Source: Gracilibacillus salinarum (GTDB lineage Bacteria; Bacillota; Bacilli; Bacillales; Amphibacillaceae). Taken from it: a DNA stretch of 64,000 nucleotides. The DNA is taken from positions 2,356,001-2,420,000 of the forward strand of contig NZ_CP095071.1 of NCBI RefSeq assembly GCF_022919575.1, in the 5' to 3' direction. The notes beneath the pieces are model-generated. The model saw nothing but the letters and a program-made list of their open reading frames with translations, made no database searches and was not told the DNA's origin. Position 1 is the first letter of the stretch; every line of letters starts with the position of its first letter. This document shows, piece after piece, positions 1 through 64,000 of the stretch. A program made the translations under genes and the position numbers.

Positions 1-164
1 CCCTGGCACTCGAAAAAGCAGAACCCAATAATCTTGGCGCAGAGATTACAGAAGAAGGCATTCAATTTTTCGTTGAAGAGTCCGATATTTGGTATTTTGA
101 CCAAAAAAATCTTCACATTAAATATTCACGTAAATATGATGAAATTGAGTATATTGTAGAGTAA
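1..164 (+). CDS. HesB/IscA-like (YneR-type) protein, C-terminal part
   Basis: Only the 3' end is present. The open frame runs from base 3 to a TAA at 162-164 and encodes about 53 residues. The text resembles the end of Bacillus YneR/HesB-family proteins: a segment with EEGIQFFVEESDIWYFD, followed by a short basic/acidic tail. Family members are small IscA-fold proteins linked to iron-sulfur cluster handling. The N-terminal part with the first cysteines lies outside the window, so function cannot be judged further. No terminator hairpin is obvious right after the stop; a degenerate repeat follows. Confidence 0.6.
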   Translation, partial: LALEKAEPNNLGAEITEEGIQFFVEESDIWYFDQKNLHIKYSRKYDEIEYIVE

Positions 165-190
165 TATTCCATGATCAGTAGCCCCACGCA

Positions 191-470
191 CTCTTACCGT
201 TACGATATCTAGAAACCATTGCTTAAGCTTAGAAAATATGCCGAGACTCCTCATGCCTCACCGCGAGCTGAAGATCCACTTTGTCTGTGCCTGCATCTGC
301 AAGTATCGCTTTGAAGTGGTCTTCCTCGGCACAAGGCAGCACAAGTAGTAGCCTGGCAGACTGCCGTGCTCACTGGACTTGAAGCATATTTCCGGGAGCT
401 TTACTAAGTAGATAAAATATTTCAAAATGACCATCTTGCAATACAACCTTAGTAGACATATGTATGATCA
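191..470. repeat. Composite repeat family 1, degenerate single-module fragment (copy 0)
   Basis: This gene-free stretch holds one decayed module A of the dispersed repeat. It has the arm reading GAGCTGAAGATCCACTT near 268-284, the long apical insert, and an arm ending ATTTCCGGGAGCTTT near 393-407. Terminal inverted repeats and module B are missing. The short open frames here are by-products of the GC-richer repeat. Confidence 0.7.
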
Positions 471-515
471 GAACTACACTTATCCCCCCAATCTTAACCT
501 GAATTTTCATCATAC

Positions 516-562
516 AAAAAAGCAACAAGGAGAACTGTCATTTGTCCTCTTTGCTGCTTTAG
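516..562 (-). terminator. Rho-independent terminator of the GH43 gene
   Basis: On the minus strand AAGCAGCAAAGAGG pairs imperfectly with CTCCTTGTTGCTT across a short loop, and a run of six T follows. It lies immediately after the GH43 stop codon. Confidence 0.75.
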
Positions 563-563
563 A

Positions 564-1724
564 TTAGTTCAGTGTTATATACGCCTTTGCTTTGTGATTG
601 GAGAAATCTAACTTATAACCTGGCTGACCGAAGTACGGGAATCCGTCTTCTGTCCAGAATAGTCTTTGAATATGAGCATGGCGATTATGATCGTATAATG
701 GATTCTCCGTATTAAATCCTTTATATGGTCTCGCATGGTAGATGAGAATATCATTCCCATTCTCATCGACACTAAAGCTATTATGGCCTGGTCCATATTT
801 CTTTGTTTCGTCACTGGATACAAGTACCGGATTCTTCTCCTTTGTCCAGGAAGACGGATCCAATAAATCACTGCCTACATCTGCATGCAGTAGACCAACT
901 GCATAGTTCTCATCGGTTGCACTAGCTGAAAATGCAATAAAAATGCGTTGATCATTTTTAATCATAGCAGGACCTTCATTCACATCAAATCCGATTACTT
1001 CCCAATCATATTCAGGTGTTGAAAGTAAAACTTGTTGCTTGATCGTCCACGGATTTTCCATCTCTGCAATATACAGATTAGAAATCGTATCATTCTCGAC
1101 TTTTTGAGCCCATACTAAATACCGTTTACTTTGATGCTCAAATGTAGTAGCATCTAGTGAAAAACTTTGAAAAGAGGTATTGATTTGTCCTTTTTCAATC
1201 CATTCGCCTTCTAATGGATTCTCTGCATCACATTCTAATACATAAGGTCTGATTGCCCAGACATCCTCTTTTTCACCAGCAGCGAAATGCATGTACCACT
1301 TACCATCAATATAGTGAATTTCCGGCGCCCATATATGTTCTGACATAATACCTGATTCATGCTTCCACCATATAACCTTTTCTTCTGCTTCTGGTAAGCC
1401 TTCGATAGTTTTCGACCTTCTTAAAACAATTCGGTCATATAACGGATATGACCCTGTGAAATAATAATATCCATCTGTATGTTTATATAAATATGGATCT
1501 GCTCTTTGCTCTATAAACGGTTTTGAATAATCAATATGTTCAATTTCGCCTTCTACTTCCGTATTTCCTTTACTTTCAAGTTCGTTAATATTTACATCAT
1601 TCCACTTAACAGGAAATGGTGCTGTTAATTTCCGATCCAGATCAACAAGGACTTGTTCCGGCAACGAAAGATCCGCACCCTTATCAATACTGATCATCAC
1701 GTCATGTATCCGCTTTATTTCCAT
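564..1724 (-). CDS. Glycoside hydrolase family 43 protein (arabinosidase/xylosidase type)
   Basis: A 386-residue cytoplasmic GH43 enzyme, expected to release arabinose or xylose from oligosaccharides. No signal peptide is visible. The five-bladed propeller residues can be placed: Asp near residue 76 in DPYLYKH (general base), Asp near 191 in SLDATTF (pKa modulator) and Glu near 250 in NEGPA (general acid). WAPEIH near 132 is the usual GH43 signature. I chose the ATG at 1724 because GAGAGG lies nine bases upstream; the longer frame to 1784 would begin inside the promoter. It is a single-gene unit with its own promoter and terminator. The exact substrate is not decidable from sequence. Confidence 0.85.
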   Translation of the reverse strand: MEIKRIHDVMISIDKGADLSLPEQVLVDLDRKLTAPFPVKWNDVNINELESKGNTEVEGEIEHIDYSKPFIEQRADPYLYKHTDGYYYFTGSYPLYDRIVLRRSKTIEGLPEAEEKVIWWKHESGIMSEHIWAPEIHYIDGKWYMHFAAGEKEDVWAIRPYVLECDAENPLEGEWIEKGQINTSFQSFSLDATTFEHQSKRYLVWAQKVENDTISNLYIAEMENPWTIKQQVLLSTPEYDWEVIGFDVNEGPAMIKNDQRIFIAFSASATDENYAVGLLHADVGSDLLDPSSWTKEKNPVLVSSDETKKYGPGHNSFSVDENGNDILIYHARPYKGFNTENPLYDHNRHAHIQRLFWTEDGFPYFGQPGYKLDFSNHKAKAYITLN

Positions 1725-1755
1725 GTTTGACATCCTCTCTACATTCTTCCTTTTC

Positions 1756-1784
1756 ATTATAAACGAGAGGATTAACACTATCAA
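1756..1784 (-). promoter_or_regulatory. Sigma-A-type promoter of the GH43 gene
   Basis: Minus-strand TTGATA (1784-1779), a 17-base spacer and TATAAT (1761-1756). It sits about 30 bases upstream of the chosen start codon and rules out the longer reading frame. Confidence 0.7.
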
Positions 1785-1830
1785 TATATTAGTTTATCAA
1801 ATTGACTAAATACTAATTTTAAAAAATAAA

Positions 1831-1857
1831 AACCAACAGTTAATTAAACTGTTGGTT
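1831..1857 (-). terminator. Terminator overlapping the 3' end of alaT
   Basis: AACCAACAGTT (1831-1841) and its perfect complement AACTGTTGGTT (1847-1857) form an 11-bp stem. On the minus strand a T-rich tract follows. The alaT stop codon and its last codons lie inside the stem. Confidence 0.85.
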
Positions 1858-3028
1858 CATCCATTTTACTATGACGATTAACAAAACGTTCCATTCGTTT
1901 CATCGCTTCATCCAATTGTTTAATAGAAGTTGCATAGGAGCAGCGAATATATCCTTCTCCACTCTCTCCAAACACATGGCCTGGAACTACCGCTACTCTT
2001 TCTTCTTCCAACAACTTTTGAGCAAATTCTTCAGAACTGAACCCAGTCGATTGGATCGAAGGAAATACATAAAATGCTCCTCCTGGCAAATGGCAGGATA
2101 AGCCCATTTCATTCAATGCTTTAACAACAAAATTACGACGTTGTCGATAGCTCGTTTTCATCTCTCTCACGCTGTCATTACCGTTACGCAATGCCTCTAG
2201 TGCACCATGCTGAGCCATAGTTGGCGCACACATAATGGTATATTGATGTATTTTGGTCATGGCAGCCAAAATCTCAACAGGACCAGCCACATAACCCAAT
2301 CGCCAACCAGTCATCGCGAAGGCTTTGGAGAAACCGGAAATAACAATCGTACGTTCTTTCATTCCTTCAATCGCTGCCATACTGCTTGCAAGTTCATCAT
2401 AAGAAAGCTCTGCGTATATTTCATCCGAGAGAACGACTAAATCGTGCTTTTCGATGACTTTTGCAACAGCTGTTAATTCTTCTTTACTTAAAACAGCACC
2501 CGTTGGATTATTAGGACTGCACAGTACAATCGCTTTTGTACGTGGCGTAATTGCTGCTTCCACTTGCTCCGGTGTGATCTTAAACGCATTATCCGCTGTT
2601 GCACTAACAGATACAGGTACACCACCTGCCAAAGAAACAGCTGGTCCATATGAAACAAAACAAGGCTCAACGATAATTACTTCATCGCCTTGATCTAATA
2701 TCGTTCGTAAAGCAACGTCAATCGCCTGACTCGCCCCAACAGTAACTAGCAATTGATTTTCCGGATTATAAGATACATTAAATGTTTCATATAAGTATTT
2801 ACTAATTTCTTCACGAAGTTCTAACAAACCTGCATTTGCTGTATATGCTGTATAACCTTGTTCAAGCGAATGATAGCTAGCTTCGATCACATTCCAGGGA
2901 GTTACGAAATCTGGTTCCCCTACACCTAGTGATATCACATTATCCATTTTCGAAGCTAGATCAAAGAATTTACGAATACCGGATGGTTTAATATCTTGTA
3001 CTTGCTTTGCTAAGTATGAACGTGTCAT
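1844..3028 (-). CDS. alaT: PLP-dependent alanine/aspartate-type aminotransferase (AlaT/YugH-like)
   Basis: A 394-residue class I/II aminotransferase of fold type I. It shows the NNPTG cofactor motif near 173-177 and the PLP lysine in SGFSKAF (Lys about 235), and its length is normal. It is the second gene of a pair with an Lrp/AsnC regulator, joined by an ATGA overlap. That is the arrangement of B. subtilis yugG-yugH, now called alaR-alaT, where the enzyme interconverts pyruvate and alanine. Assignment to alanine rests on this synteny; the fold alone would also allow other aspartate- or aromatic-type aminotransferases. The gene ends inside its own terminator stem. Confidence 0.85.
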   Translation of the reverse strand: MTRSYLAKQVQDIKPSGIRKFFDLASKMDNVISLGVGEPDFVTPWNVIEASYHSLEQGYTAYTANAGLLELREEISKYLYETFNVSYNPENQLLVTVGASQAIDVALRTILDQGDEVIIVEPCFVSYGPAVSLAGGVPVSVSATADNAFKITPEQVEAAITPRTKAIVLCSPNNPTGAVLSKEELTAVAKVIEKHDLVVLSDEIYAELSYDELASSMAAIEGMKERTIVISGFSKAFAMTGWRLGYVAGPVEILAAMTKIHQYTIMCAPTMAQHGALEALRNGNDSVREMKTSYRQRRNFVVKALNEMGLSCHLPGGAFYVFPSIQSTGFSSEEFAQKLLEEERVAVVPGHVFGESGEGYIRCSYATSIKQLDEAMKRMERFVNRHSKMDEPTV

Positions 3029-3522
3029 GGAGTCACCATGATGCGTTTGTCATCATCGTCGCCATCATCAAATATAATTCCGTCATGTTTGTATTTTTTC
3101 AAAATAAAGTGAGTAGTAGTAGACAAAACGGTATCCAACGTCGAAAGTTTATCGGAAACAAAGCGACTTACTTCCATCATTGTCTTTCCTTCTACCGATA
3201 CACTTAGATCATAAGCGCCTGACATTAGATAAACAGCTTTCACTTCTGGGAAACGGTAAATTCTGGATGCGATTTTGTCAAAACCCAAGCCGCGAACAGG
3301 TGTTACTTTTACATCTATTAACGCTGCGACACCTTCATATTCATAAACACTAGACCAATCAACCAACGTGGAATATCCAAGGATGGCATGTTCTTTTTCT
3401 AGTTTTTGAATCATCTCTTCCACTTCTGCTGATGGAACATCTAGCATTTTACTAATCGTTTCATTATCCATTCGACCGTTTTTTTCTAATAATTTCAATA
3501 ATTCAATTTCTTTTTGTTCCAA
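3025..3522 (-). CDS. alaR: Lrp/AsnC-family regulator (AlaR/YugG-like)
   Basis: A 165-residue Lrp/AsnC protein with an N-terminal winged helix (LLKLLEKNGRMDNETISKML) and a C-terminal RAM/AsnC ligand-binding domain (residues about 70-150, including the VKAVYLMSGAYDL region). I prefer the TTG at 3522 because AAGAAGGTG lies six bases upstream; a longer frame to 3564 lacks a good binding site. Overlap with alaT implies one transcript. By analogy with B. subtilis it should control the aminotransferase gene in response to alanine. It is divergent from the methyltransferase gene, so the AT-rich gap 3523-3660 holds both promoters. Confidence 0.85.
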   Translation of the reverse strand: MEQKEIELLKLLEKNGRMDNETISKMLDVPSAEVEEMIQKLEKEHAILGYSTLVDWSSVYEYEGVAALIDVKVTPVRGLGFDKIASRIYRFPEVKAVYLMSGAYDLSVSVEGKTMMEVSRFVSDKLSTLDTVLSTTTHFILKKYKHDGIIFDDGDDDDKRIMVTP

Positions 3523-3660
3523 TTGATTCACCTTCTTTAGAAGTTGTGTATACACTAAATACAACTGTGATTTATCTTTCTAATAGTTAATAATACTACA
3601 ATTAAATTTAAATATAAACCATATAGAAAGCAAACCTAAATCCAGAAAGGACTGAAACCA

Positions 3661-4380
3661 ATGTTCAGCTATCAAGACCTCCTGAATCAGTTAAAAATAG
3701 CCTATGCACATCCGGGCGGAAAAGCCACTACCAAGCAGTGGATACAACAGATTCATTTCGATCAAATGAAACACATCTTAGAAATCGGCTGTGGTACTGG
3801 CCAAACATTGAAACAATTACGAGACCATACTGAAGCTTTTCTGTATGGAATTGATCAATCCAATGAAATGGTACAAATCGCCAAAAAAGAAACGTTACAA
3901 ATGCCATTGATCGAAATTATGCAGCAACGGATCGAGGAGCTACTATTTATGCATGACTTCTTTGATCTGATTGTATCGGAATCAGTTCTTGCTTTCACAC
4001 CGATTTCAGAAAACCTCGAATTTTTAACTGATTTATTAAAGCCTGATGGTCAGATCGTTCTTGTAGAAATGGTTAAGTCTGATCAGCTTCGTCCAGAAGA
4101 AGAAGAGGAAATTAAATCCTTCTACCAGCTGCCACAACTGTTTTCAAAGCAAGAATGGCTCCTGCAATTCGAAAAGCAATCTCTCGATGTTATTACTGCA
4201 GATCAGCTCACAAAGATATCGCATACACCGCCTGCCTTACCTTCCTCCATATCCGACGAAGCAATCGATACACTCTTTCACCATTATCAATTAAATGATA
4301 AGTATAACGACTTCTTGCATACGTACTTATTTATCGTGGGAAAACGGGGGATCGGACGTGACTATTCACCCTACTACTAA
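3661..4380 (+). CDS. Class I SAM-dependent methyltransferase
   Basis: A 239-residue soluble protein with a Rossmann methyltransferase core. Motif I is LEIGCGTGQTL near residues 40-50, an acidic residue follows at the end of strand 2 (YGIDQS), and a post-I region reads FFDLIVSESVLAF. AGAAAGGA lies ahead of the ATG. The substrate cannot be named; UbiE/small-molecule-type enzymes share this layout. The next gene starts inside the end of this one, so the two are probably co-transcribed. Confidence 0.8.
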   Translation: MFSYQDLLNQLKIAYAHPGGKATTKQWIQQIHFDQMKHILEIGCGTGQTLKQLRDHTEAFLYGIDQSNEMVQIAKKETLQMPLIEIMQQRIEELLFMHDFFDLIVSESVLAFTPISENLEFLTDLLKPDGQIVLVEMVKSDQLRPEEEEEIKSFYQLPQLFSKQEWLLQFEKQSLDVITADQLTKISHTPPALPSSISDEAIDTLFHHYQLNDKYNDFLHTYLFIVGKRGIGRDYSPYY

Positions 4381-5191
4381 GTGGATTGACACCTTCATTG
4401 AAAAGAAAGAAGCAAAATCTAAAAAAGAAGCGTTCCGCCTGCAGCAATCGATGATCTCCAAATACTTAGGTGATTCCTTTCCTGCAGTTGAATCTTCTGC
4501 CATTCACCAGCATTTATTACAACATGGTCTGTTCGCTGCAGACATCAGTCAAGAAGATTGGCAAGAGTGGAAACAGCAATCCTACGAACAAGCAGTTAAT
4601 AAAATGTATCAGAAGTGTAAACAAAGCTGGAAAGGGCCTGACACAGATATTTTTATTTTTCCTTCTAACGAGTCCATCCCAGAGTTAAAGGAATGGTTTA
4701 ACGGCAATGCAGGATTAAGTTTTCCTGATAAACTTTTTTTGTTTTTGCAAAAAGGTGCAGCCAAGCGTGAAGTTGCAGCGCTGGTCATCCATGAATACAG
4801 CCATATTTGCCGCCTCCAACGTTTTCCTAAACCAGAGCAAGATTATACATTAGAAGATGCCATTATGCTTGAAGGCATCGCTGAATGGCTAGTCCGAAAG
4901 ATGGTTGGTCCATCCTATGGCAATAAGCGCGTTACTACGGTATCTGATAAAGAATTAGCAAGGTTGTGGAAGAAATGGATAGAACCAAATCAGCAGGTAA
5001 CAAGAGGAAATGCCAAACATGACATTATTATGTATGGCTTGCGTGGTGCCCCAAAAAATCTTGGTTATATGATTGGCTTTAATGTCGTTCACCGCTTCAT
5101 GAAAAGTAAAAAATGTACAGCTACCGCATTATTGCATACCAATAACAAAAAGATTCTAAATGAAGTCAGCTTTCTTTCTACTGAAAATTAA
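4358..5191 (+). CDS. DUF2268 (YjaZ-like) putative zinc metalloprotease
   Basis: A 277-residue protein. It contains HEYSH near residue 145, a gluzincin HExxH motif, and a downstream Glu in LEGIAEW near 172, the third-ligand position expected for DUF2268/YjaZ-type predicted Zn proteases. No signal peptide is visible, so it probably acts in the cytoplasm. I placed the start at GTG 4358, preceded by a GGGGG run; the upstream frame has no better site. It overlaps the methyltransferase by 23 bases, indicating translational coupling. Protease activity is inferred from the motif only. Confidence 0.75.
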   Translation: MTIHPTTKWIDTFIEKKEAKSKKEAFRLQQSMISKYLGDSFPAVESSAIHQHLLQHGLFAADISQEDWQEWKQQSYEQAVNKMYQKCKQSWKGPDTDIFIFPSNESIPELKEWFNGNAGLSFPDKLFLFLQKGAAKREVAALVIHEYSHICRLQRFPKPEQDYTLEDAIMLEGIAEWLVRKMVGPSYGNKRVTTVSDKELARLWKKWIEPNQQVTRGNAKHDIIMYGLRGAPKNLGYMIGFNVVHRFMKSKKCTATALLHTNNKKILNEVSFLSTEN

Positions 5192-5286
5192 TGAATGTGC
5201 CGACGTACAACTGACCACTCCCTTCCTATTAACTGGCATATGCTAGTAAAAGTTAGAGGTAATTGCTAATGGAAAGGAGCTTGGTC

Positions 5287-5553
5287 ATGTCACACTATGA
5301 TTTTTGTTGTAATAATATGGGACGTCCGGTACGAATCGTGACACATAATGGTGAAATACACAGAGGCGTTATCCGAAATGTTAATCGCTCGAAGGTTTTT
5401 CTAGAGCCATTTGGCGGAAATAACCGAATGGGTGGATATGGTATTGGCTATTACGGTGGTGGATATGGTGGTTACGGCCGAGGAGGATTTGGTTTAGGTA
5501 TCGCTCTTGGCGCCATCGCAACAATTGCGTTCCTGCCACTTTTCTTCTGGTAA
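5287..5553 (+). CDS. Small Gly/Tyr-rich protein with LSm-like N-terminus and hydrophobic tail
   Basis: An 88-residue protein. The first half (MGRPVRIVTHNGEIHRGVI) looks like an Sm/LSm-type small beta-barrel segment. The middle is a Gly-Tyr-rich stretch (GGYGIGYYGGGYGGYG), and the end is strongly hydrophobic and could be a membrane anchor. GGAAAGGAGC precedes the ATG at 5287; the frame upstream of it lacks a site. Gly-rich small proteins of this kind occur in spore-formers, some in spore coats, but I cannot assign a role. A strong terminator follows. Confidence 0.65.
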   Translation: MSHYDFCCNNMGRPVRIVTHNGEIHRGVIRNVNRSKVFLEPFGGNNRMGGYGIGYYGGGYGGYGRGGFGLGIALGAIATIAFLPLFFW

Positions 5554-5620
5554 GACTAGCAAGGATGAATAAAACAATATTGTATCACCTATCTTCCCAC
5601 TTCGGTGAGTATTCTCAAAG

Positions 5621-5663
5621 AAACTCGGCATTCGCCTCTTCATAAGCAAATGCCGAGTTTTTC
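5621..5663 (+). terminator. Rho-independent terminator
   Basis: AACTCGGCATT and AATGCCGAGTT form a perfect 11-bp stem followed by a T run. It closes the unit ending with the Gly-rich gene. Confidence 0.85.
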
Positions 5664-5666
5664 CTA

Positions 5667-6375
5667 TCAGCAAAAAAATATATAAGTACAGCAATAGAAC
5701 AAATCATGCTGAACATCACGTTTGGTTCTTATAATATGGATTATGTAAACTAAGGCTGTATTGCAGAATGATCATTTTGATATATTTTATCTGCGTTGCA
5801 AAGCTCCGGAAATAGGCTCCGCGTCCTGTGGGCACGGCTTCAGCTAGGCTACTACTTGAACAGCATCTGTGCTGCATTGTGCCGAGGAAGCTCACTTCGA
5901 AGCGATACTTGCAGACACAGGCACAAATATAAGTGGATCTTCAGCTCGCACTGATTCCACGGGAGTCTCCGCCTATTTCCTGCGCTTAAGGGAAGTGCTA
6001 CAACTTACGGTGCAGCTAAAAGCAGTGGTTCTCGGTATTATGTTATTTAAAATCTGATATTTATGGTGCAATCAATATGCTAGCAATTCCAGAATTTGTA
6101 GAGCCAAAATCCTAGCGTAGGCCAACCACGTAGACTCCCGCGGGATTATGCAGGCGCTGAAGATCCACTTTGTGAAGCGCCCTTCTTCACAAAGTTAGCT
6201 TCAGCCGTGCCCCGCAGGACGCGGAGTGGTTGGACGGAGCGGTATCCCAGCACATGAATCATTTCAAAATTACCACTAAGCATAAAGCGGCTAGTTTACA
6301 TAATCCATATTATAGGAAGTTGTACATTATTCTGTTAGTTTGAACCGGGTGGGCTTTTCTTGTTTTTCCTATTAT
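5667..6375. repeat. Composite repeat family 1, copy 1 (complete, outer flanks inverted)
   Basis: Terminal inverted repeats TATAATATGGATTATGT (from 5730) and its complement (ending 6314) enclose module A (about 5800-6000) and module B (about 6115-6245). Module A carries the long apical insert. Module B carries the short hairpin TTTGTGAAG/CTTCACAAA. The outer flank on the left (5667-5727) matches, as reverse complement, the right flank of copies 2, 5 and 6. The outer flank on the right (6317-6375, with ACCGGGTGG) matches their left flank reversed. No gene is present. Confidence 0.85.
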
Positions 6376-6411
6376 TGGTACATTCTAAAATTTTATGTTT
6401 TCCTAATATGT

Positions 6412-6448
6412 AAAAAAGCGGAACCGTTTGGACGATTCCGCTTTTTTT
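6412..6448 (-). terminator. Bidirectional terminator after the 116-residue hypothetical gene
   Basis: AAAGCGGAA and TTCCGCTTT pair, with A and T runs on both sides, just downstream of the minus-strand stop at 6450. Confidence 0.85.
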
Positions 6449-6449
6449 G

Positions 6450-6797
6450 TTATTTATTGAAAGACTCCTGGTCAACATATCCCTCATTATCCATAATAAT
6501 TCTTAATGCCTCTTGAAAATCATCCTCAGACACTTCACACTCTAACGTGTACTCTCTCGGGTCATTATCTACTTCTAACCCTTCATCATCTTGTCTGAAG
6601 GCTGCCACAATACCACCGCCTGCTCCCATTCCAGAAGTATTGTTACCTGAATAAGTTAACGGGGTCAGAATCAGCGTATGGTCAGCATCAGGTAATTGAT
6701 CCACACGAATATCATTGGTCTTCAACTTATTTAAATCTGCCTTTACAGACTCTGCATCATTTTCCGTCTTAAAGAAAGCTTGTAATGGTTTATACAT
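6450..6797 (-). CDS. Hypothetical small acidic protein
   Basis: A 115-residue soluble acidic protein that I do not recognise with certainty. It begins KPLQAFFKTENDAESVKADL, a strand-helix pattern like that of GSP17M/YflT-type general stress proteins, has a Gly-rich centre (GMGAGGGIVAAF) and ends in a second alpha/beta segment. It may be a two-subdomain ferredoxin-like fold. The start at 6797 is chosen because GAGAGG lies nine bases upstream, whereas the in-frame ATG at 6806 abuts it. It is a single-gene unit with its own terminator. Confidence 0.6.
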   Translation of the reverse strand: MYKPLQAFFKTENDAESVKADLNKLKTNDIRVDQLPDADHTLILTPLTYSGNNTSGMGAGGGIVAAFRQDDEGLEVDNDPREYTLECEVSEDDFQEALRIIMDNEGYVDQESFNK

Positions 6798-6963
6798 TAC
6801 TCTCATCCTCTCATTTTAATGATGTACTGATTATAATGTACCCGTTTCCAAAAAAAATAAACTTTATGTAAATTTTTTTTGATCTACTGAGTTTTTAGCC
6901 AAAATCTTTAGTAAAATAAAACAGAGAGTACCATACACCTAAACAATCAAGGATGGTGACGTA

Positions 6964-8253
6964 ATGGACAAGTTAACAAAACATGAAAAAAGTTGGGTTT
7001 TTTATGACTGGGGAAGCTCTGCATATTCCATTATTATAACAACAGCTATTTTCCCCATCTTTTACAAAGCACAAGCAAGTGCAGTAGGGATCGAAGCAGC
7101 TGATTCCACGGCATATTTAGGATATACCATTTCCATTTTCACCTTTATATTGGCAATGCTAGGACCTATACTAGGAACTATCGCTGATTATAAAGGCTTG
7201 AAAAAAAGATTTTTTGTCAGCTTCATCTGTTTAGGTATTTTCTCCACCTTTGCACTTATTTTTGTTCCCGAAGGAGAATGGCTGCTGCTGTTAGTGTTTT
7301 ACACATTGGCATCTTTAGGATCTACTGGTGCAAATGTTTTTTATGATGCCTTCCTTGTAGATGTAACAGACGATAAACGGATGAATAAAGTTTCTTCTCG
7401 TGGATTTGCTCTCGGTTATATCGGTAGTGCCATTCCTTTTGTTCTTAGTATTGCTATCATTTTACTTGCCCAGCAAGGAGTCCTCCCCAATACCAGTACC
7501 ACCGCAAGTAAAGTAGCCTTTCTGATTACGTGTTCATGGTGGGCGATTTTTGCTATACCCATTATAAAAAATGTCCAACAGGTGCATTATATAGAAAGAG
7601 ATCCTAAGCCAGTCAGCCAAAGTTTCAAAAGATTATTTCGCACCATCCGCAATATTAAACAATATAAATATTTAACTTTATTTTTAATAGCTTATTTCTT
7701 TTATATCGATGGTGTAGGTACGATTATTTCAATGTCTACCGCATATGGAACAGATGTCGGTCTTAGTTCTACAGTATTGTTAGTAGTATTATTCGTTACT
7801 CAGGTCGTTGCTGCTCCATTCGCAATTTTGTACGGTAGATTAGCGGATCGTTTTTCTGCAAAAAGCATGTTAAATGTTGGTATTATTATATATATGGTCG
7901 TTTGTATTTATGGATATTTCTTAGAAACAGCATTTGATTTCTGGGTACTTGCCATGCTGGTCGCCACTTCACAAGGCGGTTTGCAAGCATTAAGCAGGTC
8001 TTACTTTGCCAAATTAATTCCAAAAAACAATGCAAACGAATTCTTTGGTTTTTACAACATTTTTGGGAAGTTCGCCTCTATTACTGGACCATTGTTACTT
8101 GGCGTTACCGCTCAAATAACCGGGAAATCTAATGCAGGAATATTAAGCTTAATCATCCTGTTTGTATGTGGAATGATCATTCTTTATTTCGTACCATCAG
8201 ATAAAAAATTCGAACAATCAAATGCTTCAACATCAGGGAGAAGTACCGTTTGA
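6964..8253 (+). CDS. MFS transporter, UMF1/Atg22-like family
   Basis: A 429-residue integral membrane protein with about twelve hydrophobic segments. The opening WVFYDWGSSAYSIIITTAIF is characteristic of the Atg22-like UMF1 branch of the major facilitator superfamily. Bacterial members are predicted effluxers, possibly of amino acids as for yeast Atg22, but substrates are unknown. AAGGATGG precedes the ATG. The next gene, glutamate dehydrogenase, lies 66 bases downstream on the same strand without an intervening terminator, so co-transcription and an amino-acid link are possible; this is inference. Confidence 0.8.
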   Translation: MDKLTKHEKSWVFYDWGSSAYSIIITTAIFPIFYKAQASAVGIEAADSTAYLGYTISIFTFILAMLGPILGTIADYKGLKKRFFVSFICLGIFSTFALIFVPEGEWLLLLVFYTLASLGSTGANVFYDAFLVDVTDDKRMNKVSSRGFALGYIGSAIPFVLSIAIILLAQQGVLPNTSTTASKVAFLITCSWWAIFAIPIIKNVQQVHYIERDPKPVSQSFKRLFRTIRNIKQYKYLTLFLIAYFFYIDGVGTIISMSTAYGTDVGLSSTVLLVVLFVTQVVAAPFAILYGRLADRFSAKSMLNVGIIIYMVVCIYGYFLETAFDFWVLAMLVATSQGGLQALSRSYFAKLIPKNNANEFFGFYNIFGKFASITGPLLLGVTAQITGKSNAGILSLIILFVCGMIILYFVPSDKKFEQSNASTSGRSTV

Positions 8254-8289
8254 GTCAATCGGGTATAGGGAACAACATTCTGTAGATGA

Positions 8290-9687
<1,398 letters not shown>

Positions 9688-9808
9688 CCGGAATTACGTC
9701 CCCCCCCTTCCCTTTCTCGTACATGTAAATAATGAGGAAGCGAATTGGTTAGCTGAAGCAGGGCATATCCTTTTTTATAAGAACGCTTAGAAGCAAAATA
9801 CCTTGAAG

Positions 9809-9851
9809 AAAGCAACTGTTTTGTCACAAATGACACTCCAGTTGCTTTTTT
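9809..9851 (+). terminator. Rho-independent terminator of gdhA
   Basis: AGCAACTG (9811-9818) pairs with CAGTTGCT (9839-9846) and six T follow. The rest of the gap 9688-10000 holds a C8 run at about 9700-9707 and an AT-rich promoter-like stretch (TATAAT-like text near 9937) before the acyltransferase gene; no further gene is visible. Confidence 0.8.
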
Positions 9852-10000
9852 GTCATTTGGATACCTCAGGACTTTTTACTCAAATTAACGAACAATATCC
9901 AGTATTCTCATATTCACTATCTCTTAGTAATCATGTAATATAATAATAGCGTACTACTGCTTATAGTTACTGGAAATAAAAAGGAAAGCGAGGTACTGCA

Positions 10001-11185
10001 ATGAGCATCGAGAAAAAACCAAGTAAATGGGTAAAGAACTTCCTATTATCAAGTATACATCTCTATTTAAGGAGAACGACAACCTTTAAGGTAACAAGAA
10101 ATGATACAAAAGACATACAGCCTCCGTATTTAATCGTCAGTAACCATGTTAACAACTGGGATCCATTATATATTAATCTTTTTGTAGATGAGCCGATTTC
10201 ATTTATCGCAGGTGAACCACTTTTTCGCAAACCATTACTAAAAAGAGTATTAGATTATACAGGCGCTATCCGTAAAACGAAGTTCAAAAATGACACCAGT
10301 ACAATCCGCAATGCAATCAAAGCGAAAAATCACGGCCGAGTTATTGGACTTTTTCCTGAGGGAAACAGGAATTGGGATGGTGTGACAGAGCCTGTTATCT
10401 ATTCAACAGCTAAATTAGTAAAATTGCTAAAAATTCCGGTAGTTGCGGCCAAAATTAAAGGTGGCTATTTAACGCATCCACGTTGGGGCGACGGTGATCG
10501 AAAAGGTACAATTGAAATAAGTTATCAAAAGATATGGGACACAGAAGAAGTAAGCAATCTCTCTGTTGCAGAGATTCATCAAACACTGACAACTTCCCTA
10601 TATCATGATGAAATGGAATGGCAAAAAGAAAAAGGCTATCGCTTCCGAGGTAAGCATAATGCGCATTATCTGGAGAGGCTTCTATTTGTATGTCCAGCCT
10701 GCGAGTCCGTAGGCTCCATGCATTCTGATCATGATACCTTTTCCTGTACATCCTGTCATTATCAGGTTACGTATACAGAACAAGGCTTCTTCGCTGGGGA
10801 ATCATCCAGATTCGACACACCACATCAGTGGAGCGACTGGCAATTACAAGCGTTGAATCAAATCATTCTTGATCCACCACAAATGGAAGATATCGTTACC
10901 TTATATCGTTCAATAGATCAGAAGCCTTTCGAGAAACTATTAGAAGGTACGATTCATTTAAAGGAAAATACAATTACGTTTGCAGCAGAAGATGGTGCGA
11001 GACAGACCTTCTTTTTAGATGATATGGAAGCTGTTAATATCCACTTTCATCATAAGCTAAGCTTCTTTCATGATGATCATCTATACGAAGTGATTTTTAC
11101 CAGTCCTCGTTCCTCTTGCTATCAATGGTTACAAATGATCCAGCGGCTGCAGCAGAATCTGTTAGAAAAGGAGCAGACTTCATGA
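10001..11185 (+). CDS. PlsC-like 1-acyl-glycerol-phosphate acyltransferase with C-terminal zinc ribbon
   Basis: A 394-residue protein. The N-terminal half is a lysophospholipid acyltransferase: NHVNNWD near 48-54 is the NHx4D catalytic motif and FPEGNRNWDG near 118 is the phosphate-binding motif. The C-terminal part carries CPAC (231-234) and CTSC (249-252), a rubredoxin/zinc-ribbon-like knuckle pair, then an unassigned tail of about 140 residues. The acyltransferase half should act at the membrane face on acylated glycerol phosphate or a related lipid; the tail's role is unknown. The stop overlaps the start of the glutamate symporter gene. Confidence 0.8.
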   Translation: MSIEKKPSKWVKNFLLSSIHLYLRRTTTFKVTRNDTKDIQPPYLIVSNHVNNWDPLYINLFVDEPISFIAGEPLFRKPLLKRVLDYTGAIRKTKFKNDTSTIRNAIKAKNHGRVIGLFPEGNRNWDGVTEPVIYSTAKLVKLLKIPVVAAKIKGGYLTHPRWGDGDRKGTIEISYQKIWDTEEVSNLSVAEIHQTLTTSLYHDEMEWQKEKGYRFRGKHNAHYLERLLFVCPACESVGSMHSDHDTFSCTSCHYQVTYTEQGFFAGESSRFDTPHQWSDWQLQALNQIILDPPQMEDIVTLYRSIDQKPFEKLLEGTIHLKENTITFAAEDGARQTFFLDDMEAVNIHFHHKLSFFHDDHLYEVIFTSPRSSCYQWLQMIQRLQQNLLEKEQTS

Positions 11186-12555
11186 CAGGTACATGGGATT
11201 TTGTCCTCGACTTTATTTATATATCTATTATCTTAGCAATTGCGACTGTGTTTAAAACAAGAATTCCGATCTTAAATAAATTAATCATCCCCACTTCCAT
11301 GATTGCCGGATTTATCGGTCTTCTGTTAGGAGAAGAACTATTAGGAATTATTCCATTTGATCAGGATATGCTCGGTAATCTTGTCTATCATTTAATGGCA
11401 ATCGGCTTTATTGCTCTTTCTCTCAAGGAGCGTAATATGGAAAATACGCCAGGTGTCATGAACGCGGGTATGCTAATTGTTACGGGCTATGTTCTACAAG
11501 GGATTATTGGTTTTGGTTTGTTTCTGTTATTAGTAGAAACAATCTATCCAGATTTCTTCCCCGGTATCGGTCTGTTGTTACCACTAGGCTTTGGTCAAGG
11601 ACCTGGTCAGGCTTTTTCCATTGGTACACAGTGGCAAGAGCTTGGTGTAACAGGTGGAGGCAACCTCGGACTGACGATCGCTGGAATCGGATTTATTTGG
11701 GCAACATTAGTTGGTATCATTTTTATGAATCTATTAGCGAAACGATATCGCACCGCTTCTAAATCCAAACAAGATACAACACATGACAAATTAGTAGAAA
11801 AAATGGAACCAGATGAAATTCCGCTCGGAGATGCTATTGACAAACTGACGTTCCAGGTAGCCTTAATCGGGACTATTTATTTCATTACGTATATCACCAT
11901 TTATGGCTTAAGTGATTTACTCTCCCCTATTGGAGCGTTCGGAGAAACCTTAGGACAGTTGTTAATCGGCTTCCACTTCATTATCGGAAGTCTGTATGCT
12001 GTACTATTCCGTATCATCTTAAATAAACTTAAAAATCGTGGTTTCAAATTAGAACACACACCGAATAACTATTTATTGCAGCGTATTGCTGGTTTCTCTT
12101 TTGATTATATGATTGCAGCTGCGATTACTGCCATTTCGATTTATGCCTTACAGGATTACTTATTACCAGTAGTGATCATTACCACGGCTGGCGGTCTTAT
12201 TACCATTTTATTCTTTGTATGGATTATTCCAAGAGTGTATCCTGAGGACGTATTACCGAACATTCTTGGATTCTACGGCATGCAGACAGGAACGATTTCA
12301 ACGGGAATGGCGCTGGTCAAAGCTGTGGACCCAAAATTCCGTTCCAATACAACAGACAATCTTGTGATGGGTAGCGGGACAGCATTACTTTTCGGTTTTC
12401 CGTTATTACTTATTTTAAACATTCCAGTAGTTGGATATGTACAAAATCAACCAATTATGTATGTGTATACGATGCTAGCTTTAATTATTTATTTTGCCGC
12501 GCTTCTCGGAGGAATTCTTTGGCGCACTAGAAAAAAGAATAAGATTCGTTCGTGA
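11182..12555 (+). CDS. gltS: GltS-type sodium/glutamate symporter (ESS family)
   Basis: A 457-residue membrane protein with two repeated hydrophobic halves joined by a cytoplasmic loop near residues 190-230. It matches the ESS family, including the Gly-rich reentrant text GFGQGPGQAFSIGTQWQ and the matching second-half loop GFYGMQTGTISTGMALV. It should import glutamate with sodium. The start ATG 11182 follows AAAGGAGCAGACTTC and overlaps the acyltransferase stop, so the pair is coupled. It is longer than E. coli GltS (about 400 residues). Confidence 0.85.
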   Translation: MTGTWDFVLDFIYISIILAIATVFKTRIPILNKLIIPTSMIAGFIGLLLGEELLGIIPFDQDMLGNLVYHLMAIGFIALSLKERNMENTPGVMNAGMLIVTGYVLQGIIGFGLFLLLVETIYPDFFPGIGLLLPLGFGQGPGQAFSIGTQWQELGVTGGGNLGLTIAGIGFIWATLVGIIFMNLLAKRYRTASKSKQDTTHDKLVEKMEPDEIPLGDAIDKLTFQVALIGTIYFITYITIYGLSDLLSPIGAFGETLGQLLIGFHFIIGSLYAVLFRIILNKLKNRGFKLEHTPNNYLLQRIAGFSFDYMIAAAITAISIYALQDYLLPVVIITTAGGLITILFFVWIIPRVYPEDVLPNILGFYGMQTGTISTGMALVKAVDPKFRSNTTDNLVMGSGTALLFGFPLLLILNIPVVGYVQNQPIMYVYTMLALIIYFAALLGGILWRTRKKNKIRS

Positions 12556-12621
12556 ATTACTTCTTGTATGGGGAAAAATACGTTAAGATATACATGTATC
12601 TAAACATTGAGGAGGAGTTAT

Positions 12622-13236
12622 ATGTTTAAAAAAATTGCAAGTGACGCTTTAGGATTAAGTGATATTGGTAAGATCATTCTTCCAGAAGATTTTGACAAAA
12701 CAGACTCTGATGATTATGTATTACATGAAGATGGGGAAAAGATTCATTTTCTAATCAAATCAAAATCAGATGAATATTGCTTTACTAATCGCGCTTTGAT
12801 CCACCTCGACGGTGAAAAAGCTTCCAGCAGTAAACGAAACATCTTCCGTTACGATTACTATCAGCATCAAATTCGTCATGTTTCCGTTGAGACAGCTGGA
12901 ACAATCGATTTAGATTTGGAAATTAAATTTTCGATTGGCAACCAAGCCCTTTCCGTCGATATTGACAAAAAAGAAGGCGAAGCAATCGCAGACTTATATA
13001 AATCATTAGTAAAAATCTCACACATTCAGGATGAAGAGTCACGAATGAAAGATTTTGCTAAAGACAGTTTACAAGCTTCACAGTCTCTTTTTACCGACAA
13101 CCGATTCCATGATGGAAATATCGCAACCGAATTTGAGAAAGCAACCCATTTTGCCTATGACTGGTTTCAGGCTACTTACAACGAGAATACTCGTAAAGAT
13201 TTCGGCGAAGTATTTGAAAAATATATCCAAAACTAA
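12622..13236 (+). CDS. PH-domain protein with YvbH-like oligomerisation region
   Basis: A 204-residue soluble protein. Residues about 1-125 resemble the bacterial PH domain (bPH_3/DUF1696), with DEYCFTNRALIHLDGEKAS as a strand-turn-strand core. The C-terminal 70 residues are helical and match the YvbH extension that mediates oligomers. GGAGGAG lies before ATG 12622. Related proteins are widespread in Bacillus and lack a firm function. A terminator follows immediately. Confidence 0.8.
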   Translation: MFKKIASDALGLSDIGKIILPEDFDKTDSDDYVLHEDGEKIHFLIKSKSDEYCFTNRALIHLDGEKASSSKRNIFRYDYYQHQIRHVSVETAGTIDLDLEIKFSIGNQALSVDIDKKEGEAIADLYKSLVKISHIQDEESRMKDFAKDSLQASQSLFTDNRFHDGNIATEFEKATHFAYDWFQATYNENTRKDFGEVFEKYIQN

Positions 13237-13246
13237 GCAACAAGAA

Positions 13247-13282
13247 GGAAGCAGCCAATCATTTAGTGCTGTTTCCTTTTTT
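13247..13282 (+). terminator. Rho-independent terminator
   Basis: GGAAGCAGC pairs with GCTGTTTCC (one G-U) followed by six T. A second hairpin, AAACCG...CGGTTTT near 13315-13336, belongs to the outer left flank of repeat copy 2. Confidence 0.8.
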
Positions 13283-13309
13283 CTATCATCTATTCTCATC
13301 TAATAGAGA

Positions 13310-13962
13310 AAAACCGAGCAACCCCGCCCGGTTTTATTGAAATAAATTATATATATAACTTCCTATAATATGGATTATGTCAACACATAGGCTGTATTGC
13401 TGAATGGTCATTTTGAAATATTTTATCTGCTTAGCAAAGCTCCGGAAATAGGCTCCGCGTCCTGTGGGCACGGCTTCAGCTAAATTAGGAAAGAAAATAC
13501 TTTTCTTTCCTAATTGGATCTTCAGCTCGCGCTGATTCCACGGGAGTCTCCGCCTATTTCCTACGCTAATGGGAAGTACTACAACGATTGGAACAGCTAG
13601 AAGCAGTGGTGCTTAGCAATGTATTTCATCAATTATGGTATGAATCTTGCAGATAGTGCTTCATATCCTAGCTGTCGAATAAATTGTGGAGCTACACATC
13701 AGCGGAGGCCAACCACGGAGACTCCCGCGGGATTGTGCAGGTGCTGGAGATCCACTTTGTGAAGCGTTCTTCTTCACAAAGTTAGCTCCAGCCGTGCCCC
13801 GCAGGACGCGAAGTGGTTGGCCGAAGCGGTATCCCAGCACATTAAATATATCAATATGAATGCTTGGCTAGCGATGGGTTAGTTGACATAATCCATATTA
13901 TAGGAACTCCACTTCATATTCCATATGATCACTGCTGTGACTGCACTTTTATGCTTTCTTTA
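13310..13962. repeat. Composite repeat family 1, copy 2 (complete)
   Basis: Inverted repeats at 13361-13384 and 13882-13905 (CCTATAATATGGATTATG and complement) enclose module A (about 13435-13568) and module B (about 13706-13832). Module A's tip is AATTAGGAAAGAAAA (13483-13497) and its complement at 13501-13515; module B's tip is TTTGTGAAG/CTTCACAAA. The outer left flank has ACCCCGCCCGGTT; the outer right flank has CTGCTGTGACTGCACTT and reaches the stop codon of the DUF1722 gene. Confidence 0.9.
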
Positions 13963-14406
13963 CTATCCAGAAAGAATCGATTGGACTTGCACATACTTTT
14001 TCTGAAAAAGCCATGCCCACTCTGCTATTTGATGCAAAATCTCTGGCAGCTGTATACTCCCTTCACGATATTTTGTAAGTTTCCATAAAAATTGATCTTT
14101 CTCCTCTACGGTTAACTCCTCTCGAAAATACCCAAACATATGACTGACAGCATTTGCTACCACTCCACGAGAAGGAATGTCACTTATTAATGCAATCCTT
14201 CCTTGCACTTCTTTACCTATCTTTGTTATTTCTAGCTGTTGATGATTAGCAATCACTCGTCCTATTTCTTTTTGTGTAGCTGGCGCTAGTGCCATTAGCA
14301 GATATTTATGTCTTGTTTGAAAAGCAACAAGATTTGCCTGTGTCGCGTTATCAGCAATTTCAGTCATCAACATTTTTCTGTAATAGTTAAATTGAAGTTG
14401 GTTCAT
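13963..14406 (-). CDS. DUF1722 (YbgA-like) protein
   Basis: A 147-residue protein corresponding to the DUF1722/YbgA domain. The family text is FQTRHKYLLMALAPATQKEIGR near 30-50, and the C-terminal half is helical. Its biochemical role is not established; in other bacteria it is found next to photolyase genes. Here it is divergent from a photolyase gene with 76 bases between starts, which supports a linked role in light-damage response. AAGGAG is six bases ahead of the chosen ATG 14406. No DUF523 partner domain is fused. Confidence 0.8.
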   Translation of the reverse strand: MNQLQFNYYRKMLMTEIADNATQANLVAFQTRHKYLLMALAPATQKEIGRVIANHQQLEITKIGKEVQGRIALISDIPSRGVVANAVSHMFGYFREELTVEEKDQFLWKLTKYREGSIQLPEILHQIAEWAWLFQKKYVQVQSILSG

Positions 14407-14482
14407 CGTCATCTCCTTACATTTTTACGTTCATCAGAAGTAATAACGGGTATACTACAAATAGAATAGTGAGGTGCCTACA

Positions 14483-15898
14483 ATGAATAAAACAATAATT
14501 GTCTGGTTCAAAGATGACTTACGCATTTTGGATCATCCGGCTCTGTACCACGCCGCTATGGATGGTAAAGTGATACCCCTTTATATACATAATGAAACTG
14601 AAGATACCAACAGTGAATGGTACCGCCTGCAGGCTATTACTGCCTTTCAGCAGCAACTACAAGACAAAGGTGCCACTTTAGTTATCAAACAAGGAAATCC
14701 TGTTCAAATCATACAAGAGGTTGTCCAAGCATTTAATGCGGATGCGGTGTATTATCATTATCAATACGGACCAGAGAGCCGCAAACAAGACGAACAACTA
14801 ATGGACTGCTTATCAGTTCCAGTCAGACGATTCCACGGGAACGTGCTTACCGAACCTGGCACTATTTTAAATAAACAACAAAAGCCATACAAAGTGTTTA
14901 CATCCTTTTGGAAAAGCTTGCGTTCCTTACCAATAGCCAAACCTTATCCAGTACCGCATAAAGTGGATTGGTATAACGGCAAAGCATCGACAGTCCCACA
15001 TACCAAAAATTCGCAATTAAACATGTACTGGCAAGCAGGTGAGCAACAAGCGCTATACAAATGGCGTCGATTTCTGCATGATCAAATCGACGACTACCAG
15101 GAATATCGCGATTTTCCAGGAGTTGATGCTACCTCTCGCTTATCTCATCATTTATCACATGGCGAGATTAGTCCAAAGCTGATCTGGCATGAAGCTAAGG
15201 ATGCATTAGAAATAACCAGCATCGAAAATCGATTACAACATACAATGGAAGAAAGCACGGAAACTTTTTTGAAACAGCTTGTTTGGCGTGAATTCGCCTA
15301 TCATCAGCTAACATTTTTTCCTCACATTATCGATCAGCCACTTCAGACAAAGTTTCAAGCATTTCAATGGCAGAAGCCGGATCCTATGCTACTTGAGAGC
15401 TGGAAAAAAGGACTAACTGGTTATCCCTTGGTCGATGCTGGTATGCGTCAGCTTCTTGAAACAGGTTACATGCATAATCGTGTGCGTATGGTTACCGGTT
15501 CATTTTTAGTTAAACATCTGTTAATTCACTGGCTGGAAGGACAGGCCTGGTTTTCACGGCTGTTAGTGGATCATGACTTAGCTAATAATACGATGGGGTG
15601 GCAATGGGTAGCTGGAACAGGATTTGACTCCTCCCCTTTCTTTCGAATTTTCAACCCTGTGAAACAAGCAGAGAAATTCGATCCAGATGGAACGTATATA
15701 CAAAAATGGCTGCCAGAATTACGAGATCTACCTATCGAACACCTCCACTTTCCTCAGAAAGCACCGGAGGAAGTATTGCAAGATGCAGGTATAACGCTAG
15801 GTAAAGACTATCCACATCCAATTATTGAACACCAATACGCCAGAGAACGTGCGTTGGAGACTTTCCAGCAACTTAAAAAGGAGGAACGTAACCATTGA
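14483..15898 (+). CDS. phrB: Deoxyribodipyrimidine photolyase (cryptochrome/photolyase family)
   Basis: A 471-residue photolyase. The N-terminal alpha/beta antenna domain starts IIVWFKDDLRILDHPAL. The C-terminal FAD domain shows VDAGMRQLLETGYMHNRVRM, LANNTMGWQWVAGTG and SSPFFRIFNPVKQAEKFDP. It should bind FAD and repair cyclobutane pyrimidine dimers with light energy in the cytoplasm. GTGAGGTG precedes ATG 14483. The stop overlaps the TTG start of the TspO-like gene. Confidence 0.93.
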   Translation: MNKTIIVWFKDDLRILDHPALYHAAMDGKVIPLYIHNETEDTNSEWYRLQAITAFQQQLQDKGATLVIKQGNPVQIIQEVVQAFNADAVYYHYQYGPESRKQDEQLMDCLSVPVRRFHGNVLTEPGTILNKQQKPYKVFTSFWKSLRSLPIAKPYPVPHKVDWYNGKASTVPHTKNSQLNMYWQAGEQQALYKWRRFLHDQIDDYQEYRDFPGVDATSRLSHHLSHGEISPKLIWHEAKDALEITSIENRLQHTMEESTETFLKQLVWREFAYHQLTFFPHIIDQPLQTKFQAFQWQKPDPMLLESWKKGLTGYPLVDAGMRQLLETGYMHNRVRMVTGSFLVKHLLIHWLEGQAWFSRLLVDHDLANNTMGWQWVAGTGFDSSPFFRIFNPVKQAEKFDPDGTYIQKWLPELRDLPIEHLHFPQKAPEEVLQDAGITLGKDYPHPIIEHQYARERALETFQQLKKEERNH

Positions 15899-16629
15899 GA
15901 AATTTTTGGGTAAACTTGACCGCTTTATTACTCGTTGTAGTTGTTAATGCCTTAGCAAATATCATCCCGATAAACGGCATGACAACTGGAGAAATATCTA
16001 ATCAACTAACTGTTTTATTTACTCCTGCAGGTTATGTTTTTAGTATTTGGGGACTGATTTATCTATTACTGGCTATCTGGGTATTTGCGCAGTTACCTAG
16101 CAACAGACGAAATGCTCCTGTGTATCAAGCATGCAGCGAATTATTCTGGATTAGTTCCATTCTTAATGTGGCCTGGTTACTTTGCTGGCATTATCAGATC
16201 TTCTGGCTGAGCACCATCTTGATGATCGGTCTGTTGCTAACCCTAATTACACTGTACTTACGTGCGCGACAAGTGAAAGGATCAACCTTTGACATCTTAC
16301 CCTTTTCTATTTATTTAGGATGGATCAGTGTTGCGACTATTGCTAATATTAGCTATTATCTAGTATTTATTGGATGGGATCAGCATGCGGTTTTTTGGAC
16401 GATGGTAATGATTATCGTCGCTACATTATTAGCTTATTTTTTTCTTTGGAGCCAAAAGGATATTTTCTATGTGCTAGTGTTTATTTGGGCTTTTATCGGA
16501 ATTGGTGTGAAGAATCAATCAGATTATATGAACGTCGCCGTAACAGCCTATGCCTGTGCCATTGTGCTAGTGATCGTCACCATCATATACAGTATAAGAA
16601 AAGGAATACAAATAGGTGGTAATCATTAA
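15895..16629 (+). CDS. TspO/MBR-related tryptophan-rich membrane protein
   Basis: A 244-residue very hydrophobic protein with about seven or eight membrane segments. It has a Trp-rich core such as YVFSIWGLIYLLLAIWVF and LNVAWLLCWHYQIFWLS. It resembles the longer TspO-related proteins, not the roughly 160-residue five-helix form. TspO proteins bind tetrapyrroles; the ligand here is not known. Translation should begin at TTG 15895, preceded by AAAAGGAGG and overlapping the photolyase stop, so the two are an operon. Photolyase neighbours of this type suggest a link to light or photo-oxidative stress (inference). Confidence 0.75.
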   Translation: MRNFWVNLTALLLVVVVNALANIIPINGMTTGEISNQLTVLFTPAGYVFSIWGLIYLLLAIWVFAQLPSNRRNAPVYQACSELFWISSILNVAWLLCWHYQIFWLSTILMIGLLLTLITLYLRARQVKGSTFDILPFSIYLGWISVATIANISYYLVFIGWDQHAVFWTMVMIIVATLLAYFFLWSQKDIFYVLVFIWAFIGIGVKNQSDYMNVAVTAYACAIVLVIVTIIYSIRKGIQIGGNH

Positions 16630-16669
16630 AATAAATGCTCCGTTCAATATTCGACTTTCAATCCTGCAA

Positions 16670-16719
16670 CTTAAGCCAACCATTCCGATTCCCTCAAGAC
16701 GAATAACGGTTGGCTTAAG
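16670..16719. terminator. Perfect inverted repeat between convergent genes (possible terminator)
   Basis: CTTAAGCCAACC (16670-16681) and GGTTGGCTTAAG (16708-16719) form a 12-bp perfect stem between the TspO-like gene and the lnrN-like gene. No clear T run follows on either strand, so terminator function is likely but not certain. Confidence 0.5.
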
Positions 16720-16787
16720 CATTTCTGTAAGCCAATGATTATAGACTCTGGTTTAACAAACTGAAATGGAGCGTGTACCAGCTGCGA

Positions 16788-17876
16788 TTATCGCCTCTCC
16801 ATCAGGTTAATACCGATTCCCATAAAAAACACTCCCATTAAAAACAGGATGACGACTGATTGCGTAATGTCCTGTAATGGATGCCCATAGATTGCCACTC
16901 CCTTTAAAGCATCCATCGCATATGTTACAGGAATCAGTTGCGCAGCGAATTCAACCACTTGATTATCCACAATTTCACTTGGCCAGTATGCCCCGCCAAG
17001 CATCGCCATACTTACCGCAATAGTTGGAACCACCGCATTTAATTGTGACGATCGGTTTACCAGACCAATTAACAGCATACCAAGTGCTACAATCGCAAAC
17101 GTATAGAAACTGCAAACCACAATAATAGCCAGCCAGCTGTCACCAATGTCAAAGTCAAACAGACGATCAAACATAATAAACACTAGCATCATTTGCACCA
17201 TTCCTATCACAAATGCATAGCTTAGATAGCCGATATAAATTTGCCATTTGCGAACAGGAGACAAAATCAGACGATCCCAGCTGCCCCGCTGTTTTTCTTC
17301 TGCTACTTCACTCAAACTGAAAACTATGGTATAAATAGCAAAGAATAAGGTCATTCCAAATAACGCCTGCAAATTATTATCAAACAGCGGGACATCGCTG
17401 CTTGTTTCATTCAAAGAACTTTCCACTTCAATAGGAGGTTGCTGTAATGCCTCTTCCACTGCTATATGGTCCTCAACTGCAATTTGATCAAGCTTCAGTT
17501 TTTCCCAGTAAACAAGTTGAAGATGATTATCGATAAGCATTTGATTTTGATTTTCGGTACTGGCTATAATGGTATATTGACCCTCTGCCAATGTAATACC
17601 TAAGCTGACATTTCCTAACGCTACATCTTCTCTCATCTGGCCCAATTCCGTATCTTCAAATGAAAAACCGTCTAGTTCTTCCAATTTATCGATTAACCAT
17701 AATTCTGTTTCTTTCGAGACATCTTCTGAGAAGTGAACAGGAATTGCAATTGTTTGTTGCCCAGCATTGGCACCACCAACGAACATGATAAAAATAAAAG
17801 TAAGAGCAATCATCGATATGGTCATAAAAGGTTTCCGTCTTAATCGTTGGCACTGTAAAACAAAGATATGTCTCAT
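16788..17876 (-). CDS. lnrN: ABC-2 type permease, LnrN-like
   Basis: A 362-residue ABC-2 exporter permease. One N-terminal membrane helix is followed by a large extracytoplasmic segment (about residues 40-165) and a five- or six-helix C-terminal core containing FSLSEVAEEKQRGSWDRLIL, the usual coupling region after helix 2. AAAGGAGGG precedes the ATG; the start overlaps the upstream permease stop (ATGA). It is the last gene of a five-gene unit ordered as B. subtilis lnrJKLMN, where LMN export or resist linearmycin-type lipophilic antibiotics. Drug specificity here is inference from order. Confidence 0.75.
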   Translation of the reverse strand: MRHIFVLQCQRLRRKPFMTISMIALTFIFIMFVGGANAGQQTIAIPVHFSEDVSKETELWLIDKLEELDGFSFEDTELGQMREDVALGNVSLGITLAEGQYTIIASTENQNQMLIDNHLQLVYWEKLKLDQIAVEDHIAVEEALQQPPIEVESSLNETSSDVPLFDNNLQALFGMTLFFAIYTIVFSLSEVAEEKQRGSWDRLILSPVRKWQIYIGYLSYAFVIGMVQMMLVFIMFDRLFDFDIGDSWLAIIVVCSFYTFAIVALGMLLIGLVNRSSQLNAVVPTIAVSMAMLGGAYWPSEIVDNQVVEFAAQLIPVTYAMDALKGVAIYGHPLQDITQSVVILFLMGVFFMGIGINLMERR

Positions 17877-19126
17877 GATTGCACCCTCCTTTTAGGAAAA
17901 ATAAGCAAGCTGATCAACAAAACAATCATTGTCACAAGTAATAAACGTGTTAGATAAGGGAATACATCTTGTACTGACATTCCTTGATTCACCAGCATAA
18001 AAGCCTTCATCGCCATTCCATTCGGAGTCCAGTCCCCTACCGCTTGGATCACCTCCGGAAAACTGTTAGCAGGTATCATACTTCCTCCCAATAATGCCAT
18101 GACACTGACAATCCCACTCGAGAAAATGCCAGCAATCGATGGTTCATTGTAACGAACCGTTAAAGCGACGAGCAAACTTGCCATAGATCCAACAGCAATT
18201 GCATAAAACATAGAAATTAACAGCGCGTTTACAATTAATTCCACATCGTAAGGTTGAAAAGATTGCAACAGGATCGAAGACATCGCTAATAAAATCCATA
18301 TTTGAAAAAAGACAATCACAATTGTCGTGAATGTTTTACCTAATAAAAAATATAACGGAGGCTTACCGGACAATAAAATCCGTTCTACCACTTGCTGGTT
18401 CTTTTCGTGATAGGCCATCGCAGCAATCGTTGACGCAACATACAAAGCAAACATTACAGCCATACCAGTGGTATAATACTCCATTGCCGATATTGGTCCT
18501 TTATCGGTTACCGTTTCGTGTTGTCCAACATTCTCGACCTCTAATGCAACGGCATTCCCTTGTGTTACCTGCCCGATAGCTGCTTCTACATTCATTCTAT
18601 GTGTAAACTGTTCTAAGATCGTTTGAAAAATATCTCCTTCAAAGTGCGCATGCTCTGTTTTTTTTACTACCAACGTACTTGTCACTTTTTCAGCTAACAG
18701 CATATTCATCAGGGTCTGATAAGTAAAATTCTCCGGAATGACGATCAAGGCATCTATCTCTTGCGATGCCATCGCTTCTTCAGCGTCTGCCTCTGTCATC
18801 GTTTGAACCGTTACAACCCCTTTCAAATCTTCCTTCAATACTTCTGTCAGGATGGTTTTAGGAGCTACTATTTTTGCTGCGGTCTCTAATGCCTTTGATG
18901 CCGGTGATGATTGTATCTGATTCATAAACTGCTTCTGACCTTGTTCTTCGTTGTCTTTATCAATTAAACCAACATGAATATCCGTACCAGTGCTGTTCAT
19001 CCCCATGACTCCACCTAATGCAAATCCTAAAATAACCATTAATATAAACGGCATTAAGATCATCACCATTAACTCGGTTCGGTCTCGTAACAGGAGTTTT
19101 AAATCTTTCTTGATAAAATCCAGCAT
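17873..19126 (-). CDS. lnrM: ABC-2 type permease, LnrM-like
   Basis: A 417-residue ABC-2 permease with one N-terminal helix (ELMVMILMPFILMVILGFAL), a long extracytoplasmic region to about residue 220, and a C-terminal bundle. The cytoplasmic turn AAMAYHEKNQQVVERILLSG is typical of the family. TAGGAGG is seven bases from the ATG. It should form a heterodimeric channel with the following permease, driven by the ATPase encoded just upstream. Confidence 0.75.
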   Translation of the reverse strand: MLDFIKKDLKLLLRDRTELMVMILMPFILMVILGFALGGVMGMNSTGTDIHVGLIDKDNEEQGQKQFMNQIQSSPASKALETAAKIVAPKTILTEVLKEDLKGVVTVQTMTEADAEEAMASQEIDALIVIPENFTYQTLMNMLLAEKVTSTLVVKKTEHAHFEGDIFQTILEQFTHRMNVEAAIGQVTQGNAVALEVENVGQHETVTDKGPISAMEYYTTGMAVMFALYVASTIAAMAYHEKNQQVVERILLSGKPPLYFLLGKTFTTIVIVFFQIWILLAMSSILLQSFQPYDVELIVNALLISMFYAIAVGSMASLLVALTVRYNEPSIAGIFSSGIVSVMALLGGSMIPANSFPEVIQAVGDWTPNGMAMKAFMLVNQGMSVQDVFPYLTRLLLVTMIVLLISLLIFPKRRVQS

Positions 19127-19137
19127 GACTCTACCTC

Positions 19138-20070
19138 CTAATCACGTAGCTTTCTTCCGGTTAAATGAAGGAATACATCTTCCAATGATGGCACAGCAAC
19201 ATGCACACTATGAACAGCAACTTGATGCTCCTCCGCCAACCGAAAAATAGTCGCCAGCTTTCTGTTGTTTTTGGAGACAACTAATTGGATTCCTTTTTCC
19301 CAATCATTTACTTTTAATATGTGTTCTTGAGCTTGAAGCGCTTGTTTAAACGTAACACTTACCTGATCTAATTCCAGCTTAATCATTTCTTCTGAAGACA
19401 AAATACTGATCAGCTCTTCCTTTGAACCAGTTGCAATCACTTTACCATGATCCATGATATAAATCCGATCACATAACTTCTCCACTTCTTCCATGTAATG
19501 CGACGTATACAGAACGGTCATCCCTTGTTCTTCCTGAAGCTTCTTCACCATATCCAGAATATAAAATCGTGATTGAGGATCAATTCCTACTGTCGGCTCA
19601 TCCATAATGATAATCGCTGGTTCATGCAGTAAAGCGACCGCAATATTGATGCGGCGCTGCATACCACCAGAATATGTTCTGACTATTTCTTTCTGACGAT
19701 CAGCAAGGCCAACTAATTCCAAGACTGCCTGTGTTCGTTCTTCAAGTTGTTTGCCTTTCAGTCCATATATTTTCCCGAAAAATTTCACATTCTCATAAGC
19801 CGATAATTCTTGATAAAGTGCAATTCCCTGTGGCACCATTCCTAAAATGGGACGAATCACGTTTGTATTTTTCAGTATATCTTCACCATTCCACGTTACT
19901 GTTCCAGAGGATGGCTTTAACAAAGTTGCCATCATCGAAATTAAAGTTGATTTACCTGCACCATTGGGACCAAGCAAACCAACTGATTCTCCTTGTTTTA
20001 AATAGAGATTAACATTATCAACCGCCGTTTTGCCTTTGTATTCCTTACGTAACGAATCTGTTTCAAGCAT
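19138..20070 (-). CDS. lnrL: ABC transporter ATPase, LnrL-like
   Basis: A 310-residue ATPase. Walker A is GPNGAGKST near 34-42, the signature is YSGGMQRRINIAVALL near 134, Walker B is IIIMDEPTVGID, and the H-loop histidine is in YTSHYMEE. The C-terminal extension of about 90 residues is common in drug exporters of the DrrA/LnrL type. AAAGGAGG precedes the ATG. It is separated by 107 bases from the response regulator gene, and that gap holds two palindromic sites. Confidence 0.85.
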   Translation of the reverse strand: MLETDSLRKEYKGKTAVDNVNLYLKQGESVGLLGPNGAGKSTLISMMATLLKPSSGTVTWNGEDILKNTNVIRPILGMVPQGIALYQELSAYENVKFFGKIYGLKGKQLEERTQAVLELVGLADRQKEIVRTYSGGMQRRINIAVALLHEPAIIIMDEPTVGIDPQSRFYILDMVKKLQEEQGMTVLYTSHYMEEVEKLCDRIYIMDHGKVIATGSKEELISILSSEEMIKLELDQVSVTFKQALQAQEHILKVNDWEKGIQLVVSKNNRKLATIFRLAEEHQVAVHSVHVAVPSLEDVFLHLTGRKLRD

Positions 20071-20130
20071 GCCGTATTCCTCCTTTCAATCTTTCTTTTC
20101 ATTCTACGTAAAAAAGGACAGCGCGAACAC

Positions 20131-20173
20131 TGACCTCCGTCATCACTTCTCACCCTAATCGTGACCTCCGTCA
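20131..20173 (-). promoter_or_regulatory. Twin palindromes TGAC-N4-GTCA, candidate response-regulator operator
   Basis: TGACCTCCGTCA occurs at 20131-20142 and again at 20162-20173, identical and 31 bp apart, close to three helical turns. Both lie between the response regulator stop and the ATPase start. An internal promoter controlled by the LnrK-like regulator would explain the arrangement; this is inference. Confidence 0.55.
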
Positions 20174-20177
20174 CTTT

Positions 20178-20816
20178 TTATACCAGACCATTTCGAATCG
20201 CATAAATGGCTAGTTGGGTACGATCCCTCAATCCTAATTTATCCAACAGATGAGTAATATGATTTTTGATTGTGCCTACAGATAACGATAGTGCTGCAGC
20301 AATCTCTTTATTGCTTTTTCCTTCGCCTAATAACGAAAGGATATCCATCTCCCGTTTCGTTAAATGGCCAGCTACTTCTACGGCTTTCTTTTCATGTCTT
20401 TCTAATAATTCCGGTACTACTTTTTGCGCAACCAATCCAGGCAACTGTAAGCCTCCCGCGATACAATCCTTAATTGCGTGAATGAGCTGGTCTGCCTCCG
20501 CATCTTTTAGTAAATATCCATGTACTCCTATTCGTAAAGCTTGTATAGCATAGTCCTGATCGTTAAATGTAGTCAGAATTAAAACTTTCATTTTAGGAAA
20601 TCGTCTTAATAACTCTTTTGCTGTTTGCAGACCATCCATTTCAGGCATCCGTATATCTAACAGCGCCAAATCAAAATGGTATTTCTCACGTAATGCCAAC
20701 GCTTCTTTTCCATTTTTCGCTTCTCCTTTAACTGTAAATGTACGTTCCGTCTCTAACATCATCTTTATACCTTGCCTTACAATCGCCTGATCTTCAGCTA
20801 GTAATATATCGGTCAT
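20178..20816 (-). CDS. lnrK: NarL/LuxR-type response regulator, LnrK-like
   Basis: A 212-residue response regulator. The receiver domain has acidic residues in LLAEDQ, the phosphoacceptor Asp in ALLDIRMPEMDG near 54, and Lys in YLLKDAEAD. The C-terminal LuxR-type helix-turn-helix reads LTKREMDILSLLGEGKSNKE. GAGGAGG precedes the ATG, which overlaps the end of the kinase gene. It should be phosphorylated by the adjacent kinase and activate the ABC genes. Confidence 0.85.
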   Translation of the reverse strand: MTDILLAEDQAIVRQGIKMMLETERTFTVKGEAKNGKEALALREKYHFDLALLDIRMPEMDGLQTAKELLRRFPKMKVLILTTFNDQDYAIQALRIGVHGYLLKDAEADQLIHAIKDCIAGGLQLPGLVAQKVVPELLERHEKKAVEVAGHLTKREMDILSLLGEGKSNKEIAAALSLSVGTIKNHITHLLDKLGLRDRTQLAIYAIRNGLV

Positions 20817-21928
20817 CTCGTAACCTCCTCTAACGGAAATTGTCCTCTAATGATAAATTGCTGATCAAATTGTTGTATTTCGAGTGAACCATTAATTTGC
20901 GCAAGTCTCTCACTCATCGCGTTCAGGCCAAATCCTTTTTTTATTTCTGTCTGCTGTTCTATTGGACTAATCACCTCAAACCGAAAAATGGACAAACCAG
21001 GTACTTCCAATACAATTACCGCTTCTTTATCTGAACTATGTCGCATCACATTTGTTAAAGCTTCCTGAATCGCCCGATATAATACAACAGCCTGATCCGG
21101 ATTTAATACAACGGAAAGAACGTTTTGTTTCATGGAGAATTGTATCGATATGTATTGCTCTGCCTCTAACTTCCGAATAAGATGAAGAATAGCTGCTAAG
21201 CCGGTCTCATTATCATCTTGCAATGCCCTTACTGCTTTCCTTGTTTCAGATAAACTTTCTTGAGTTAATTGTTTTAGTTGCTCTAAATCTTTGTTATCAT
21301 TTTGCAAACGTAATATTTCAATTTGCATTAACAGATTTGTAAGGGTGTGCCCGACACGATCATGAATCTCCCTGCCAATAAAGACCCTTTCCTGCTGTCG
21401 AGTCCATTGTTCTTTCGCAACAGAGTCACGCTTTAGTTGTCGATACGTTTGCAGCAATGCTTGATAACGTAAAGATATGTCATGTTGATCCACTACATGT
21501 TGTTTGTAATAATAAACAAAGAGGAATAAAGACGTACTCAATAATAAGAAAAATAGAATAATAGATGTTGAACTATATTGTATATGCAGGCCAAATAACG
21601 CCAGTAACCACGCGGCAACCAATAAGTATAAGGACCAGCCCTCTGCTCGCCTTATCATAATAGCTAGAATGAAACAGAACATTAGTAAGACAAAAGGATT
21701 AAAAACGGCATTAACCGGCCATATAAACGCAACTGAAACAATTACAATCAGAACAAACCAGAGAACCCCGAAAACTCTTTCGCCCATAGAGGTAAAGAAA
21801 AAAACAGCAAAAAACAACGCCATCATTAATAGCAAATATGTGATAGCAACCGATCCATGCCACCATTCCAGCCAAATCGCACCAGACCAAGTTAATATCC
21901 AAAGCAGAAACCATATCCAGAATCCCAC
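20813..21928 (-). CDS. lnrJ: HisKA_3-type sensor histidine kinase, LnrJ-like
   Basis: A 371-residue kinase with about five or six membrane helices in residues 1-140 and little extracellular sequence, then a dimerisation helix with the phospho-His in IGREIHDRVGHTLTNLL and a HATPase domain ending with GLNAMSERLAQINGSLEI. It begins at GTG 21928, preceded by CGGAGG. Intramembrane-sensing kinases of this shape usually respond to membrane-active compounds and sit beside their exporter, as here. Linearmycin sensing itself is unproven in this organism. Confidence 0.82.
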   Translation of the reverse strand: MGFWIWFLLWILTWSGAIWLEWWHGSVAITYLLLMMALFFAVFFFTSMGERVFGVLWFVLIVIVSVAFIWPVNAVFNPFVLLMFCFILAIMIRRAEGWSLYLLVAAWLLALFGLHIQYSSTSIILFFLLLSTSLFLFVYYYKQHVVDQHDISLRYQALLQTYRQLKRDSVAKEQWTRQQERVFIGREIHDRVGHTLTNLLMQIEILRLQNDNKDLEQLKQLTQESLSETRKAVRALQDDNETGLAAILHLIRKLEAEQYISIQFSMKQNVLSVVLNPDQAVVLYRAIQEALTNVMRHSSDKEAVIVLEVPGLSIFRFEVISPIEQQTEIKKGFGLNAMSERLAQINGSLEIQQFDQQFIIRGQFPLEEVTR

Positions 21929-22068
21929 TAAAAAACCTCCGTGATCACTATATATTCAAGCTAAATATATCATAAACGATTGGAAATTACAGGATTATAT
22001 GAAATTATTATTAATAAAATAATTTCAAGTAAAGGATCAGATTATTCGCAACTTATTCAACTATCTTT

Positions 22069-22090
22069 TATAATAATGTAAACGCTTAAT
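22069..22090 (+). promoter_or_regulatory. -10 box with overlapping downstream cre site
   Basis: TATAAT at 22069-22074 is followed by TGTAAACGCTTAAT at 22077-22090, which matches the CcpA cre consensus at all but one position. The aldo/keto reductase gene starts 17 bases later, so CcpA repression is likely. Confidence 0.65.
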
Positions 22091-22106
22091 ATTAGGAGGT
22101 ATTTCC

Positions 22107-23048
22107 ATGCAATATCGACATTTAGGCAATACTGGACTGAAGGTGAGTGAAATAAGTTTAGGCAGCTGGCTTACATACGGGGGTTATGTAGCTGAAAAGA
22201 ATGCCGAGGCATCTATTGATAAGGCGTATGAACTCGGGATCAATTTCTTTGATACTGCCAATGTTTACATGCGGGGAGAGGCAGAAAAAGTCGTAGGGAG
22301 AGCATTACGTAAATACCCGCGCAGTTCCTATGTTCTTGCAACCAAAGTATTTGGGAAAATGGGAGATGGTCCCAATGATCAAGGCTTGTCACGTAAACAC
22401 ATTATGGAGCAATGCGATGCCAGTTTGCAGCGATTAGGTTTGGATTACGTCGACCTTTACTATTGTCATCGCTATCATCCAGACACACCGATTGAAGAGA
22501 CATTACGAGCATTGGATGATTTGATACGGCAAGGTAAGGTTTTATATATTGGCGTCAGTGAATGGACAGCAGAGCAAATGACAGAAGCCATCCATTTGGC
22601 TGATCAGAAACTTTTAGATCGTATTGTGGTCAACCAGCCAAATTACAGTATGCTCCACCGTAATATTGAACAAGAAATTATTCCGGTCAGTGAAAAGCAC
22701 GGCATCGGCCAAGTCGTTTTTTCTCCTTTAGCGCAGGGGATCTTAACCGGCAAATACAAAAAAGGAGCGTCTATCCCGTCCGATAGCCGAGCCGCGCAGG
22801 ACAACATAAATCTATCTCGTAAGTTGACGGATGATAACTTAGAGCGTGTCGAAGCGTTAAAAAATGTCGCAGCCAACGAAAACCTATCACTTGCCCAATT
22901 AGCTATTGCATGGATTCTTCGCCAACCGAACGTATCCAGCGCATTAATAGGGGCAAGCCGACCAGAACAAATTGAAGAGAATGTGCAAGCGTCTGGCATC
23001 GAACTATCACCGGAGGCATTGGCAAAAGTAGAAGAAATCCTGCAATAG
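22107..23048 (+). CDS. Aldo/keto reductase (AKR6/Kv-beta-like)
   Basis: A 313-residue NADPH-dependent oxidoreductase of the potassium-channel-beta-like branch. The catalytic tetrad is visible as Asp and Tyr in FFDTANVYMRGEAE (near 49-54), Lys in LATKVFG (near 79) and His in YYCHRYHP (near 112). The C-terminal cofactor loop reads ALIGASRPEQIEEN. Length is normal. AGGAGG lies before the ATG. The cre site in its promoter suggests a carbon-metabolism role; the aldehyde substrate is unknown. Confidence 0.85.
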   Translation: MQYRHLGNTGLKVSEISLGSWLTYGGYVAEKNAEASIDKAYELGINFFDTANVYMRGEAEKVVGRALRKYPRSSYVLATKVFGKMGDGPNDQGLSRKHIMEQCDASLQRLGLDYVDLYYCHRYHPDTPIEETLRALDDLIRQGKVLYIGVSEWTAEQMTEAIHLADQKLLDRIVVNQPNYSMLHRNIEQEIIPVSEKHGIGQVVFSPLAQGILTGKYKKGASIPSDSRAAQDNINLSRKLTDDNLERVEALKNVAANENLSLAQLAIAWILRQPNVSSALIGASRPEQIEENVQASGIELSPEALAKVEEILQ

Positions 23049-23091
23049 ATAAGTAGACAAATAGAGTCGGGAGAAAAATTCCAGACACAAC

Positions 23092-23144
23092 AAAAGCCGA
23101 GTGTAACACGAATTCTCATTTGTTCGTATTACACTCGGCTTTGC
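23092..23144 (+). terminator. Rho-independent terminator of the aldo/keto reductase gene
   Basis: AAAGCCGAGTGTAA pairs with TTACACTCGGCTTT, with an inner ACGAA/TTCGT extension. It is a long, strong hairpin. Confidence 0.85.
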
Positions 23145-23236
23145 ATTTATGTAGTATGGATATACTGCGAAGTAAGTTCTAAAACAGATCTAGAAAAAGC
23201 GTGATCATATGAATAGGAAAACATTTTATTTCGATT

Positions 23237-23757
23237 TGGTCATTTTGATATTTTTAATGTGCTTGGCAAAGCTCCGGAAATAGGCTCCGCGTCCTGTGGG
23301 CACGGCTTCAGCTAACTTGGTAAAGAAAATTCTTTTCTTTACCAAGTGGATCTTCAGCTCGCGCTGAGGCATGAGGAGTCTCCGCCTATTTCCTACGCTT
23401 AAGGGAAGTGCTACAACGATTGCAATAATCAAAAGCAACAGTTCTAGGCATTATTCTAGTAGTAGTGTAGGATGAACGTTTATGAATAACACTCAAAAAT
23501 ACTACAACCTACATCAGTTGTAGAGCCTAAATATTAGCGTAGGCCAACCACGGAGACTCCCGCGGGATTGTGCAGGTGCTGGAGATCCACTACGTCTGCA
23601 CCTGCGTCTACTAGTAACGCTTCGAAGTAGGCTTTCTCGGTGCAAGGCAGCAGTGAAGTAATTCGGGTAGTTGCCTAGCTCCAGCCGTGCCCCGCAGGAC
23701 GCGGAGTGGTTGGACGGAGCGGTATCCCTGCACATTATCTATTTCAAAATGATCTAT
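23237..23757. repeat. Composite repeat family 1, copy 3 (modules intact, ends lost)
   Basis: Module A (about 23265-23400) has the tip ACTTGGTAAAGAAAA at 23315-23329 and its complement at 23333-23347. Module B (about 23541-23730) carries the long apical insert. The terminal inverted repeats and the outer flanks seen in copies 1, 2, 5 and 6 are not recognisable. No gene lies in 23145-23869. Confidence 0.85.
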
Positions 23758-23869
23758 CGCTAAAGTTGCTGCGCAGTTTGCTTCTACGCTGTATTACTTA
23801 TAAATTGTTACATTTATCTTGATCACTCATTTTGTTAGATTACATAAATGGGAATGTCGACATTATTCC

Positions 23870-24199
23870 TCAGGAAGGTGTTTTGTTCTGCTCGCTGTGC
23901 TGCTCCCCCCATTCTATCATTTTATATAATAAACCTTTGATACTTTGTCCATAGTCTGTTAATGAATATTCTACTTTGGGAGGTACAACCTGATAGGACT
24001 TCTTCTTGATTAACCTATCGTTTTCTAATTCTTTTAGCTGTTTGATCAACGTCTGATGATTGATTAACGGGATCTGCTTCTTTAATTCACCAAAACGTAA
24101 AGTACCTTCCTCATAAAGGGTTAACAAAATAACTGCTTTCCATTTTCCACAAACAACATCTAAAGTCACCTTTATACTCTCCAAGTTCTGATTCATCAT
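23870..24199 (-). CDS. HxlR-family winged-helix regulator
   Basis: A 109-residue protein of the HxlR family. The diagnostic N-terminus is VCGKWKAVILLTLYEEGTLRFGE, and a winged helix follows (TLIKQLKELENDRLI; PPKVEYSLTDYG). One cysteine is present near residue 17, the position of the redox-sensing Cys in several HxlR members. AAGGAG precedes the double ATG. It is transcribed alone and divergent from the STAS gene; its target is unknown. Confidence 0.85.
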   Translation of the reverse strand: MMNQNLESIKVTLDVVCGKWKAVILLTLYEEGTLRFGELKKQIPLINHQTLIKQLKELENDRLIKKKSYQVVPPKVEYSLTDYGQSIKGLLYKMIEWGEQHSEQNKTPS

Positions 24200-24359
24200 C
24201 TATCGCTCCTTATAAGGTATATATAAATATACCACTTTAAATATTCTTTTAATCTTATAAACTAGTAAGTGATGCTATTTTTTTTAGGATAGACAACGTT
24301 TTGTCGCCGTTTACCAATACAAAACCAAACGCACGTTTCTACAGAAAGGAGTGCAATAT

Positions 24360-25175
24360 GTGACCTCACCCGTATCAAAAGAACAGGTTTCAAACTGGAT
24401 GAAAGATAAGAGGCAACTAATTGTCTCGTCACTTAACGATCATCAACAATCAGAACAGCTGACTGTTCTGTTGCAAAGTCTAATCTACTTAATCAGTAAG
24501 AAGTTACCTATTACGACAGGGGAAGCTGTTTTAGACAATATAAAAGAAATCGGATATAAAAAAGGGCATGTTATAACAGATCAACGTATTTTCCTGCAGA
24601 TGATCGATTGTTTTCCTTATATTAGCGCCCATATTATTCAGCACTTATTGGAGGAGAAAATGTTGCACAAATTCCCCAATTACGAATATGATGGCATAAG
24701 AAAAACAATAGATGAAATCATTTTGTTTTACAATGCAGGGTTTATCCATGGCTATCTTGATTCTCACCAGGAATCTCTGCCTCCTCGTTCAGACAATAAA
24801 CATGCACAAGACCTTCCCGTACCTATTATAAAAGTGGACGATGATATTGATATTTGTCCGTTAATTGGTACACTGGATGATAACAAGACAATACTTTTAA
24901 TCAACACTACTATCCATCACATTGCAGAAACGAAAATGGATTACGTGATTTTTGATTTTACTGGGATAAAAACTGTAACCGACTCTGGTATCTATAACCT
25001 TTTTTATACGGTACAACTGATGGAGCTAATTGGTTTGACGATAATATTTACTGGAATAAGAAGTCAATCAGCCATGCACTCCTCATTGCTTAGTGAAAAA
25101 TTAAAAAATAAACAAGTATTTCAAACTGTTAAAGATGCCTTGGAATCATTAATCAAACACCCTGATAGAGCTTAA
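24360..25175 (+). CDS. RsbR-like STAS-domain protein (stressosome component candidate)
   Basis: A 271-residue protein. The N-terminal 140 residues are helical and resemble the RsbR/RsbRD N-terminal sensor domain. The C-terminal 110 residues form a STAS domain: MDYVIFDFTGIKTVTDSGIY has Ser at the RsbR Thr171-type position, and IIFTGIRSQSA holds the Thr205-type residue. RsbR paralogues assemble with RsbS and RsbT in the stressosome. I chose GTG 24360, with AAAGGAG about nine bases ahead; GTG 24351 would overlap that site. No rsbS or rsbT lies nearby, so it is an orphan paralogue. Confidence 0.75.
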   Translation: MTSPVSKEQVSNWMKDKRQLIVSSLNDHQQSEQLTVLLQSLIYLISKKLPITTGEAVLDNIKEIGYKKGHVITDQRIFLQMIDCFPYISAHIIQHLLEEKMLHKFPNYEYDGIRKTIDEIILFYNAGFIHGYLDSHQESLPPRSDNKHAQDLPVPIIKVDDDIDICPLIGTLDDNKTILLINTTIHHIAETKMDYVIFDFTGIKTVTDSGIYNLFYTVQLMELIGLTIIFTGIRSQSAMHSSLLSEKLKNKQVFQTVKDALESLIKHPDRA

Positions 25176-25278
25176 TACAAACTGGTATTACAAGTTTCCA
25201 GAAACTGCAGCAGTCCACGAAACAGATCGAATAAGCAAAAACAAATGATGATTTTTACAATTTTTACATGTATCTGTA

Positions 25279-25307
25279 TTGACATTTAGCGCTATAACAT
25301 TTACTAT
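25279..25307 (+). promoter_or_regulatory. Sigma-A-type promoter of the cys operon
   Basis: TTGACA (25279-25284), a 17-base spacer and TACTAT (25302-25307). It lies about 25 bases upstream of the riboswitch P1 strand. Confidence 0.75.
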
Positions 25308-25329
25308 GTTATTAAATGAAAATGAATGG

Positions 25330-25505
25330 AATTCTTATCCAGAGAGATGGAGGGGCAGGCCCAATGAAATCTCGGCAACAGGTTGTATGGAATAAACACT
25401 GTGCCAAATCCTGCGGTGTAACGAATATGTTGCAACCGGAAGATAAGAAGGAATGCTGATACACTGACAACCTTCTTATCACAGACCGATAGGAAGGTTT
25501 TTTTA
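25330..25505 (+). ncRNA. SAM-I (S-box) riboswitch with terminator
   Basis: The conserved S-box elements are in order: TTATCCAGAG at the P1/P2 entry, GGAGGGGCAGGCCC, AATGAAATCTCGGCAACAGG, then the closing strand. P1 pairs TTCTTATC (25332-25339) with GATAAGAA (25442-25449). The terminator is AACCTTCTTATC (25469-25480) against GATAGGAAGGTT and a T run to 25505. GATAAGAAGG (25442-25451) also pairs perfectly with CCTTCTTATC (25471-25480), giving the antiterminator. High SAM should favour P1 and termination, shutting off sulfate assimilation. Confidence 0.93.
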
Positions 25506-25522
25506 ATAAGGAGGATGCAATC

Positions 25523-26251
25523 ATGTTGACTTACGCAAACTATAGCGACAGTCCTTTAAATCATGAGGAACCATCTGCATCGGACCCAACCAAAGGTGCA
25601 CAAGGTATCCTTAATTGGGCTTATCAGACGTATGGTGACTCACTTGTCTATGCTTGTAGTTTTGGTGCTGAGAGTATGGTAATGATAGATTTGATTGCGA
25701 ATGTGAAACCAGATGCCAAATTGGTATTTTTAGATACTGGTCTCCATTTCCAAGAAACCTATGATTTAATCGACGAAGTGAAGGAAAAATATCCAAAACT
25801 GGATATCGTCATGAAAGAACCTTCTCTTACAGTCGACGAACAGCGGGAACAATATGGTTCCGCCCTATGGAGCCGCGATCCTAATCAATGCTGCTACATT
25901 CGTAAGATAAAACCGCTTGAAGAAGTGCTGAGTGGAGCGACAGCCTGGATATCTGGTCTGAGAAGAGCTCAATCACCTTCAAGAGCTAATACCGACTTTA
26001 TTAATAAAGATGACAGGTTCGAATCTGTAAAGGTATGTCCATTAATTCATTGGACTTGGGATGATGTTTGGAACTACATTAAAGATCATCAATTACCTTA
26101 CAACTCACTTCATGATGAGAACTATCCGAGCATTGGCTGTATACCTTGTACGTCCAAAGTATTGGATAACGAAGATGAACGTGCAGGCAGATGGGCCAAT
26201 TTCAATAAAACAGAATGCGGACTTCACGTTGCTCCGCAGTCGGCAAAATAA
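25523..26251 (+). CDS. cysH: Adenylyl-sulfate/PAPS reductase
   Basis: A 242-residue thioredoxin-dependent reductase that makes sulfite from APS or PAPS. The cysteine set marks the 4Fe-4S, APS-capable type: Cys123-Cys124 (CCYIRK) and Cys206/Cys209 (IGCIPCT), with the catalytic ECGLH Cys near 232. The PP-loop region SFGAESMV lies near 46-53. AAGGAGG precedes the ATG. It is the first gene of the operon behind the S-box. Confidence 0.92.
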   Translation: MLTYANYSDSPLNHEEPSASDPTKGAQGILNWAYQTYGDSLVYACSFGAESMVMIDLIANVKPDAKLVFLDTGLHFQETYDLIDEVKEKYPKLDIVMKEPSLTVDEQREQYGSALWSRDPNQCCYIRKIKPLEEVLSGATAWISGLRRAQSPSRANTDFINKDDRFESVKVCPLIHWTWDDVWNYIKDHQLPYNSLHDENYPSIGCIPCTSKVLDNEDERAGRWANFNKTECGLHVAPQSAK

Positions 26252-26314
26252 CTATTTTTTTATGGCTATAACAAAGTAAATCTATCGGATTAATTATTTA
26301 AAGAGGTGAACGCG

Positions 26315-28114
26315 TTGACATTACAAGTAGTAAATAGTCCCTTTGATCAGAAACAGACCGAAATCTTAAATCAGCTGCTCCCAACATTGACAGATGCACA
26401 GAAGAATTGGCTAGCAGGATATTTAGCCGCCTCTCAGGCTAACGCTAGCCAGGCGGCACCTGCTCCCGAACAAACTGCCACCCAGCCAGTGGCAACGAGA
26501 ACGGCAACGATTCTTTACGGATCCGAAACAGGTAACAGCCAAGAGCTTGCGGAGAAATTATCGGGGCAACTCAAATCAATCCAAAGGGATGTTACCATCT
26601 CCTGTATGGACGATTATAAACCAAAAAAATTAAAAGAAGCAGAAGACTTATTCATTGTTACAGCAACCCACGGCGAAGGAGATCCGCCTGATAATGCGAT
26701 TCAATTCCATGAATTTCTCCATGGTCGAAAAGCGCCAAAATTGGATAACGTGAACTTTGCCGTCTTATCATTAGGGGACGAATCCTATGAGCATTTCTGT
26801 CAAACTGGTAAAGATTTTGACAAACGACTCGAGGAGCTAGGAGCTACACGAATCCACCCACGCGTGGATTGTGATGTCGATTATGAAGAACTAGCTGAGG
26901 AATGGTTTGCAGGTGTACTCGACTACATGAAACAAGAAAACGAGTCAGGAGCTAATGCTACCGTTACGGAGCCAACCCCAGCAGAACAACCGATATATTC
27001 AAAGAGTAATCCTTATACTGCAGAAGTATTAGATAATATTAAACTTAGCGGTCAAGGATCTAACAAAGAGACAAGACATATAGAAATTGCGTTAGATGGT
27101 TCCAATTTAAGCTATGAACCAGGTGATTGCTTAGCTATCTATCCGAAAAATGATCCAACACTCGTACAGCAAATTATAAACGAGTTTAAATGGAATCCTG
27201 AACAAACAATTCCGATTAATAAACAAGGAGAAATACGATCTGTACAGGAAGCGTTAACTTCTATATTTGAGATTACTAGATTAACGAAAGGCTTGCTGGA
27301 GAAAGCGGCAGCACATTTTGAGAACGAAAAGCTGACCAAGCTTCTCGCTGAACCAGAGCAAGTAAAATCGTATATCGATGGCCGCGACTTATTTGATCTA
27401 ATTATCGATTATCCACCTGCACCATTTGAACCATCTTTACTTATGCAGATTTTACGTAAGATTCCAGCGAGACAATATTCGATTTCAAGCAGCTACAAAG
27501 CAAATGAGGATGAAGTGCATTTAACTATTGCAACAGTTCGATACAATACACATGGACGTGATCGCAATGGTGTTTGTTCCGGAGAAATAGCAGACAGAAT
27601 CAAGCCAGGTGATCAGTTAAATGTCTATGTACACAAAAATCCAAATTTCAAATTCCCATTTGATGAAGAAACACCGGTAATTATGGTGGGACCAGGTACT
27701 GGAGTTGCGCCTTTTAGAGGTTATATTGAAGAACGTGAAGAATTAGAACTAAAAGGAAAAACATGGCTATTCTTTGGCGATCAGCATTTCCGCTCTGATT
27801 TCCTTTATCAAGTTGATTGGCAAAATTGGCTGAACAAAGGCTTTTTAAGCAAAATGGATGTAGCCTTCTCAAGAGATACTGAGGAGAAAGTTTACGTACA
27901 GCACCGCATGAAGGAAAATGCTCAACAATTGTATGAATGGCTAGAAGCAGGGGCTTATTTCTTCGTATGCGGGGATGAGAAACGAATGGCTAAAGATGTT
28001 CATGAGGCACTGCTCGCCATTGTCAGTGAACAAGGGAAGCTGTCACAAGAACAGGCGACAGAATACATCAATAAATTAAAACAAGAGAAGAGATATCAAC
28101 GAGACGTGTATTAG
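26315..28114 (+). CDS. cysJ: Sulfite reductase (NADPH) flavoprotein alpha subunit
   Basis: A 599-residue diflavin reductase. The flavodoxin domain (about 65-210) begins [17 protein letters not shown]. An FAD-binding domain follows with [11 protein letters not shown] and the Gly-rich [11 protein letters not shown], and the NADPH domain has [18 protein letters not shown] and ends RYQRDVY. It passes electrons from NADPH to CysI. TTG 26315 is preferred because AAAGAGGTG is six bases ahead; GTG 26306 is the alternative. Length matches CysJ. Confidence 0.92.
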
Positions 28115-28127
28115 GGGGGAAAATACA

Positions 28128-29840
28128 ATGGGAAACAATTCTAATAATCTAGATCCAATGGAAAAATTGAAAGTCGAAAGTCGCTATTTACGAGGTACGA
28201 TTGAAGAAGGCCTGCAAGATCCTATCACTTCAGCCATTTCCGAAGACGATACAAAGTTACTGAAGTTCCACGGAAGTTACCAGCAGGATGATCGTGATAT
28301 CCGAGATGAGAGACGTAAGCAAAAACTTGAACCTGCTTATCAATTTATGCTTCGTGTTGCCATTCCTGGCGGTGTAGCCACTCCTAAGCAATGGCTTTCT
28401 ATTGATGACTTATCACAACGATATGGTGATCAGACAATCAAATTAACCACCCGTCAAGCATTTCAATTGCACGGGATATTGAAATGGAACTTGAAAGATA
28501 CAATAAAAACAATCAACGATGAATTGATGACAACCATTGCAGCCTGTGGGGATGTTAACCGGAATGTAATGTGTAATCCGAACCCTTATCAATCGGACAT
28601 TCACCAAGAAATTCAAGATTGGGCGCAAAAAATCAGCGATCATCTCTCACCAAAAACCGGAGCTTATCATGAAATATGGTTAGATAGAGAAAAAATTATT
28701 GATTCCAAAGAAGAAGATGAGCCTATTTATGGCAAAACTTATTTGCCACGAAAGTTTAAAATCGGGATAGCAGCTCCCCCATCCAATGATGTCGACGTCT
28801 TCTCTCAAGACTTAGGCTTTATTGCCATCATTGAAGATAATGAAGTTCAAGGCTTTAACGTAGTAGTAGGAGGCGGTATGGGTTCTACGCATGGAAATAC
28901 CGACACCTATCCGCAAGTCGGAAAAATCGCCGGGTACTGTAACAAAGAAGATGCTATTGACGTTGCGGAAAAAGTGGTGACGATTCAACGGGATTACGGT
29001 AATCGTTCTGACCGAAAAAATGCACGCTTTAAATACACTATCGATCGCTATGGACTGGATTGGTTTAAAGAAGAACTGAACGAACGTCTAGGATTCGAAT
29101 TACAGCAAGCGAAACCCTATCATTTCGACCACAATGGCGATCGCTATGGCTGGGTAAAAGGCCATAACAGATGGCATTTTACGCTTTTTGTCCAAAATGG
29201 CAGAGTGAAAGACACCGACGATTATCAGTTATTGACAGCACTACGAGAAATCGCGAACGTGCACACTGGTGATTTCCGTTTGACACCGAACCAAAATCTA
29301 GTAATTGCCAACGTAACCGCCCAAAAGAAAAAGCAAATCAATGAAATTATTGAAGCTTATGGCATTACAGAAGGAAAAAATTATTCAGGGTTGCGCCGAA
29401 ATTCCATGGCATGTGTTGCCTTCCCAACTTGTGGCCTAGCTATGGCAGAATCTGAACGCTACCTCCCTTCTCTCATTGATAAAATCGAGGGATTGTTAGA
29501 AGCAGAAGGACTGAAAGAGCAAGAAATCGTGATCCGAATGACCGGCTGTCCTAATGGTTGTGCACGTCCTGGTCTTGCCGAGATCGCCTTTATTGGAAAA
29601 GCACCTGGTAAATATAATTTCTATCTTGGTGGAAGTTTTATCGGTGACCGCTTGAACCAGTTATATCGTGAAAATATTGGCGAAGAGGAAATATTGGCAA
29701 CATTGAAAGAAATTTTTCATGATTACGCAACCAATCGAAATGAAAAGGAACACTTTGGTGACTTCGTCGTCCGCAAAGAATATGTGGATGAAGTGAATGA
29801 TGGCAGAAAGTTTCACCGTGAGCAGAAAGGAGTTTTATAA
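28128..29840 (+). CDS. cysI: Sulfite reductase hemoprotein beta subunit
   Basis: A 570-residue siroheme/4Fe-4S enzyme that reduces sulfite to sulfide. The cluster-binding cysteines are in [14 protein letters not shown] and [11 protein letters not shown] near residues 425-480, the standard C-x5-C...C-x3-C pattern. Both ferredoxin-like repeats are complete. It follows cysJ by 13 bases, and its stop overlaps the sat start (TAATG). Confidence 0.94.
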
Positions 29841-31024
29841 TGGCAGTAATCGAGAAGAAAGCAAACGAAACAATTGAAGCACATGGCGGTAAATTAGTAA
29901 ATCGCGAAGTAACAGGTGCCGAAAGAGAACAATTACTTAACAAAGCAGAACAATTCAAGAGAATTACCATTAATGCATGGAGCATTTCTGATCTGGAATT
30001 AATCGGAATTGGTGGATTCAGCCCATTGACTGGTTTTCTCGGTGAGAAGGACTACCAGGAAGTCGTCGAGAATTTGCATCTCGCAGACGGCACTGTATGG
30101 AGTATCCCAATTAATCTTGCGGTAACAGAAGCTGAAGCAAATGAATTAGAGATTGGTGAACATATTGCCCTCTATGGTGAAGACGATGTATTATACGGTA
30201 CATTGGAGCTTACCGAGAAGTACAGCTATGATCAAGAGAAAGAAGCACAATTGGTCTATGGCACAACAGAGGAAGCACACCCAGGAGTAAAGAAATTGTA
30301 TGAGAAAGGCAATGTATATTTAGCAGGTCCTATCTCTTTATTAAATCGCCCAAACCATGATCAATTTAAAGATTTTTATCTCGATCCTGTTGAGACAAGA
30401 CAACTATTTCAGGATCTTGGCTGGAAAACAGTGGTCGGATTCCAAACGAGAAATCCAGTCCATCGCGCGCACGAATACATTCAGAAATGCGCACTGGAAT
30501 CGGTTGATGGCTTATTATTAAATCCATTAGTTGGTGAAACCAAATCTGACGATATCCCCGCTGACATTCGTATGGAAAGCTATCAAGTTATTCTAAAACA
30601 CTACTATCCGAAAAATCGTACTCGTTTAGTAATTTATCCGGCCGCAATGCGTTATGCAGGTCCACGTGAAGCTATTCTGCATGCCCTCGTCCGTAAAAAT
30701 TATGGCTGTACCCACTTCATCGTCGGTCGTGACCATGCCGGTGTCGGTGATTATTATGGTACGTACGAGGCACAAGATTTAATAGCTGAATATGAAGCAG
30801 AGCTTGGCATTCAAATTTTCAAATTTGAGCATGCCTTCTACTGCAAGAAATGCGAAAATATGGCATCACAAAAAACATGCCCACACGACAAGTCTGAGCA
30901 CGTTCATTTAAGTGGCACAAAGGTCCGCGAGAAGCTTCGTAACGGTGAAGCTTTACCACGACAGTTCTCGAGACCGGAAGTGGCAGAGGTATTAATTAAA
31001 GGATTACAAAGGGGTTCAAACTAA
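29840..31024 (+). CDS. sat: Sulfate adenylyltransferase
   Basis: A 394-residue ATP sulfurylase making APS from ATP and sulfate. The nucleotide motif [13 protein letters not shown] (HxxH type) is near 210, and [12 protein letters not shown] is near 300. A cysteine/histidine cluster ([22 protein letters not shown]) near 333-354 fits the metal site seen in related bacterial Sat proteins. It starts within the cysI stop, so translation is coupled. Confidence 0.93.
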
Positions 31025-31623
31025 TGGCAGAGACAAAAAATATTGTCTGGCACGATTCAGCAGTAACAAAGCAGGATCGTATCAAACAAAATCAGCATCA
31101 AAGTCCTGTACTATGGTTCACCGGACTTTCAGGTTCAGGCAAATCTACCATTACGGTGGCATTAGAAAAAGCACTGTTCGATCGTGGCATTCGCTCCTAC
31201 CGACTTGACGGTGATAACATCCGTCACGGCCTTAACAATAATCTAGGCTTCAGTCCAGATGATCGTAAAGAAAACATACGTCGGATCGGTGAAGTTTCCA
31301 AGCTCTTAAATGACGCTGGCTTATTTACATTGACCGCGTTTATTTCTCCCTATCGTGAAGACCGTGATAATGTCCGCGAATTGTTAAACGATGGTGAATT
31401 TATCGAAGTGTATGTAAAGTGCAGTCTTGAAAGCTGTGAAGCTCGTGATCCAAAAGGCTTGTATCAAAAAGCTCGCGCAGGTGAGATCAAAGGTTTTACT
31501 GGCATTGATGCGCCTTACGAAGAACCAGTCGCGCCAGAGCTCGTTGTAGACACTGAGGAAAAGTCAGTTGAAGAAGCCGTTGAAGACATCTTGGCATTCT
31601 TAGAAGCTAAAAATTATATTTAA
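31024..31623 (+). CDS. cysC: Adenylyl-sulfate (APS) kinase
   Basis: A 199-residue P-loop kinase forming PAPS from APS. The P-loop is GLSGSGKST near 35-43, and [20 protein letters not shown] and [10 protein letters not shown] are the APS-binding segments. It overlaps the sat stop by one base and ends the operon. Having both APS kinase and a CysH with APS-type clusters means PAPS may serve other sulfonation needs, or CysH may accept both substrates. Confidence 0.93.
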
Positions 31624-31630
31624 TTTATTT

Positions 31631-31683
31631 AGCACCCAGGTGATCCGTACGATGAAAGTCGTTCATATTACCGGGTGCTTTTG
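31631..31683 (+). terminator. Rho-independent terminator of the cys operon
   Basis: AGCACCC-GGT and ACC-GGGTGCT pair around an inner imperfect stem, followed by TTTTG. Confidence 0.85.
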
Positions 31684-31724
31684 CATAGGATACATACCAT
31701 TACCTTTATAAGGAGGAAATTTTA

Positions 31725-31820
31725 ATGGACCAATTAATCAGCCTGTTTATTGGTGTCGGTGTTGTAATTTTTTCCTTGTTCTTCTTTGTCATCTACAGCA
31801 CTATTAAGAATGATAAATAA
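31725..31820 (+). CDS. 31-residue single-helix membrane miniprotein
   Basis: The ATG at 31725 follows a near-ideal ATAAGGAGG with eight bases' spacing. The frame encodes 31 residues ending at TAA 31818. Residues about 4-25 (LISLFIGVGVVIFSLFFF) form one membrane helix and the tail is KNDK. It lies between the cys terminator and the alcohol dehydrogenase gene and is probably independently expressed. AATCAACAA/TTGTTGATT at 31863-31891 could form a downstream hairpin. I do not recognise the protein; the strength of the ribosome binding site is the main argument that it is real. Confidence 0.65.
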   Translation: MDQLISLFIGVGVVIFSLFFFVIYSTIKNDK

Positions 31821-31978
31821 GCTATCTTTTATTCCCCTCTTATTTCCACACTTCTTATCAATAATCAACAATCATGCTTCCTTTGTTGATTAGTCACCAT
31901 CATTCATTTTTTTGTTCATTGTCTTTCTCATCCAAACAGATTACGATTAAAGTACTACTAATGTAAGGAGTGTGGCGT

Positions 31979-32995
31979 ATGAAAGTTGGTATTTATCATG
32001 GACAAAATGATGTGAAGATTGAAGAACGCGAGATCCCTTCTGTCGGCGCTAAGGATGTATTAATTAAAACGTTGCGTGGGGGCATCTGTGGAACCGATAT
32101 CAATATCGTAAAAGCAGGAAATGAAATGGGGATACGATTTGGTGCTGAATTTGGACATGAATTGTTTGGCGAAGTAGTCGAACTTGGAAAAGATGTCCCT
32201 TCAGCCATCTCTAAAGGAATGCGTGTTGGTATCAATCCGATTACAGCAAAACGTGCAGGTCGCAGATTTTCATTAGAATGTGGAGCATTCAGCCAATATG
32301 TGCTAATTGAAGATGCTGAACTTAACTATAATTTATATGAGATGAATGATTCGGTAACACCAGAAGAAGCTGTGTTAATGGAGCCAATGAGCGTAGGCTT
32401 TCACGGTGCCTTCAGCATCGAACCGAAAAAAGACGAAAACATTGTTGTGCTTGGAGCAGGACCAATTGGACTGTCTGCTGCAGCCGGTCTGATCGGAGAA
32501 GGAATTACTAATGTCTGCGTTGTAGATATCGATGATTTCCGCCTGAACAAGGCTAAAGAATTAGGTGCACGAACCGTTAACACCAAAAATGAAAGCCTTG
32601 CAGAAGGATTGATCAACCATTTTGGCGAAGAGAATGTTTACGGAATCAATGTTCCAAATGTACATGGTTTTGTTGATGCTGCTGGTGCTCCCCCATTATT
32701 TGAACAAGTTATGCAGATCGTTAAACCACAGGCTCGTATTGCTATCATCGCTGTGTATAAAAACGAGGTGCCTGTAAGCCTTGCTCAAATCATGAGTAAA
32801 GAAGTAAAAATCATCGGTGCGAGCGGATATACTCACGATAACATTACCCGTGTAATTGACCATTTGAACCAAAAGAAGACTAATATTTCCACTATGGTTA
32901 CACAAGTCTATCCATTAGACAAGATCCAGGAAGCTTTTGATAAAGCAATCGAAGCAAAAGATACTGTCAAGGTTGTTGTTGATTTAACAAAGTAG
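31979..32995 (+). CDS. Zinc-type medium-chain alcohol/polyol dehydrogenase
   Basis: A 338-residue MDR-family enzyme. GGICGTDINIV near 36 has the catalytic-zinc Cys, GHELFGEV near 59 gives His-Glu, and the Rossmann motif VVLGAGPIGLSAA is near 155, with the acidic residue in VVDIDD favouring NAD. The four-Cys structural zinc lobe is absent. TAAGGAG precedes ATG 31979. It resembles sorbitol/butanediol-type dehydrogenases, but the substrate cannot be set, and no sugar genes adjoin it. Confidence 0.82.
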   Translation: MKVGIYHGQNDVKIEEREIPSVGAKDVLIKTLRGGICGTDINIVKAGNEMGIRFGAEFGHELFGEVVELGKDVPSAISKGMRVGINPITAKRAGRRFSLECGAFSQYVLIEDAELNYNLYEMNDSVTPEEAVLMEPMSVGFHGAFSIEPKKDENIVVLGAGPIGLSAAAGLIGEGITNVCVVDIDDFRLNKAKELGARTVNTKNESLAEGLINHFGEENVYGINVPNVHGFVDAAGAPPLFEQVMQIVKPQARIAIIAVYKNEVPVSLAQIMSKEVKIIGASGYTHDNITRVIDHLNQKKTNISTMVTQVYPLDKIQEAFDKAIEAKDTVKVVVDLTK

Positions 32996-33040
32996 AGGAA
33001 GTTTAGTATAAAAACCCTCACTGTCTTATATCACTTTGCC

Positions 33041-33329
33041 AAATTATGGATTAAGTCAAGTGGAACCGCATTATCTATGAGGTTATTTTGATATTTTAAA
33101 GGTACTAGCAAAGCCCCTAAAAATTGCTCCGCGTCCTGTATCGATCGGGTTAGCTAGGTTACAACTTAAACTGCTTCTGTACTGCCATGTGCTGAGGCAG
33201 CAAAGAAGTATTTCGGGTAGTAGCCTAGCTTCAGCCGTGTCTCGCAGGACGCGAAGTCGTTAGCAGAAGTTATTTCAGCACACGTACCATTTCAAAAATG
33301 TCTACAAAGCACATTACACAATCCGGATT
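33041..33329. repeat. Composite repeat family 1, copy 4 (heavily decayed, one hybrid module)
   Basis: Remnant ends ATTATGGATTAAGTCAA (left) and ACACAATCCGGATTTG (right) flank one module with GCTCCGCGTCCTGTA on one side and CAGCCGTGTCTCGCAGGACG on the other. It looks like an internal deletion joining the outer arm of module A to the outer arm of module B. The remainder of 33330-33488 shows no gene. Confidence 0.7.
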
Positions 33330-33488
33330 TGCAGTAGGCACAGTCAGGTTAATCTTCTAAATCCATAATTATTGCTTATTTTCGCTGCTTGAATTGAATG
33401 CTAGCGTCCGCTTTCTATACTCCCCACTCTATTTGTACTGTCCTTCATTCTCCCCTACTGTTTTATTTCATACACATCTCATATTTGC

Positions 33489-33649
33489 TTGACTAACAGG
33501 CAAACTCACATTAATCTTAATGTAATATTAAGGAAAGGACGTGTTGTTGATGAGTGTATATACAGGAGTTTTTGTTAAAATGGGAGGATTTCTAACGGCT
33601 TAACCCAGAGATTTTCTCCCACCACTACATTCTTTGGGAGGAAAAAACG
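33489..33649 (+). promoter_or_regulatory. Promoter and candidate attenuator leader of the rsgA-like gene
   Basis: TTGACT at 33489 with TAATCT 17 bases later is a possible promoter. TGGGAG (33581-33586) pairs with CTCCCA (33616-33621), extended by ATTTCT/AGAGAT. The same CTCCCA can instead pair as TTTTCTCCCA with TGGGAGGAAAA (33635-33645), which contains the ribosome binding site of the next gene. The two pairings exclude each other, and the first lies in a translated leader ORF. Confidence 0.5.
33550..33603 (+). CDS. 17-residue leader peptide
   Basis: ATG 33550 follows an AAGGAAAGGACG stretch and encodes 17 residues, beginning MSVYTGVF and ending GGFLTA before TAA at 33601. Segment 1 of the competing hairpins lies inside its codons. 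It is probably a regulatory leader whose translation affects access to the downstream ribosome binding site. I know no match for this peptide, and coding status is inferred from position and binding site. Confidence 0.45.
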   Translation: MSVYTGVFVKMGGFLTA

Positions 33650-34710
33650 GTGAATTTAGAGAGATTAGGATGGTCTGCATTTTTTGAAACAGATTTTCAA
33701 CGGAGATTTTCGAATGAATGGCAGGTTGGTCGAGTTGTAGGCCAAGGGAAAAACATTTATAAATTAGCGACAAAACAAGGTGATATGAACGCGAAAATAG
33801 CCGGCAAGCTGTTATTCGAAGCAGAAGTATCGTCGCAGTTACCTGCTGTAGGTGACTGGGTTGTCTTCGCTCATGAAGACGGTGACCAATTTGCCATCAT
33901 TCACGGTAATTTAGAGAGAAAAGTGTTTTTTCAAGGAAAGTAGCCGGCAATAATATGGAAGAACAACTAATCGCCAGTAATATTGATACGGTCTTTCTAG
34001 TTAGCGCCTTGAATAATGACTTTAATATTCGGCGAATTGAAAGATATGTGACATTAGCTTGGGAATCAGGAGCAAGTCCGGTGATTGTACTCACAAAGGC
34101 TGATTTATCTGACGACATCGATGCAAAAGTACTTGAAGTGGAAGAAGTAGCGATCGGCGTTCCCATCCATGTAACAAGCTCGATTACCCATCAGGGGATA
34201 GAGGACTTGAACAAATATTTGCAGTCAGGAACAACCATCGCGTTGCTTGGTTCATCTGGTGTTGGTAAATCAACGTTATCAAATATATTATCGGAGAAAG
34301 AACAACAAGCGGTCCATGCTATCCGAAATGACGACAAAGGACGACATACTACTACTTCAAGGGATCTGTTAGTATTTGATAAAGGCTTGATTCTGGATAC
34401 ACCCGGCTTAAGAGAGTTACAATTATGGAACACAGAGGAAGCGGTATCCAACACTTTTCAAGATATTAAAGGGTTAGAAAACGCATGCAAATTCCGTGAT
34501 TGCCAGCACGAATCAGAACCAGGCTGCGCGATTCAAAAAGCAATAGAGGACGGAATAATAACTGAAGCACGGTATCACAGTTATTTAAAGTTGCTGAGAG
34601 AAACAGCTTTTATTGAGAATTCAACGGCATACATGCGGGACAAAATCGAAAAGACAAAACACTATCGTCACCAGGCTACACAACACCGAAAAATGAAAAA
34701 ACATCGTTAA
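33650..34710 (+). pseudogene. rsgA: RsgA/YloQ-like ribosome GTPase with a -1 frameshift
   Basis: Two frames together spell one circularly permuted GTPase of about 351 residues. 33650-33943 encodes the OB-fold part and ends early after KVFFQGK. The reading continues from about 33925 in another frame as SRKVAGNNMEEQ, then the GTPase with GSSGVGKST (G1), VLTKAD (G4) and a zinc motif CKFRDCQHESEPGC. The shift falls in a run of six T (33920-33925); seven T would restore RK-FSRKVAG. Normal RsgA matures the 30S subunit. This is probably an extra paralogue, since the usual Bacillus copy sits by prkC. Sequencing error, true loss or slippage cannot be told apart here. Confidence 0.8.
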
Positions 34711-34717
34711 AACAACG

Positions 34718-34753
34718 GAGTGCTGATAGTTAAGTCTATCACACTCTTTTTTA
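34718..34753 (+). terminator. Rho-independent terminator of the rsgA-like gene
   Basis: GAGTG-GATAG pairs with CTATC-CACTC and six T follow. Confidence 0.85.
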
Positions 34754-34816
34754 CGAAAAATAACTCGCTGTTTATGTTAGTATATTCAAAAGCAAAAAAT
34801 GATGAAAGGTGATAAA

Positions 34817-35086
34817 ATGGGAGTTGACAATGGAAAAGCAATAAAATTTGGCTACTACGCTATAGTCGCCACCTTGCTTACAGGGGCTGGTATAATGATT
34901 TTCGATAATCATTATTATAATGATAGTATCAGTATTCTACTTATATTTGCCGCTTATATTTTTCAAGGTTTTTACGATTTATATCGCTCTCTTAAAGACG
35001 GCACAAAAAAATGGACATTTTTCCATATACTATATATCCTATTCGCTATAAGTGTTCTTGTATGGGGAATTACAAAAGTTTTTTAA
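34817..35086 (+). CDS. Small membrane protein, 89 residues
   Basis: A hydrophobic protein with two clear membrane segments near residues 12-30 and 35-55, a basic loop (YRSLKDGTKKW) and a third helix near 66-86. GAAAGGTG is spaced six bases from ATG 34817. I recognise no family with certainty; YczI-type small membrane proteins have this form. It is flanked by a terminator upstream and the outer flank of repeat copy 5 downstream, whose ACCG...CGGT hairpin may end transcription. Confidence 0.6.
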   Translation: MGVDNGKAIKFGYYAIVATLLTGAGIMIFDNHYYNDSISILLIFAAYIFQGFYDLYRSLKDGTKKWTFFHILYILFAISVLVWGITKVF

Positions 35087-35101
35087 TTGATAGATTCATT
35101 A

Positions 35102-35765
35102 TAAAAACCGAGCATAAACCACCCGGTCCTAATTGACTTCATTAATAAACAACTTCCTATAATATGGATTATGTAAACTAACTGCTTAGCGGTACGGTAA
35201 TTTTGAAATGTTTCAAGTGCTAGGATACCGCTCCGTCCAACCACTCCGCGTCCTGCGGGGCACGGCTGAAGCTAACTTTGTGAAGAAGGGCGCTTCACAA
35301 AGTGGATCTCCAGCACCTGCACAATCCCGCGGGAGTCTCCGTGGTTGGCCTACGCTAGGATGATTGCTCTACAACTGATGTCATAGGAAGGATATCGATT
35401 GCTATCTACATAAATCAGTCACCATTTTTATAATTTATAATGCCTAGCACCACTGCTCACAGCTATTTCAAACGTTGTAGTACTTCCCTCAAGCGTAGGA
35501 AATAGGCGGAGACTCCCGTGGAATCAGCGCGAGCTGAAGATCCACTTATGAAAGAAAAGAATTTTCTTTCATAAGTTAGCTGAAGCCGTGCCCACAGGAC
35601 GCGGAGCCTATTTCCGGAGCTTTGCTAAGCAGATGAAAACTATCATAATTAACTCCATGTCAGACATTTCCAGTTGACATAATCCATATTATAGGAAGTC
35701 CGTTTTATGTTCCATAAGATTACTGCTGTGACTGCACTTTTGTACTTTCTTTGCTTACAAGATGA
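35102..35765. repeat. Composite repeat family 1, copy 5 (complete, interior inverted)
   Basis: Inverted repeats at about 35155-35178 and 35674-35697 enclose module B first (about 35225-35357) and module A second (about 35495-35630), the reverse of copies 1, 2 and 6. Module A's tip is ACTTATGAAAGAAAA (35544-35558) and its complement at 35562-35576. The outer flanks keep the same orientation as in copies 2 and 6: CCACCCGGTCCTAATTGAC on the left and CTGCTGTGACTGCACTT on the right. Confidence 0.9.
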
Positions 35766-35824
35766 ATGTCCTCACCTAAATAAGCCAGACTAATGCCTAG
35801 AACGATTAAAGGGGTGTTTTCCAA

Positions 35825-36571
35825 TTGAAAAAAGTCATCATCATTGGCGGAGCAGGAACCGTTGGAGAGATATTATACAAACATTTATCACCTGACTATC
35901 ATGTGCTGGTTTTCGATAAAATGGTTAAAAACGAAACCGCTACGCATAAACAAATGGATGCAACAAACTATCATGATATGCTTAAAAAAATCCCAAAAGA
36001 CACCGACGTCATGATCAATTTATTACGTATAGAAACGAGTCGAGCGATTGAAGACGTAGAGGCATTTGATCAAATGACAGATGTATTCTTTAAGGCGAGT
36101 TATTATCTCATGCTGATTGCCAAGGAGTATCACATAGATAAAGTGATTTATGCGAGCAGTAATCATGCCTCTGATTATTATGAGGAAAATGGATACTCTC
36201 AATTAGGAAGAGAAATTACTACCAAGGATTATCCTTATCCTAAAGGCTTATATGGTGTGCTAAAAGTAACCTCAGAGGAAGCAGGCTTTATTTTTTCATT
36301 ACATACGGATTTATCCGTTATTAATATCAGAATCGGTTCAGTACCTAAGGATGAAAAGAAGGCATTACTTGAAAATGATCGAGTATCACGCACATTACTT
36401 TCTCAACATGACTTAATCCATTTATTTATCTCTGCCATCGAAACAAACACAAAGCATGGTACCTATTATGGTGTATCGAATAACACCGATAAGCCTTGGG
36501 ATATCTCAAACGCTATAAAAGAGCTCGGATATCACCCCAGCGTAAACAGTGATCAGCTAAAGAATAATTAA
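35825..36571 (+). CDS. NAD(P)-dependent epimerase/dehydratase-like (uronate-dehydrogenase-type) protein
   Basis: A 248-residue extended short-chain dehydrogenase. The nucleotide motif is GGAGTVGEILYKHL near 8-21, and the catalytic YxxxK is YGVLK near 140, preceded by YASSNHASDYY with the Ser. It resembles uronate dehydrogenases and related NAD-dependent sugar epimerases. It starts at TTG 35825 with AAAGGGGTG ten bases upstream. It is a single gene between the repeat and a convergent DUF1232 gene; the substrate is unknown. Confidence 0.72.
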   Translation: MKKVIIIGGAGTVGEILYKHLSPDYHVLVFDKMVKNETATHKQMDATNYHDMLKKIPKDTDVMINLLRIETSRAIEDVEAFDQMTDVFFKASYYLMLIAKEYHIDKVIYASSNHASDYYEENGYSQLGREITTKDYPYPKGLYGVLKVTSEEAGFIFSLHTDLSVINIRIGSVPKDEKKALLENDRVSRTLLSQHDLIHLFISAIETNTKHGTYYGVSNNTDKPWDISNAIKELGYHPSVNSDQLKNN

Positions 36572-36592
36572 CGAACTAGTCATCTTGGAGAA

Positions 36593-37003
36593 TCAGCCTT
36601 CCTCCACAGATGGCTTTTCCTCACCATGGCTCTCCTGCCACACCTTAAACCGATCTAAATCTTCACTTACTTGTCTGATGACAAACCCAAGCACAGCCGC
36701 ATCATCAAACAAACCTAACCCAACTAAAAAATCAGGAACGATATCTATCGGAGTAACGAAATAAATAATTGCTGCCAGGATCATCACAATAGATCCCTTC
36801 GGAATTTCTTTATACTCGCCTTGAATCCATGCCCGAAGTGCTTCAAATAATAATTGCAGCTTTCCCCACACTTCTTCTAACTTACCTTTTTTATCATTTG
36901 CTTTTATTTCTGCCTGTTTTAATAACTGTTTCGATTTTTCCTTATCTTGAAAATAGTGCTTTGCTTTCGGAATATATCTTTTATAACCATGTTCGTATTT
37001 CAT
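36593..37003 (-). CDS. YkvA-like DUF1232 membrane protein
   Basis: A 136-residue protein. The first 65 residues are charged and helical, followed by the DUF1232 core: a hydrophobic segment GSIVMILAAIIYFVTPIDIVPDFLVGLG with the family signature PIDIVPD, then FDDAAVLGFVIRQV. CAGGAGAGAG precedes the ATG. Its function is unestablished across the family. It is convergent with the epimerase-like gene, with only 21 bases between stops and no terminator hairpin in the gap. Confidence 0.82.
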   Translation of the reverse strand: MKYEHGYKRYIPKAKHYFQDKEKSKQLLKQAEIKANDKKGKLEEVWGKLQLLFEALRAWIQGEYKEIPKGSIVMILAAIIYFVTPIDIVPDFLVGLGLFDDAAVLGFVIRQVSEDLDRFKVWQESHGEEKPSVEEG

Positions 37004-37221
37004 GGGATCTGCTCTCTCCTGTCCATTTTCGGTATATTTTTCGACTTTCTTGTCTTTAATTGTCGAAAGTATAGATGATTTTAATGACTCATGATATTAT
37101 GGCAACTATGTGTGATTTTCCATCTTTATCCACGAACATCACGTCTTTATACCTATCATAACAAATAGAGAATATATGGGGAATCATTGTAAGCCATTTG
37201 AATTTAGGGGAGGACTAATCT

Positions 37222-38805
37222 ATGGAAGAAGCGATTCAGCAAGAACAACCCAAACAACAGAAAAAGAGAACAAAATGGATTATCATTGCGGTGGCAGTTG
37301 CGGCTATATTAATCGCAGGAATCATATCTGTTCAAGCCTTTATACTTACATCGGCTAAAGAAGATTATTTCTTAGCTGAGAAGAAATCGATTGAGCAATT
37401 GCAGGAAACCTTCGAATCAAGGTTCGAGCAGGAAATAGCCTGGAAAGAACACACCGATGAAAATGCCATTGAATCTGTAACAGAAATAACTGGTCAAATG
37501 AACGTTCCCAGCATGGCGGGGATGGGATATGACCAAATTATTAATAACGCCAATATTACGATAGAATCCGCAATGGATAGACAGGAAAACATGTCGTCCG
37601 TTACTATTTCAGCGGGTATGGCTGGTATTGAACTGAATGGTATGGAAGCAACACTCGACAATAATGACTTATACGTAGGTTTACCGTTTCTGGATAACAT
37701 CATTCAAGTAAATGGAGACGATCTCGGAAGAATTCTGCAGGAACTCGATCCTGAAACCTTTTCTGGAGAGGAAAATATAGACTTCAGTACATTGTATAAC
37801 GAAAATCCATTCATGACAGAAGACTTTACTTACATTAACGAAGAATACATGATGTATCTATATGACCAAATTCCCGATGAGGCATTTGAATCAACATCAG
37901 AGGACATTACGCTTGGCGATAATAGTGTGAACGCTGAAAAAATTACCTTTTCCTTATCAGAGGAAGAAGTACAAAATATACTAAAGGGTCTGTTCGACAA
38001 AATGGCAGCCGATGAAAAACTTCGAGAAATCCTCGTTAATCAAACCTTTTATCTCGACTACGCTAATGTAGAAGTAGCTAATGAAGAAATCACTGCATTT
38101 GAAGAAGACTTCGTATCAACAATGGAGGATGCTTCAGCAAATGTAGACGCCATTAAACTTCCAGACGGTTTTGAATCCGTGATTTGGGTGCAAGACGATA
38201 TTATCGTAAAAAGGGAACTTTCCGCTACAATTGAAGATGCTGGAACAACAGCAACAGTTCGGGTCGACGGAACGAATGCCATCACTGATTCTACTCAAGT
38301 ATTGGATTATAACTTCACGGTAGATGATGGTAATACAGAAGAGACAATGAATATGAATGCTGATCTGTCTCAACAAGACGGAACAACCAACGATGTCATT
38401 ACCTTATCTGTTCCTGATGCAAACTTTACGATTGAGTCCAATCAGACAGAGCAAAATGAGACAGATAAATCATTTGAACATATTTTTTCTTTTTCACAGC
38501 AAGGTACACAATTAATGAGCCTTCACTGGATTGGTGAAGGAACGTATGAAGAGGATCAAATGACGGTGGATCATACGCTTTTCGCGGAAGATGGCGCGAC
38601 ACTCAATCAAGACAGCTTGTCCATCAAACTCTCGCAAGAAGGTACTACTATCAGTGAGGTAGAAACCCCAGACACAGATCAAGTGAAAAACTTAAGCGAC
38701 ATGAGCGGTGAAGAAATTACAGAATACGTTGAAACAGACGTTATGCAACAATTTCAAGTGTGGATGAGTAATATGATGGGTGGAATGGGAACCGGCGGCT
38801 TTTAA
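37222..38805 (+). CDS. Membrane-anchored extracytoplasmic protein heading an ABC exporter operon (DUF6583-like)
   Basis: A 527-residue protein with a short cytoplasmic N-terminus rich in Gln and Lys, one membrane helix at about 19-45 (IIIAVAVAAILIAGIISVQAF) and a large acidic outer domain. The C-terminus is Met/Gly-rich (WMSNMMGGMGTGGF). No enzyme motif is visible. It resembles the DUF6583-type proteins found ahead of ABC-2 exporters, an assignment from memory and tentative. GGGGAGG precedes the ATG. Three ABC genes follow on the same strand with gaps or overlaps under 30 bases, so it is probably an accessory or substrate-handling part of that exporter. Confidence 0.6.
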   Translation: MEEAIQQEQPKQQKKRTKWIIIAVAVAAILIAGIISVQAFILTSAKEDYFLAEKKSIEQLQETFESRFEQEIAWKEHTDENAIESVTEITGQMNVPSMAGMGYDQIINNANITIESAMDRQENMSSVTISAGMAGIELNGMEATLDNNDLYVGLPFLDNIIQVNGDDLGRILQELDPETFSGEENIDFSTLYNENPFMTEDFTYINEEYMMYLYDQIPDEAFESTSEDITLGDNSVNAEKITFSLSEEEVQNILKGLFDKMAADEKLREILVNQTFYLDYANVEVANEEITAFEEDFVSTMEDASANVDAIKLPDGFESVIWVQDDIIVKRELSATIEDAGTTATVRVDGTNAITDSTQVLDYNFTVDDGNTEETMNMNADLSQQDGTTNDVITLSVPDANFTIESNQTEQNETDKSFEHIFSFSQQGTQLMSLHWIGEGTYEEDQMTVDHTLFAEDGATLNQDSLSIKLSQEGTTISEVETPDTDQVKNLSDMSGEEITEYVETDVMQQFQVWMSNMMGGMGTGGF

Positions 38806-38832
38806 CATTAGCGTTTAAAGTAGGTGTCATAG

Positions 38833-40059
38833 ATGAAATCTTTGAAACATATTTACTTGTTTACAAAAAGCAATTTAATCCAACTAAGGAGGAAGTGGGT
38901 ATCACTTCCTCTTATTTTACTGGTACCGATAATTATTACTGGCCTTCTTGCCTTTTCGCTTGTATCCATGATGGATGTTGCTGAAACAGAATCCCTCACG
39001 GTAGGACTAGTCGATTTTGATCAATCAGAGGAAACGAAATTGATTATTGAATTATTAGAGGACTCTTCCCAGCTTGGTGATGTATTATCCATGCAAGAAA
39101 TGGAAGAGACACAAGCAAAGCAAGGTATAACCAGCAATAATTTAAGTTCTTACGTCATTTTTCCGGAGAACTTTTTTCAAAAACTGATGAATGGAGAAGC
39201 ATCGCGAGTTTCTATTATTGGGAATCCCGAAAAACCGCTGCAAAGCCAAATAATTAATGAATTAATCGAAACCCTTACACGTCACATTCGTAGTTCACAG
39301 GCTAACATTCTAACCATCAATCACTACGCCACACAATTAGAAATGAACGATCAAGAAAGAAACGCACTACTGCTGGAACAATTCACTGATTACTTTTTTT
39401 ATGTTCTGGGCAGTGACAGAGTGGTAACCGAGGAGAAACTGACCAATAACGCAACCTCCTCCCCTACTGAATATTTCAGTTTGGCTGGATGGTTCACGAT
39501 AGTAACAATCTGGTTAGTGATTATTTACACAATGTTGCAAAAGGACATCAGTACAAAAATGAAAGAGCGCGTCCAATTGTATGGAGTGACAGACTTTCAA
39601 CAAGCAGCTGCTGCCATCATCACTACCTTGTTCGTAACAGCTATAATGGCAACCGTTACTTTCTTATCATACCTTTATTTCTTTGAAGATATAACGATTA
39701 TGACAGAAAATGCCATCCGAATAGCTTGTTTACTGCTATTGCATAGTATGATTGTTCTGCAAAGCTTTACATTGATTGGATGGCTGCTAAAATCTCAAAA
39801 AGTTACATTATTAATGCTGACAATCTTCACCGCCATTGTCATCCTGTTCAGCGGCGCTATTATTCCCAAAATTTATTTTCCTATTTATCTGGAAAATCTA
39901 TTTTCATACAGCTTTGCTCATCAATCCTTTTATTGGATTGAACAAATTATGCTGAATGGACGATTTTATGCTGAAATGAAGAGCCTGATGTGGACGGTTT
40001 TGATCGGTTGGATTGTCCTTCTCATTGTGTCCTCATGGAAAGGGCGTGTTTATAAATGA
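38833..40059 (+). CDS. ABC-2 type permease
   Basis: A 408-residue permease. An N-terminal helix (SLPLILLVPIIITGLLAFSL) is followed by an extracytoplasmic part to about residue 220 and then five or six helices. The cytoplasmic coupling segment is QKDISTKMKERVQLYGVTD. Its architecture matches the LnrM/YhgE-type ABC-2 exporters. It ends with an ATGA overlap to the second permease. The substrate is unknown. Confidence 0.78.
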   Translation: MKSLKHIYLFTKSNLIQLRRKWVSLPLILLVPIIITGLLAFSLVSMMDVAETESLTVGLVDFDQSEETKLIIELLEDSSQLGDVLSMQEMEETQAKQGITSNNLSSYVIFPENFFQKLMNGEASRVSIIGNPEKPLQSQIINELIETLTRHIRSSQANILTINHYATQLEMNDQERNALLLEQFTDYFFYVLGSDRVVTEEKLTNNATSSPTEYFSLAGWFTIVTIWLVIIYTMLQKDISTKMKERVQLYGVTDFQQAAAAIITTLFVTAIMATVTFLSYLYFFEDITIMTENAIRIACLLLLHSMIVLQSFTLIGWLLKSQKVTLLMLTIFTAIVILFSGAIIPKIYFPIYLENLFSYSFAHQSFYWIEQIMLNGRFYAEMKSLMWTVLIGWIVLLIVSSWKGRVYK

Positions 40060-41165
40060 AAGACATTCTGTACACACGCTGGTTACTAGTAAAAAAACAA
40101 TCGTTCAGTCTTTGCATCTGGTTGTTTCTGCCACTCTTGATCACCATTGCCATTCTCTCTGTGACTGAGTCGGTACAAGAAGACTTTACTGTACCAATAG
40201 GTATTGTCTTAGAAGAAGAAACCAATTCTTCTCTCGCCTTATACAACGAACTAAATAACACATCGCTTGTTACGGCTACTGTAATGTCAGAACGGAAAGC
40301 ACTTCGACAATTAGAAAGGCATGAACTTGATAGTGTATTTGTGATAAAGGAAGGTTATCAAAACGCCTTGCAAGAAGGAAACAGAAACAATTTGCTGGAA
40401 GGATATTATTCCGATCGCTCCTTTGCCTATGATATTGTAAAAGAATCTATTGTATCGATTCTTCAACAAGAGACCGGACGGGTACATGCCGCTAACACTG
40501 TTATTCAATTAGAACAGCAATTAAATGGTGCAGAAGATTGGTCGATCAATGAAGTGATAGCCAAGTCGAAACAAATACAAACAACAGAAAATTTGCTGAT
40601 CCATCAATTTCAATACCAAGGAGAGAAAGCGGCCGCAGACAATAGCAGAAGGTCATTAAACCCTTGGATGATCTGGGCTTTTTCAACCATGTTGATTACC
40701 ATTTTTGTTTTCGACTGGATAATCAAAGAGCGTCAGCAAAATGTGCGTGTTCGCTTTCAGTTTATGAAGGTTTCCTATCCGGCATATATATTATATAACG
40801 TATTCGTATACCTGATTTTATTTCTTATCACGGATGGGGTAACGGCTATTGTACTGTCCTTACAATATGGAGCAGAGATTTCCCTAATTACGTTGCTGAC
40901 ATTCAGATTGACAATCTGTTTCGTTGCCTTTTTGTTTGTAACCGTTTGGAAAAACGTCTATTTCATGTATGTTGCAGCGATTACTTGGATTATAGTATTA
41001 ATTGCCATCAGCAACATTCCTTGGATCGGGAACCTGCATATATGGCTATCCTTCCTTAATCCATTAGATCGATTTCTATCAGGTGAATGGACAATTGGCT
41101 GGTTCGTTGTCTGCCTTATCGGCATCGTAATCTGGTTTAAACGAGAGGAGAAAAATAATGCTTAA
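40056..41165 (+). CDS. ABC-2 type permease, divergent
   Basis: A 369-residue membrane protein with an N-terminal helix (SLCIWLFLPLLITIAILSV), an outer region to about 200 and a C-terminal helical core. The typical ABC-2 coupling residues are only weakly visible as IIKERQQNVRVRFQFMK. It presumably pairs with the preceding permease. Its end overlaps the ATPase start by eight bases. Confidence 0.7.
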   Translation: MKDILYTRWLLVKKQSFSLCIWLFLPLLITIAILSVTESVQEDFTVPIGIVLEEETNSSLALYNELNNTSLVTATVMSERKALRQLERHELDSVFVIKEGYQNALQEGNRNNLLEGYYSDRSFAYDIVKESIVSILQQETGRVHAANTVIQLEQQLNGAEDWSINEVIAKSKQIQTTENLLIHQFQYQGEKAAADNSRRSLNPWMIWAFSTMLITIFVFDWIIKERQQNVRVRFQFMKVSYPAYILYNVFVYLILFLITDGVTAIVLSLQYGAEISLITLLTFRLTICFVAFLFVTVWKNVYFMYVAAITWIIVLIAISNIPWIGNLHIWLSFLNPLDRFLSGEWTIGWFVVCLIGIVIWFKREEKNNA

Positions 41166-41829
41166 AGTGGAAGATCTACAAAAACATTTTAAAAGAAAAC
41201 ATGTTTTAGATCAGCTTTCCTTTACTGTTTATCCAGGTGAGATAGTTGGTCTTGTTGGCGAAAACGGTGCTGGAAAGTCTACACTGCTTCAAATACTCGC
41301 TACCACAATGAAGTCGACAGCAGGTGAGATTTCTTTGTATGACTCCAGTTACCATAAACACATAAAACAAATACGGCAGCACATTGGTTTTGTACCACAA
41401 GATATTGCGATATGGGAACAGCAAACAGTAGAAGAAAACATGGTATTTTTCGAGAAACTATCCTGGAAGAAAAAAACGAAAGCTCAGCTCGAACAACTTT
41501 GTCTTGATATGAATTTGGACCGTTGGAAAACGCCGGTAAAGAATTTATCTGGCGGGATGAAACGAAAATTAAACCTGGCTATCAGCCTGATTCATGACCC
41601 TGGCCTCCTGCTATTAGATGAACCGACAGCAGGAATTGATTTAAAGTCTCGAAAAGAGATTGGCGCCTATTTACGTAACCAAGCTAAGACGCACCAAAAG
41701 ATGATACTCTACACTTCTCATGACATGGATGAGATTACCGCACTATGTGATCGTATAATAACCATTGGCAAGGATCCTTTTTATAAAGAATTGCTGGCGC
41801 GAACGAATAAAGAAGTGCTTAGTTTTTAG
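41158..41829 (+). CDS. ABC transporter ATPase
   Basis: A 223-residue compact ATPase. Walker A is GENGAGKST near 36-44, the Q-loop is FVPQD, the signature is LSGGMKRKLNLAISL, Walker B is LLLLDEPTAGID and the H-loop is YTSHDMDE. It lacks the C-terminal extension seen in the LnrL-like ATPase, so it is a different exporter class. It is the last gene of the four-gene operon starting at 37222. Confidence 0.85.
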   Translation: MLKVEDLQKHFKRKHVLDQLSFTVYPGEIVGLVGENGAGKSTLLQILATTMKSTAGEISLYDSSYHKHIKQIRQHIGFVPQDIAIWEQQTVEENMVFFEKLSWKKKTKAQLEQLCLDMNLDRWKTPVKNLSGGMKRKLNLAISLIHDPGLLLLDEPTAGIDLKSRKEIGAYLRNQAKTHQKMILYTSHDMDEITALCDRIITIGKDPFYKELLARTNKEVLSF

Positions 41830-41846
41830 CCAAGAACAGGATAATA

Positions 41847-41945
41847 AAATGAGACTTCAAACAGTCGTGTATTACGGACGATTAGCGTCGTGATAAAAAC
41901 AACTGAGGAGCCTATTTCGGAGCTTTGCATATGTCAACATAATGT
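41847..41945. repeat. Short family 2 repeat followed by a family 1 fragment
   Basis: 41847-41899 is a deleted copy of the second repeat family (ATGAGACTTCAAACAG joined to TATTACGGACGATTAGCG and GTGATAAAA). 41905-41945 matches one end of composite repeat module A (GCCTATTTCGGAGCTTTGC) running into TGTCAACATAAT, a remnant of the inverted-repeat end with the intervening bases lost. Confidence 0.65.
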
Positions 41946-42023
41946 TTTCTTATTGATTGACTCGCGCTTTTTCACGATTTGATTAGATATTATTTAGACG
42001 AATGTTCGTACTACAAATGTAGA

Positions 42024-42072
42024 CAATCGAGCGGAACACGTATTTTTGTTGGATACGTGTTCCGCCCGGTTG
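42024..42072 (-). terminator. Hairpin terminator of the fucose operon
   Basis: GCGGAACACGTAT (42031-42043) and ATACGTGTTCCGC (42053-42065) pair perfectly, with further outer pairing. It is 20-70 bases past the fucI stop. The T run on the minus strand is weak. Confidence 0.7.
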
Positions 42073-42094
42073 TTGTTATGATTAAGAAGTTATC

Positions 42095-43882
42095 TTATTT
42101 ATATAATGGTCCATACACCTGACAGGCTCGGAAATCTGCTCCTTCTTTATCACCGGTACCAAACATATTCCAGGCAGTTGGACGAAAAATATTTTCTTCT
42201 GCAACATTATGCATGTTTACAGGAATCCGCAGCATCGATGCTAGCGTGATAAGATCGGCACCGATATGACCATAGCTCATCGCACAGTGGTTTGCGCCCC
42301 AGTTATTCATCACCGAGTAGACATCTTGAAAGGCCCCATGACCTGTTAGATTGGGGACAAACCAGGTGGTCGGCCATGTCGGATCTGTGCGATCATTCAG
42401 TACTCCATGTATATGCTCCGGAAGCTCCACTGTGTACCCTTCTGCAAGTTGCAGTACCGGACCAAGACCTTTAATTAAATTAATACGTGCAATGGTGACT
42501 GGCATATCTCCGCGTGTTTTGAAGTTACTCGATAAGCCGCCACCTCTGAAATATTCGGTATTTGCTGGTCTCCATTCTGTTGCCTGCAAGCAATTGGCGG
42601 CTTCTTCTTTCGTCACTTCCCAGAAAGGCTTCATCACTGGTTTGCCATGTCGCTCTTGTTCCCCTGTACCATCAAGCGCTGCAGACCCTGAGTTTAATAA
42701 ATGAATAATACCATTACTTGCTCTGCCTTCAAGCTGATGTTTGGTCACACGCTCGACAGCGGATGGACTCCAATACGTTCTTACATCGGCAAATACTTGC
42801 GCAGTATTCGTTAACAAATGACCGAATAGCATTGTAGCAGCATTTAACGTATCATTTTCAGTTGCTACAATATATGGTGCGCGTATCCCATTCCAATCAA
42901 AAGAAGAATTCAGGATTGCCTCCATGAAATCGCCATTAGGAAAATGATCAGTCCACTGACGCTGCCCCTGAAACCCTGAAGCAATGGCATTGCGTCCCAT
43001 TGCCTCCTCTTCATACCCTAACTCTGTTAACTTAGCATTGCCTTGCATCAAATCTCTAGTGATCATCGTCATTTTTATATTCGTTTTTAAGTCTTCCTCT
43101 TTCTGGACTGTATTTCGTTGATTTGCCGCTTTATTTATATCAGATCCAAAGATACCATTTTCTTTTATCCATTGGTAAGCAACGGCAAATTCTTCTTTAT
43201 CATAAATCTCCTCATTGATCCTCCGCGTTAATTCTGTCATATCTACATATTCATTGCGCATACCTAAATACTCTTGGAAGAAGCTTTCATCCACCATGCT
43301 TCCAGCTATCCCCATTGATACCGAGCCAATAGACAAGTAAGATTTATCCTTGAGCATAGCAACCGTCAGCCCTGCTCTTGCAAAACGAGTTATTTTTTCT
43401 TGAACATCAGATGGGATGGCATCATCATCGATATCTTGCACATCCTCACCGTAAATCCCAAATGCCGGCAATCCTTTTTGGTTATGCGCTGCCAGCACCG
43501 CAGCTAAATAAACGGCACCTGGGCGCTCTGTTCCGTTAAATCCCCATATTGCATTGGGCCTTTGCGGATTCATATCCATTGTTTCTGATCCATAACACCA
43601 GCACGGAGTCACTGTTATCGTTACACCAACATTTTCTTTGTCAAATTTATTTTTCGCCATCGCTGCTTCTGCTACCCCGCCGATACAAGTATCAGCTATT
43701 ACGGTTTCGACATGTTGTCCATTAGGATAACGCACACTCTCTGCTAACAGATTTGCTACAGACTTTGCCATATTCATTGTTTTCACTTCTAAGGATTCTC
43801 TTACACCTTTTCTACGGCCATCAATGGTTGGACGAATCCCTATTTTCGGCATATCTCCTATAAATCGTTGATTAGTTGTCAT
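42095..43882 (-). CDS. fucI: L-fucose isomerase
   Basis: A 595-residue ketol isomerase converting L-fucose to L-fuculose (also active on D-arabinose in known enzymes). Its length matches E. coli FucI. The metal ligands can be placed: Glu in VATENDTLN, Asp in [11 protein letters not shown] and His in PVNMHNV (about 340, 364 and 530). It is a cytoplasmic Mn-dependent enzyme. CGAGGGGGAAATAAT precedes the ATG. It is the last gene of lacI-fucU-fucA-kinase-fucI. Confidence 0.93.
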
Positions 43883-43899
43883 ATTATTTCCCCCTCGTA

Positions 43900-45372
43900 T
43901 TATAGTCCTGTATATCGTTCAAATCGCTGGTAAGCCTCTTGCCATTTGATTTGATCTTGTGGCTGGTAATATTGGAGAGGAAATGATTCTCTCACAAGCT
44001 GTCTTGCTTGCTTCAAATCCTTTACTTCTCCTAATGCAATCCACTGACCAATAGCATTACCAATCGCACTCGCTTCAATTGGTCCTGCAACTACCTCTCT
44101 TCCAGTCGCATTCGCTGTTAATTGACATAACGTTTGATTGCGAATCGCACCCCCACCCATATGAATGCGCTTTAAATATTTTCCTGTTAATTTTTCTAAA
44201 CGATGAAGCAGCCAGCCATATTTTAAAGCCAGGCTCTCCAGAATACAGCGGATCATTTCACCTTGAGTTGCTGGAACCGGTTGCTGCGTTTCTTTACAAT
44301 AGCCTTGAATTTCTGTCATCATATTTAAAGGATTAAAAAATCGCTGATCATCCGGATTAATAAACGATCGAAAGGCTGGTGCTTCTTCAAATAGCTGATT
44401 CTCCTTATTAAAATCCGTTGCAATGCCTTCCCTTTCCCAGCTGACACGACATTGCTGCAGCAACCACATACCCATATTATTTTTTTGCAACCGATATTTG
44501 CCATCTATCGTTCCTTCATTGGTAAACCCTGATTCCATCACGTCCTCACTGATAACCGGTCGCTCCACAGGCACTCCCATCAATACCCATGTACCACAAC
44601 TCATAAATACAGAGTACTGATCCTCTAACGGAAGTGCAGCTATCGCACTCGCGGTATCATGGCTTGCCGTGTTAATTACTTTCACCGGACTCATTCCAAT
44701 TTCCCGATTAATTACTGATAAAGACTGACCAGCAATTGTCAACGAAGCTGTCGTTGGTGCTAAAAGATCATCAGGAAGAGATAATCTTTGCAAGATTTGT
44801 TTATTCCAGCTTGTTTCACCTGCACGTAGCAGTTGCGTAGTCGAGCTGATGGTAAATTCATTTTGCTTCTCACCACAAAACAAATAAGCTAATAAATTGG
44901 GCGTTAACAATAACATATCAGCATTATCCAGTAAGGCCGGATTGTATTTTTTTAACGTATATAATTGAAAAACCGTATTAATGGCTGCAGTTTCAACACC
45001 AGTAATATCAAAGAGTTCCTTTGCCGATATATGTTGCAATGCTTCGTTCATTCCTCGGTCATTCAGCGGGTTTCGATAGCTGTATGGATTCGCAAGTAAT
45101 TCGCCTGTGTCAGAAAGCAGCCCGAAATCAGCACCCCATGTATCAATCCCCATACTCTCGATCTGCTGATGCCCTTGTTGCACACTCATTTGCATCGCTT
45201 TTTTCATTTTAGTGAAGATAGACAGGATATTCCAATAATAATGACCGGTAAGGTGAACAGGCTGATTCGAGAATCGGTATATTTCTTCTAGGTAAAGCTT
45301 GTGACCATCAAAACTGCTTAACATTAATCGGCCATTTGATGCTCCTATATCAAATGCCCATACTTTTTTCAT
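43900..45372 (-). CDS. RhaB-type sugar kinase, probable L-fuculokinase
   Basis: A 490-residue FGGY-family kinase. The N-terminal phosphate motif is [11 protein letters not shown], the mid motif is [12 protein letters not shown], and the C-terminal glycine motif is [14 protein letters not shown]. Sequence style is rhamnulokinase (RhaB), not classical FucK. Its place between fucI and fucA implies L-fuculose is the substrate. GGGGGGAGG precedes the ATG. Assignment as fuculokinase is from context; rhamnulose activity is a formal alternative. Confidence 0.85.
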
Positions 45373-45389
45373 GAGTGCCTCCCCCCCCT

Positions 45390-46037
45390 TTAATCATTTT
45401 TTAATAATTTGGCACGGTATTTTTCACTGGATAAATCTCTAAGTTCCTGGCATTCTCCTTCCGTTAATACTCTTGGAGTTCCAACCATACAGGAAATCGC
45501 ATACACTTTTGCTGCCTCTTCCGTAAGCTGCATAAAGAAATAGGCTTCCTTCAGCGATTTGCCAACCGTTAATACGCCATGATTGCGCATGATAACAACA
45601 TCTGTTTCTGTTATCACATTTGCAACTGCATCTGCGAGTACTTGTGTTGTCGGAATCATGTAATCTAAGTACCTAACTTGCTTCACCATTGCTGGGAAAT
45701 CGGGAAACATACTCGGAATATCTTTTTCTGCAGAACCCACACTGACGCTATAACTAGGATGTGCATGCAGAACTGCTGTGATATCCGGTCTCTTTCTAAA
45801 ACATTCTAAATGCATGAGCACCTCAGAAGATGGCTTTATATTCCCTTCCACTTCCCCTGTGGTAATATTGACTTTCACCCATTGATCCTCTTGAATTTCT
45901 TTCAAATCAAATCCGCTCGGCGATATATACATTTCATCGCCATCCCGCACACTTAAATTACCTCCTGCCCCTACTACCAATCCGGTATCCACTAACTTTG
46001 CAGCATAGTTAGATAATGCTTGTTTACTTACGACCAT
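45390..46037 (-). CDS. fucA: L-fuculose-1-phosphate aldolase, class II
   Basis: A 215-residue Zn aldolase of the AraD/FucA family. It shows GAGGNLSVRD, ISPSGFDLKEI and KPSSEVLMHL; zinc His residues are in LHAHPSYS near 93-95 and in RNHGVLTVG near 155, and the acid Glu is in KPSSE. It splits L-fuculose 1-phosphate into dihydroxyacetone phosphate and L-lactaldehyde. The related L-rhamnulose or ribulose-5-P enzymes share the fold; operon context favours fuculose. AAGAGGATGG is before the ATG. Confidence 0.88.
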   Translation of the reverse strand: MVVSKQALSNYAAKLVDTGLVVGAGGNLSVRDGDEMYISPSGFDLKEIQEDQWVKVNITTGEVEGNIKPSSEVLMHLECFRKRPDITAVLHAHPSYSVSVGSAEKDIPSMFPDFPAMVKQVRYLDYMIPTTQVLADAVANVITETDVVIMRNHGVLTVGKSLKEAYFFMQLTEEAAKVYAISCMVGTPRVLTEGECQELRDLSSEKYRAKLLKND

Positions 46038-46055
46038 TTTCTCTTCACCATCCTC

Positions 46056-46487
46056 TTAAGAAATAACACCTTTTTTTAAAATAATGTTGGCGTATAATGC
46101 TTGTTCTGATGTAGCTATAATTGCATGCGCTTCCTTCGCACGTTCATAAAACGCAAATCGCTCCAAGAATCCTATCTGTTGCTTCGTTACTTGGTAGTTC
46201 CCTAAAATCTCCTGATATTCTTTCCAAATAGCTGGCGCATGCACACTATCCCCTTCCACTACTTGCATTAGATGGACCGGCTGTTCCACATAAGTATCTA
46301 CAGGCAACAGTTGCAAAATGGCTTCTAATAATCTCGGAATATCATGACCATCACAACGGATCAATCTGTTAGCATGACTAGCTGCAGGGAAATTGCCATC
46401 CCCCAAAACAATTTCATCACCATGCCCCATTTCATGAAGTATTTTCAATAAATCAGGTGAAATAATACTCGGTATTTGTTTCAACAT
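46056..46487 (-). CDS. fucU: L-fucose mutarotase (RbsD/FucU family)
   Basis: A 143-residue protein with the family opening LHEMGHGDEIVLGDGNFPA, including the catalytic His near 22, and the C-terminal tail ending YANIILKKGV. It interconverts alpha and beta anomers of fucose, supplying the form used by FucI. GGGGGAG precedes the ATG. It lies between the regulator and the aldolase genes. Confidence 0.9.
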   Translation of the reverse strand: MLKQIPSIISPDLLKILHEMGHGDEIVLGDGNFPAASHANRLIRCDGHDIPRLLEAILQLLPVDTYVEQPVHLMQVVEGDSVHAPAIWKEYQEILGNYQVTKQQIGFLERFAFYERAKEAHAIIATSEQALYANIILKKGVIS

Positions 46488-46513
46488 AGCTAGACTCCCC
46501 CTTTCCCTGAAGC

Positions 46514-47539
46514 TTAATAACTAATTTTACAGGTAGATTTACGAATGTGGATATCAGGTGGTAACACTACTTTTCTCTGGTTGTTAACCTGTTTTTGCTC
46601 CACCCGTTCCATTAGAAATTGAATACCGATTTTGCCCATCTCATTAGCCGGCTGTGCAGCAACAGTAAAGAATGGGTCAAAATATGCGACAGGTTCCACT
46701 TCATCAAAACAAACGACCGACATATCCTTTGGTACCTGCAGCCCCAATTCTCTTACTGCCTTCATGACACTGATGGCAATAAAATTATTAGCGGCAAATA
46801 TTGCGGTGGGACGTTTTTCCGGCTCTGACTTTATGAGTCTATCCACGATGATCTTCGCGCTATCTTCCTCGACATTTCTATAGTCAATTTCTGAGATGTA
46901 ATGCTCATACACAGGCAGGTCATTTAACTTCAACGTTTCTGTATAACCGCGCTTCCTTTCTCTTGCAGTCGAGACATTTGATGGTCCATTGATGAGCGCA
47001 ATATTATGGTGACCGTTGTCAATGAGGTGCTCGACAAGTTTTCGGCTGCCTTCATAGCTGTCTCCTACTACATAATCTCCTGAAAATCCTTCAATCAATC
47101 TATCAATCAGAACTACCGGAATACGGTGCCGCTTAAAACGCTCAATTTGCTCGAGCGTTTTATCACTAGTAGGAGCAATAAGTACTCCATCAACCCGTGC
47201 AGAAAGCATCATATCGATATAATTGATTTCCTTTTCACTATCTTCATCCGTATTGCTCATCAAGACACGATACCCCCTTTGGACTGCTGCATCCTCAGCT
47301 CCTCTTGCAATCTTTGAAAAGAAAGGATTCGATATATCGGTCAAAATAAGCCCCAATGTCTTTGTCTGATTAGAGATTAAACTCCGTGCAGCAGAATTCG
47401 GTATATAGCCTAATTCTTTGATTGCTATTTCTACTTTTTCTCTCGTTTCATTTCTTATATTAGGAGCTTTGTTAATTACTCTGGATACGGTCATTGGTGA
47501 TACATTTGCTTTTTTAGCAATATCATAGATTGTCACCAT
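46514..47539 (-). CDS. LacI-family regulator of the fucose genes
   Basis: A 341-residue LacI/GalR protein. The N-terminal helix-turn-helix is TIYDIAKKANVSPMTVSRVI and the hinge helix SAARSLISNQTKTLGLIL. The periplasmic-binding-like ligand domain follows. It is the first gene of the catabolic operon and divergent from the importer. The intergenic region has mirror-image 15-bp sites, its probable operators. L-fucose or a phosphorylated intermediate is the likely inducer (inference). Confidence 0.88.
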   Translation of the reverse strand: MVTIYDIAKKANVSPMTVSRVINKAPNIRNETREKVEIAIKELGYIPNSAARSLISNQTKTLGLILTDISNPFFSKIARGAEDAAVQRGYRVLMSNTDEDSEKEINYIDMMLSARVDGVLIAPTSDKTLEQIERFKRHRIPVVLIDRLIEGFSGDYVVGDSYEGSRKLVEHLIDNGHHNIALINGPSNVSTARERKRGYTETLKLNDLPVYEHYISEIDYRNVEEDSAKIIVDRLIKSEPEKRPTAIFAANNFIAISVMKAVRELGLQVPKDMSVVCFDEVEPVAYFDPFFTVAAQPANEMGKIGIQFLMERVEQKQVNNQRKVVLPPDIHIRKSTCKISY

Positions 47540-47565
47540 AGGCTTCTACCTCATTTATCATTTTA

Positions 47566-47781
47566 TTGGTACCGATAACATTTATATTCAAAAAAATAGA
47601 GTATATAACTACCTCTCCCAAAATGGAAAAACATGTTAGGAAAACAATTAGTATATTTTTATTATAAAATCACGACAACACACATAAAAATTTAGTATTA
47701 GCATTTGAATCTTTTTGCTCCCGATAACTGTAAGCGCTATTTTATACAAATGACTGCATAAGATTCTGTTATCGGTACCAA
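47566..47781. promoter_or_regulatory. Divergent control region: paired LacI-type operators and a cre site
   Basis: TTGGTACCGATAACA (47566-47580) and its exact reverse complement TGTTATCGGTACCAA (47767-47781) flank the divergent promoters 201 bp apart. A weaker version, TTGCTCCCGATAACT, lies at 47715-47729 and overlaps a -35-like TTGCTC. TGTAAGCGCTATTT at 47729-47742 fits the CcpA cre consensus with one mismatch and covers the -10-like TATTTT. This suggests DNA looping by the LacI-type protein plus catabolite repression. Confidence 0.7.
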
Positions 47782-47816
47782 AGCTTCGAGACTATGGAAA
47801 AGAAAGGAGTTTACAG

Positions 47817-49307
47817 ATGTCCGAAAAAATATTGGAAATGACCAGCATTACTAAATCTTTCCCCGGAGTGAAAGCATTATCGAATGTACAATTAGATTTA
47901 AATAAAGGAGAAGTTTTGGCATTGGTTGGGGAAAATGGTGCAGGAAAATCAACATTAATGAAAATACTGACCGGCATTTATCAGATGGATCAGGGCAGCA
48001 TCAAGTATAACGGTACAGACATAGCGCCATCCCACACAAGGGAAGCGCAGGAGCTAGGTATCAGTATGATTCACCAGGAACTAAATCTAATGCCAGACTT
48101 AACGGTTGCCGAAAATATATTCATAGGGCGTGAACCAAGGGATCGGATGCGGTTCTTTTTAAGAAATAAAGATTTGAATCAGCAGGCAGCAGCATTGTTT
48201 GAAAAATTAAACATCGATTTACAACCAAAGAAGAAAATCGCTGACTTAACGGTTGCCAAACAACAAATGGTCGAAATCGCCAAGGCACTATCTTTTGAAT
48301 CTAAAATACTAATAATGGATGAACCAACTGCTGCATTGACAGATAAGGAAATTGACAAATTATTTGATATCATTCTCTGGTTAAAAAAAGAAGGCGTGGG
48401 AATCATCTATATTTCCCATCGTATGGAAGAATTGAAGCGGATTGCAGACCGAATCACCGTTATGAGAGATGGCGAATATATCACAACGTTACCGATTGCC
48501 ACAACCGAAATAAAAAAGGTCGTCTCTTTGATGGTTGGCAGAGAAGTAGCAATGGAGCAAAAAAAGTCAGATCCAAGTATCTATTCAGATACCGTTCTTG
48601 AAGTAAACAACATTTCTAATACCTATTTAAAGAACGTATCTTTTCATCTAAACAAAGGGGAAATACTAGGATTTGCCGGATTGGTTGGTGCCGGCAGAAC
48701 GGAAGTTGCCAGAGCTATATTTGGAGCAGATCCTTTTACCGGTAACATCAGGATAAACGGAAAGACTGTTTCGATTAATCAACCAGCAGATGCAGTAAAG
48801 CATGGAATAGGCTATTTATCAGAGGATAGAAAGCAATTTGGTTTATTGCTAGAGATGAGTGTCAAAGACAATATCGTACTTTCTTCTATGAAAAATTATG
48901 CCAAAGCTGCTTTTGTCCAGCCTAGCCCTATATCAGCAGATGCAGAGAACTATGTCGCACGATTAAAGGTGAAGACACCTAGTGTGAATCAGCCGGTAAA
49001 ACTGCTATCTGGTGGTAATCAGCAAAAGGTTGTTATCGCTAAATGGCTTCTGAAGGACTGTGATATTTTGATTTTTGATGAACCGACAAGAGGGATTGAT
49101 GTCGGTGCTAAACAAGAAATCTATGACTTATTAGAAATGCTGGCAGCAACCGGCAAATCTATTATTATGATCTCCTCTGAATTACCCGAAATACTTCGAT
49201 TAAGTGATCGTATTATCGTCATGAACGAAGGAAGCATAACTGGAGAATTATCAAGTAAAGAAGCGAATCAAGAGAAAATTATGGAACTTGCTACAAGCCA
49301 CCAATAA
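47817..49307 (+). CDS. Sugar ABC importer ATPase (RbsA/MglA type)
   Basis: A 496-residue double ATPase of the CUT2 sugar importers. The first half has GENGAGKST near 36 and MDEPTAALTD; the second half has LSGGNQQKVVIAKWLL and FDEPTRGID, and its degenerate Walker A (GLVGAGRTEVAR) is normal for the family. AAAGGAG precedes the ATG. It is divergent from the fucose regulator, so it probably energises L-fucose uptake. A family 2 repeat starts at the stop codon. Confidence 0.88.
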   Translation: MSEKILEMTSITKSFPGVKALSNVQLDLNKGEVLALVGENGAGKSTLMKILTGIYQMDQGSIKYNGTDIAPSHTREAQELGISMIHQELNLMPDLTVAENIFIGREPRDRMRFFLRNKDLNQQAAALFEKLNIDLQPKKKIADLTVAKQQMVEIAKALSFESKILIMDEPTAALTDKEIDKLFDIILWLKKEGVGIIYISHRMEELKRIADRITVMRDGEYITTLPIATTEIKKVVSLMVGREVAMEQKKSDPSIYSDTVLEVNNISNTYLKNVSFHLNKGEILGFAGLVGAGRTEVARAIFGADPFTGNIRINGKTVSINQPADAVKHGIGYLSEDRKQFGLLLEMSVKDNIVLSSMKNYAKAAFVQPSPISADAENYVARLKVKTPSVNQPVKLLSGGNQQKVVIAKWLLKDCDILIFDEPTRGIDVGAKQEIYDLLEMLAATGKSIIMISSELPEILRLSDRIIVMNEGSITGELSSKEANQEKIMELATSHQ

Positions 49308-49444
49308 AGTGAGACTTTGATCAGTGGGGTTTTTGATCCCCATTGATCATTAGCGAAACTTAGCAGGGTGTTAGCGTCTGTTTACTCCCACTTAGCTTCT
49401 TTGTGTGAAGTGGGAGTATTACGAACGGTTAGCACCGTGATAAA
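49306..49444. repeat. Family 2 hairpin repeat, full-length, inside the importer operon
   Basis: The repeat begins AAGTGAGACTTTGATCAG, overlapping the importer ATPase stop codon, and ends GTTAGCACCGTGATAAA just before the permease ribosome binding site. Internal hairpins are TGATCAGTGGGG.../...CCCCATTGATCA and CTCCCACTT.../AAGTGGGAG. It fills the whole intergenic gap. Confidence 0.75.
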
Positions 49445-49463
49445 TATGAAGGGGTGAAAGTTA

Positions 49464-50459
49464 ATGACCACAGATATTGCAAATTCTCACGCGACTGCTC
49501 AGAAGAAATACTTTAAAGGAACGGGAGCATTGCAACAAATTCTTGCCTTTGCCAGTTTAATTATTTTAATTATCTTTTTTTCTATTGCGTCGGACAATTT
49601 TCTGCATTGGTCAAATATTGAGGGAATACTGCTATCCACTACTGTTATCGGTATCCTGGCATTAGGTACTACCTTTGTCATCATAACAGGAGGAATCGAC
49701 TTATCCATTGGTACAGGGATGACATTGACGTCTGTTATGACAGGTGTATTCATTGTCTATTTAGGACTGCCTCTCTCTGTCGGTATTATCGGAGGTATTT
49801 TGTCTGGAGCATGTATTGGATTTATTTCCGGGTTTTCAGTGTCGATTCTGCGTATTCCACCATTTATTGCAACATTGGCAATGATGATGATTGCAGAGGG
49901 CTTATCGCTCGTTATATCCGGAGCTTCACCGATTTATTTCAGCGATATCGAAGGATTCAATTCGATTGCTTTAGGTTCTGTCATTCCAGGCATATCGATT
50001 CCTAATGCTATTTTAGTATTCTTTTTCATGGTTTTGATTGGCTGGGTTTTATTATCCAAGACCATTGTCGGTCGCTATACCTTTGCAATCGGCAGTAATG
50101 AAGAAGCAACAAGACTCTCGGGAATTAATGTGAAAAAGTGGAAGTTGATCATCTATACGATTGCAGGATGTTTCACAGGGGTTGCTGGTGTTATCATGGC
50201 TTCTCGTTTAAATTCTGCTCAGCCCGCTCTAGGAATGGGTTACGAATTGGAAGCGATTGCAGCAGTGGTGATTGGCGGAACTTCTTTAAGTGGCGGCAAG
50301 GGTTCCTTAATTGGAACGATGATTGGTGCCTTAATCATGAGCGTACTAACAAACGGCTTGCGCATCATGTCCATACCTCAAGAATGGCAAACAGTAGTGA
50401 TTGGGTTCGTCATCTTACTGGCTGTTTATTTTGATATGTTAAGGAAAAAGAATGCCTGA
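49464..50459 (+). CDS. Sugar ABC importer permease (RbsC type)
   Basis: A 331-residue CUT2 permease with about nine or ten hydrophobic segments. The family text is TFVIITGGIDLSIGTGMTL near 72, and the cytoplasmic coupling loop reads ATRLSGINVKKWKL with GGTSLSGGKGSLIGTMIGAL downstream. GGGGTG precedes the ATG. It forms the channel of the predicted L-fucose importer. Confidence 0.9.
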   Translation: MTTDIANSHATAQKKYFKGTGALQQILAFASLIILIIFFSIASDNFLHWSNIEGILLSTTVIGILALGTTFVIITGGIDLSIGTGMTLTSVMTGVFIVYLGLPLSVGIIGGILSGACIGFISGFSVSILRIPPFIATLAMMMIAEGLSLVISGASPIYFSDIEGFNSIALGSVIPGISIPNAILVFFFMVLIGWVLLSKTIVGRYTFAIGSNEEATRLSGINVKKWKLIIYTIAGCFTGVAGVIMASRLNSAQPALGMGYELEAIAAVVIGGTSLSGGKGSLIGTMIGALIMSVLTNGLRIMSIPQEWQTVVIGFVILLAVYFDMLRKKNA

Positions 50460-50517
50460 TGGAATCAACTCTTTTTAGGAGTTATTCATACAAAAATCTG
50501 CAAAGGGGAGTTAATCA

Positions 50518-51546
50518 GTGAAGAAGAGAATAATGTTCGCTATACTAATTGTTTTTACGTCACTTTTATTCGTGTTGGCAGCATGTGGTAACGAATCAGA
50601 ACAGGAGGCAAGTGATTCTGGTTCTGGGGACACAGAATCATCAGACAATGAAAAGGCTGCGGAAGAAGACTCTGGCAAACCGTATATAGCCATTATATCT
50701 AAAGGATTCCAGCATCAATTTTGGCAAGCTGTCCAGAGTGGCGCTGAAAAAGCTGCGGAAGAATTTAATGTAGAGATTACGTTTGAAGGACCAGAAAATG
50801 AATCACAAGTTGATAAGCAAATGGAAATGCTGCGGGCAGCTTTGGATAAACAGCCAGATGCTATCGGTTTTGCGGCATTAGATTCACAAGCTTCCTCTCC
50901 CTTATTAGAAGAAGCCGATGAAAAAGGGATTCCTATTATTGCCTTTGACTCTGGTGTTGATAGTGAGATACCGCTAACAACAGCGTCTACAGATAATTAT
51001 GCAGCCGCAGCTCTAGCCGCCGACAAAATGGCTGAGTTAATTGGTGAAAAAGGAAAGATTGCTCTTGTCGTTCACGATCAGGTTTCTGTTACAGGTGCAC
51101 AAAGACGCGATGGTTTTGTCGAAACCATCGAGGAGAAATATCCTGATATTGAAATTGTCGATGTACAATATGGTAAAGGTGACCATTTAGAATCAACAAA
51201 CCTTGCCAAAACCATGATGCAGGCAAATCCTGACCTTGCCGGAATTTATGGCTCCAATGAAGGTTCTGCGATAGGTGTGGTCAATGCTGTAAGAGAATTA
51301 GGCAAAGAAGAAGAAGTAACCGTCATCGGTTTTGATTCAGGCAAACAGCAAATTGACGCTATCAAGGACGGCGTGATGGCCGGAGCAATCACCCAGAACC
51401 CTGAAGGAATAGGCTATGAAACAGTCAAAGCAGCGGTAAGTGCCATAAATGGTGAAGAGGTACCGGAAAATATTGATACTGGTTTCTATTGGTATGATCA
51501 AACGAATTTGGAAGATGAAGAGATTCAGGCGGCTGTTTATGAGTAA
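50518..51546 (+). CDS. Sugar-binding lipoprotein of the ABC importer (RbsB type)
   Basis: A 342-residue binding protein. The signal peptide ends in the lipobox LFVLAACGN with the lipidated Cys near 22, followed by a low-complexity Ser/Asp/Glu linker to about 50 and a two-lobed periplasmic-binding domain (PYIAIISKGFQHQFWQAVQS; FDSGVDS; IGFDSGKQQIDAIKDG). It should capture the sugar outside the membrane and deliver it to the RbsC-type permease. GGGGAG precedes the start at 50518. Confidence 0.9.
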   Translation: MKKRIMFAILIVFTSLLFVLAACGNESEQEASDSGSGDTESSDNEKAAEEDSGKPYIAIISKGFQHQFWQAVQSGAEKAAEEFNVEITFEGPENESQVDKQMEMLRAALDKQPDAIGFAALDSQASSPLLEEADEKGIPIIAFDSGVDSEIPLTTASTDNYAAAALAADKMAELIGEKGKIALVVHDQVSVTGAQRRDGFVETIEEKYPDIEIVDVQYGKGDHLESTNLAKTMMQANPDLAGIYGSNEGSAIGVVNAVRELGKEEEVTVIGFDSGKQQIDAIKDGVMAGAITQNPEGIGYETVKAAVSAINGEEVPENIDTGFYWYDQTNLEDEEIQAAVYE

Positions 51547-51598
51547 GAATTCACTATAAAAACGAAGCGTCTACTTCTTCAAGCTAATAGTTAGTCGA

Positions 51599-51650
51599 TC
51601 CGTTATCCTCACGTCTTACTCGTAATAGACTTAAGATGGAGGATAACGGA
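51599..51650 (+). terminator. Long inverted repeat after the importer operon
   Basis: TCCGTTATCCTC (51599-51610) and GAGGATAACGGA (51639-51650) pair perfectly, with an inner TCTTA/TAAGA pair. No strong T run follows, but its position suits transcription termination or 3' end protection. Confidence 0.6.
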
Positions 51651-51664
51651 CCATTAGTGATAAA

Positions 51665-52750
51665 AGAAAAACCGCCCATAAACCACCCGGTCCTAGTTGA
51701 CTTCATTAATAAACAACCTTCTATAATATGGATTATGTAAACTAAGGATATATGGCAAAACGGTCATATTGAAATATTTTATCTGCGTTGCAAAGCTCCG
51801 GAAATAGGCTCCGCGTCCTGTGGGCACGACTCATAGCCGTCAAGTTAAGGTAATGCTGTTAAAAAGAAAAGTGAATATGTTGCCGTAATGAATACAAGTT
51901 ATCTATTGTGCAGTGATTCTTTGTGAGTTGAGTGTAAGATATCATTTATAGTAGCTTTTCCTGAAGTATTGGCACAAGAAATCGGATTTTTGACCGCAAG
52001 AGTCCTTTTGATATCCTTGAGTGGTCATATTTTTGATTCTTATGGACAACTTTTACTCTTTCTCTTTTCAACTGTCCATAAGACCCATTCTTATAGACAA
52101 CTTTTGCTCTTTCTCTTTTCAACTGTCCATAAGAATGAATTATATGATAGGCCGAACATGTAAGACAGTTTAAGCTCACTTTTCCTTAGCTTGACGGCTA
52201 TGGGGCACGACTTCAGCTAGGCTACTACTTGAAAAGCATCTGTGCTGCCTTGTGCCGAGGAAGCCCACTTCGATGCAATGCTTGCAGACACAGGCACAAA
52301 TGAAGTGGATCTTCAGCTCGCGCTGATTCCACGGGAGTCTCCGCATATTTCCTACGCTTAAGGGAAGTGCTACAACGCATGGAACAGCAAAAAGCAGTGG
52401 TTCTAAGCATTTTTCAATAACTATTATATATGTATACGATCAATATTCTAGCTCTACCAAAAATTGTAGAGTCCCAATACTAGCGTAGTCCAACCACGGA
52501 GACTCCCGCGGGACATGCAGGCGCTGAAGATCCACTTTGTGAAGCGATCTTTCTTCACAAAGTTAGCTTCAGCCGTGCCCCGCAGGACGCGGAGTGGTTG
52601 GACGGAGCGGTATCCCAGCACATGAATCATTTCAAAATTACCACTAAGCATAAAGCAGCTAGTTTACATAATCCATATTATAGGAACCTATCTTCCTATT
52701 CAGCATGATTACTTCTACGACTGTACTTATATACTTTCTTTGCTTATAAA
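51665..52750. repeat. Composite repeat family 1, copy 6 (complete, interrupted by an insertion)
   Basis: Inverted repeats CTATAATATGGATTATG (from 51721) and complement (ending 52683) enclose module A (split by a 371-bp insertion) and module B (about 52484-52607). Without the insert the interior is nearly identical to copy 1 towards its right end, yet the bases just outside the right repeat differ completely from copy 1 and instead match copies 2 and 5. The outer left flank (51665-51718) matches copy 5. Confidence 0.9.
51832..52202. mobile_element. Non-autonomous IS231/IS4-like cassette nested in repeat copy 6
   Basis: Terminal inverted repeats are CATAGCCGTCAAGTTAAGG and its complement with one mismatch (CCTTAGCTTGACGGCTATG). 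They resemble the IS231 ends that start CATGCCCATCAA. A perfect 10-bp target duplication GGGCACGACT lies at 51822-51831 and 52203-52212; IS231-type elements make 10-12 bp duplications. There is no transposase frame. Inside, two tandem 44-nt hairpin units (52039-52082 and 52090-52133) begin CTTATGGACAA or CTTATAGACAA and end TGTCCATAAG. Confidence 0.8.
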
Positions 52751-52807
52751 AAAGAAGCACCATACATATGATAAGATCGTAATCTTACAAATCAGCATTT
52801 TCATGAT

Positions 52808-53086
52808 ATGATAAATTTTATAGAAGACTATTTTCCAGAAGGGAGCGAAATATCCATGTCCATTGCAGATATGCTTCGAGAGGAAGGAAAAAGAGAAGGG
52901 AAAAAAGAAGGAAAAAAACAAACATTAGCTCAGGTGGCTATTAAATTAATTAATAAACAGATAGACACCATCCCTGATGACCTGGAAAAAAAGTTATACG
53001 ATCAGGATGAGGAAACATTAAATCAGTTGATTGATCAAATCTTAGAATTAAAAACGATCGATGAAATATATACATTTGTAAAGTAA
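52808..53086 (+). pseudogene. C-terminal remnant of an Rpn/YhgA-like nuclease (transposase-like) protein
   Basis: An open frame of 92 residues. It includes EEGKREGKKEGKKQTLAQVA, the charged EGK-rich tail that ends many Rpn-family PD-(D/E)XK recombination-promoting nucleases in Firmicutes, then a helical end. The catalytic N-terminal domain is absent and the upstream DNA is the flank of repeat copy 6, so the gene is truncated. No good ribosome binding site precedes the first ATG. It is probably not functional as a nuclease. Confidence 0.55.
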
Positions 53087-53097
53087 ACACATAGTTA

Positions 53098-53121
53098 AAA
53101 GGCGCTCTCATCAGAGCGCCT
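53098..53121 (+). terminator. Short terminator-like hairpin
   Basis: AGGCGCTCT (53100-53108) and AGAGCGCCT (53113-53121) pair perfectly around a four-base loop; only a weak pyrimidine tract follows. Confidence 0.65.
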
Positions 53122-53136
53122 CCTCCTATCTATTCT

Positions 53137-53290
53137 AGGAAAAGCGCAAGCGCCCGTTTTGAAACGTAGTGACTGGACGGCATCAACTGAGATAAAGGAA
53201 TCACGGTGAGCTTGCGAACCGATGATGACTTATCGTAGGGCGATGCAGGAAGTCGCCTAGTTTCTGGGCGCTGTAGCTGGACATGGCTGT
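53137..53290. repeat. Bacillaceae-type REP-like element
   Basis: It begins GAAAAGCGCAAGCGCCCG and ends CTGGGCGCTGTAGCTGGACA, a pattern I recall as common between genes in many Bacillaceae genomes. GCGCCC at the left pairs with GGGCGC at the right, and internal sub-hairpins are likely. It is unrelated to families 1 and 2. Confidence 0.65.
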
Positions 53291-53323
53291 TCATGTTAGA
53301 AAGTGATACGACAACTAATAATT

Positions 53324-55375
53324 TTATACTTTCTTACCTGACAAGATAAACACATCATACCCATCTATTTCTACTTCACCATTTAATTGCTTTCCACTAA
53401 TCAAATCACGCATACTTCTCTTTAAATATACATGTTGTTTGCTATCAGAAAAATTTAACAGCAAATAATAAGTCTTATCTTTTTTCTTACGTACAGCAAG
53501 CTCGACATTATCGGTAAGATCGAATTCATTACGATAATCCGGTACATTCAAATCCGCTAAAATGGCGTTCGCAATCTCGAAATTAAACACTCCGCCAAAA
53601 TAATAGGCGCAGCCATTTCCATGACTTCTTCGAGACAAGGCAGGTTTGTTAGCATAATAAGCATTACCATAATACCCCAGGAACACTACATCGTCTTTTT
53701 CCTTATGCAATATTTCATTAAATCCATGCACGTCCAGTTTATCCTGGCCAAACAGCTGGACTGTAGGTGATGGTTGTAAATGATTCAGCAATGTATAATC
53801 TTCCACAGTGACGCCTGCTAATTCTTTAATATAACCTGGAAAGGCCATCATATATGGCTGGCCAGTTTTATCCTTGTACCCTGTCCGGCAGCCAAAGACG
53901 ATCTTACCACCTTGTGCCACATATTCCTCTAGCAACGTTGCTGTTTTTTCGGTCAATATAGCGGCATGTGGATACACAAGCACTTGGTATTTCTTTAATT
54001 CATCAAGCGTTGTTGTCTCACTCAGATTATATATGTCTACTGGAATATGATTATATTGAAAGGCTTTGAACCAAGCCTCTTTACTCTCACTCAGAAATGG
54101 TCCATACCATACATCTTCTTCCCCGTCCCACTCATTATCATAGTCTGTTAAAATGGCTACGTTTGCCTCGTAACTAGCACCAATTAAATCGCTTCCAATC
54201 TTCTGAATTTCTTGACTTGTTTGCTCAATCTCAGCAATTCGGCGATTAGGTAAGTTATGATAATCATTGATGCCATGCCAGTATATTTCAGAACCTTTTG
54301 TCGCTGTTCTCCAGCGGAAATAGAGGATCATATCTGCACCATGTGCAAGGGACTGATACGTCCACAACCGTAATTGACCTGGTTTAGGTGTTGGCTGCTC
54401 AATACGATTAACCCAGCCACCAGGACCTGCCTGTTGTTCAAATATTGCAAAAGGTCCACCTAGATTTCTTACTGTACTTAAATTAAGACTCCATTTACGA
54501 TCCTGTAATGGCTTAACGGAAGTATCCTCAATAATTTTATTAAAATTAGGATAAGAATCATACGCATAGAAATCTAATATATCCTGCGTCAATTTGTGAT
54601 TATCCAAATGACCGAACATCCCATTTGTTGTTACCCATTGCTGCTTCGTATAGCTTCGAATAATATCTGCCTGCATTTTGGCGAAGGCTATCGTACTATC
54701 TGATATAAATCGTTTTTCATCCAGCGCGTGATGCGGATTTTGGGAATCATTGACGGTTGGTCTCGTTAAATAGACCTGATTCCAATCGGTGTACGTTTGA
54801 TTCCAGAACACCGTGCCCCACGCTTCATTTAACGCATTCAAGGATTGATATTTTTCCTGCAGCCATTCGCGAAATTTTTCATGATCAGCATCAGAATAAA
54901 ACACACTAATCTCACAATTTAATTCATTATCAATTTGCCAGCCAACAACATTTTTATTATTGTGGTAATGCTCTGCCATTTTCGTTGTAATCCTTGCAGA
55001 CAGTTCACGATATTTATCTGAGTTATAATTATAATGACGGCGAGAGCCGTGACGATAAGTGACACCATCCTGTGAAACATTCAATACTTCCGGATACTTT
55101 TCTGTTAACCAGACTGGAGGTGTTGCAGTAGGTGTACCAAGAATTACTTTCAAATCATACTTCCCAGCTAGATTGATAGCTTTATCAAATAAACTAAAAT
55201 CAAATTCTCCTTCACACGGCTCAAATATGGTCCAGGCAAACTCCGCCATTCTGACATAACGAAAGCCTAGCGCTTTCATTCTTTCGAAATCACTTTCCCA
55301 TAAGTCTTCTGACCAATGTTCCGGGTAATAACAGACTCCTAGTGTAATTGCTGATTCATTGATAATCTCCTTCAT
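53324..55375 (-). CDS. Beta-galactosidase, GH42
   Basis: A 683-residue GH42 enzyme. The N-terminal barrel begins GVCYYPEHWSEDLWESDFER. The acid/base Glu is in GWQIDNELNCEIS near 148 and the nucleophile Glu in FAIFEQQAGPGG near 303. A trimerisation Rossmann-like domain and a short C-terminal beta domain follow. No signal peptide, so it cleaves imported galactosides in the cytoplasm. AAAAGGAG is before the ATG. It is the last gene of an ABC importer operon. Confidence 0.92.
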   Translation of the reverse strand: MKEIINESAITLGVCYYPEHWSEDLWESDFERMKALGFRYVRMAEFAWTIFEPCEGEFDFSLFDKAINLAGKYDLKVILGTPTATPPVWLTEKYPEVLNVSQDGVTYRHGSRRHYNYNSDKYRELSARITTKMAEHYHNNKNVVGWQIDNELNCEISVFYSDADHEKFREWLQEKYQSLNALNEAWGTVFWNQTYTDWNQVYLTRPTVNDSQNPHHALDEKRFISDSTIAFAKMQADIIRSYTKQQWVTTNGMFGHLDNHKLTQDILDFYAYDSYPNFNKIIEDTSVKPLQDRKWSLNLSTVRNLGGPFAIFEQQAGPGGWVNRIEQPTPKPGQLRLWTYQSLAHGADMILYFRWRTATKGSEIYWHGINDYHNLPNRRIAEIEQTSQEIQKIGSDLIGASYEANVAILTDYDNEWDGEEDVWYGPFLSESKEAWFKAFQYNHIPVDIYNLSETTTLDELKKYQVLVYPHAAILTEKTATLLEEYVAQGGKIVFGCRTGYKDKTGQPYMMAFPGYIKELAGVTVEDYTLLNHLQPSPTVQLFGQDKLDVHGFNEILHKEKDDVVFLGYYGNAYYANKPALSRRSHGNGCAYYFGGVFNFEIANAILADLNVPDYRNEFDLTDNVELAVRKKKDKTYYLLLNFSDSKQHVYLKRSMRDLISGKQLNGEVEIDGYDVFILSGKKV

Positions 55376-55418
55376 ACATGATGCTCCTTTTCGTTAGTAA
55401 GTTATTTCTATATTATCA

Positions 55419-56243
55419 TTATTCTTTTACAGAACCACCTAATATGCCAGAAACAAAATGCTTTTGCAGAAATAAGAATACAACCATGATTGGCAAAACC
55501 GAGATAGCTGTCCCTAACATTAATTGCCCGTAGTCGACAGAATTTAACCCTGCTAATGTTGATAATGCAACAGGTAATGTGTACTTATCACTGGACGTCA
55601 TCACAATAAGCGGCCACATAAAATTATTCCATTGGTGTGTGAACAAGAAAATCCCTACTGCAGCTAACGCAGGCTTCATGGTTGGTAACGCTAATTTAAA
55701 AAAGATGCTGATCTCTCCTGCGCCATCGATTCTGGCAGCTTCAATCATAGAATCTGGAATCCCCTTCATGTTCTGTCTAATTAAAAAGATAGCAAACGGA
55801 TAGCAGATTTGCGGCAAAATCACAGCCTGATAGGTATTAATCCAGTCTAATGCACCAAAGATTTGAAAGAGCGGAATGATGGTTGCTTGGTAAGGAATCA
55901 TCATTGCTAGCAAGAAGCTAGAAAAGATCACATTACTTCCTTTAAACTTAAATTTTGCGAATGCGTAACCGGCCGCTGAACAAACAAGTAAACTGGCTCC
56001 AACAAAAATAACAGCTATCAAGGCTGAATTGAACAGAGCTTTGAGAATCGGAATAGCTTCGCTTAAGTTCTTGAGATTTTCCAGCAGATAATTTCCAGGT
56101 ACGATCGTGGGCGGAAAGCTTAACACTTCTCCTGATGGGTTCGTCGCTCCAACGATCATCCAATAAAAAGGCCCTAAAGAAATCACAACACCTACAATCA
56201 GAATAAAATGCAATAATGATTTTTTTATATAAATATTGTTCAT
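55419..56243 (-). CDS. Carbohydrate ABC permease, MalG type
   Basis: A 274-residue CUT1 permease with six membrane helices. The EAA loop reads EAARIDGAGEISIFFKLALP near 166-185. GGTGGTGAAAG precedes the ATG, which overlaps the preceding permease stop. It partners with the MalF-type permease and the binding lipoprotein. As usual for CUT1 systems no ATPase is encoded here; a shared MsmX-type ATPase elsewhere is expected. Confidence 0.9.
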   Translation of the reverse strand: MNNIYIKKSLLHFILIVGVVISLGPFYWMIVGATNPSGEVLSFPPTIVPGNYLLENLKNLSEAIPILKALFNSALIAVIFVGASLLVCSAAGYAFAKFKFKGSNVIFSSFLLAMMIPYQATIIPLFQIFGALDWINTYQAVILPQICYPFAIFLIRQNMKGIPDSMIEAARIDGAGEISIFFKLALPTMKPALAAVGIFLFTHQWNNFMWPLIVMTSSDKYTLPVALSTLAGLNSVDYGQLMLGTAISVLPIMVVFLFLQKHFVSGILGGSVKE

Positions 56244-57142
56244 TATTCTTTCACCACCTTAAACTGAAGCCACGATAGTACAGCAATAAACAATACAATC
56301 ACATAGGCAATTGCAGAGGCATAGCCGAAATCAAAATAACCGAAGCCTTGATTATATAAATAATAAGTAATCGTCAGTGTAGCGTTATTAGGTCCTCCAC
56401 CTGTTAAATTATATGGCTCATCAAATAACTGAAACGACCCGATCGTCGATAACACGAAACAGAATAATAAAACAGGCTTTAGCTGTGGAATCGTAATATG
56501 AAAAAACTTTTTGATACTACTCGCGCCATCAATACTGGCCGCTTCATATAGATCATGTGGAATATTTTGCAATCCGGCAAGCAATATCACCATGTTGTAT
56601 CCAGTCCATCTCCATGTAGTTACCATAATTAATGAAATCTTAGCCCAAAGCCCATTACTCAGCCACGGGACACGCTCCATCCCTATTGATGTCAAAATAT
56701 AATTGACCAGACCATAATCCGTATTAAGCAGCAAGATAAAAATAATAGACGCCGCTACCAGAGAAGTTATGGCAGGTGTAAAGAAAGATACTCGATAAAA
56801 GCCCTTCATATTTAAAAGTTTTGATTGTAACAACACTGCCAGAATGACAGCAAGAAATAACATAACGGGCACCTGCACCAGCAAGATGATAAAAGTATTA
56901 CCTAAAGCTTTATAGAATACAGGATCGCTGAATAAACGTATATAATTATCTAACCCTGTAAAAGAATAGACACCACTGATTCTGGTCTGAAAACTTAATA
57001 AGAACGATGCGATAATCGGATAAACAGTGAAAGCCAGAAACAATAATAACGCTGGTAACACGAAAATATATGGTGCTGTTTTAGGTGTGATAAATCCTTT
57101 TTTCGTTTTGCTAGCTTCCAGTCTTTTCGTTGTACTTGTCAT
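56243..57142 (-). CDS. Carbohydrate ABC permease, MalF type
   Basis: A 299-residue CUT1 permease with six helices and the EAA loop YEAASIDGASSIKKFFHITI near 200. I chose ATG 57142, six bases after GTGAGGG, because the ATG at 57148 is too close to that site. At about 300 residues it is shorter than B. subtilis GanP (about 418), lacking the extra N-terminal helices. It is in the operon with the GH42 enzyme, so galactosides or galacto-oligosaccharides are likely cargo. Confidence 0.88.
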   Translation of the reverse strand: MTSTTKRLEASKTKKGFITPKTAPYIFVLPALLLFLAFTVYPIIASFLLSFQTRISGVYSFTGLDNYIRLFSDPVFYKALGNTFIILLVQVPVMLFLAVILAVLLQSKLLNMKGFYRVSFFTPAITSLVAASIIFILLLNTDYGLVNYILTSIGMERVPWLSNGLWAKISLIMVTTWRWTGYNMVILLAGLQNIPHDLYEAASIDGASSIKKFFHITIPQLKPVLLFCFVLSTIGSFQLFDEPYNLTGGGPNNATLTITYYLYNQGFGYFDFGYASAIAYVIVLFIAVLSWLQFKVVKE

Positions 57143-57208
57143 AATCATCCCTCACTTCCTTGGAGACTTCGCCTTGCTTATACAAGCACATAAGCAAGGT
57201 ATTCCTAT

Positions 57209-58522
57209 TTATTCTGTTGTTTCCTTCCCAGTTTGTTGTACTGCCTGTTTCTCTCCTTCGGTCAACATCTCCAGTGCCGGCTTATCATCTAACAGAAAGG
57301 CTTCTATTTCACTGCCCATAACCGATCGCACTTCTAGTTCAGCACCATCATGATTGACAGCAGGAATTTCTGGCACAATATCAGCAAACTTCTTGAAGAA
57401 TGGCTGATTATTAAAATATTCCTGTTCCTCGGAGAAAACTGGCTCTTCATATGCCGCTGTTAAAGCTGGAAACAATCCTCTGTTTGTCAATGCTTTAATC
57501 TGCGAATCAACGTCAGTCGTCGCAAATTCCGCAAATACATATGCTGCTGCCTTATTATCAGATTCAGATGGAATAGCCAACGCAGAGCCACCATCATTGG
57601 AAGCACGTGTTCCACCTTCTTCAAAGGCTGGAAGCTTAAACATATCCCATTTTCCAGCGAGTTCAGGCATTTGTTCAATCATCGTACCACTCCACCATAC
57701 TGCACCTGGATGTGTTGCAACTTCTCCATTTTTCATGGCTGCCACTTGTCCGTCCCAGTTATTTGTATACGTAATCAATTCACTATCTTTCATCTGTTGT
57801 AATATATTTGCCGCTTTTTCACCGGCGTCGGATGATATATCTAATTTACCGTCTTCATCAAAGTAATAACTGCCTTGCTGTTGCATCATAATTCTTAAAA
57901 TACCGTCACCGTCCGTACCTAAAAAGTACTTGCCGGTTTGTTCTAATACCTTTTTACCGGCTGCAATATAGTCATTCCAGGTTTCAATACTTGCCGGATC
58001 GACTCCCGCCTCTTCAAAAATATCCGTGCGGTAAAGGACAGCGACAGGTCCCAAATCTCGAGGCATTGCTATAATATTTCCATCGCTATCTTTTAATCCT
58101 GCTATTTTCGCTTCTGCAAATTCGTCTTCATGCTCGTCATAGCCTAGTTCACTTAAATTCGTAAAGGCATCCGGAAATTCATCAGTGAAAGAATGAATTC
58201 GATTATTTTCTACTTGAACAACATCTGGTAAGCCACTTCCTCCACTGGACAATCCTGCACTTACCTTTTGATATACTTGATCGACTCCAATGTGTTCGAT
58301 CGTTACGTTGACATTTGGATACTTCTCTTCAAATGCTGGAAGCACATCTTTCTCCAAGTAGTTTGCTTCCAAGGCCCAAGCCCAAACTGTCACATCTCCT
58401 TCTACGTCTTCCGGATTCTGCGGAATCGATACATCCGCTGCACTTTCACCAGAACCACTACACGCTGTCAACAACAAAACCATTACAGTAATAAGAAAAA
58501 CAGAAAAATATTGCTTCTTCAT
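57209..58522 (-). CDS. Extracellular sugar-binding lipoprotein (CUT1)
   Basis: A 437-residue solute-binding protein. The signal peptide ends in the lipobox LLLTACSGSG, with the lipidated Cys near 20. The mature part has the CUT1 opening VEGDVTVWAWALEANYLEKD and the later ATHPGAVWWSGTMIEQM and ASNDGGSALAIP. AAGGGGTG is seven bases before ATG 58522. It is the first gene of the galactoside importer operon and divergent from the AraC gene. Confidence 0.9.
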   Translation of the reverse strand: MKKQYFSVFLITVMVLLLTACSGSGESAADVSIPQNPEDVEGDVTVWAWALEANYLEKDVLPAFEEKYPNVNVTIEHIGVDQVYQKVSAGLSSGGSGLPDVVQVENNRIHSFTDEFPDAFTNLSELGYDEHEDEFAEAKIAGLKDSDGNIIAMPRDLGPVAVLYRTDIFEEAGVDPASIETWNDYIAAGKKVLEQTGKYFLGTDGDGILRIMMQQQGSYYFDEDGKLDISSDAGEKAANILQQMKDSELITYTNNWDGQVAAMKNGEVATHPGAVWWSGTMIEQMPELAGKWDMFKLPAFEEGGTRASNDGGSALAIPSESDNKAAAYVFAEFATTDVDSQIKALTNRGLFPALTAAYEEPVFSEEQEYFNNQPFFKKFADIVPEIPAVNHDGAELEVRSVMGSEIEAFLLDDKPALEMLTEGEKQAVQQTGKETTE

Positions 58523-58546
58523 CACTAATCACCCCTTGGTTTTTGT

Positions 58547-58567
58547 AAGTTACTGTTTAAGTAACTT
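58547..58567. promoter_or_regulatory. Inverted repeat AAGTTACT-N5-AGTAACTT, candidate AraC operator
   Basis: A perfect 8-bp inverted repeat (58547-58554 and 58560-58567) lies 25-45 bases upstream of the binding protein start and between the divergent genes. Because it is close to the operon's 5' end it may act in DNA or in the mRNA leader. Confidence 0.45.
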
Positions 58568-58640
58568 GCGACTAGTATAAGACACACAAACAATGAATAA
58601 TGGTAGGTATAGTACTATTTTGGTACTTATTCATTTTTGT

Positions 58641-58654
58641 TGTTTGCGCTTACA
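58641..58654. promoter_or_regulatory. cre site upstream of the AraC gene
   Basis: TGTTTGCGCTTACA; its reverse complement TGTAAGCGCAAACA fits the CcpA cre consensus with one mismatch. It lies 26 bases before the AraC start and close to the divergent importer promoter. Confidence 0.6.
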
Positions 58655-58679
58655 AAAAATATTGTTTGGAGGATCGATT

Positions 58680-59906
58680 ATGTGCAATGAATTCTTTACA
58701 AAAAAAGAAACACTCTTATATACGGCCTATGAAACGTTGGGCATTCCTATAATGATTATCCGTGACCAAGGCAAGTTGAGCTGCATACCTGAAGATTTCC
58801 CATTAAATCCCCTCTTTCCTAACGTCAAGGATTTTATCAATAATACGGATCTTCTAACTGAACAGTTCAGTCTAATTGAAACAGACTACTCTGAAAAATT
58901 TGTTAGCATCTCATTTGAACATCACCTCGAGAAGGGCTGGCTAATTATTGGTCCAACTGTTTATCCCGAACCCAAAAGCATTGCTATCGAACAGTTACTT
59001 TCTCACTTGCAAAAGAAATACCTCCTGGATGAAATGGAGGATTATTATTTATCACTCCCCGTCATCGATCGAAGCATATTACTTAAAAGTAGTAATCTCA
59101 TTTTTTATTTATTATTCCATGAGCAAATAAATCTTCATCAGCAATTATCTATTATAGATAAGGATATAAATGGTGAGAAGATGCCAAAACACATTCAATA
59201 TATTGATCAAAAAAGACAAAATGCATCTTTTCACCACGATCCTTTACTCGAAAGAAAATGTTATCAATTTATCGAGGATGGGAACACTTCAGAAGTCATA
59301 CCTTACTTTAAAGCATTTACAAGCAGACCAGATTTCGAACACGCTATACTTTCTACAAGAAGTGAATTGCGAAATCAACAAAACCTAACCATTGCACTTG
59401 TCACCCAGGCTACACGTGCAGCAATTCGAGGAGGCGTTCATCCTGAAATTGCTTACTCATTAGGAGATGCATTTATTCAGCAATCAGAAGGAATGACTAC
59501 TCCTGATCGCGTGATAAAATTAAAAGAAGAAATTATGTATGAATTTGCATCCAAAGTAGCCAAGAGTAAAAAATTGCAATACACCAAAGTAATCAGCCAA
59601 TGTCAGGCACATATATACAAACATTTATACGACAAAGAACTTGGGTTAGAAAAGCTAGCAGATGACATGCAAATAAATAAAAAATATTTGTCCAATTTAT
59701 TCAAAAAAGAAGTAGGTATATCTATCAGTTCCTATATTCAAAAGGTAAAGGTCGATGAAGCAAAAAAACTTATGTTTTATTCCAACTATACACTCATTCA
59801 GATTTGCAGTTTGTTAAATTTTTCTGATCAAAGCTATTTTACAAAAATCTTTAAAAAACATACGAAAATGACACCACGCCAATTTTTGCAAAAACCTTTA
59901 ATATAG
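58680..59906 (+). CDS. AraC-family regulator of the galactoside operon
   Basis: A 408-residue regulator. The N-terminal 290 residues are an uncharacterised sensing region (opening KKETLLYTAYETLGIPIMII). The C-terminal 100 residues hold two helix-turn-helix units: LGLEKLADDMQINKKYLSNL and LIQICSLLNFSDQSYFTKIF, ending with KHTKMTPRQFLQ. ATG 58680 is preceded by TTTGGAGGATCG; the longer frame is unsupported. It is divergent from the binding-protein gene, so it probably activates the importer and GH42 genes. Confidence 0.87.
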   Translation: MCNEFFTKKETLLYTAYETLGIPIMIIRDQGKLSCIPEDFPLNPLFPNVKDFINNTDLLTEQFSLIETDYSEKFVSISFEHHLEKGWLIIGPTVYPEPKSIAIEQLLSHLQKKYLLDEMEDYYLSLPVIDRSILLKSSNLIFYLLFHEQINLHQQLSIIDKDINGEKMPKHIQYIDQKRQNASFHHDPLLERKCYQFIEDGNTSEVIPYFKAFTSRPDFEHAILSTRSELRNQQNLTIALVTQATRAAIRGGVHPEIAYSLGDAFIQQSEGMTTPDRVIKLKEEIMYEFASKVAKSKKLQYTKVISQCQAHIYKHLYDKELGLEKLADDMQINKKYLSNLFKKEVGISISSYIQKVKVDEAKKLMFYSNYTLIQICSLLNFSDQSYFTKIFKKHTKMTPRQFLQKPLI

Positions 59907-59908
59907 AA

Positions 59909-59939
59909 AAAAGCTATTCCGCAACAGCAGAATAGCTTT
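59909..59939. terminator. Bidirectional terminator between AraC and fruA genes
   Basis: AAAGCTATTC-GC pairs with GC-GAATAGCTTT, with A and T tracts outside; it serves both convergent genes. Confidence 0.8.
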
Positions 59940-59947
59940 CACTTTAG

Positions 59948-61825
59948 TTATTTTTGAATGGGCTTCTTCCAAAACCCGATCATTAACGCTGAAATAACTG
60001 CTCCAATTAGAATAGCAAGCAAATACAACCAGCTATTCCCTTCTATTGCCAGAATAACAAACACGCCGCCATGCGGAGCTGGTAAACCTGCACCAAACAG
60101 CATCGATAATCCTCCAGCAACAGCAGAACCTACTACAATCGACGGAATAACACGTCCGGGATCTGCTGCAGCAAACGGGATAGCCCCTTCCGTGATAAAG
60201 AAGGCACCTAAGGCATAATTGGTTTTTCCAGCATCTTGTTCTTCTTTGGTGAACTTTTTACGGAAAAACGTCGTTGCTAGGGCAAGTGCTAATGGCGGTA
60301 CCATCCCACCTGCCATTACCGCTGCGTGCGGACCTAAGTTACCAGCTTCGATCATGGCAATTCCGAATGTGAAGGCGGTTTTGTTAATTGGTCCACCCAT
60401 ATCAACCGCCATCATACCACCTAAAATCAAGCCTAGTAACAAGGCGTTAGCACCAGTTAATCCACCAAGCCAAGATTCCAGTCCTGACATAATAGAGGCC
60501 ATCGGTTCAATCAATACATACATAATCAGTCCAGTAATAAAAATGTTCATGACAGGATAGAAAAGGATCGTTTTAATCCCATCAAACGATTTTGGCAAGT
60601 CTTTAAGCAGACGTTTTACAAGTAATGCGACATAACCACCTAGGAACCCGGCAACCAAACCACCTAAAAATCCAGCATCACCACTTGATGCCATAAAACC
60701 ACCGATCATAGCTGGTGCAAAACCAGGTCTATCCGCAATACTCATCCCGATAAAACCAGCTAAGACAGCAACCATTAAGCCAAAGCCATACTCACCGCCA
60801 ATCGCTTTTAAAGCCGCGGCAAATTCATTATATTGTTCATGACCCTGCTCAGCTGAATGAATACCGAAGAAAAAAGAAATCGCAATTAGTACACCGCCAC
60901 CAACGACGAACGGAAGCATATTGGACACACCATTCATCAAGTGCTTATAAAATCCTGATCTGCTGCCTCCAGAGCTTGCACCTTCACCGCCACCCTCACT
61001 TTGGTAGACAGATGCCTCTCCGTTTATTGCGGTTTGAATCAATTCTTCCGGCTTTCTAATTCCGTCTGTTACTGCTTTTCGTAACACTTGTTTCCCAGCA
61101 AAACGTTCCATTTCCACTTTTGTATCAGAAGCAACAATAATTGCTTTTGCCTGTTCAATTTCTTCTGCTGTCAAACGGTTTTTGACACCATCAGAACCAT
61201 TTGTTTCTACTTTTATCGAGACCCCTAATGCTTTTGCTTTATCTTTCAATGCGTCAGCTGCCATATACGTATGGGCAATACCAGTCGGGCAGCCAGTCAC
61301 TGCTAAAATTTCCGGTCCTTTTTCCTCACTAGAACTGCTATTGTCTGCAAGCTCTTCACCCAGTTTTTCTTGTTCTTTTGCATCTACCATTTCTATTAAT
61401 TCATCTATGGAATTCGCTTCCATTAGTTGATTACGAAAGTCCTCATCCATTAACAATGTTGATAATCTTGATAATGTTTGTAAATGATCATTATTAGCAC
61501 CTTCACTTGCTGCTATCATAAAAAATAAATGGGTCGGCTGACCATCTAATGAATCATAATCAATACCATCCTTGGATCTGGCAAAAGCAATTGCAGGCTT
61601 GGACACCGCTTTTGTCTTGGCATGTGGAATGGCAACATGATCTCCAATTCCGGTACTAGTCTGGTTTTCACGATCCCAAATCGCTTGTGTGAACTGTTTC
61701 TGGTCATGTAAATAATGATTGTTGCCAAGCTGATTTGCTAATTCTTCAATAATCTGCTCTTTCGTTTGGGCTTCTGCCTCTAATATAATCAACTCTTTAC
61801 CGAGCAATTCTGTAATTCTCATCAT
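59948..61825 (-). CDS. fruA: Fructose-specific PTS enzyme IIABC
   Basis: A 625-residue three-domain transporter that imports fructose as fructose 1-phosphate. EIIA comes first, with phospho-His in AIPHAK (near 68). EIIB has the phospho-Cys in VTGCPTGIAHTYMAADAL (near 179). EIIC (residues about 285-620) is the membrane channel, with LILGGMMAVDMGGPINKTAF. Domain order is normal for Bacillus FruA. AAAGGATG precedes the double ATG. A short family 2 repeat lies between it and fruK. Confidence 0.94.
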   Translation of the reverse strand: MMRITELLGKELIILEAEAQTKEQIIEELANQLGNNHYLHDQKQFTQAIWDRENQTSTGIGDHVAIPHAKTKAVSKPAIAFARSKDGIDYDSLDGQPTHLFFMIAASEGANNDHLQTLSRLSTLLMDEDFRNQLMEANSIDELIEMVDAKEQEKLGEELADNSSSSEEKGPEILAVTGCPTGIAHTYMAADALKDKAKALGVSIKVETNGSDGVKNRLTAEEIEQAKAIIVASDTKVEMERFAGKQVLRKAVTDGIRKPEELIQTAINGEASVYQSEGGGEGASSGGSRSGFYKHLMNGVSNMLPFVVGGGVLIAISFFFGIHSAEQGHEQYNEFAAALKAIGGEYGFGLMVAVLAGFIGMSIADRPGFAPAMIGGFMASSGDAGFLGGLVAGFLGGYVALLVKRLLKDLPKSFDGIKTILFYPVMNIFITGLIMYVLIEPMASIMSGLESWLGGLTGANALLLGLILGGMMAVDMGGPINKTAFTFGIAMIEAGNLGPHAAVMAGGMVPPLALALATTFFRKKFTKEEQDAGKTNYALGAFFITEGAIPFAAADPGRVIPSIVVGSAVAGGLSMLFGAGLPAPHGGVFVILAIEGNSWLYLLAILIGAVISALMIGFWKKPIQK

Positions 61826-61866
61826 TATTCATCCTTTCTTGTTGCAAATTCTATAATTCTATTGAG

Positions 61867-61920
61867 TAGTGAGGCTTCAAATCAGTGGGGATATTACGGA
61901 CAGTTAGCGCTGTGATAAAT
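61867..61920. repeat. Family 2 repeat, short form, overlapping the 3' end of fruK
   Basis: GTGAGGCTTCAAATCAGTGGGG is joined directly to ATTACGGACAGTTAGCGCTG and GTGATAAAT, with the central hairpin missing as in the copy at 41847. On the minus strand the repeat supplies the last codons and stop of fruK. Confidence 0.75.
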
Positions 61921-62830
61921 CTATTACTTCAACCTGTTCTAGTAGTACATCCGTTTCCGCTTGCGTACAAAGTGTTTTAGAAAATGCGGTTGCACTGCCA
62001 GCTGCAATTGCATACGTTGCAGCTTTCCTGGCATCTTTTGTATCGTTCCATTTGTAGATGAAACCAGCTACCGCAGAATCTCCTGCACCAACCGAATGAA
62101 CCGCTTTACCTTTTGGTGCATGCAACTTGAATATTCCGCCATCACCAACATAAATAGCACCTGCATTTGCCATCGATACTAAGACATGATTAATACCGTT
62201 TTCCTGATGCAGACGATTAGCCAACCGAACAATGTCATGATCCTCACGTACTTCTTCCTCAAACAATTCCGCTAACTCATGGTGGTTGGGCTTGATGAAA
62301 GCAGGACTCGCTTGAATTGCTTCCTTTAACGGTGTCCCACTGGTATCTAATACCGCCAGTGCTCCTTGCTCATGCAATAGTGAAACCATTTCACGATATA
62401 CAGCTTTGTAAAGTGAATGTGGCAAACTCCCTGCCAAAACAACGATGTCACCTTCATTTAAATGTTTTAGTTTGGCTAGTAATGCTTGGTATTCTGCTTC
62501 TCCAATTGTCGGTGAAAGACCATTTACTTCTGTTTCATCTGTTTCTGTTTTTATTTTCATATTAATCCGTGTATCTTGCTGCAACTGGACAAAGTCATAC
62601 GGAATCTTCATCTCTGTTAAACTATCGGTGATAAATTTACCAGTGAATCCACCGACAAATCCCAGTGCTGTCGAGGCTTGACCAAACTGTTGCAGCACGC
62701 GGGATACGTTAATTCCTTTTCCACCCGCTTCTTTGTAATCATATTGACTGCGGTTGATCCCGCCTTTCTCAAAGGAATTAACCTTTACGACATAGTCAAT
62801 TGCTGGATTTAATGTAATGGTGTAAATCAT
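61904..62830 (-). CDS. fruK: 1-phosphofructokinase
   Basis: A 308-residue PfkB-family kinase making fructose 1,6-bisphosphate. The PfkB text is visible: GGKGINVSRVL near 37 and the catalytic GAGDSAVAGF near 249-258, with Asp252 as base. GGAGG is before the ATG, which overlaps the fruR stop. Its last residues (LSQR and stop) come from repeat sequence and are probably not essential. Confidence 0.93.
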   Translation of the reverse strand: MIYTITLNPAIDYVVKVNSFEKGGINRSQYDYKEAGGKGINVSRVLQQFGQASTALGFVGGFTGKFITDSLTEMKIPYDFVQLQQDTRINMKIKTETDETEVNGLSPTIGEAEYQALLAKLKHLNEGDIVVLAGSLPHSLYKAVYREMVSLLHEQGALAVLDTSGTPLKEAIQASPAFIKPNHHELAELFEEEVREDHDIVRLANRLHQENGINHVLVSMANAGAIYVGDGGIFKLHAPKGKAVHSVGAGDSAVAGFIYKWNDTKDARKAATYAIAAGSATAFSKTLCTQAETDVLLEQVEVIDLSQR

Positions 62831-63582
62831 ATTTCTACTACCTCCAACGTTGATTGCTTACGTATTTCTCTTAGTTGCTCTTGTGAGATGCCGTTTGTTG
62901 TGATAATGCTAACTTCTGAAAGCTGTGCAACATTCGCGAATGCAATTTCTCCGAATTTCGATGGGTCTGCTAACATATAGCTTGCCTGTGATTGTGCAAT
63001 GGCTGTCCGTTTCACACTTGCCTCCTCTGGGTCGGGGGTTGTTAAGCCCTGCTCAAGATGAATCCCATTAATCCCAAGAAAACTCTTATCAAAATGAAAT
63101 TCTTTAATCGCATCAACTGCTTTCGTGCCAATTAATGCTGCCGTTCCTTTCTTCGCCTTCCCTGAAATGACATATGTCTCAATACCACTTTCGATTAATA
63201 ATTGCACATGTGGAATACCGTTTGTGACGACAACAACTTCCTTATCCGCTAAGAATGGGATTAATTCCATTGTGGAGGTTCCCGCATCTAGGTATACTGT
63301 GTCTCCTTGCTCAATAAAAGAGGCTGCTTTTTGGGCAATCATGCTTTTCTCGTGCTGATGCTGGGTTGATTTTTCTAGAATGGTAGGCTCCTCTCTCTTC
63401 TTTTTTAATAGAGAGGCACCTCCATGCACACGTTTAATATACTGTTTCTTTTCTAACTCCGTTAAATCCCTGCGGATCGTTGATTCAGAAGCATTGGCCG
63501 TTTCACAGAATTGTTTAACGGTAACAACATCTTGTTCTTTCAAAAGAGATAAAATTAATTCTTGCCGTTCTATAGTTAACAA
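62827..63582 (-). CDS. fruR: DeoR-family repressor of the fructose operon
   Basis: A 251-residue DeoR protein. The N-terminal winged helix is VTVKQFCETANASESTIRRD and the C-terminal sugar-phosphate sensor domain includes GDTVYLDAGTSTMELI near 100 (ligand site). Translation starts at TTG 63582 after GAGGATG. It is first of fruR-fruK-fruA. Fructose 1-phosphate is the effector in known FruR proteins. Five phased repeats lie in the promoter. Confidence 0.9.
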   Translation of the reverse strand: MLTIERQELILSLLKEQDVVTVKQFCETANASESTIRRDLTELEKKQYIKRVHGGASLLKKKREEPTILEKSTQHQHEKSMIAQKAASFIEQGDTVYLDAGTSTMELIPFLADKEVVVVTNGIPHVQLLIESGIETYVISGKAKKGTAALIGTKAVDAIKEFHFDKSFLGINGIHLEQGLTTPDPEEASVKRTAIAQSQASYMLADPSKFGEIAFANVAQLSEVSIITTNGISQEQLREIRKQSTLEVVEI

Positions 63583-63603
63583 ATGGGATCATCCTCTATC
63601 TAT

Positions 63604-63756
63604 AAAGTGAGACTTCAATCAGCAGGAGTTTGCCCCCCCACTGATTGCTAGCGACACTTATATGGAAGTTATCGTCCGTTTATCCCCCACTTAGCTTCTT
63701 ATTTATCTTTTGAATCTTAAGTGGTGGTATTACGGACGGTTAGCGCCGTGATAAAA
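63604..63756. repeat. Family 2 repeat, full-length, in the 5' leader of the fru operon
   Basis: AAGTGAGACTTCAATCAG at the left and GTTAGCGCCGTGATAAAA at the right. Internal stems are AATCAG.../...CTGATT, and CGTCCGTTTA-CCCCCACTT with AAGTGG-GG-ATTACGGACG. It fills most of the transcribed leader between the promoter (63784-63812) and the fruR ribosome binding site. Confidence 0.78.
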
Positions 63757-63783
63757 TCACTAATTCGTTAATCGCTTACACTC

Positions 63784-63835
63784 AATATACATTCAAAATC
63801 AGTCATTGTCAATCACATTCAATCAAAAACAATCA
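63784..63835 (-). promoter_or_regulatory. fru promoter with five phased FruR half-sites
   Basis: The minus-strand promoter is TTGACA (63812-63807), a 17-base spacer and TATATT (63789-63784). On the plus strand CATTCA (63790), CAGTCA (63800), CAATCA (63810), CAATCA (63820) and CAATCA (63830) recur at exactly 10-bp steps; read on the minus strand they are TGATTG-type DeoR sites. They span the spacer, the -35 box and upstream DNA. Confidence 0.75.
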
Positions 63836-63894
63836 CTATTGCACAAGTTAATTATGTTATGATAGCTAGAGATGATATGGAAAGAAGGATTACT

Positions 63895-64000
63895 ATGCGC
63901 TATTTATTCTTATTTTTGATTTTCGTGTTTGGTTTACATATCTTTTCGATCTTTTTTCCGAGTGATGCTCTAGCCTACTGTTTAGGCGTACTTTCCTTGA
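63895..64000 (+). CDS. Start of a membrane or exported protein (truncated by window end)
   Basis: ATG 63895 follows GAAAGAAGGA with suitable spacing, and the frame stays open to the window end (35 codons). The residues begin MRYLFLFLIFVFGLHIFSIF, a membrane helix or signal sequence, then FPSDALAYCLGVLSL, which may be a second helix. No family can be named. It is divergent from the fru operon. Confidence 0.6.
   Translation, partial: MRYLFLFLIFVFGLHIFSIFFPSDALAYCLGVLSL

Follow-up and report, generated by a model that had tools for sequence, protein, structure and literature searches.

A bacterial chromosome is expected to carry one dif site. In Clostridioides difficile, cwpV is an invertible phase-variation locus with an Xer-like recombinase, and group IIC introns insert, in a single orientation, immediately after intrinsic terminators. 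Earlier dif predictions, as described in the section cited, picked candidates by their single occurrence (PMC3025954). On Acinetobacter plasmids, pairs of pXerC/D sites that point in opposite directions and have the same core are described as inverting reversibly, which gives hybrid C/D half-sites (cited passages of PMC9947245), and xrs cassettes tested in E. coli showed no excision according to the excerpt cited (PMC11705084). Such dif or pXerC/D (pdif, xrs) modules are bounded by inversely oriented dif-like sites, the active pairs of which have a common core (PMC9947245; PMC11705084; PMC12907356). In the parts of the literature cited they carry genes and lie on plasmids or chromosomal islands, with 22 dif sites in one chromosome (PMC12907356). 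The mba and UU172 loci of Ureaplasma combine short inverted repeats with an inverting Xer-like recombinase, and XerC is described as inverting mba (excerpt of PMC3599477). The Ureaplasma and C. difficile loci are single and gene-bearing, and the excerpt on Ureaplasma does not present the repeats as copies of dif (PMC3599477).

The repeat family analysed here, from Gracilibacillus salinarum, shares with the Acinetobacter modules the inversely oriented bounding dif-like sites, the common core of a pair and the hybrid half-sites expected after inversion, and with the Ureaplasma loci the short inverted repeats. In contrast to the Acinetobacter modules, it appears to be non-coding, is dispersed in about 200 copies, has outer ends of its own, usually lies downstream of terminators and belongs to the Bacillota. 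Like bacterial MITEs and other intergenic repeats, it is small, high-copy, intergenic and hairpin-rich and seems to be inserted as a unit, with empty sites in a relative, but it differs from MITEs in the absence of a detected target duplication and in a probably invertible, Xer-bounded interior. Insertion downstream of terminators recalls the group IIC introns; however, an Rfam scan of the window gave only a SAM riboswitch at gathering score, and identity with a known RNA family was rejected on this ground. A full-text literature search, with most subscription papers outside its range, returned neither a description of such a chromosomal non-coding element nor any MITE or intergenic repeat with an invertible Xer-bounded interior.

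Our preferred reading, to which we assign a probability of about 0.75, is that the repeats are MITE-like, non-coding elements and that the host XerCD inverts their interior. A unit of about 650 bp would consist of an outer end Q, a site, the interior, a second site and an outer end P; recombination between the two sites of a unit would flip the interior, and P and Q would stay in place. Judging from the site, the recombinase is probably the host XerC/XerD pair (CodV/RipX). Two facing sites with an equal core would lead to inversion, and this is the arrangement on which XerCD would act. The unlike core may shield the host dif from the element sites, and proximity may favour inversion within one unit over exchange between units.

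Copies of the element in the window

The window, a stretch of 64,000 nucleotides, comes from the single-contig, 4.80-Mb genome of G. salinarum (G000; G011, G007 and similar handles denote congeners). Its sulfate adenylyltransferase shares 97% identity with the enzyme of Gracilibacillus caseinilyticus, which agrees with the genus. A first-pass annotation made from its letters had described four composite repeats with common outer flanks, and all four were found where it had placed them, flanks included. Each is bounded by a 25-bp terminal inverted repeat made of the arm TTCCTATAA, which faces outward, the core TATGGA and the arm TTATGTAAAC. The facing sites start at 5726/6294, 13360/13882, 35154/35673 and 51718/52662, and the copies are named by the left site (5726, copy 1; 13360, copy 2; 35154, copy 5; 51718, copy 6); these eight site matches compare with none in 100 dinucleotide shuffles of the window. 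Outer end P, which reads outward as a hairpin followed by a T run, is the CCACCCGGT side and outer end Q the CTGCTGTGACTG side. P and Q of all four copies outscore every shuffled flank; the P end of copy 1 was overlooked when the flank search used one seed and a higher cut-off. The parts of the copies are as follows:

222..449, minus strand: degenerate interior copy, without a site at ≤9 mismatches (similarity, site scan)
5660..5725, minus strand: outer end Q, copy 1 (flank class; flank profile, which puts the outer limit about 68 bp away from the site)
5726..5750, plus strand: dif-like site, copy 1, XerC arm outward and XerD arm inward, 1 mismatch
5751..6293, plus strand: interior, copy 1, module A adjoins Q (flank and module classes)
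6294..6318, minus strand: dif-like site, copy 1, 0 mismatches
6319..6372, plus strand: outer end P, copy 1, a GC-rich hairpin followed by a T run, terminator-like when read outward (flank profile, class)
13306..13359, minus strand: outer end P, copy 2 (missing in G011 together with the remainder of the unit)
13360..13384, plus strand: dif-like site, copy 2, 1 mismatch
13385..13881, plus strand: interior, copy 2, module A adjoins P (interior alignment, classes)
13882..13906, minus strand: dif-like site, copy 2, 1 mismatch
13907..13964, plus strand: outer end Q, copy 2 (flank profile; G011 empty site)
23198..23750, plus strand: degenerate interior copy, without a site at ≤9 mismatches (similarity, site scan)
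35103..35153, minus strand: outer end P, copy 5 (flank class)
35154..35178, plus strand: dif-like site, copy 5, 0 mismatches
35179..35672, minus strand: interior, copy 5, inverted, module B adjoins P (interior alignment, classes)
35673..35697, minus strand: dif-like site, copy 5, 1 mismatch
35698..35760, plus strand: outer end Q, copy 5 (flank class)
51667..51717, minus strand: outer end P, copy 6 (flank class; G011 empty site)
51718..51742, plus strand: dif-like site, copy 6, 2 mismatches
51743..52661, plus strand: interior, copy 6, module A adjoins P, with an unrelated insertion at 51832-52202 (classes)
52662..52686, minus strand: dif-like site, copy 6, 0 mismatches
52687..52750, plus strand: outer end Q, copy 6 (flank class; G011 empty site)

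The flank classes agree with the earlier assignment, in that module A adjoins P in copies 2 and 6 and Q in copies 1 and 5. The near identity reported for copies 1 and 6 was also recovered: a 75-nt stretch in the B half is 100% identical and is followed by unlike outer ends. The extra length of copy 6 is due to a 371-nt insertion within module A.

Terminal repeats and the host dif

Judged by their sequence, the terminal repeats of the element are dif-like XerC/XerD sites in inverted orientation, with the putative XerC arms outside and the XerD arms inside, an identity that the first-pass annotation had missed. The G. salinarum genome contains 413 sites at ≤3 mismatches and none for the reversed-pattern control; G011 contains 252, and G007 contains 122 of a variant pattern. 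A dif is recognized by its single occurrence near the terminus, which does not describe the 413 element sites; the true dif of G. salinarum is the sole site with the core TATATA in place of TATGGA, and at C1:530032 it lies almost opposite dnaA (C1:2941764) on the circular chromosome. Among the 15 congeners besides G. salinarum and G011, 13 are matched by a dif pattern at a single place; two weak matches occur in G001, and the incomplete genome G003 lacks any. The genus dif consensus was built from 15 host difs of the 17 genomes, with G001 and G003 left out.

Over the 19 of 22 arm positions covered by the comparison, the element consensus equals the genus dif at 19/19 in both G. salinarum and G011 and at 16/19 in G007, and the cores agree at 4/6, 4/6 and 3/6 positions, respectively. 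Compared with the genome's own dif, the element arms agree at 18/19 (G. salinarum), 18/19 (G011) and 15/19 (G007) positions. Arm positions that vary among host difs also tend to vary among the elements (rho 0.51, p 0.025 in G. salinarum; rho 0.49, p 0.032 in G011; not significant in G007, rho 0.25), the variability of the element sites being understated because sites were collected through similarity to the consensus. Both cores of a unit are identical in 100 of 121 units in G. salinarum, 70 of 85 in G011 and 22 of 32 in G007, above all of 5000 shuffles (maxima 99, 52 and 17), in G. salinarum barely so. Common descent of both ends could account for part of this agreement.

The inserted unit and its target

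The first-pass annotation had suggested a search for empty sites in related strains, and the comparison with G011 provided two clean cases in which P, the interior and Q are absent together. At the place of copy 2, the interior is missing along with 55 bp of P-side and 58 bp of Q-side sequence; at the place of copy 6, the unit is missing and 28 bp separate the aligned flanks. These two cases indicate that the stretch from P to Q, outer ends included, is one inserted mobile unit. Orientation-free insertion at one fixed target, which had been offered as one origin of the pattern, is therefore rejected, because P and Q belong to the element and are absent at the G011 empty sites. The other 12 rows of the comparison show diverged unit pieces in several cases and larger changes in the rest. 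By eye, the place of copy 1 in G011 is among those with diverged unit pieces.

In the usual case a unit is inserted immediately after an intrinsic terminator, which adjoins its Q end. In the 97 units of G. salinarum and G011 with a located Q, the 50-nt stretch before Q ends T-rich and folds at a median of -13.5 kcal/mol; the values are -6.6 farther away and -5.2 on the far side of P. In 97 of 113 G. salinarum units, the closest open frame of at least 90 codons on the Q side (frames, not annotated genes) points toward the unit. Of the 103 units scored from a first set of 111, 93 are oriented with the replication fork, which the terminator target can explain. A target duplication was not found: duplications of at least 5 occurred in 5 of 66 units, with a shuffled mean of 6.1. 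By eye, the outer ends begin with a common TAAGAAA-like stretch.

Orientation of the interior

From loci around the listed sites we parsed 121 units in G. salinarum, 85 in G011 and 32 in G007; units were chosen for facing sites, and unpaired sites (33 in G. salinarum and 25 in G011) were set aside. When outer flanks and interior were scored apart, as the first-pass annotation had recommended, both orientations were seen in all three genomes. In G. salinarum, the module that adjoins P is A in 76 units and B in 42 (3 of 121 unscored); the corresponding numbers are 31 and 24 in G011 (30 of 85 unscored) and 11 and 10 in G007 (11 of 32 unscored), where A and B denote the two ends of that genome's own reference interior. 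Neither outcome that had been named as fatal to the idea, flanks shared by chance or a fixed orientation, turned up: the outer flanks are common and the orientation is mixed.

The interior has apparently flipped repeatedly, and inversion between the terminal repeats, the other origin that had been proposed, is well supported by the half-site linkage described below and by a pair of G007 units, L302 and L311 (listed as L203 in the final unit list, which uses longer flanks). The two are identical at 60/60 positions of P, 60/60 of Q and 594/600 of the interior, which has opposite orientations, and their similarity drops farther outside P and Q. G007 is a draft assembly of several contigs, and misassembly could lie behind this pair, although both junction types would still need to exist in the reads. 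Across the three genomes, six unit pairs are alike in P and Q (≥0.85) as well as in the interior (≥0.90), and three of them are opposite. Among the 67 G. salinarum pairs with interiors at least 90% alike, 29 are opposite. Nine loci have both flanks orthologous between G. salinarum and G011; seven are collinear, and for the other two the inverted alignment scores higher, in one case by a small margin (213 vs 185). L067/L244, opposite by flank scoring, is collinear by alignment and is not counted as opposite. With so few inverted loci, and with orthologous interiors that are never mutual best matches (rank 2-107 of 118), these nine loci lend weak support and say little about rates.

Position of the exchange

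In G011 (51 elements with 102 ends; the same positions were obtained with 55 elements), positions -1, 0, 2, 4 and 6, in the outer arm and just outside it, are linked to the outer end but show no link to the interior. The reverse holds for positions 22 and 25 of the inner arm and 27 just inside it, which are linked to the interior alone; core position 12 is linked to neither. The classes P/A, P/B, Q/A and Q/B each have their own half-site pair, which accounts for 15, 21, 18 and 18 of the 102 ends; the remaining 30 ends carry other alleles or fall in mixed cells. Alleles of the XerC arm thus go with the outer end, whereas those of the XerD arm go with the interior; this places the exchange point inside the site. 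In G. salinarum, positions -1, 0, 2 and 4 are linked to the outer end as in G011; no inner-arm position reaches p 0.005, and linkage to the module is found only just inside the site (26-28). Position 0 is also weakly linked to the module there (0.06 bits), as would be expected from the unequal A:B ratio. Among the 21 units of G007, linkage to the outer end is seen at positions -1, 0 and 2, and no position is linked to the interior at p 0.005.

Interiors also pass from one locus to another as whole blocks. The G. salinarum units C1:1012332 and C1:819485 are identical at 526/527 positions of the interior and inner site parts and have unlike flanks, and the identity ends inside the outer arms; whole-module Xer exchange and homology-limited gene conversion would both fit. 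Across 77 units, the distances computed for P, for Q and for each end of the interior show weak matrix correlations (rho 0.03-0.18). Of the 121 G. salinarum units, 7 are located no more than 100 kb from dif, close to the expected number of about 5, which makes frequent exchange between units in that region improbable.

Alternative explanations

The interior could also be inverted by homologous recombination at the short inverted repeats, or by template switching between them during replication, with the likeness to dif being incidental or serving another end. The exchange of the 526/527 block between unlike flanks agrees with this, and the weak correlation between the two ends of an interior (Mantel 0.178) points to mosaic interiors and makes homologous exchange between copies likely. 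We nevertheless consider this explanation unlikely for the inversion, as the inverted repeats, at about 21-25 bp, are short for homologous recombination, the arms equal the genus dif at every tested position, and linkage in G011 breaks inside the site. Another tyrosine recombinase might invert the interior, such as the XerS-like protein encoded beside dif in G. salinarum or a mobile-element integrase. The XerS-like gene (362 aa) ends about 100 bp from dif, and there are 11 PF00589 matches in G. salinarum and 12 in G011, a 345-aa one being common to G. salinarum and G007 with equal score. However, none of the 12 G011 matches adjoins the dif of that genome, and G007 has only five matches, two of which resemble the pair found in the other genomes, which makes such a recombinase very unlikely in our estimate. 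Finally, two old lineages with opposite interiors might have been spread by transposition, with no flipping at present. This would suit the three of six closely matching pairs in which orientation is kept, but it hardly accounts for identical ends around 99% identical opposite interiors in the G007 pair, or for the 29 opposite pairs in G. salinarum, and we regard it as extremely improbable.

About 400 dif-like sites that have dif arms and a different core, and that are set in facing pairs, are tolerated by this chromosome. The restriction of XerCD to one dif, the separation of site classes by the core alone and Xer-driven local inversion outside the terminus thereby become testable questions, and the orientation-variant pairs that occur naturally can be used for measuring inversion. 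A bolder version, which we think improbable, is that a terminator-targeted element recruited the dimer-resolution machinery and forms about 200 independent switches genome-wide, each flipping paired hairpins near the terminator of a gene. If so, read-through or a small RNA would change state at each locus, and a population would hold many combinations.

Interior, possible signals and distribution

The interior contains two long hairpins. In an alignment of 27 interiors (71 in the length class, 50 diverse; 7 of 34 dropped by hand), the covariation term of the RNAalifold consensus was +0.37 and 7 of 81 pairs showed double changes, which alone is little support. The A hairpin, when its tip helices were named by hand, contained 40 cells with two-sided changes, compared with 10.3 in shuffles and 1-6 when the helices were slid. 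No ORF of at least 120 aa overlaps the four window interiors; of three long interiors read, L150 has a 376-codon transposase-like frame, which we take to be of IS110 type, and no other frame exceeds 112 codons. The element is probably non-coding, a coding function not having been found in the interiors inspected. A possible promoter at the P-side site is a lead: a TTGACA-like hexamer precedes the TATAAT of this site, mostly by 19 nt, in 64 of 176 P ends at ≥5/6, compared with 2 of 176 Q ends and 12 of 352 shuffles. A general promoter scan called nothing at the P-side site in two copies, and G007 lacks the TATAAT.

With the site patterns used, the family is present in 2 of 16 congeners, G011 and G007. 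An element search across the genus matched at least 14 of 15 other congeners; among the matches listed, 13 congeners show about 70-80% identity to the hairpin modules and in G006 nothing but its own dif is matched. Inspection of 16 matched loci showed dif-like sites at two loci of G007, as a degenerate pair in G010 (L221) and as the dif of G006 (L224). IMG/VR contained no exact pattern match, and copy 5 had no match in plasmid and phage records, in a search that may omit near records; an IMEX or phage origin was rejected on these results. An IMEX, which integrates at the host dif, was also rejected on the spread of the sites over the whole chromosome. One match was seen in a Bacteroidetes MAG.

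Tyrosine recombinase genes and additional Xer-like sites

The host dif of G. salinarum (G000, C1:530032) is adjoined by a gene for a tyrosine recombinase, which is XerS-like by its sequence type and whose end lies approximately 100 bp from dif:
L031:311-1399 (G000), XerS-like tyrosine recombinase gene, 362 aa

When the PF00589 matches of the congener G011 were checked for position, none was found to adjoin its dif. Another PF00589 match, a tyrosine recombinase, scores equally in G. salinarum and the congener G007, which are two of the three species that carry the element:
G000 C1:3151788, tyrosine recombinase, 345 aa
G007 C11:71733, tyrosine recombinase, 345 aa

Facing site pairs were located directly downstream of an xer gene in both congeners:
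L203:2239-2888 (G007), facing site pair
L205:2223-2975 (G011), facing site pair

Since the xer gene of L203 is preceded by a fur-like gene, it is probably xerD. Palindromic sites, in which a pair of XerD-like arms stand face to face, were also found:
G000 C1:434039, TTTACATAATATTTATTATGTAAAC
G000 C1:449691, TTTACATAATATTTATTATGTAAAC
G011 C1:3540028, TTTACATAATATTTATTATGTAAAC

Both sites of G. salinarum lie less than 100 kb from dif.

Insertions and other possible additions to the elements

Module A of copy 6, one end of the invertible interior, is interrupted in the window:
51832-52202, 371-nt insertion

This insertion has the terminal inverted repeat CATAGCCGTCAAG, contains a 2 x 48-nt tandem repeat and is flanked at either side by the 10-bp direct repeat GGGCACGACT; it is probably another small mobile element. 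The interior of one further element includes a frame that is presumably of the IS110 type:
L150 (G000 C1:4344500-4350000), transposase-like frame, 376 codons

A second type of the outer end Q, termed Q2 and beginning CTCAACTTCATCTTCTTTATCGTAGGGCGATGCAGG, occurs at several loci of G000 and G011 (e.g. L039, L108, L120 and L185), as if another repeat had been joined to the element.

Elsewhere in the window, a riboswitch lies upstream of frames that include a sulfate adenylyltransferase:
25332-25449, SAM riboswitch
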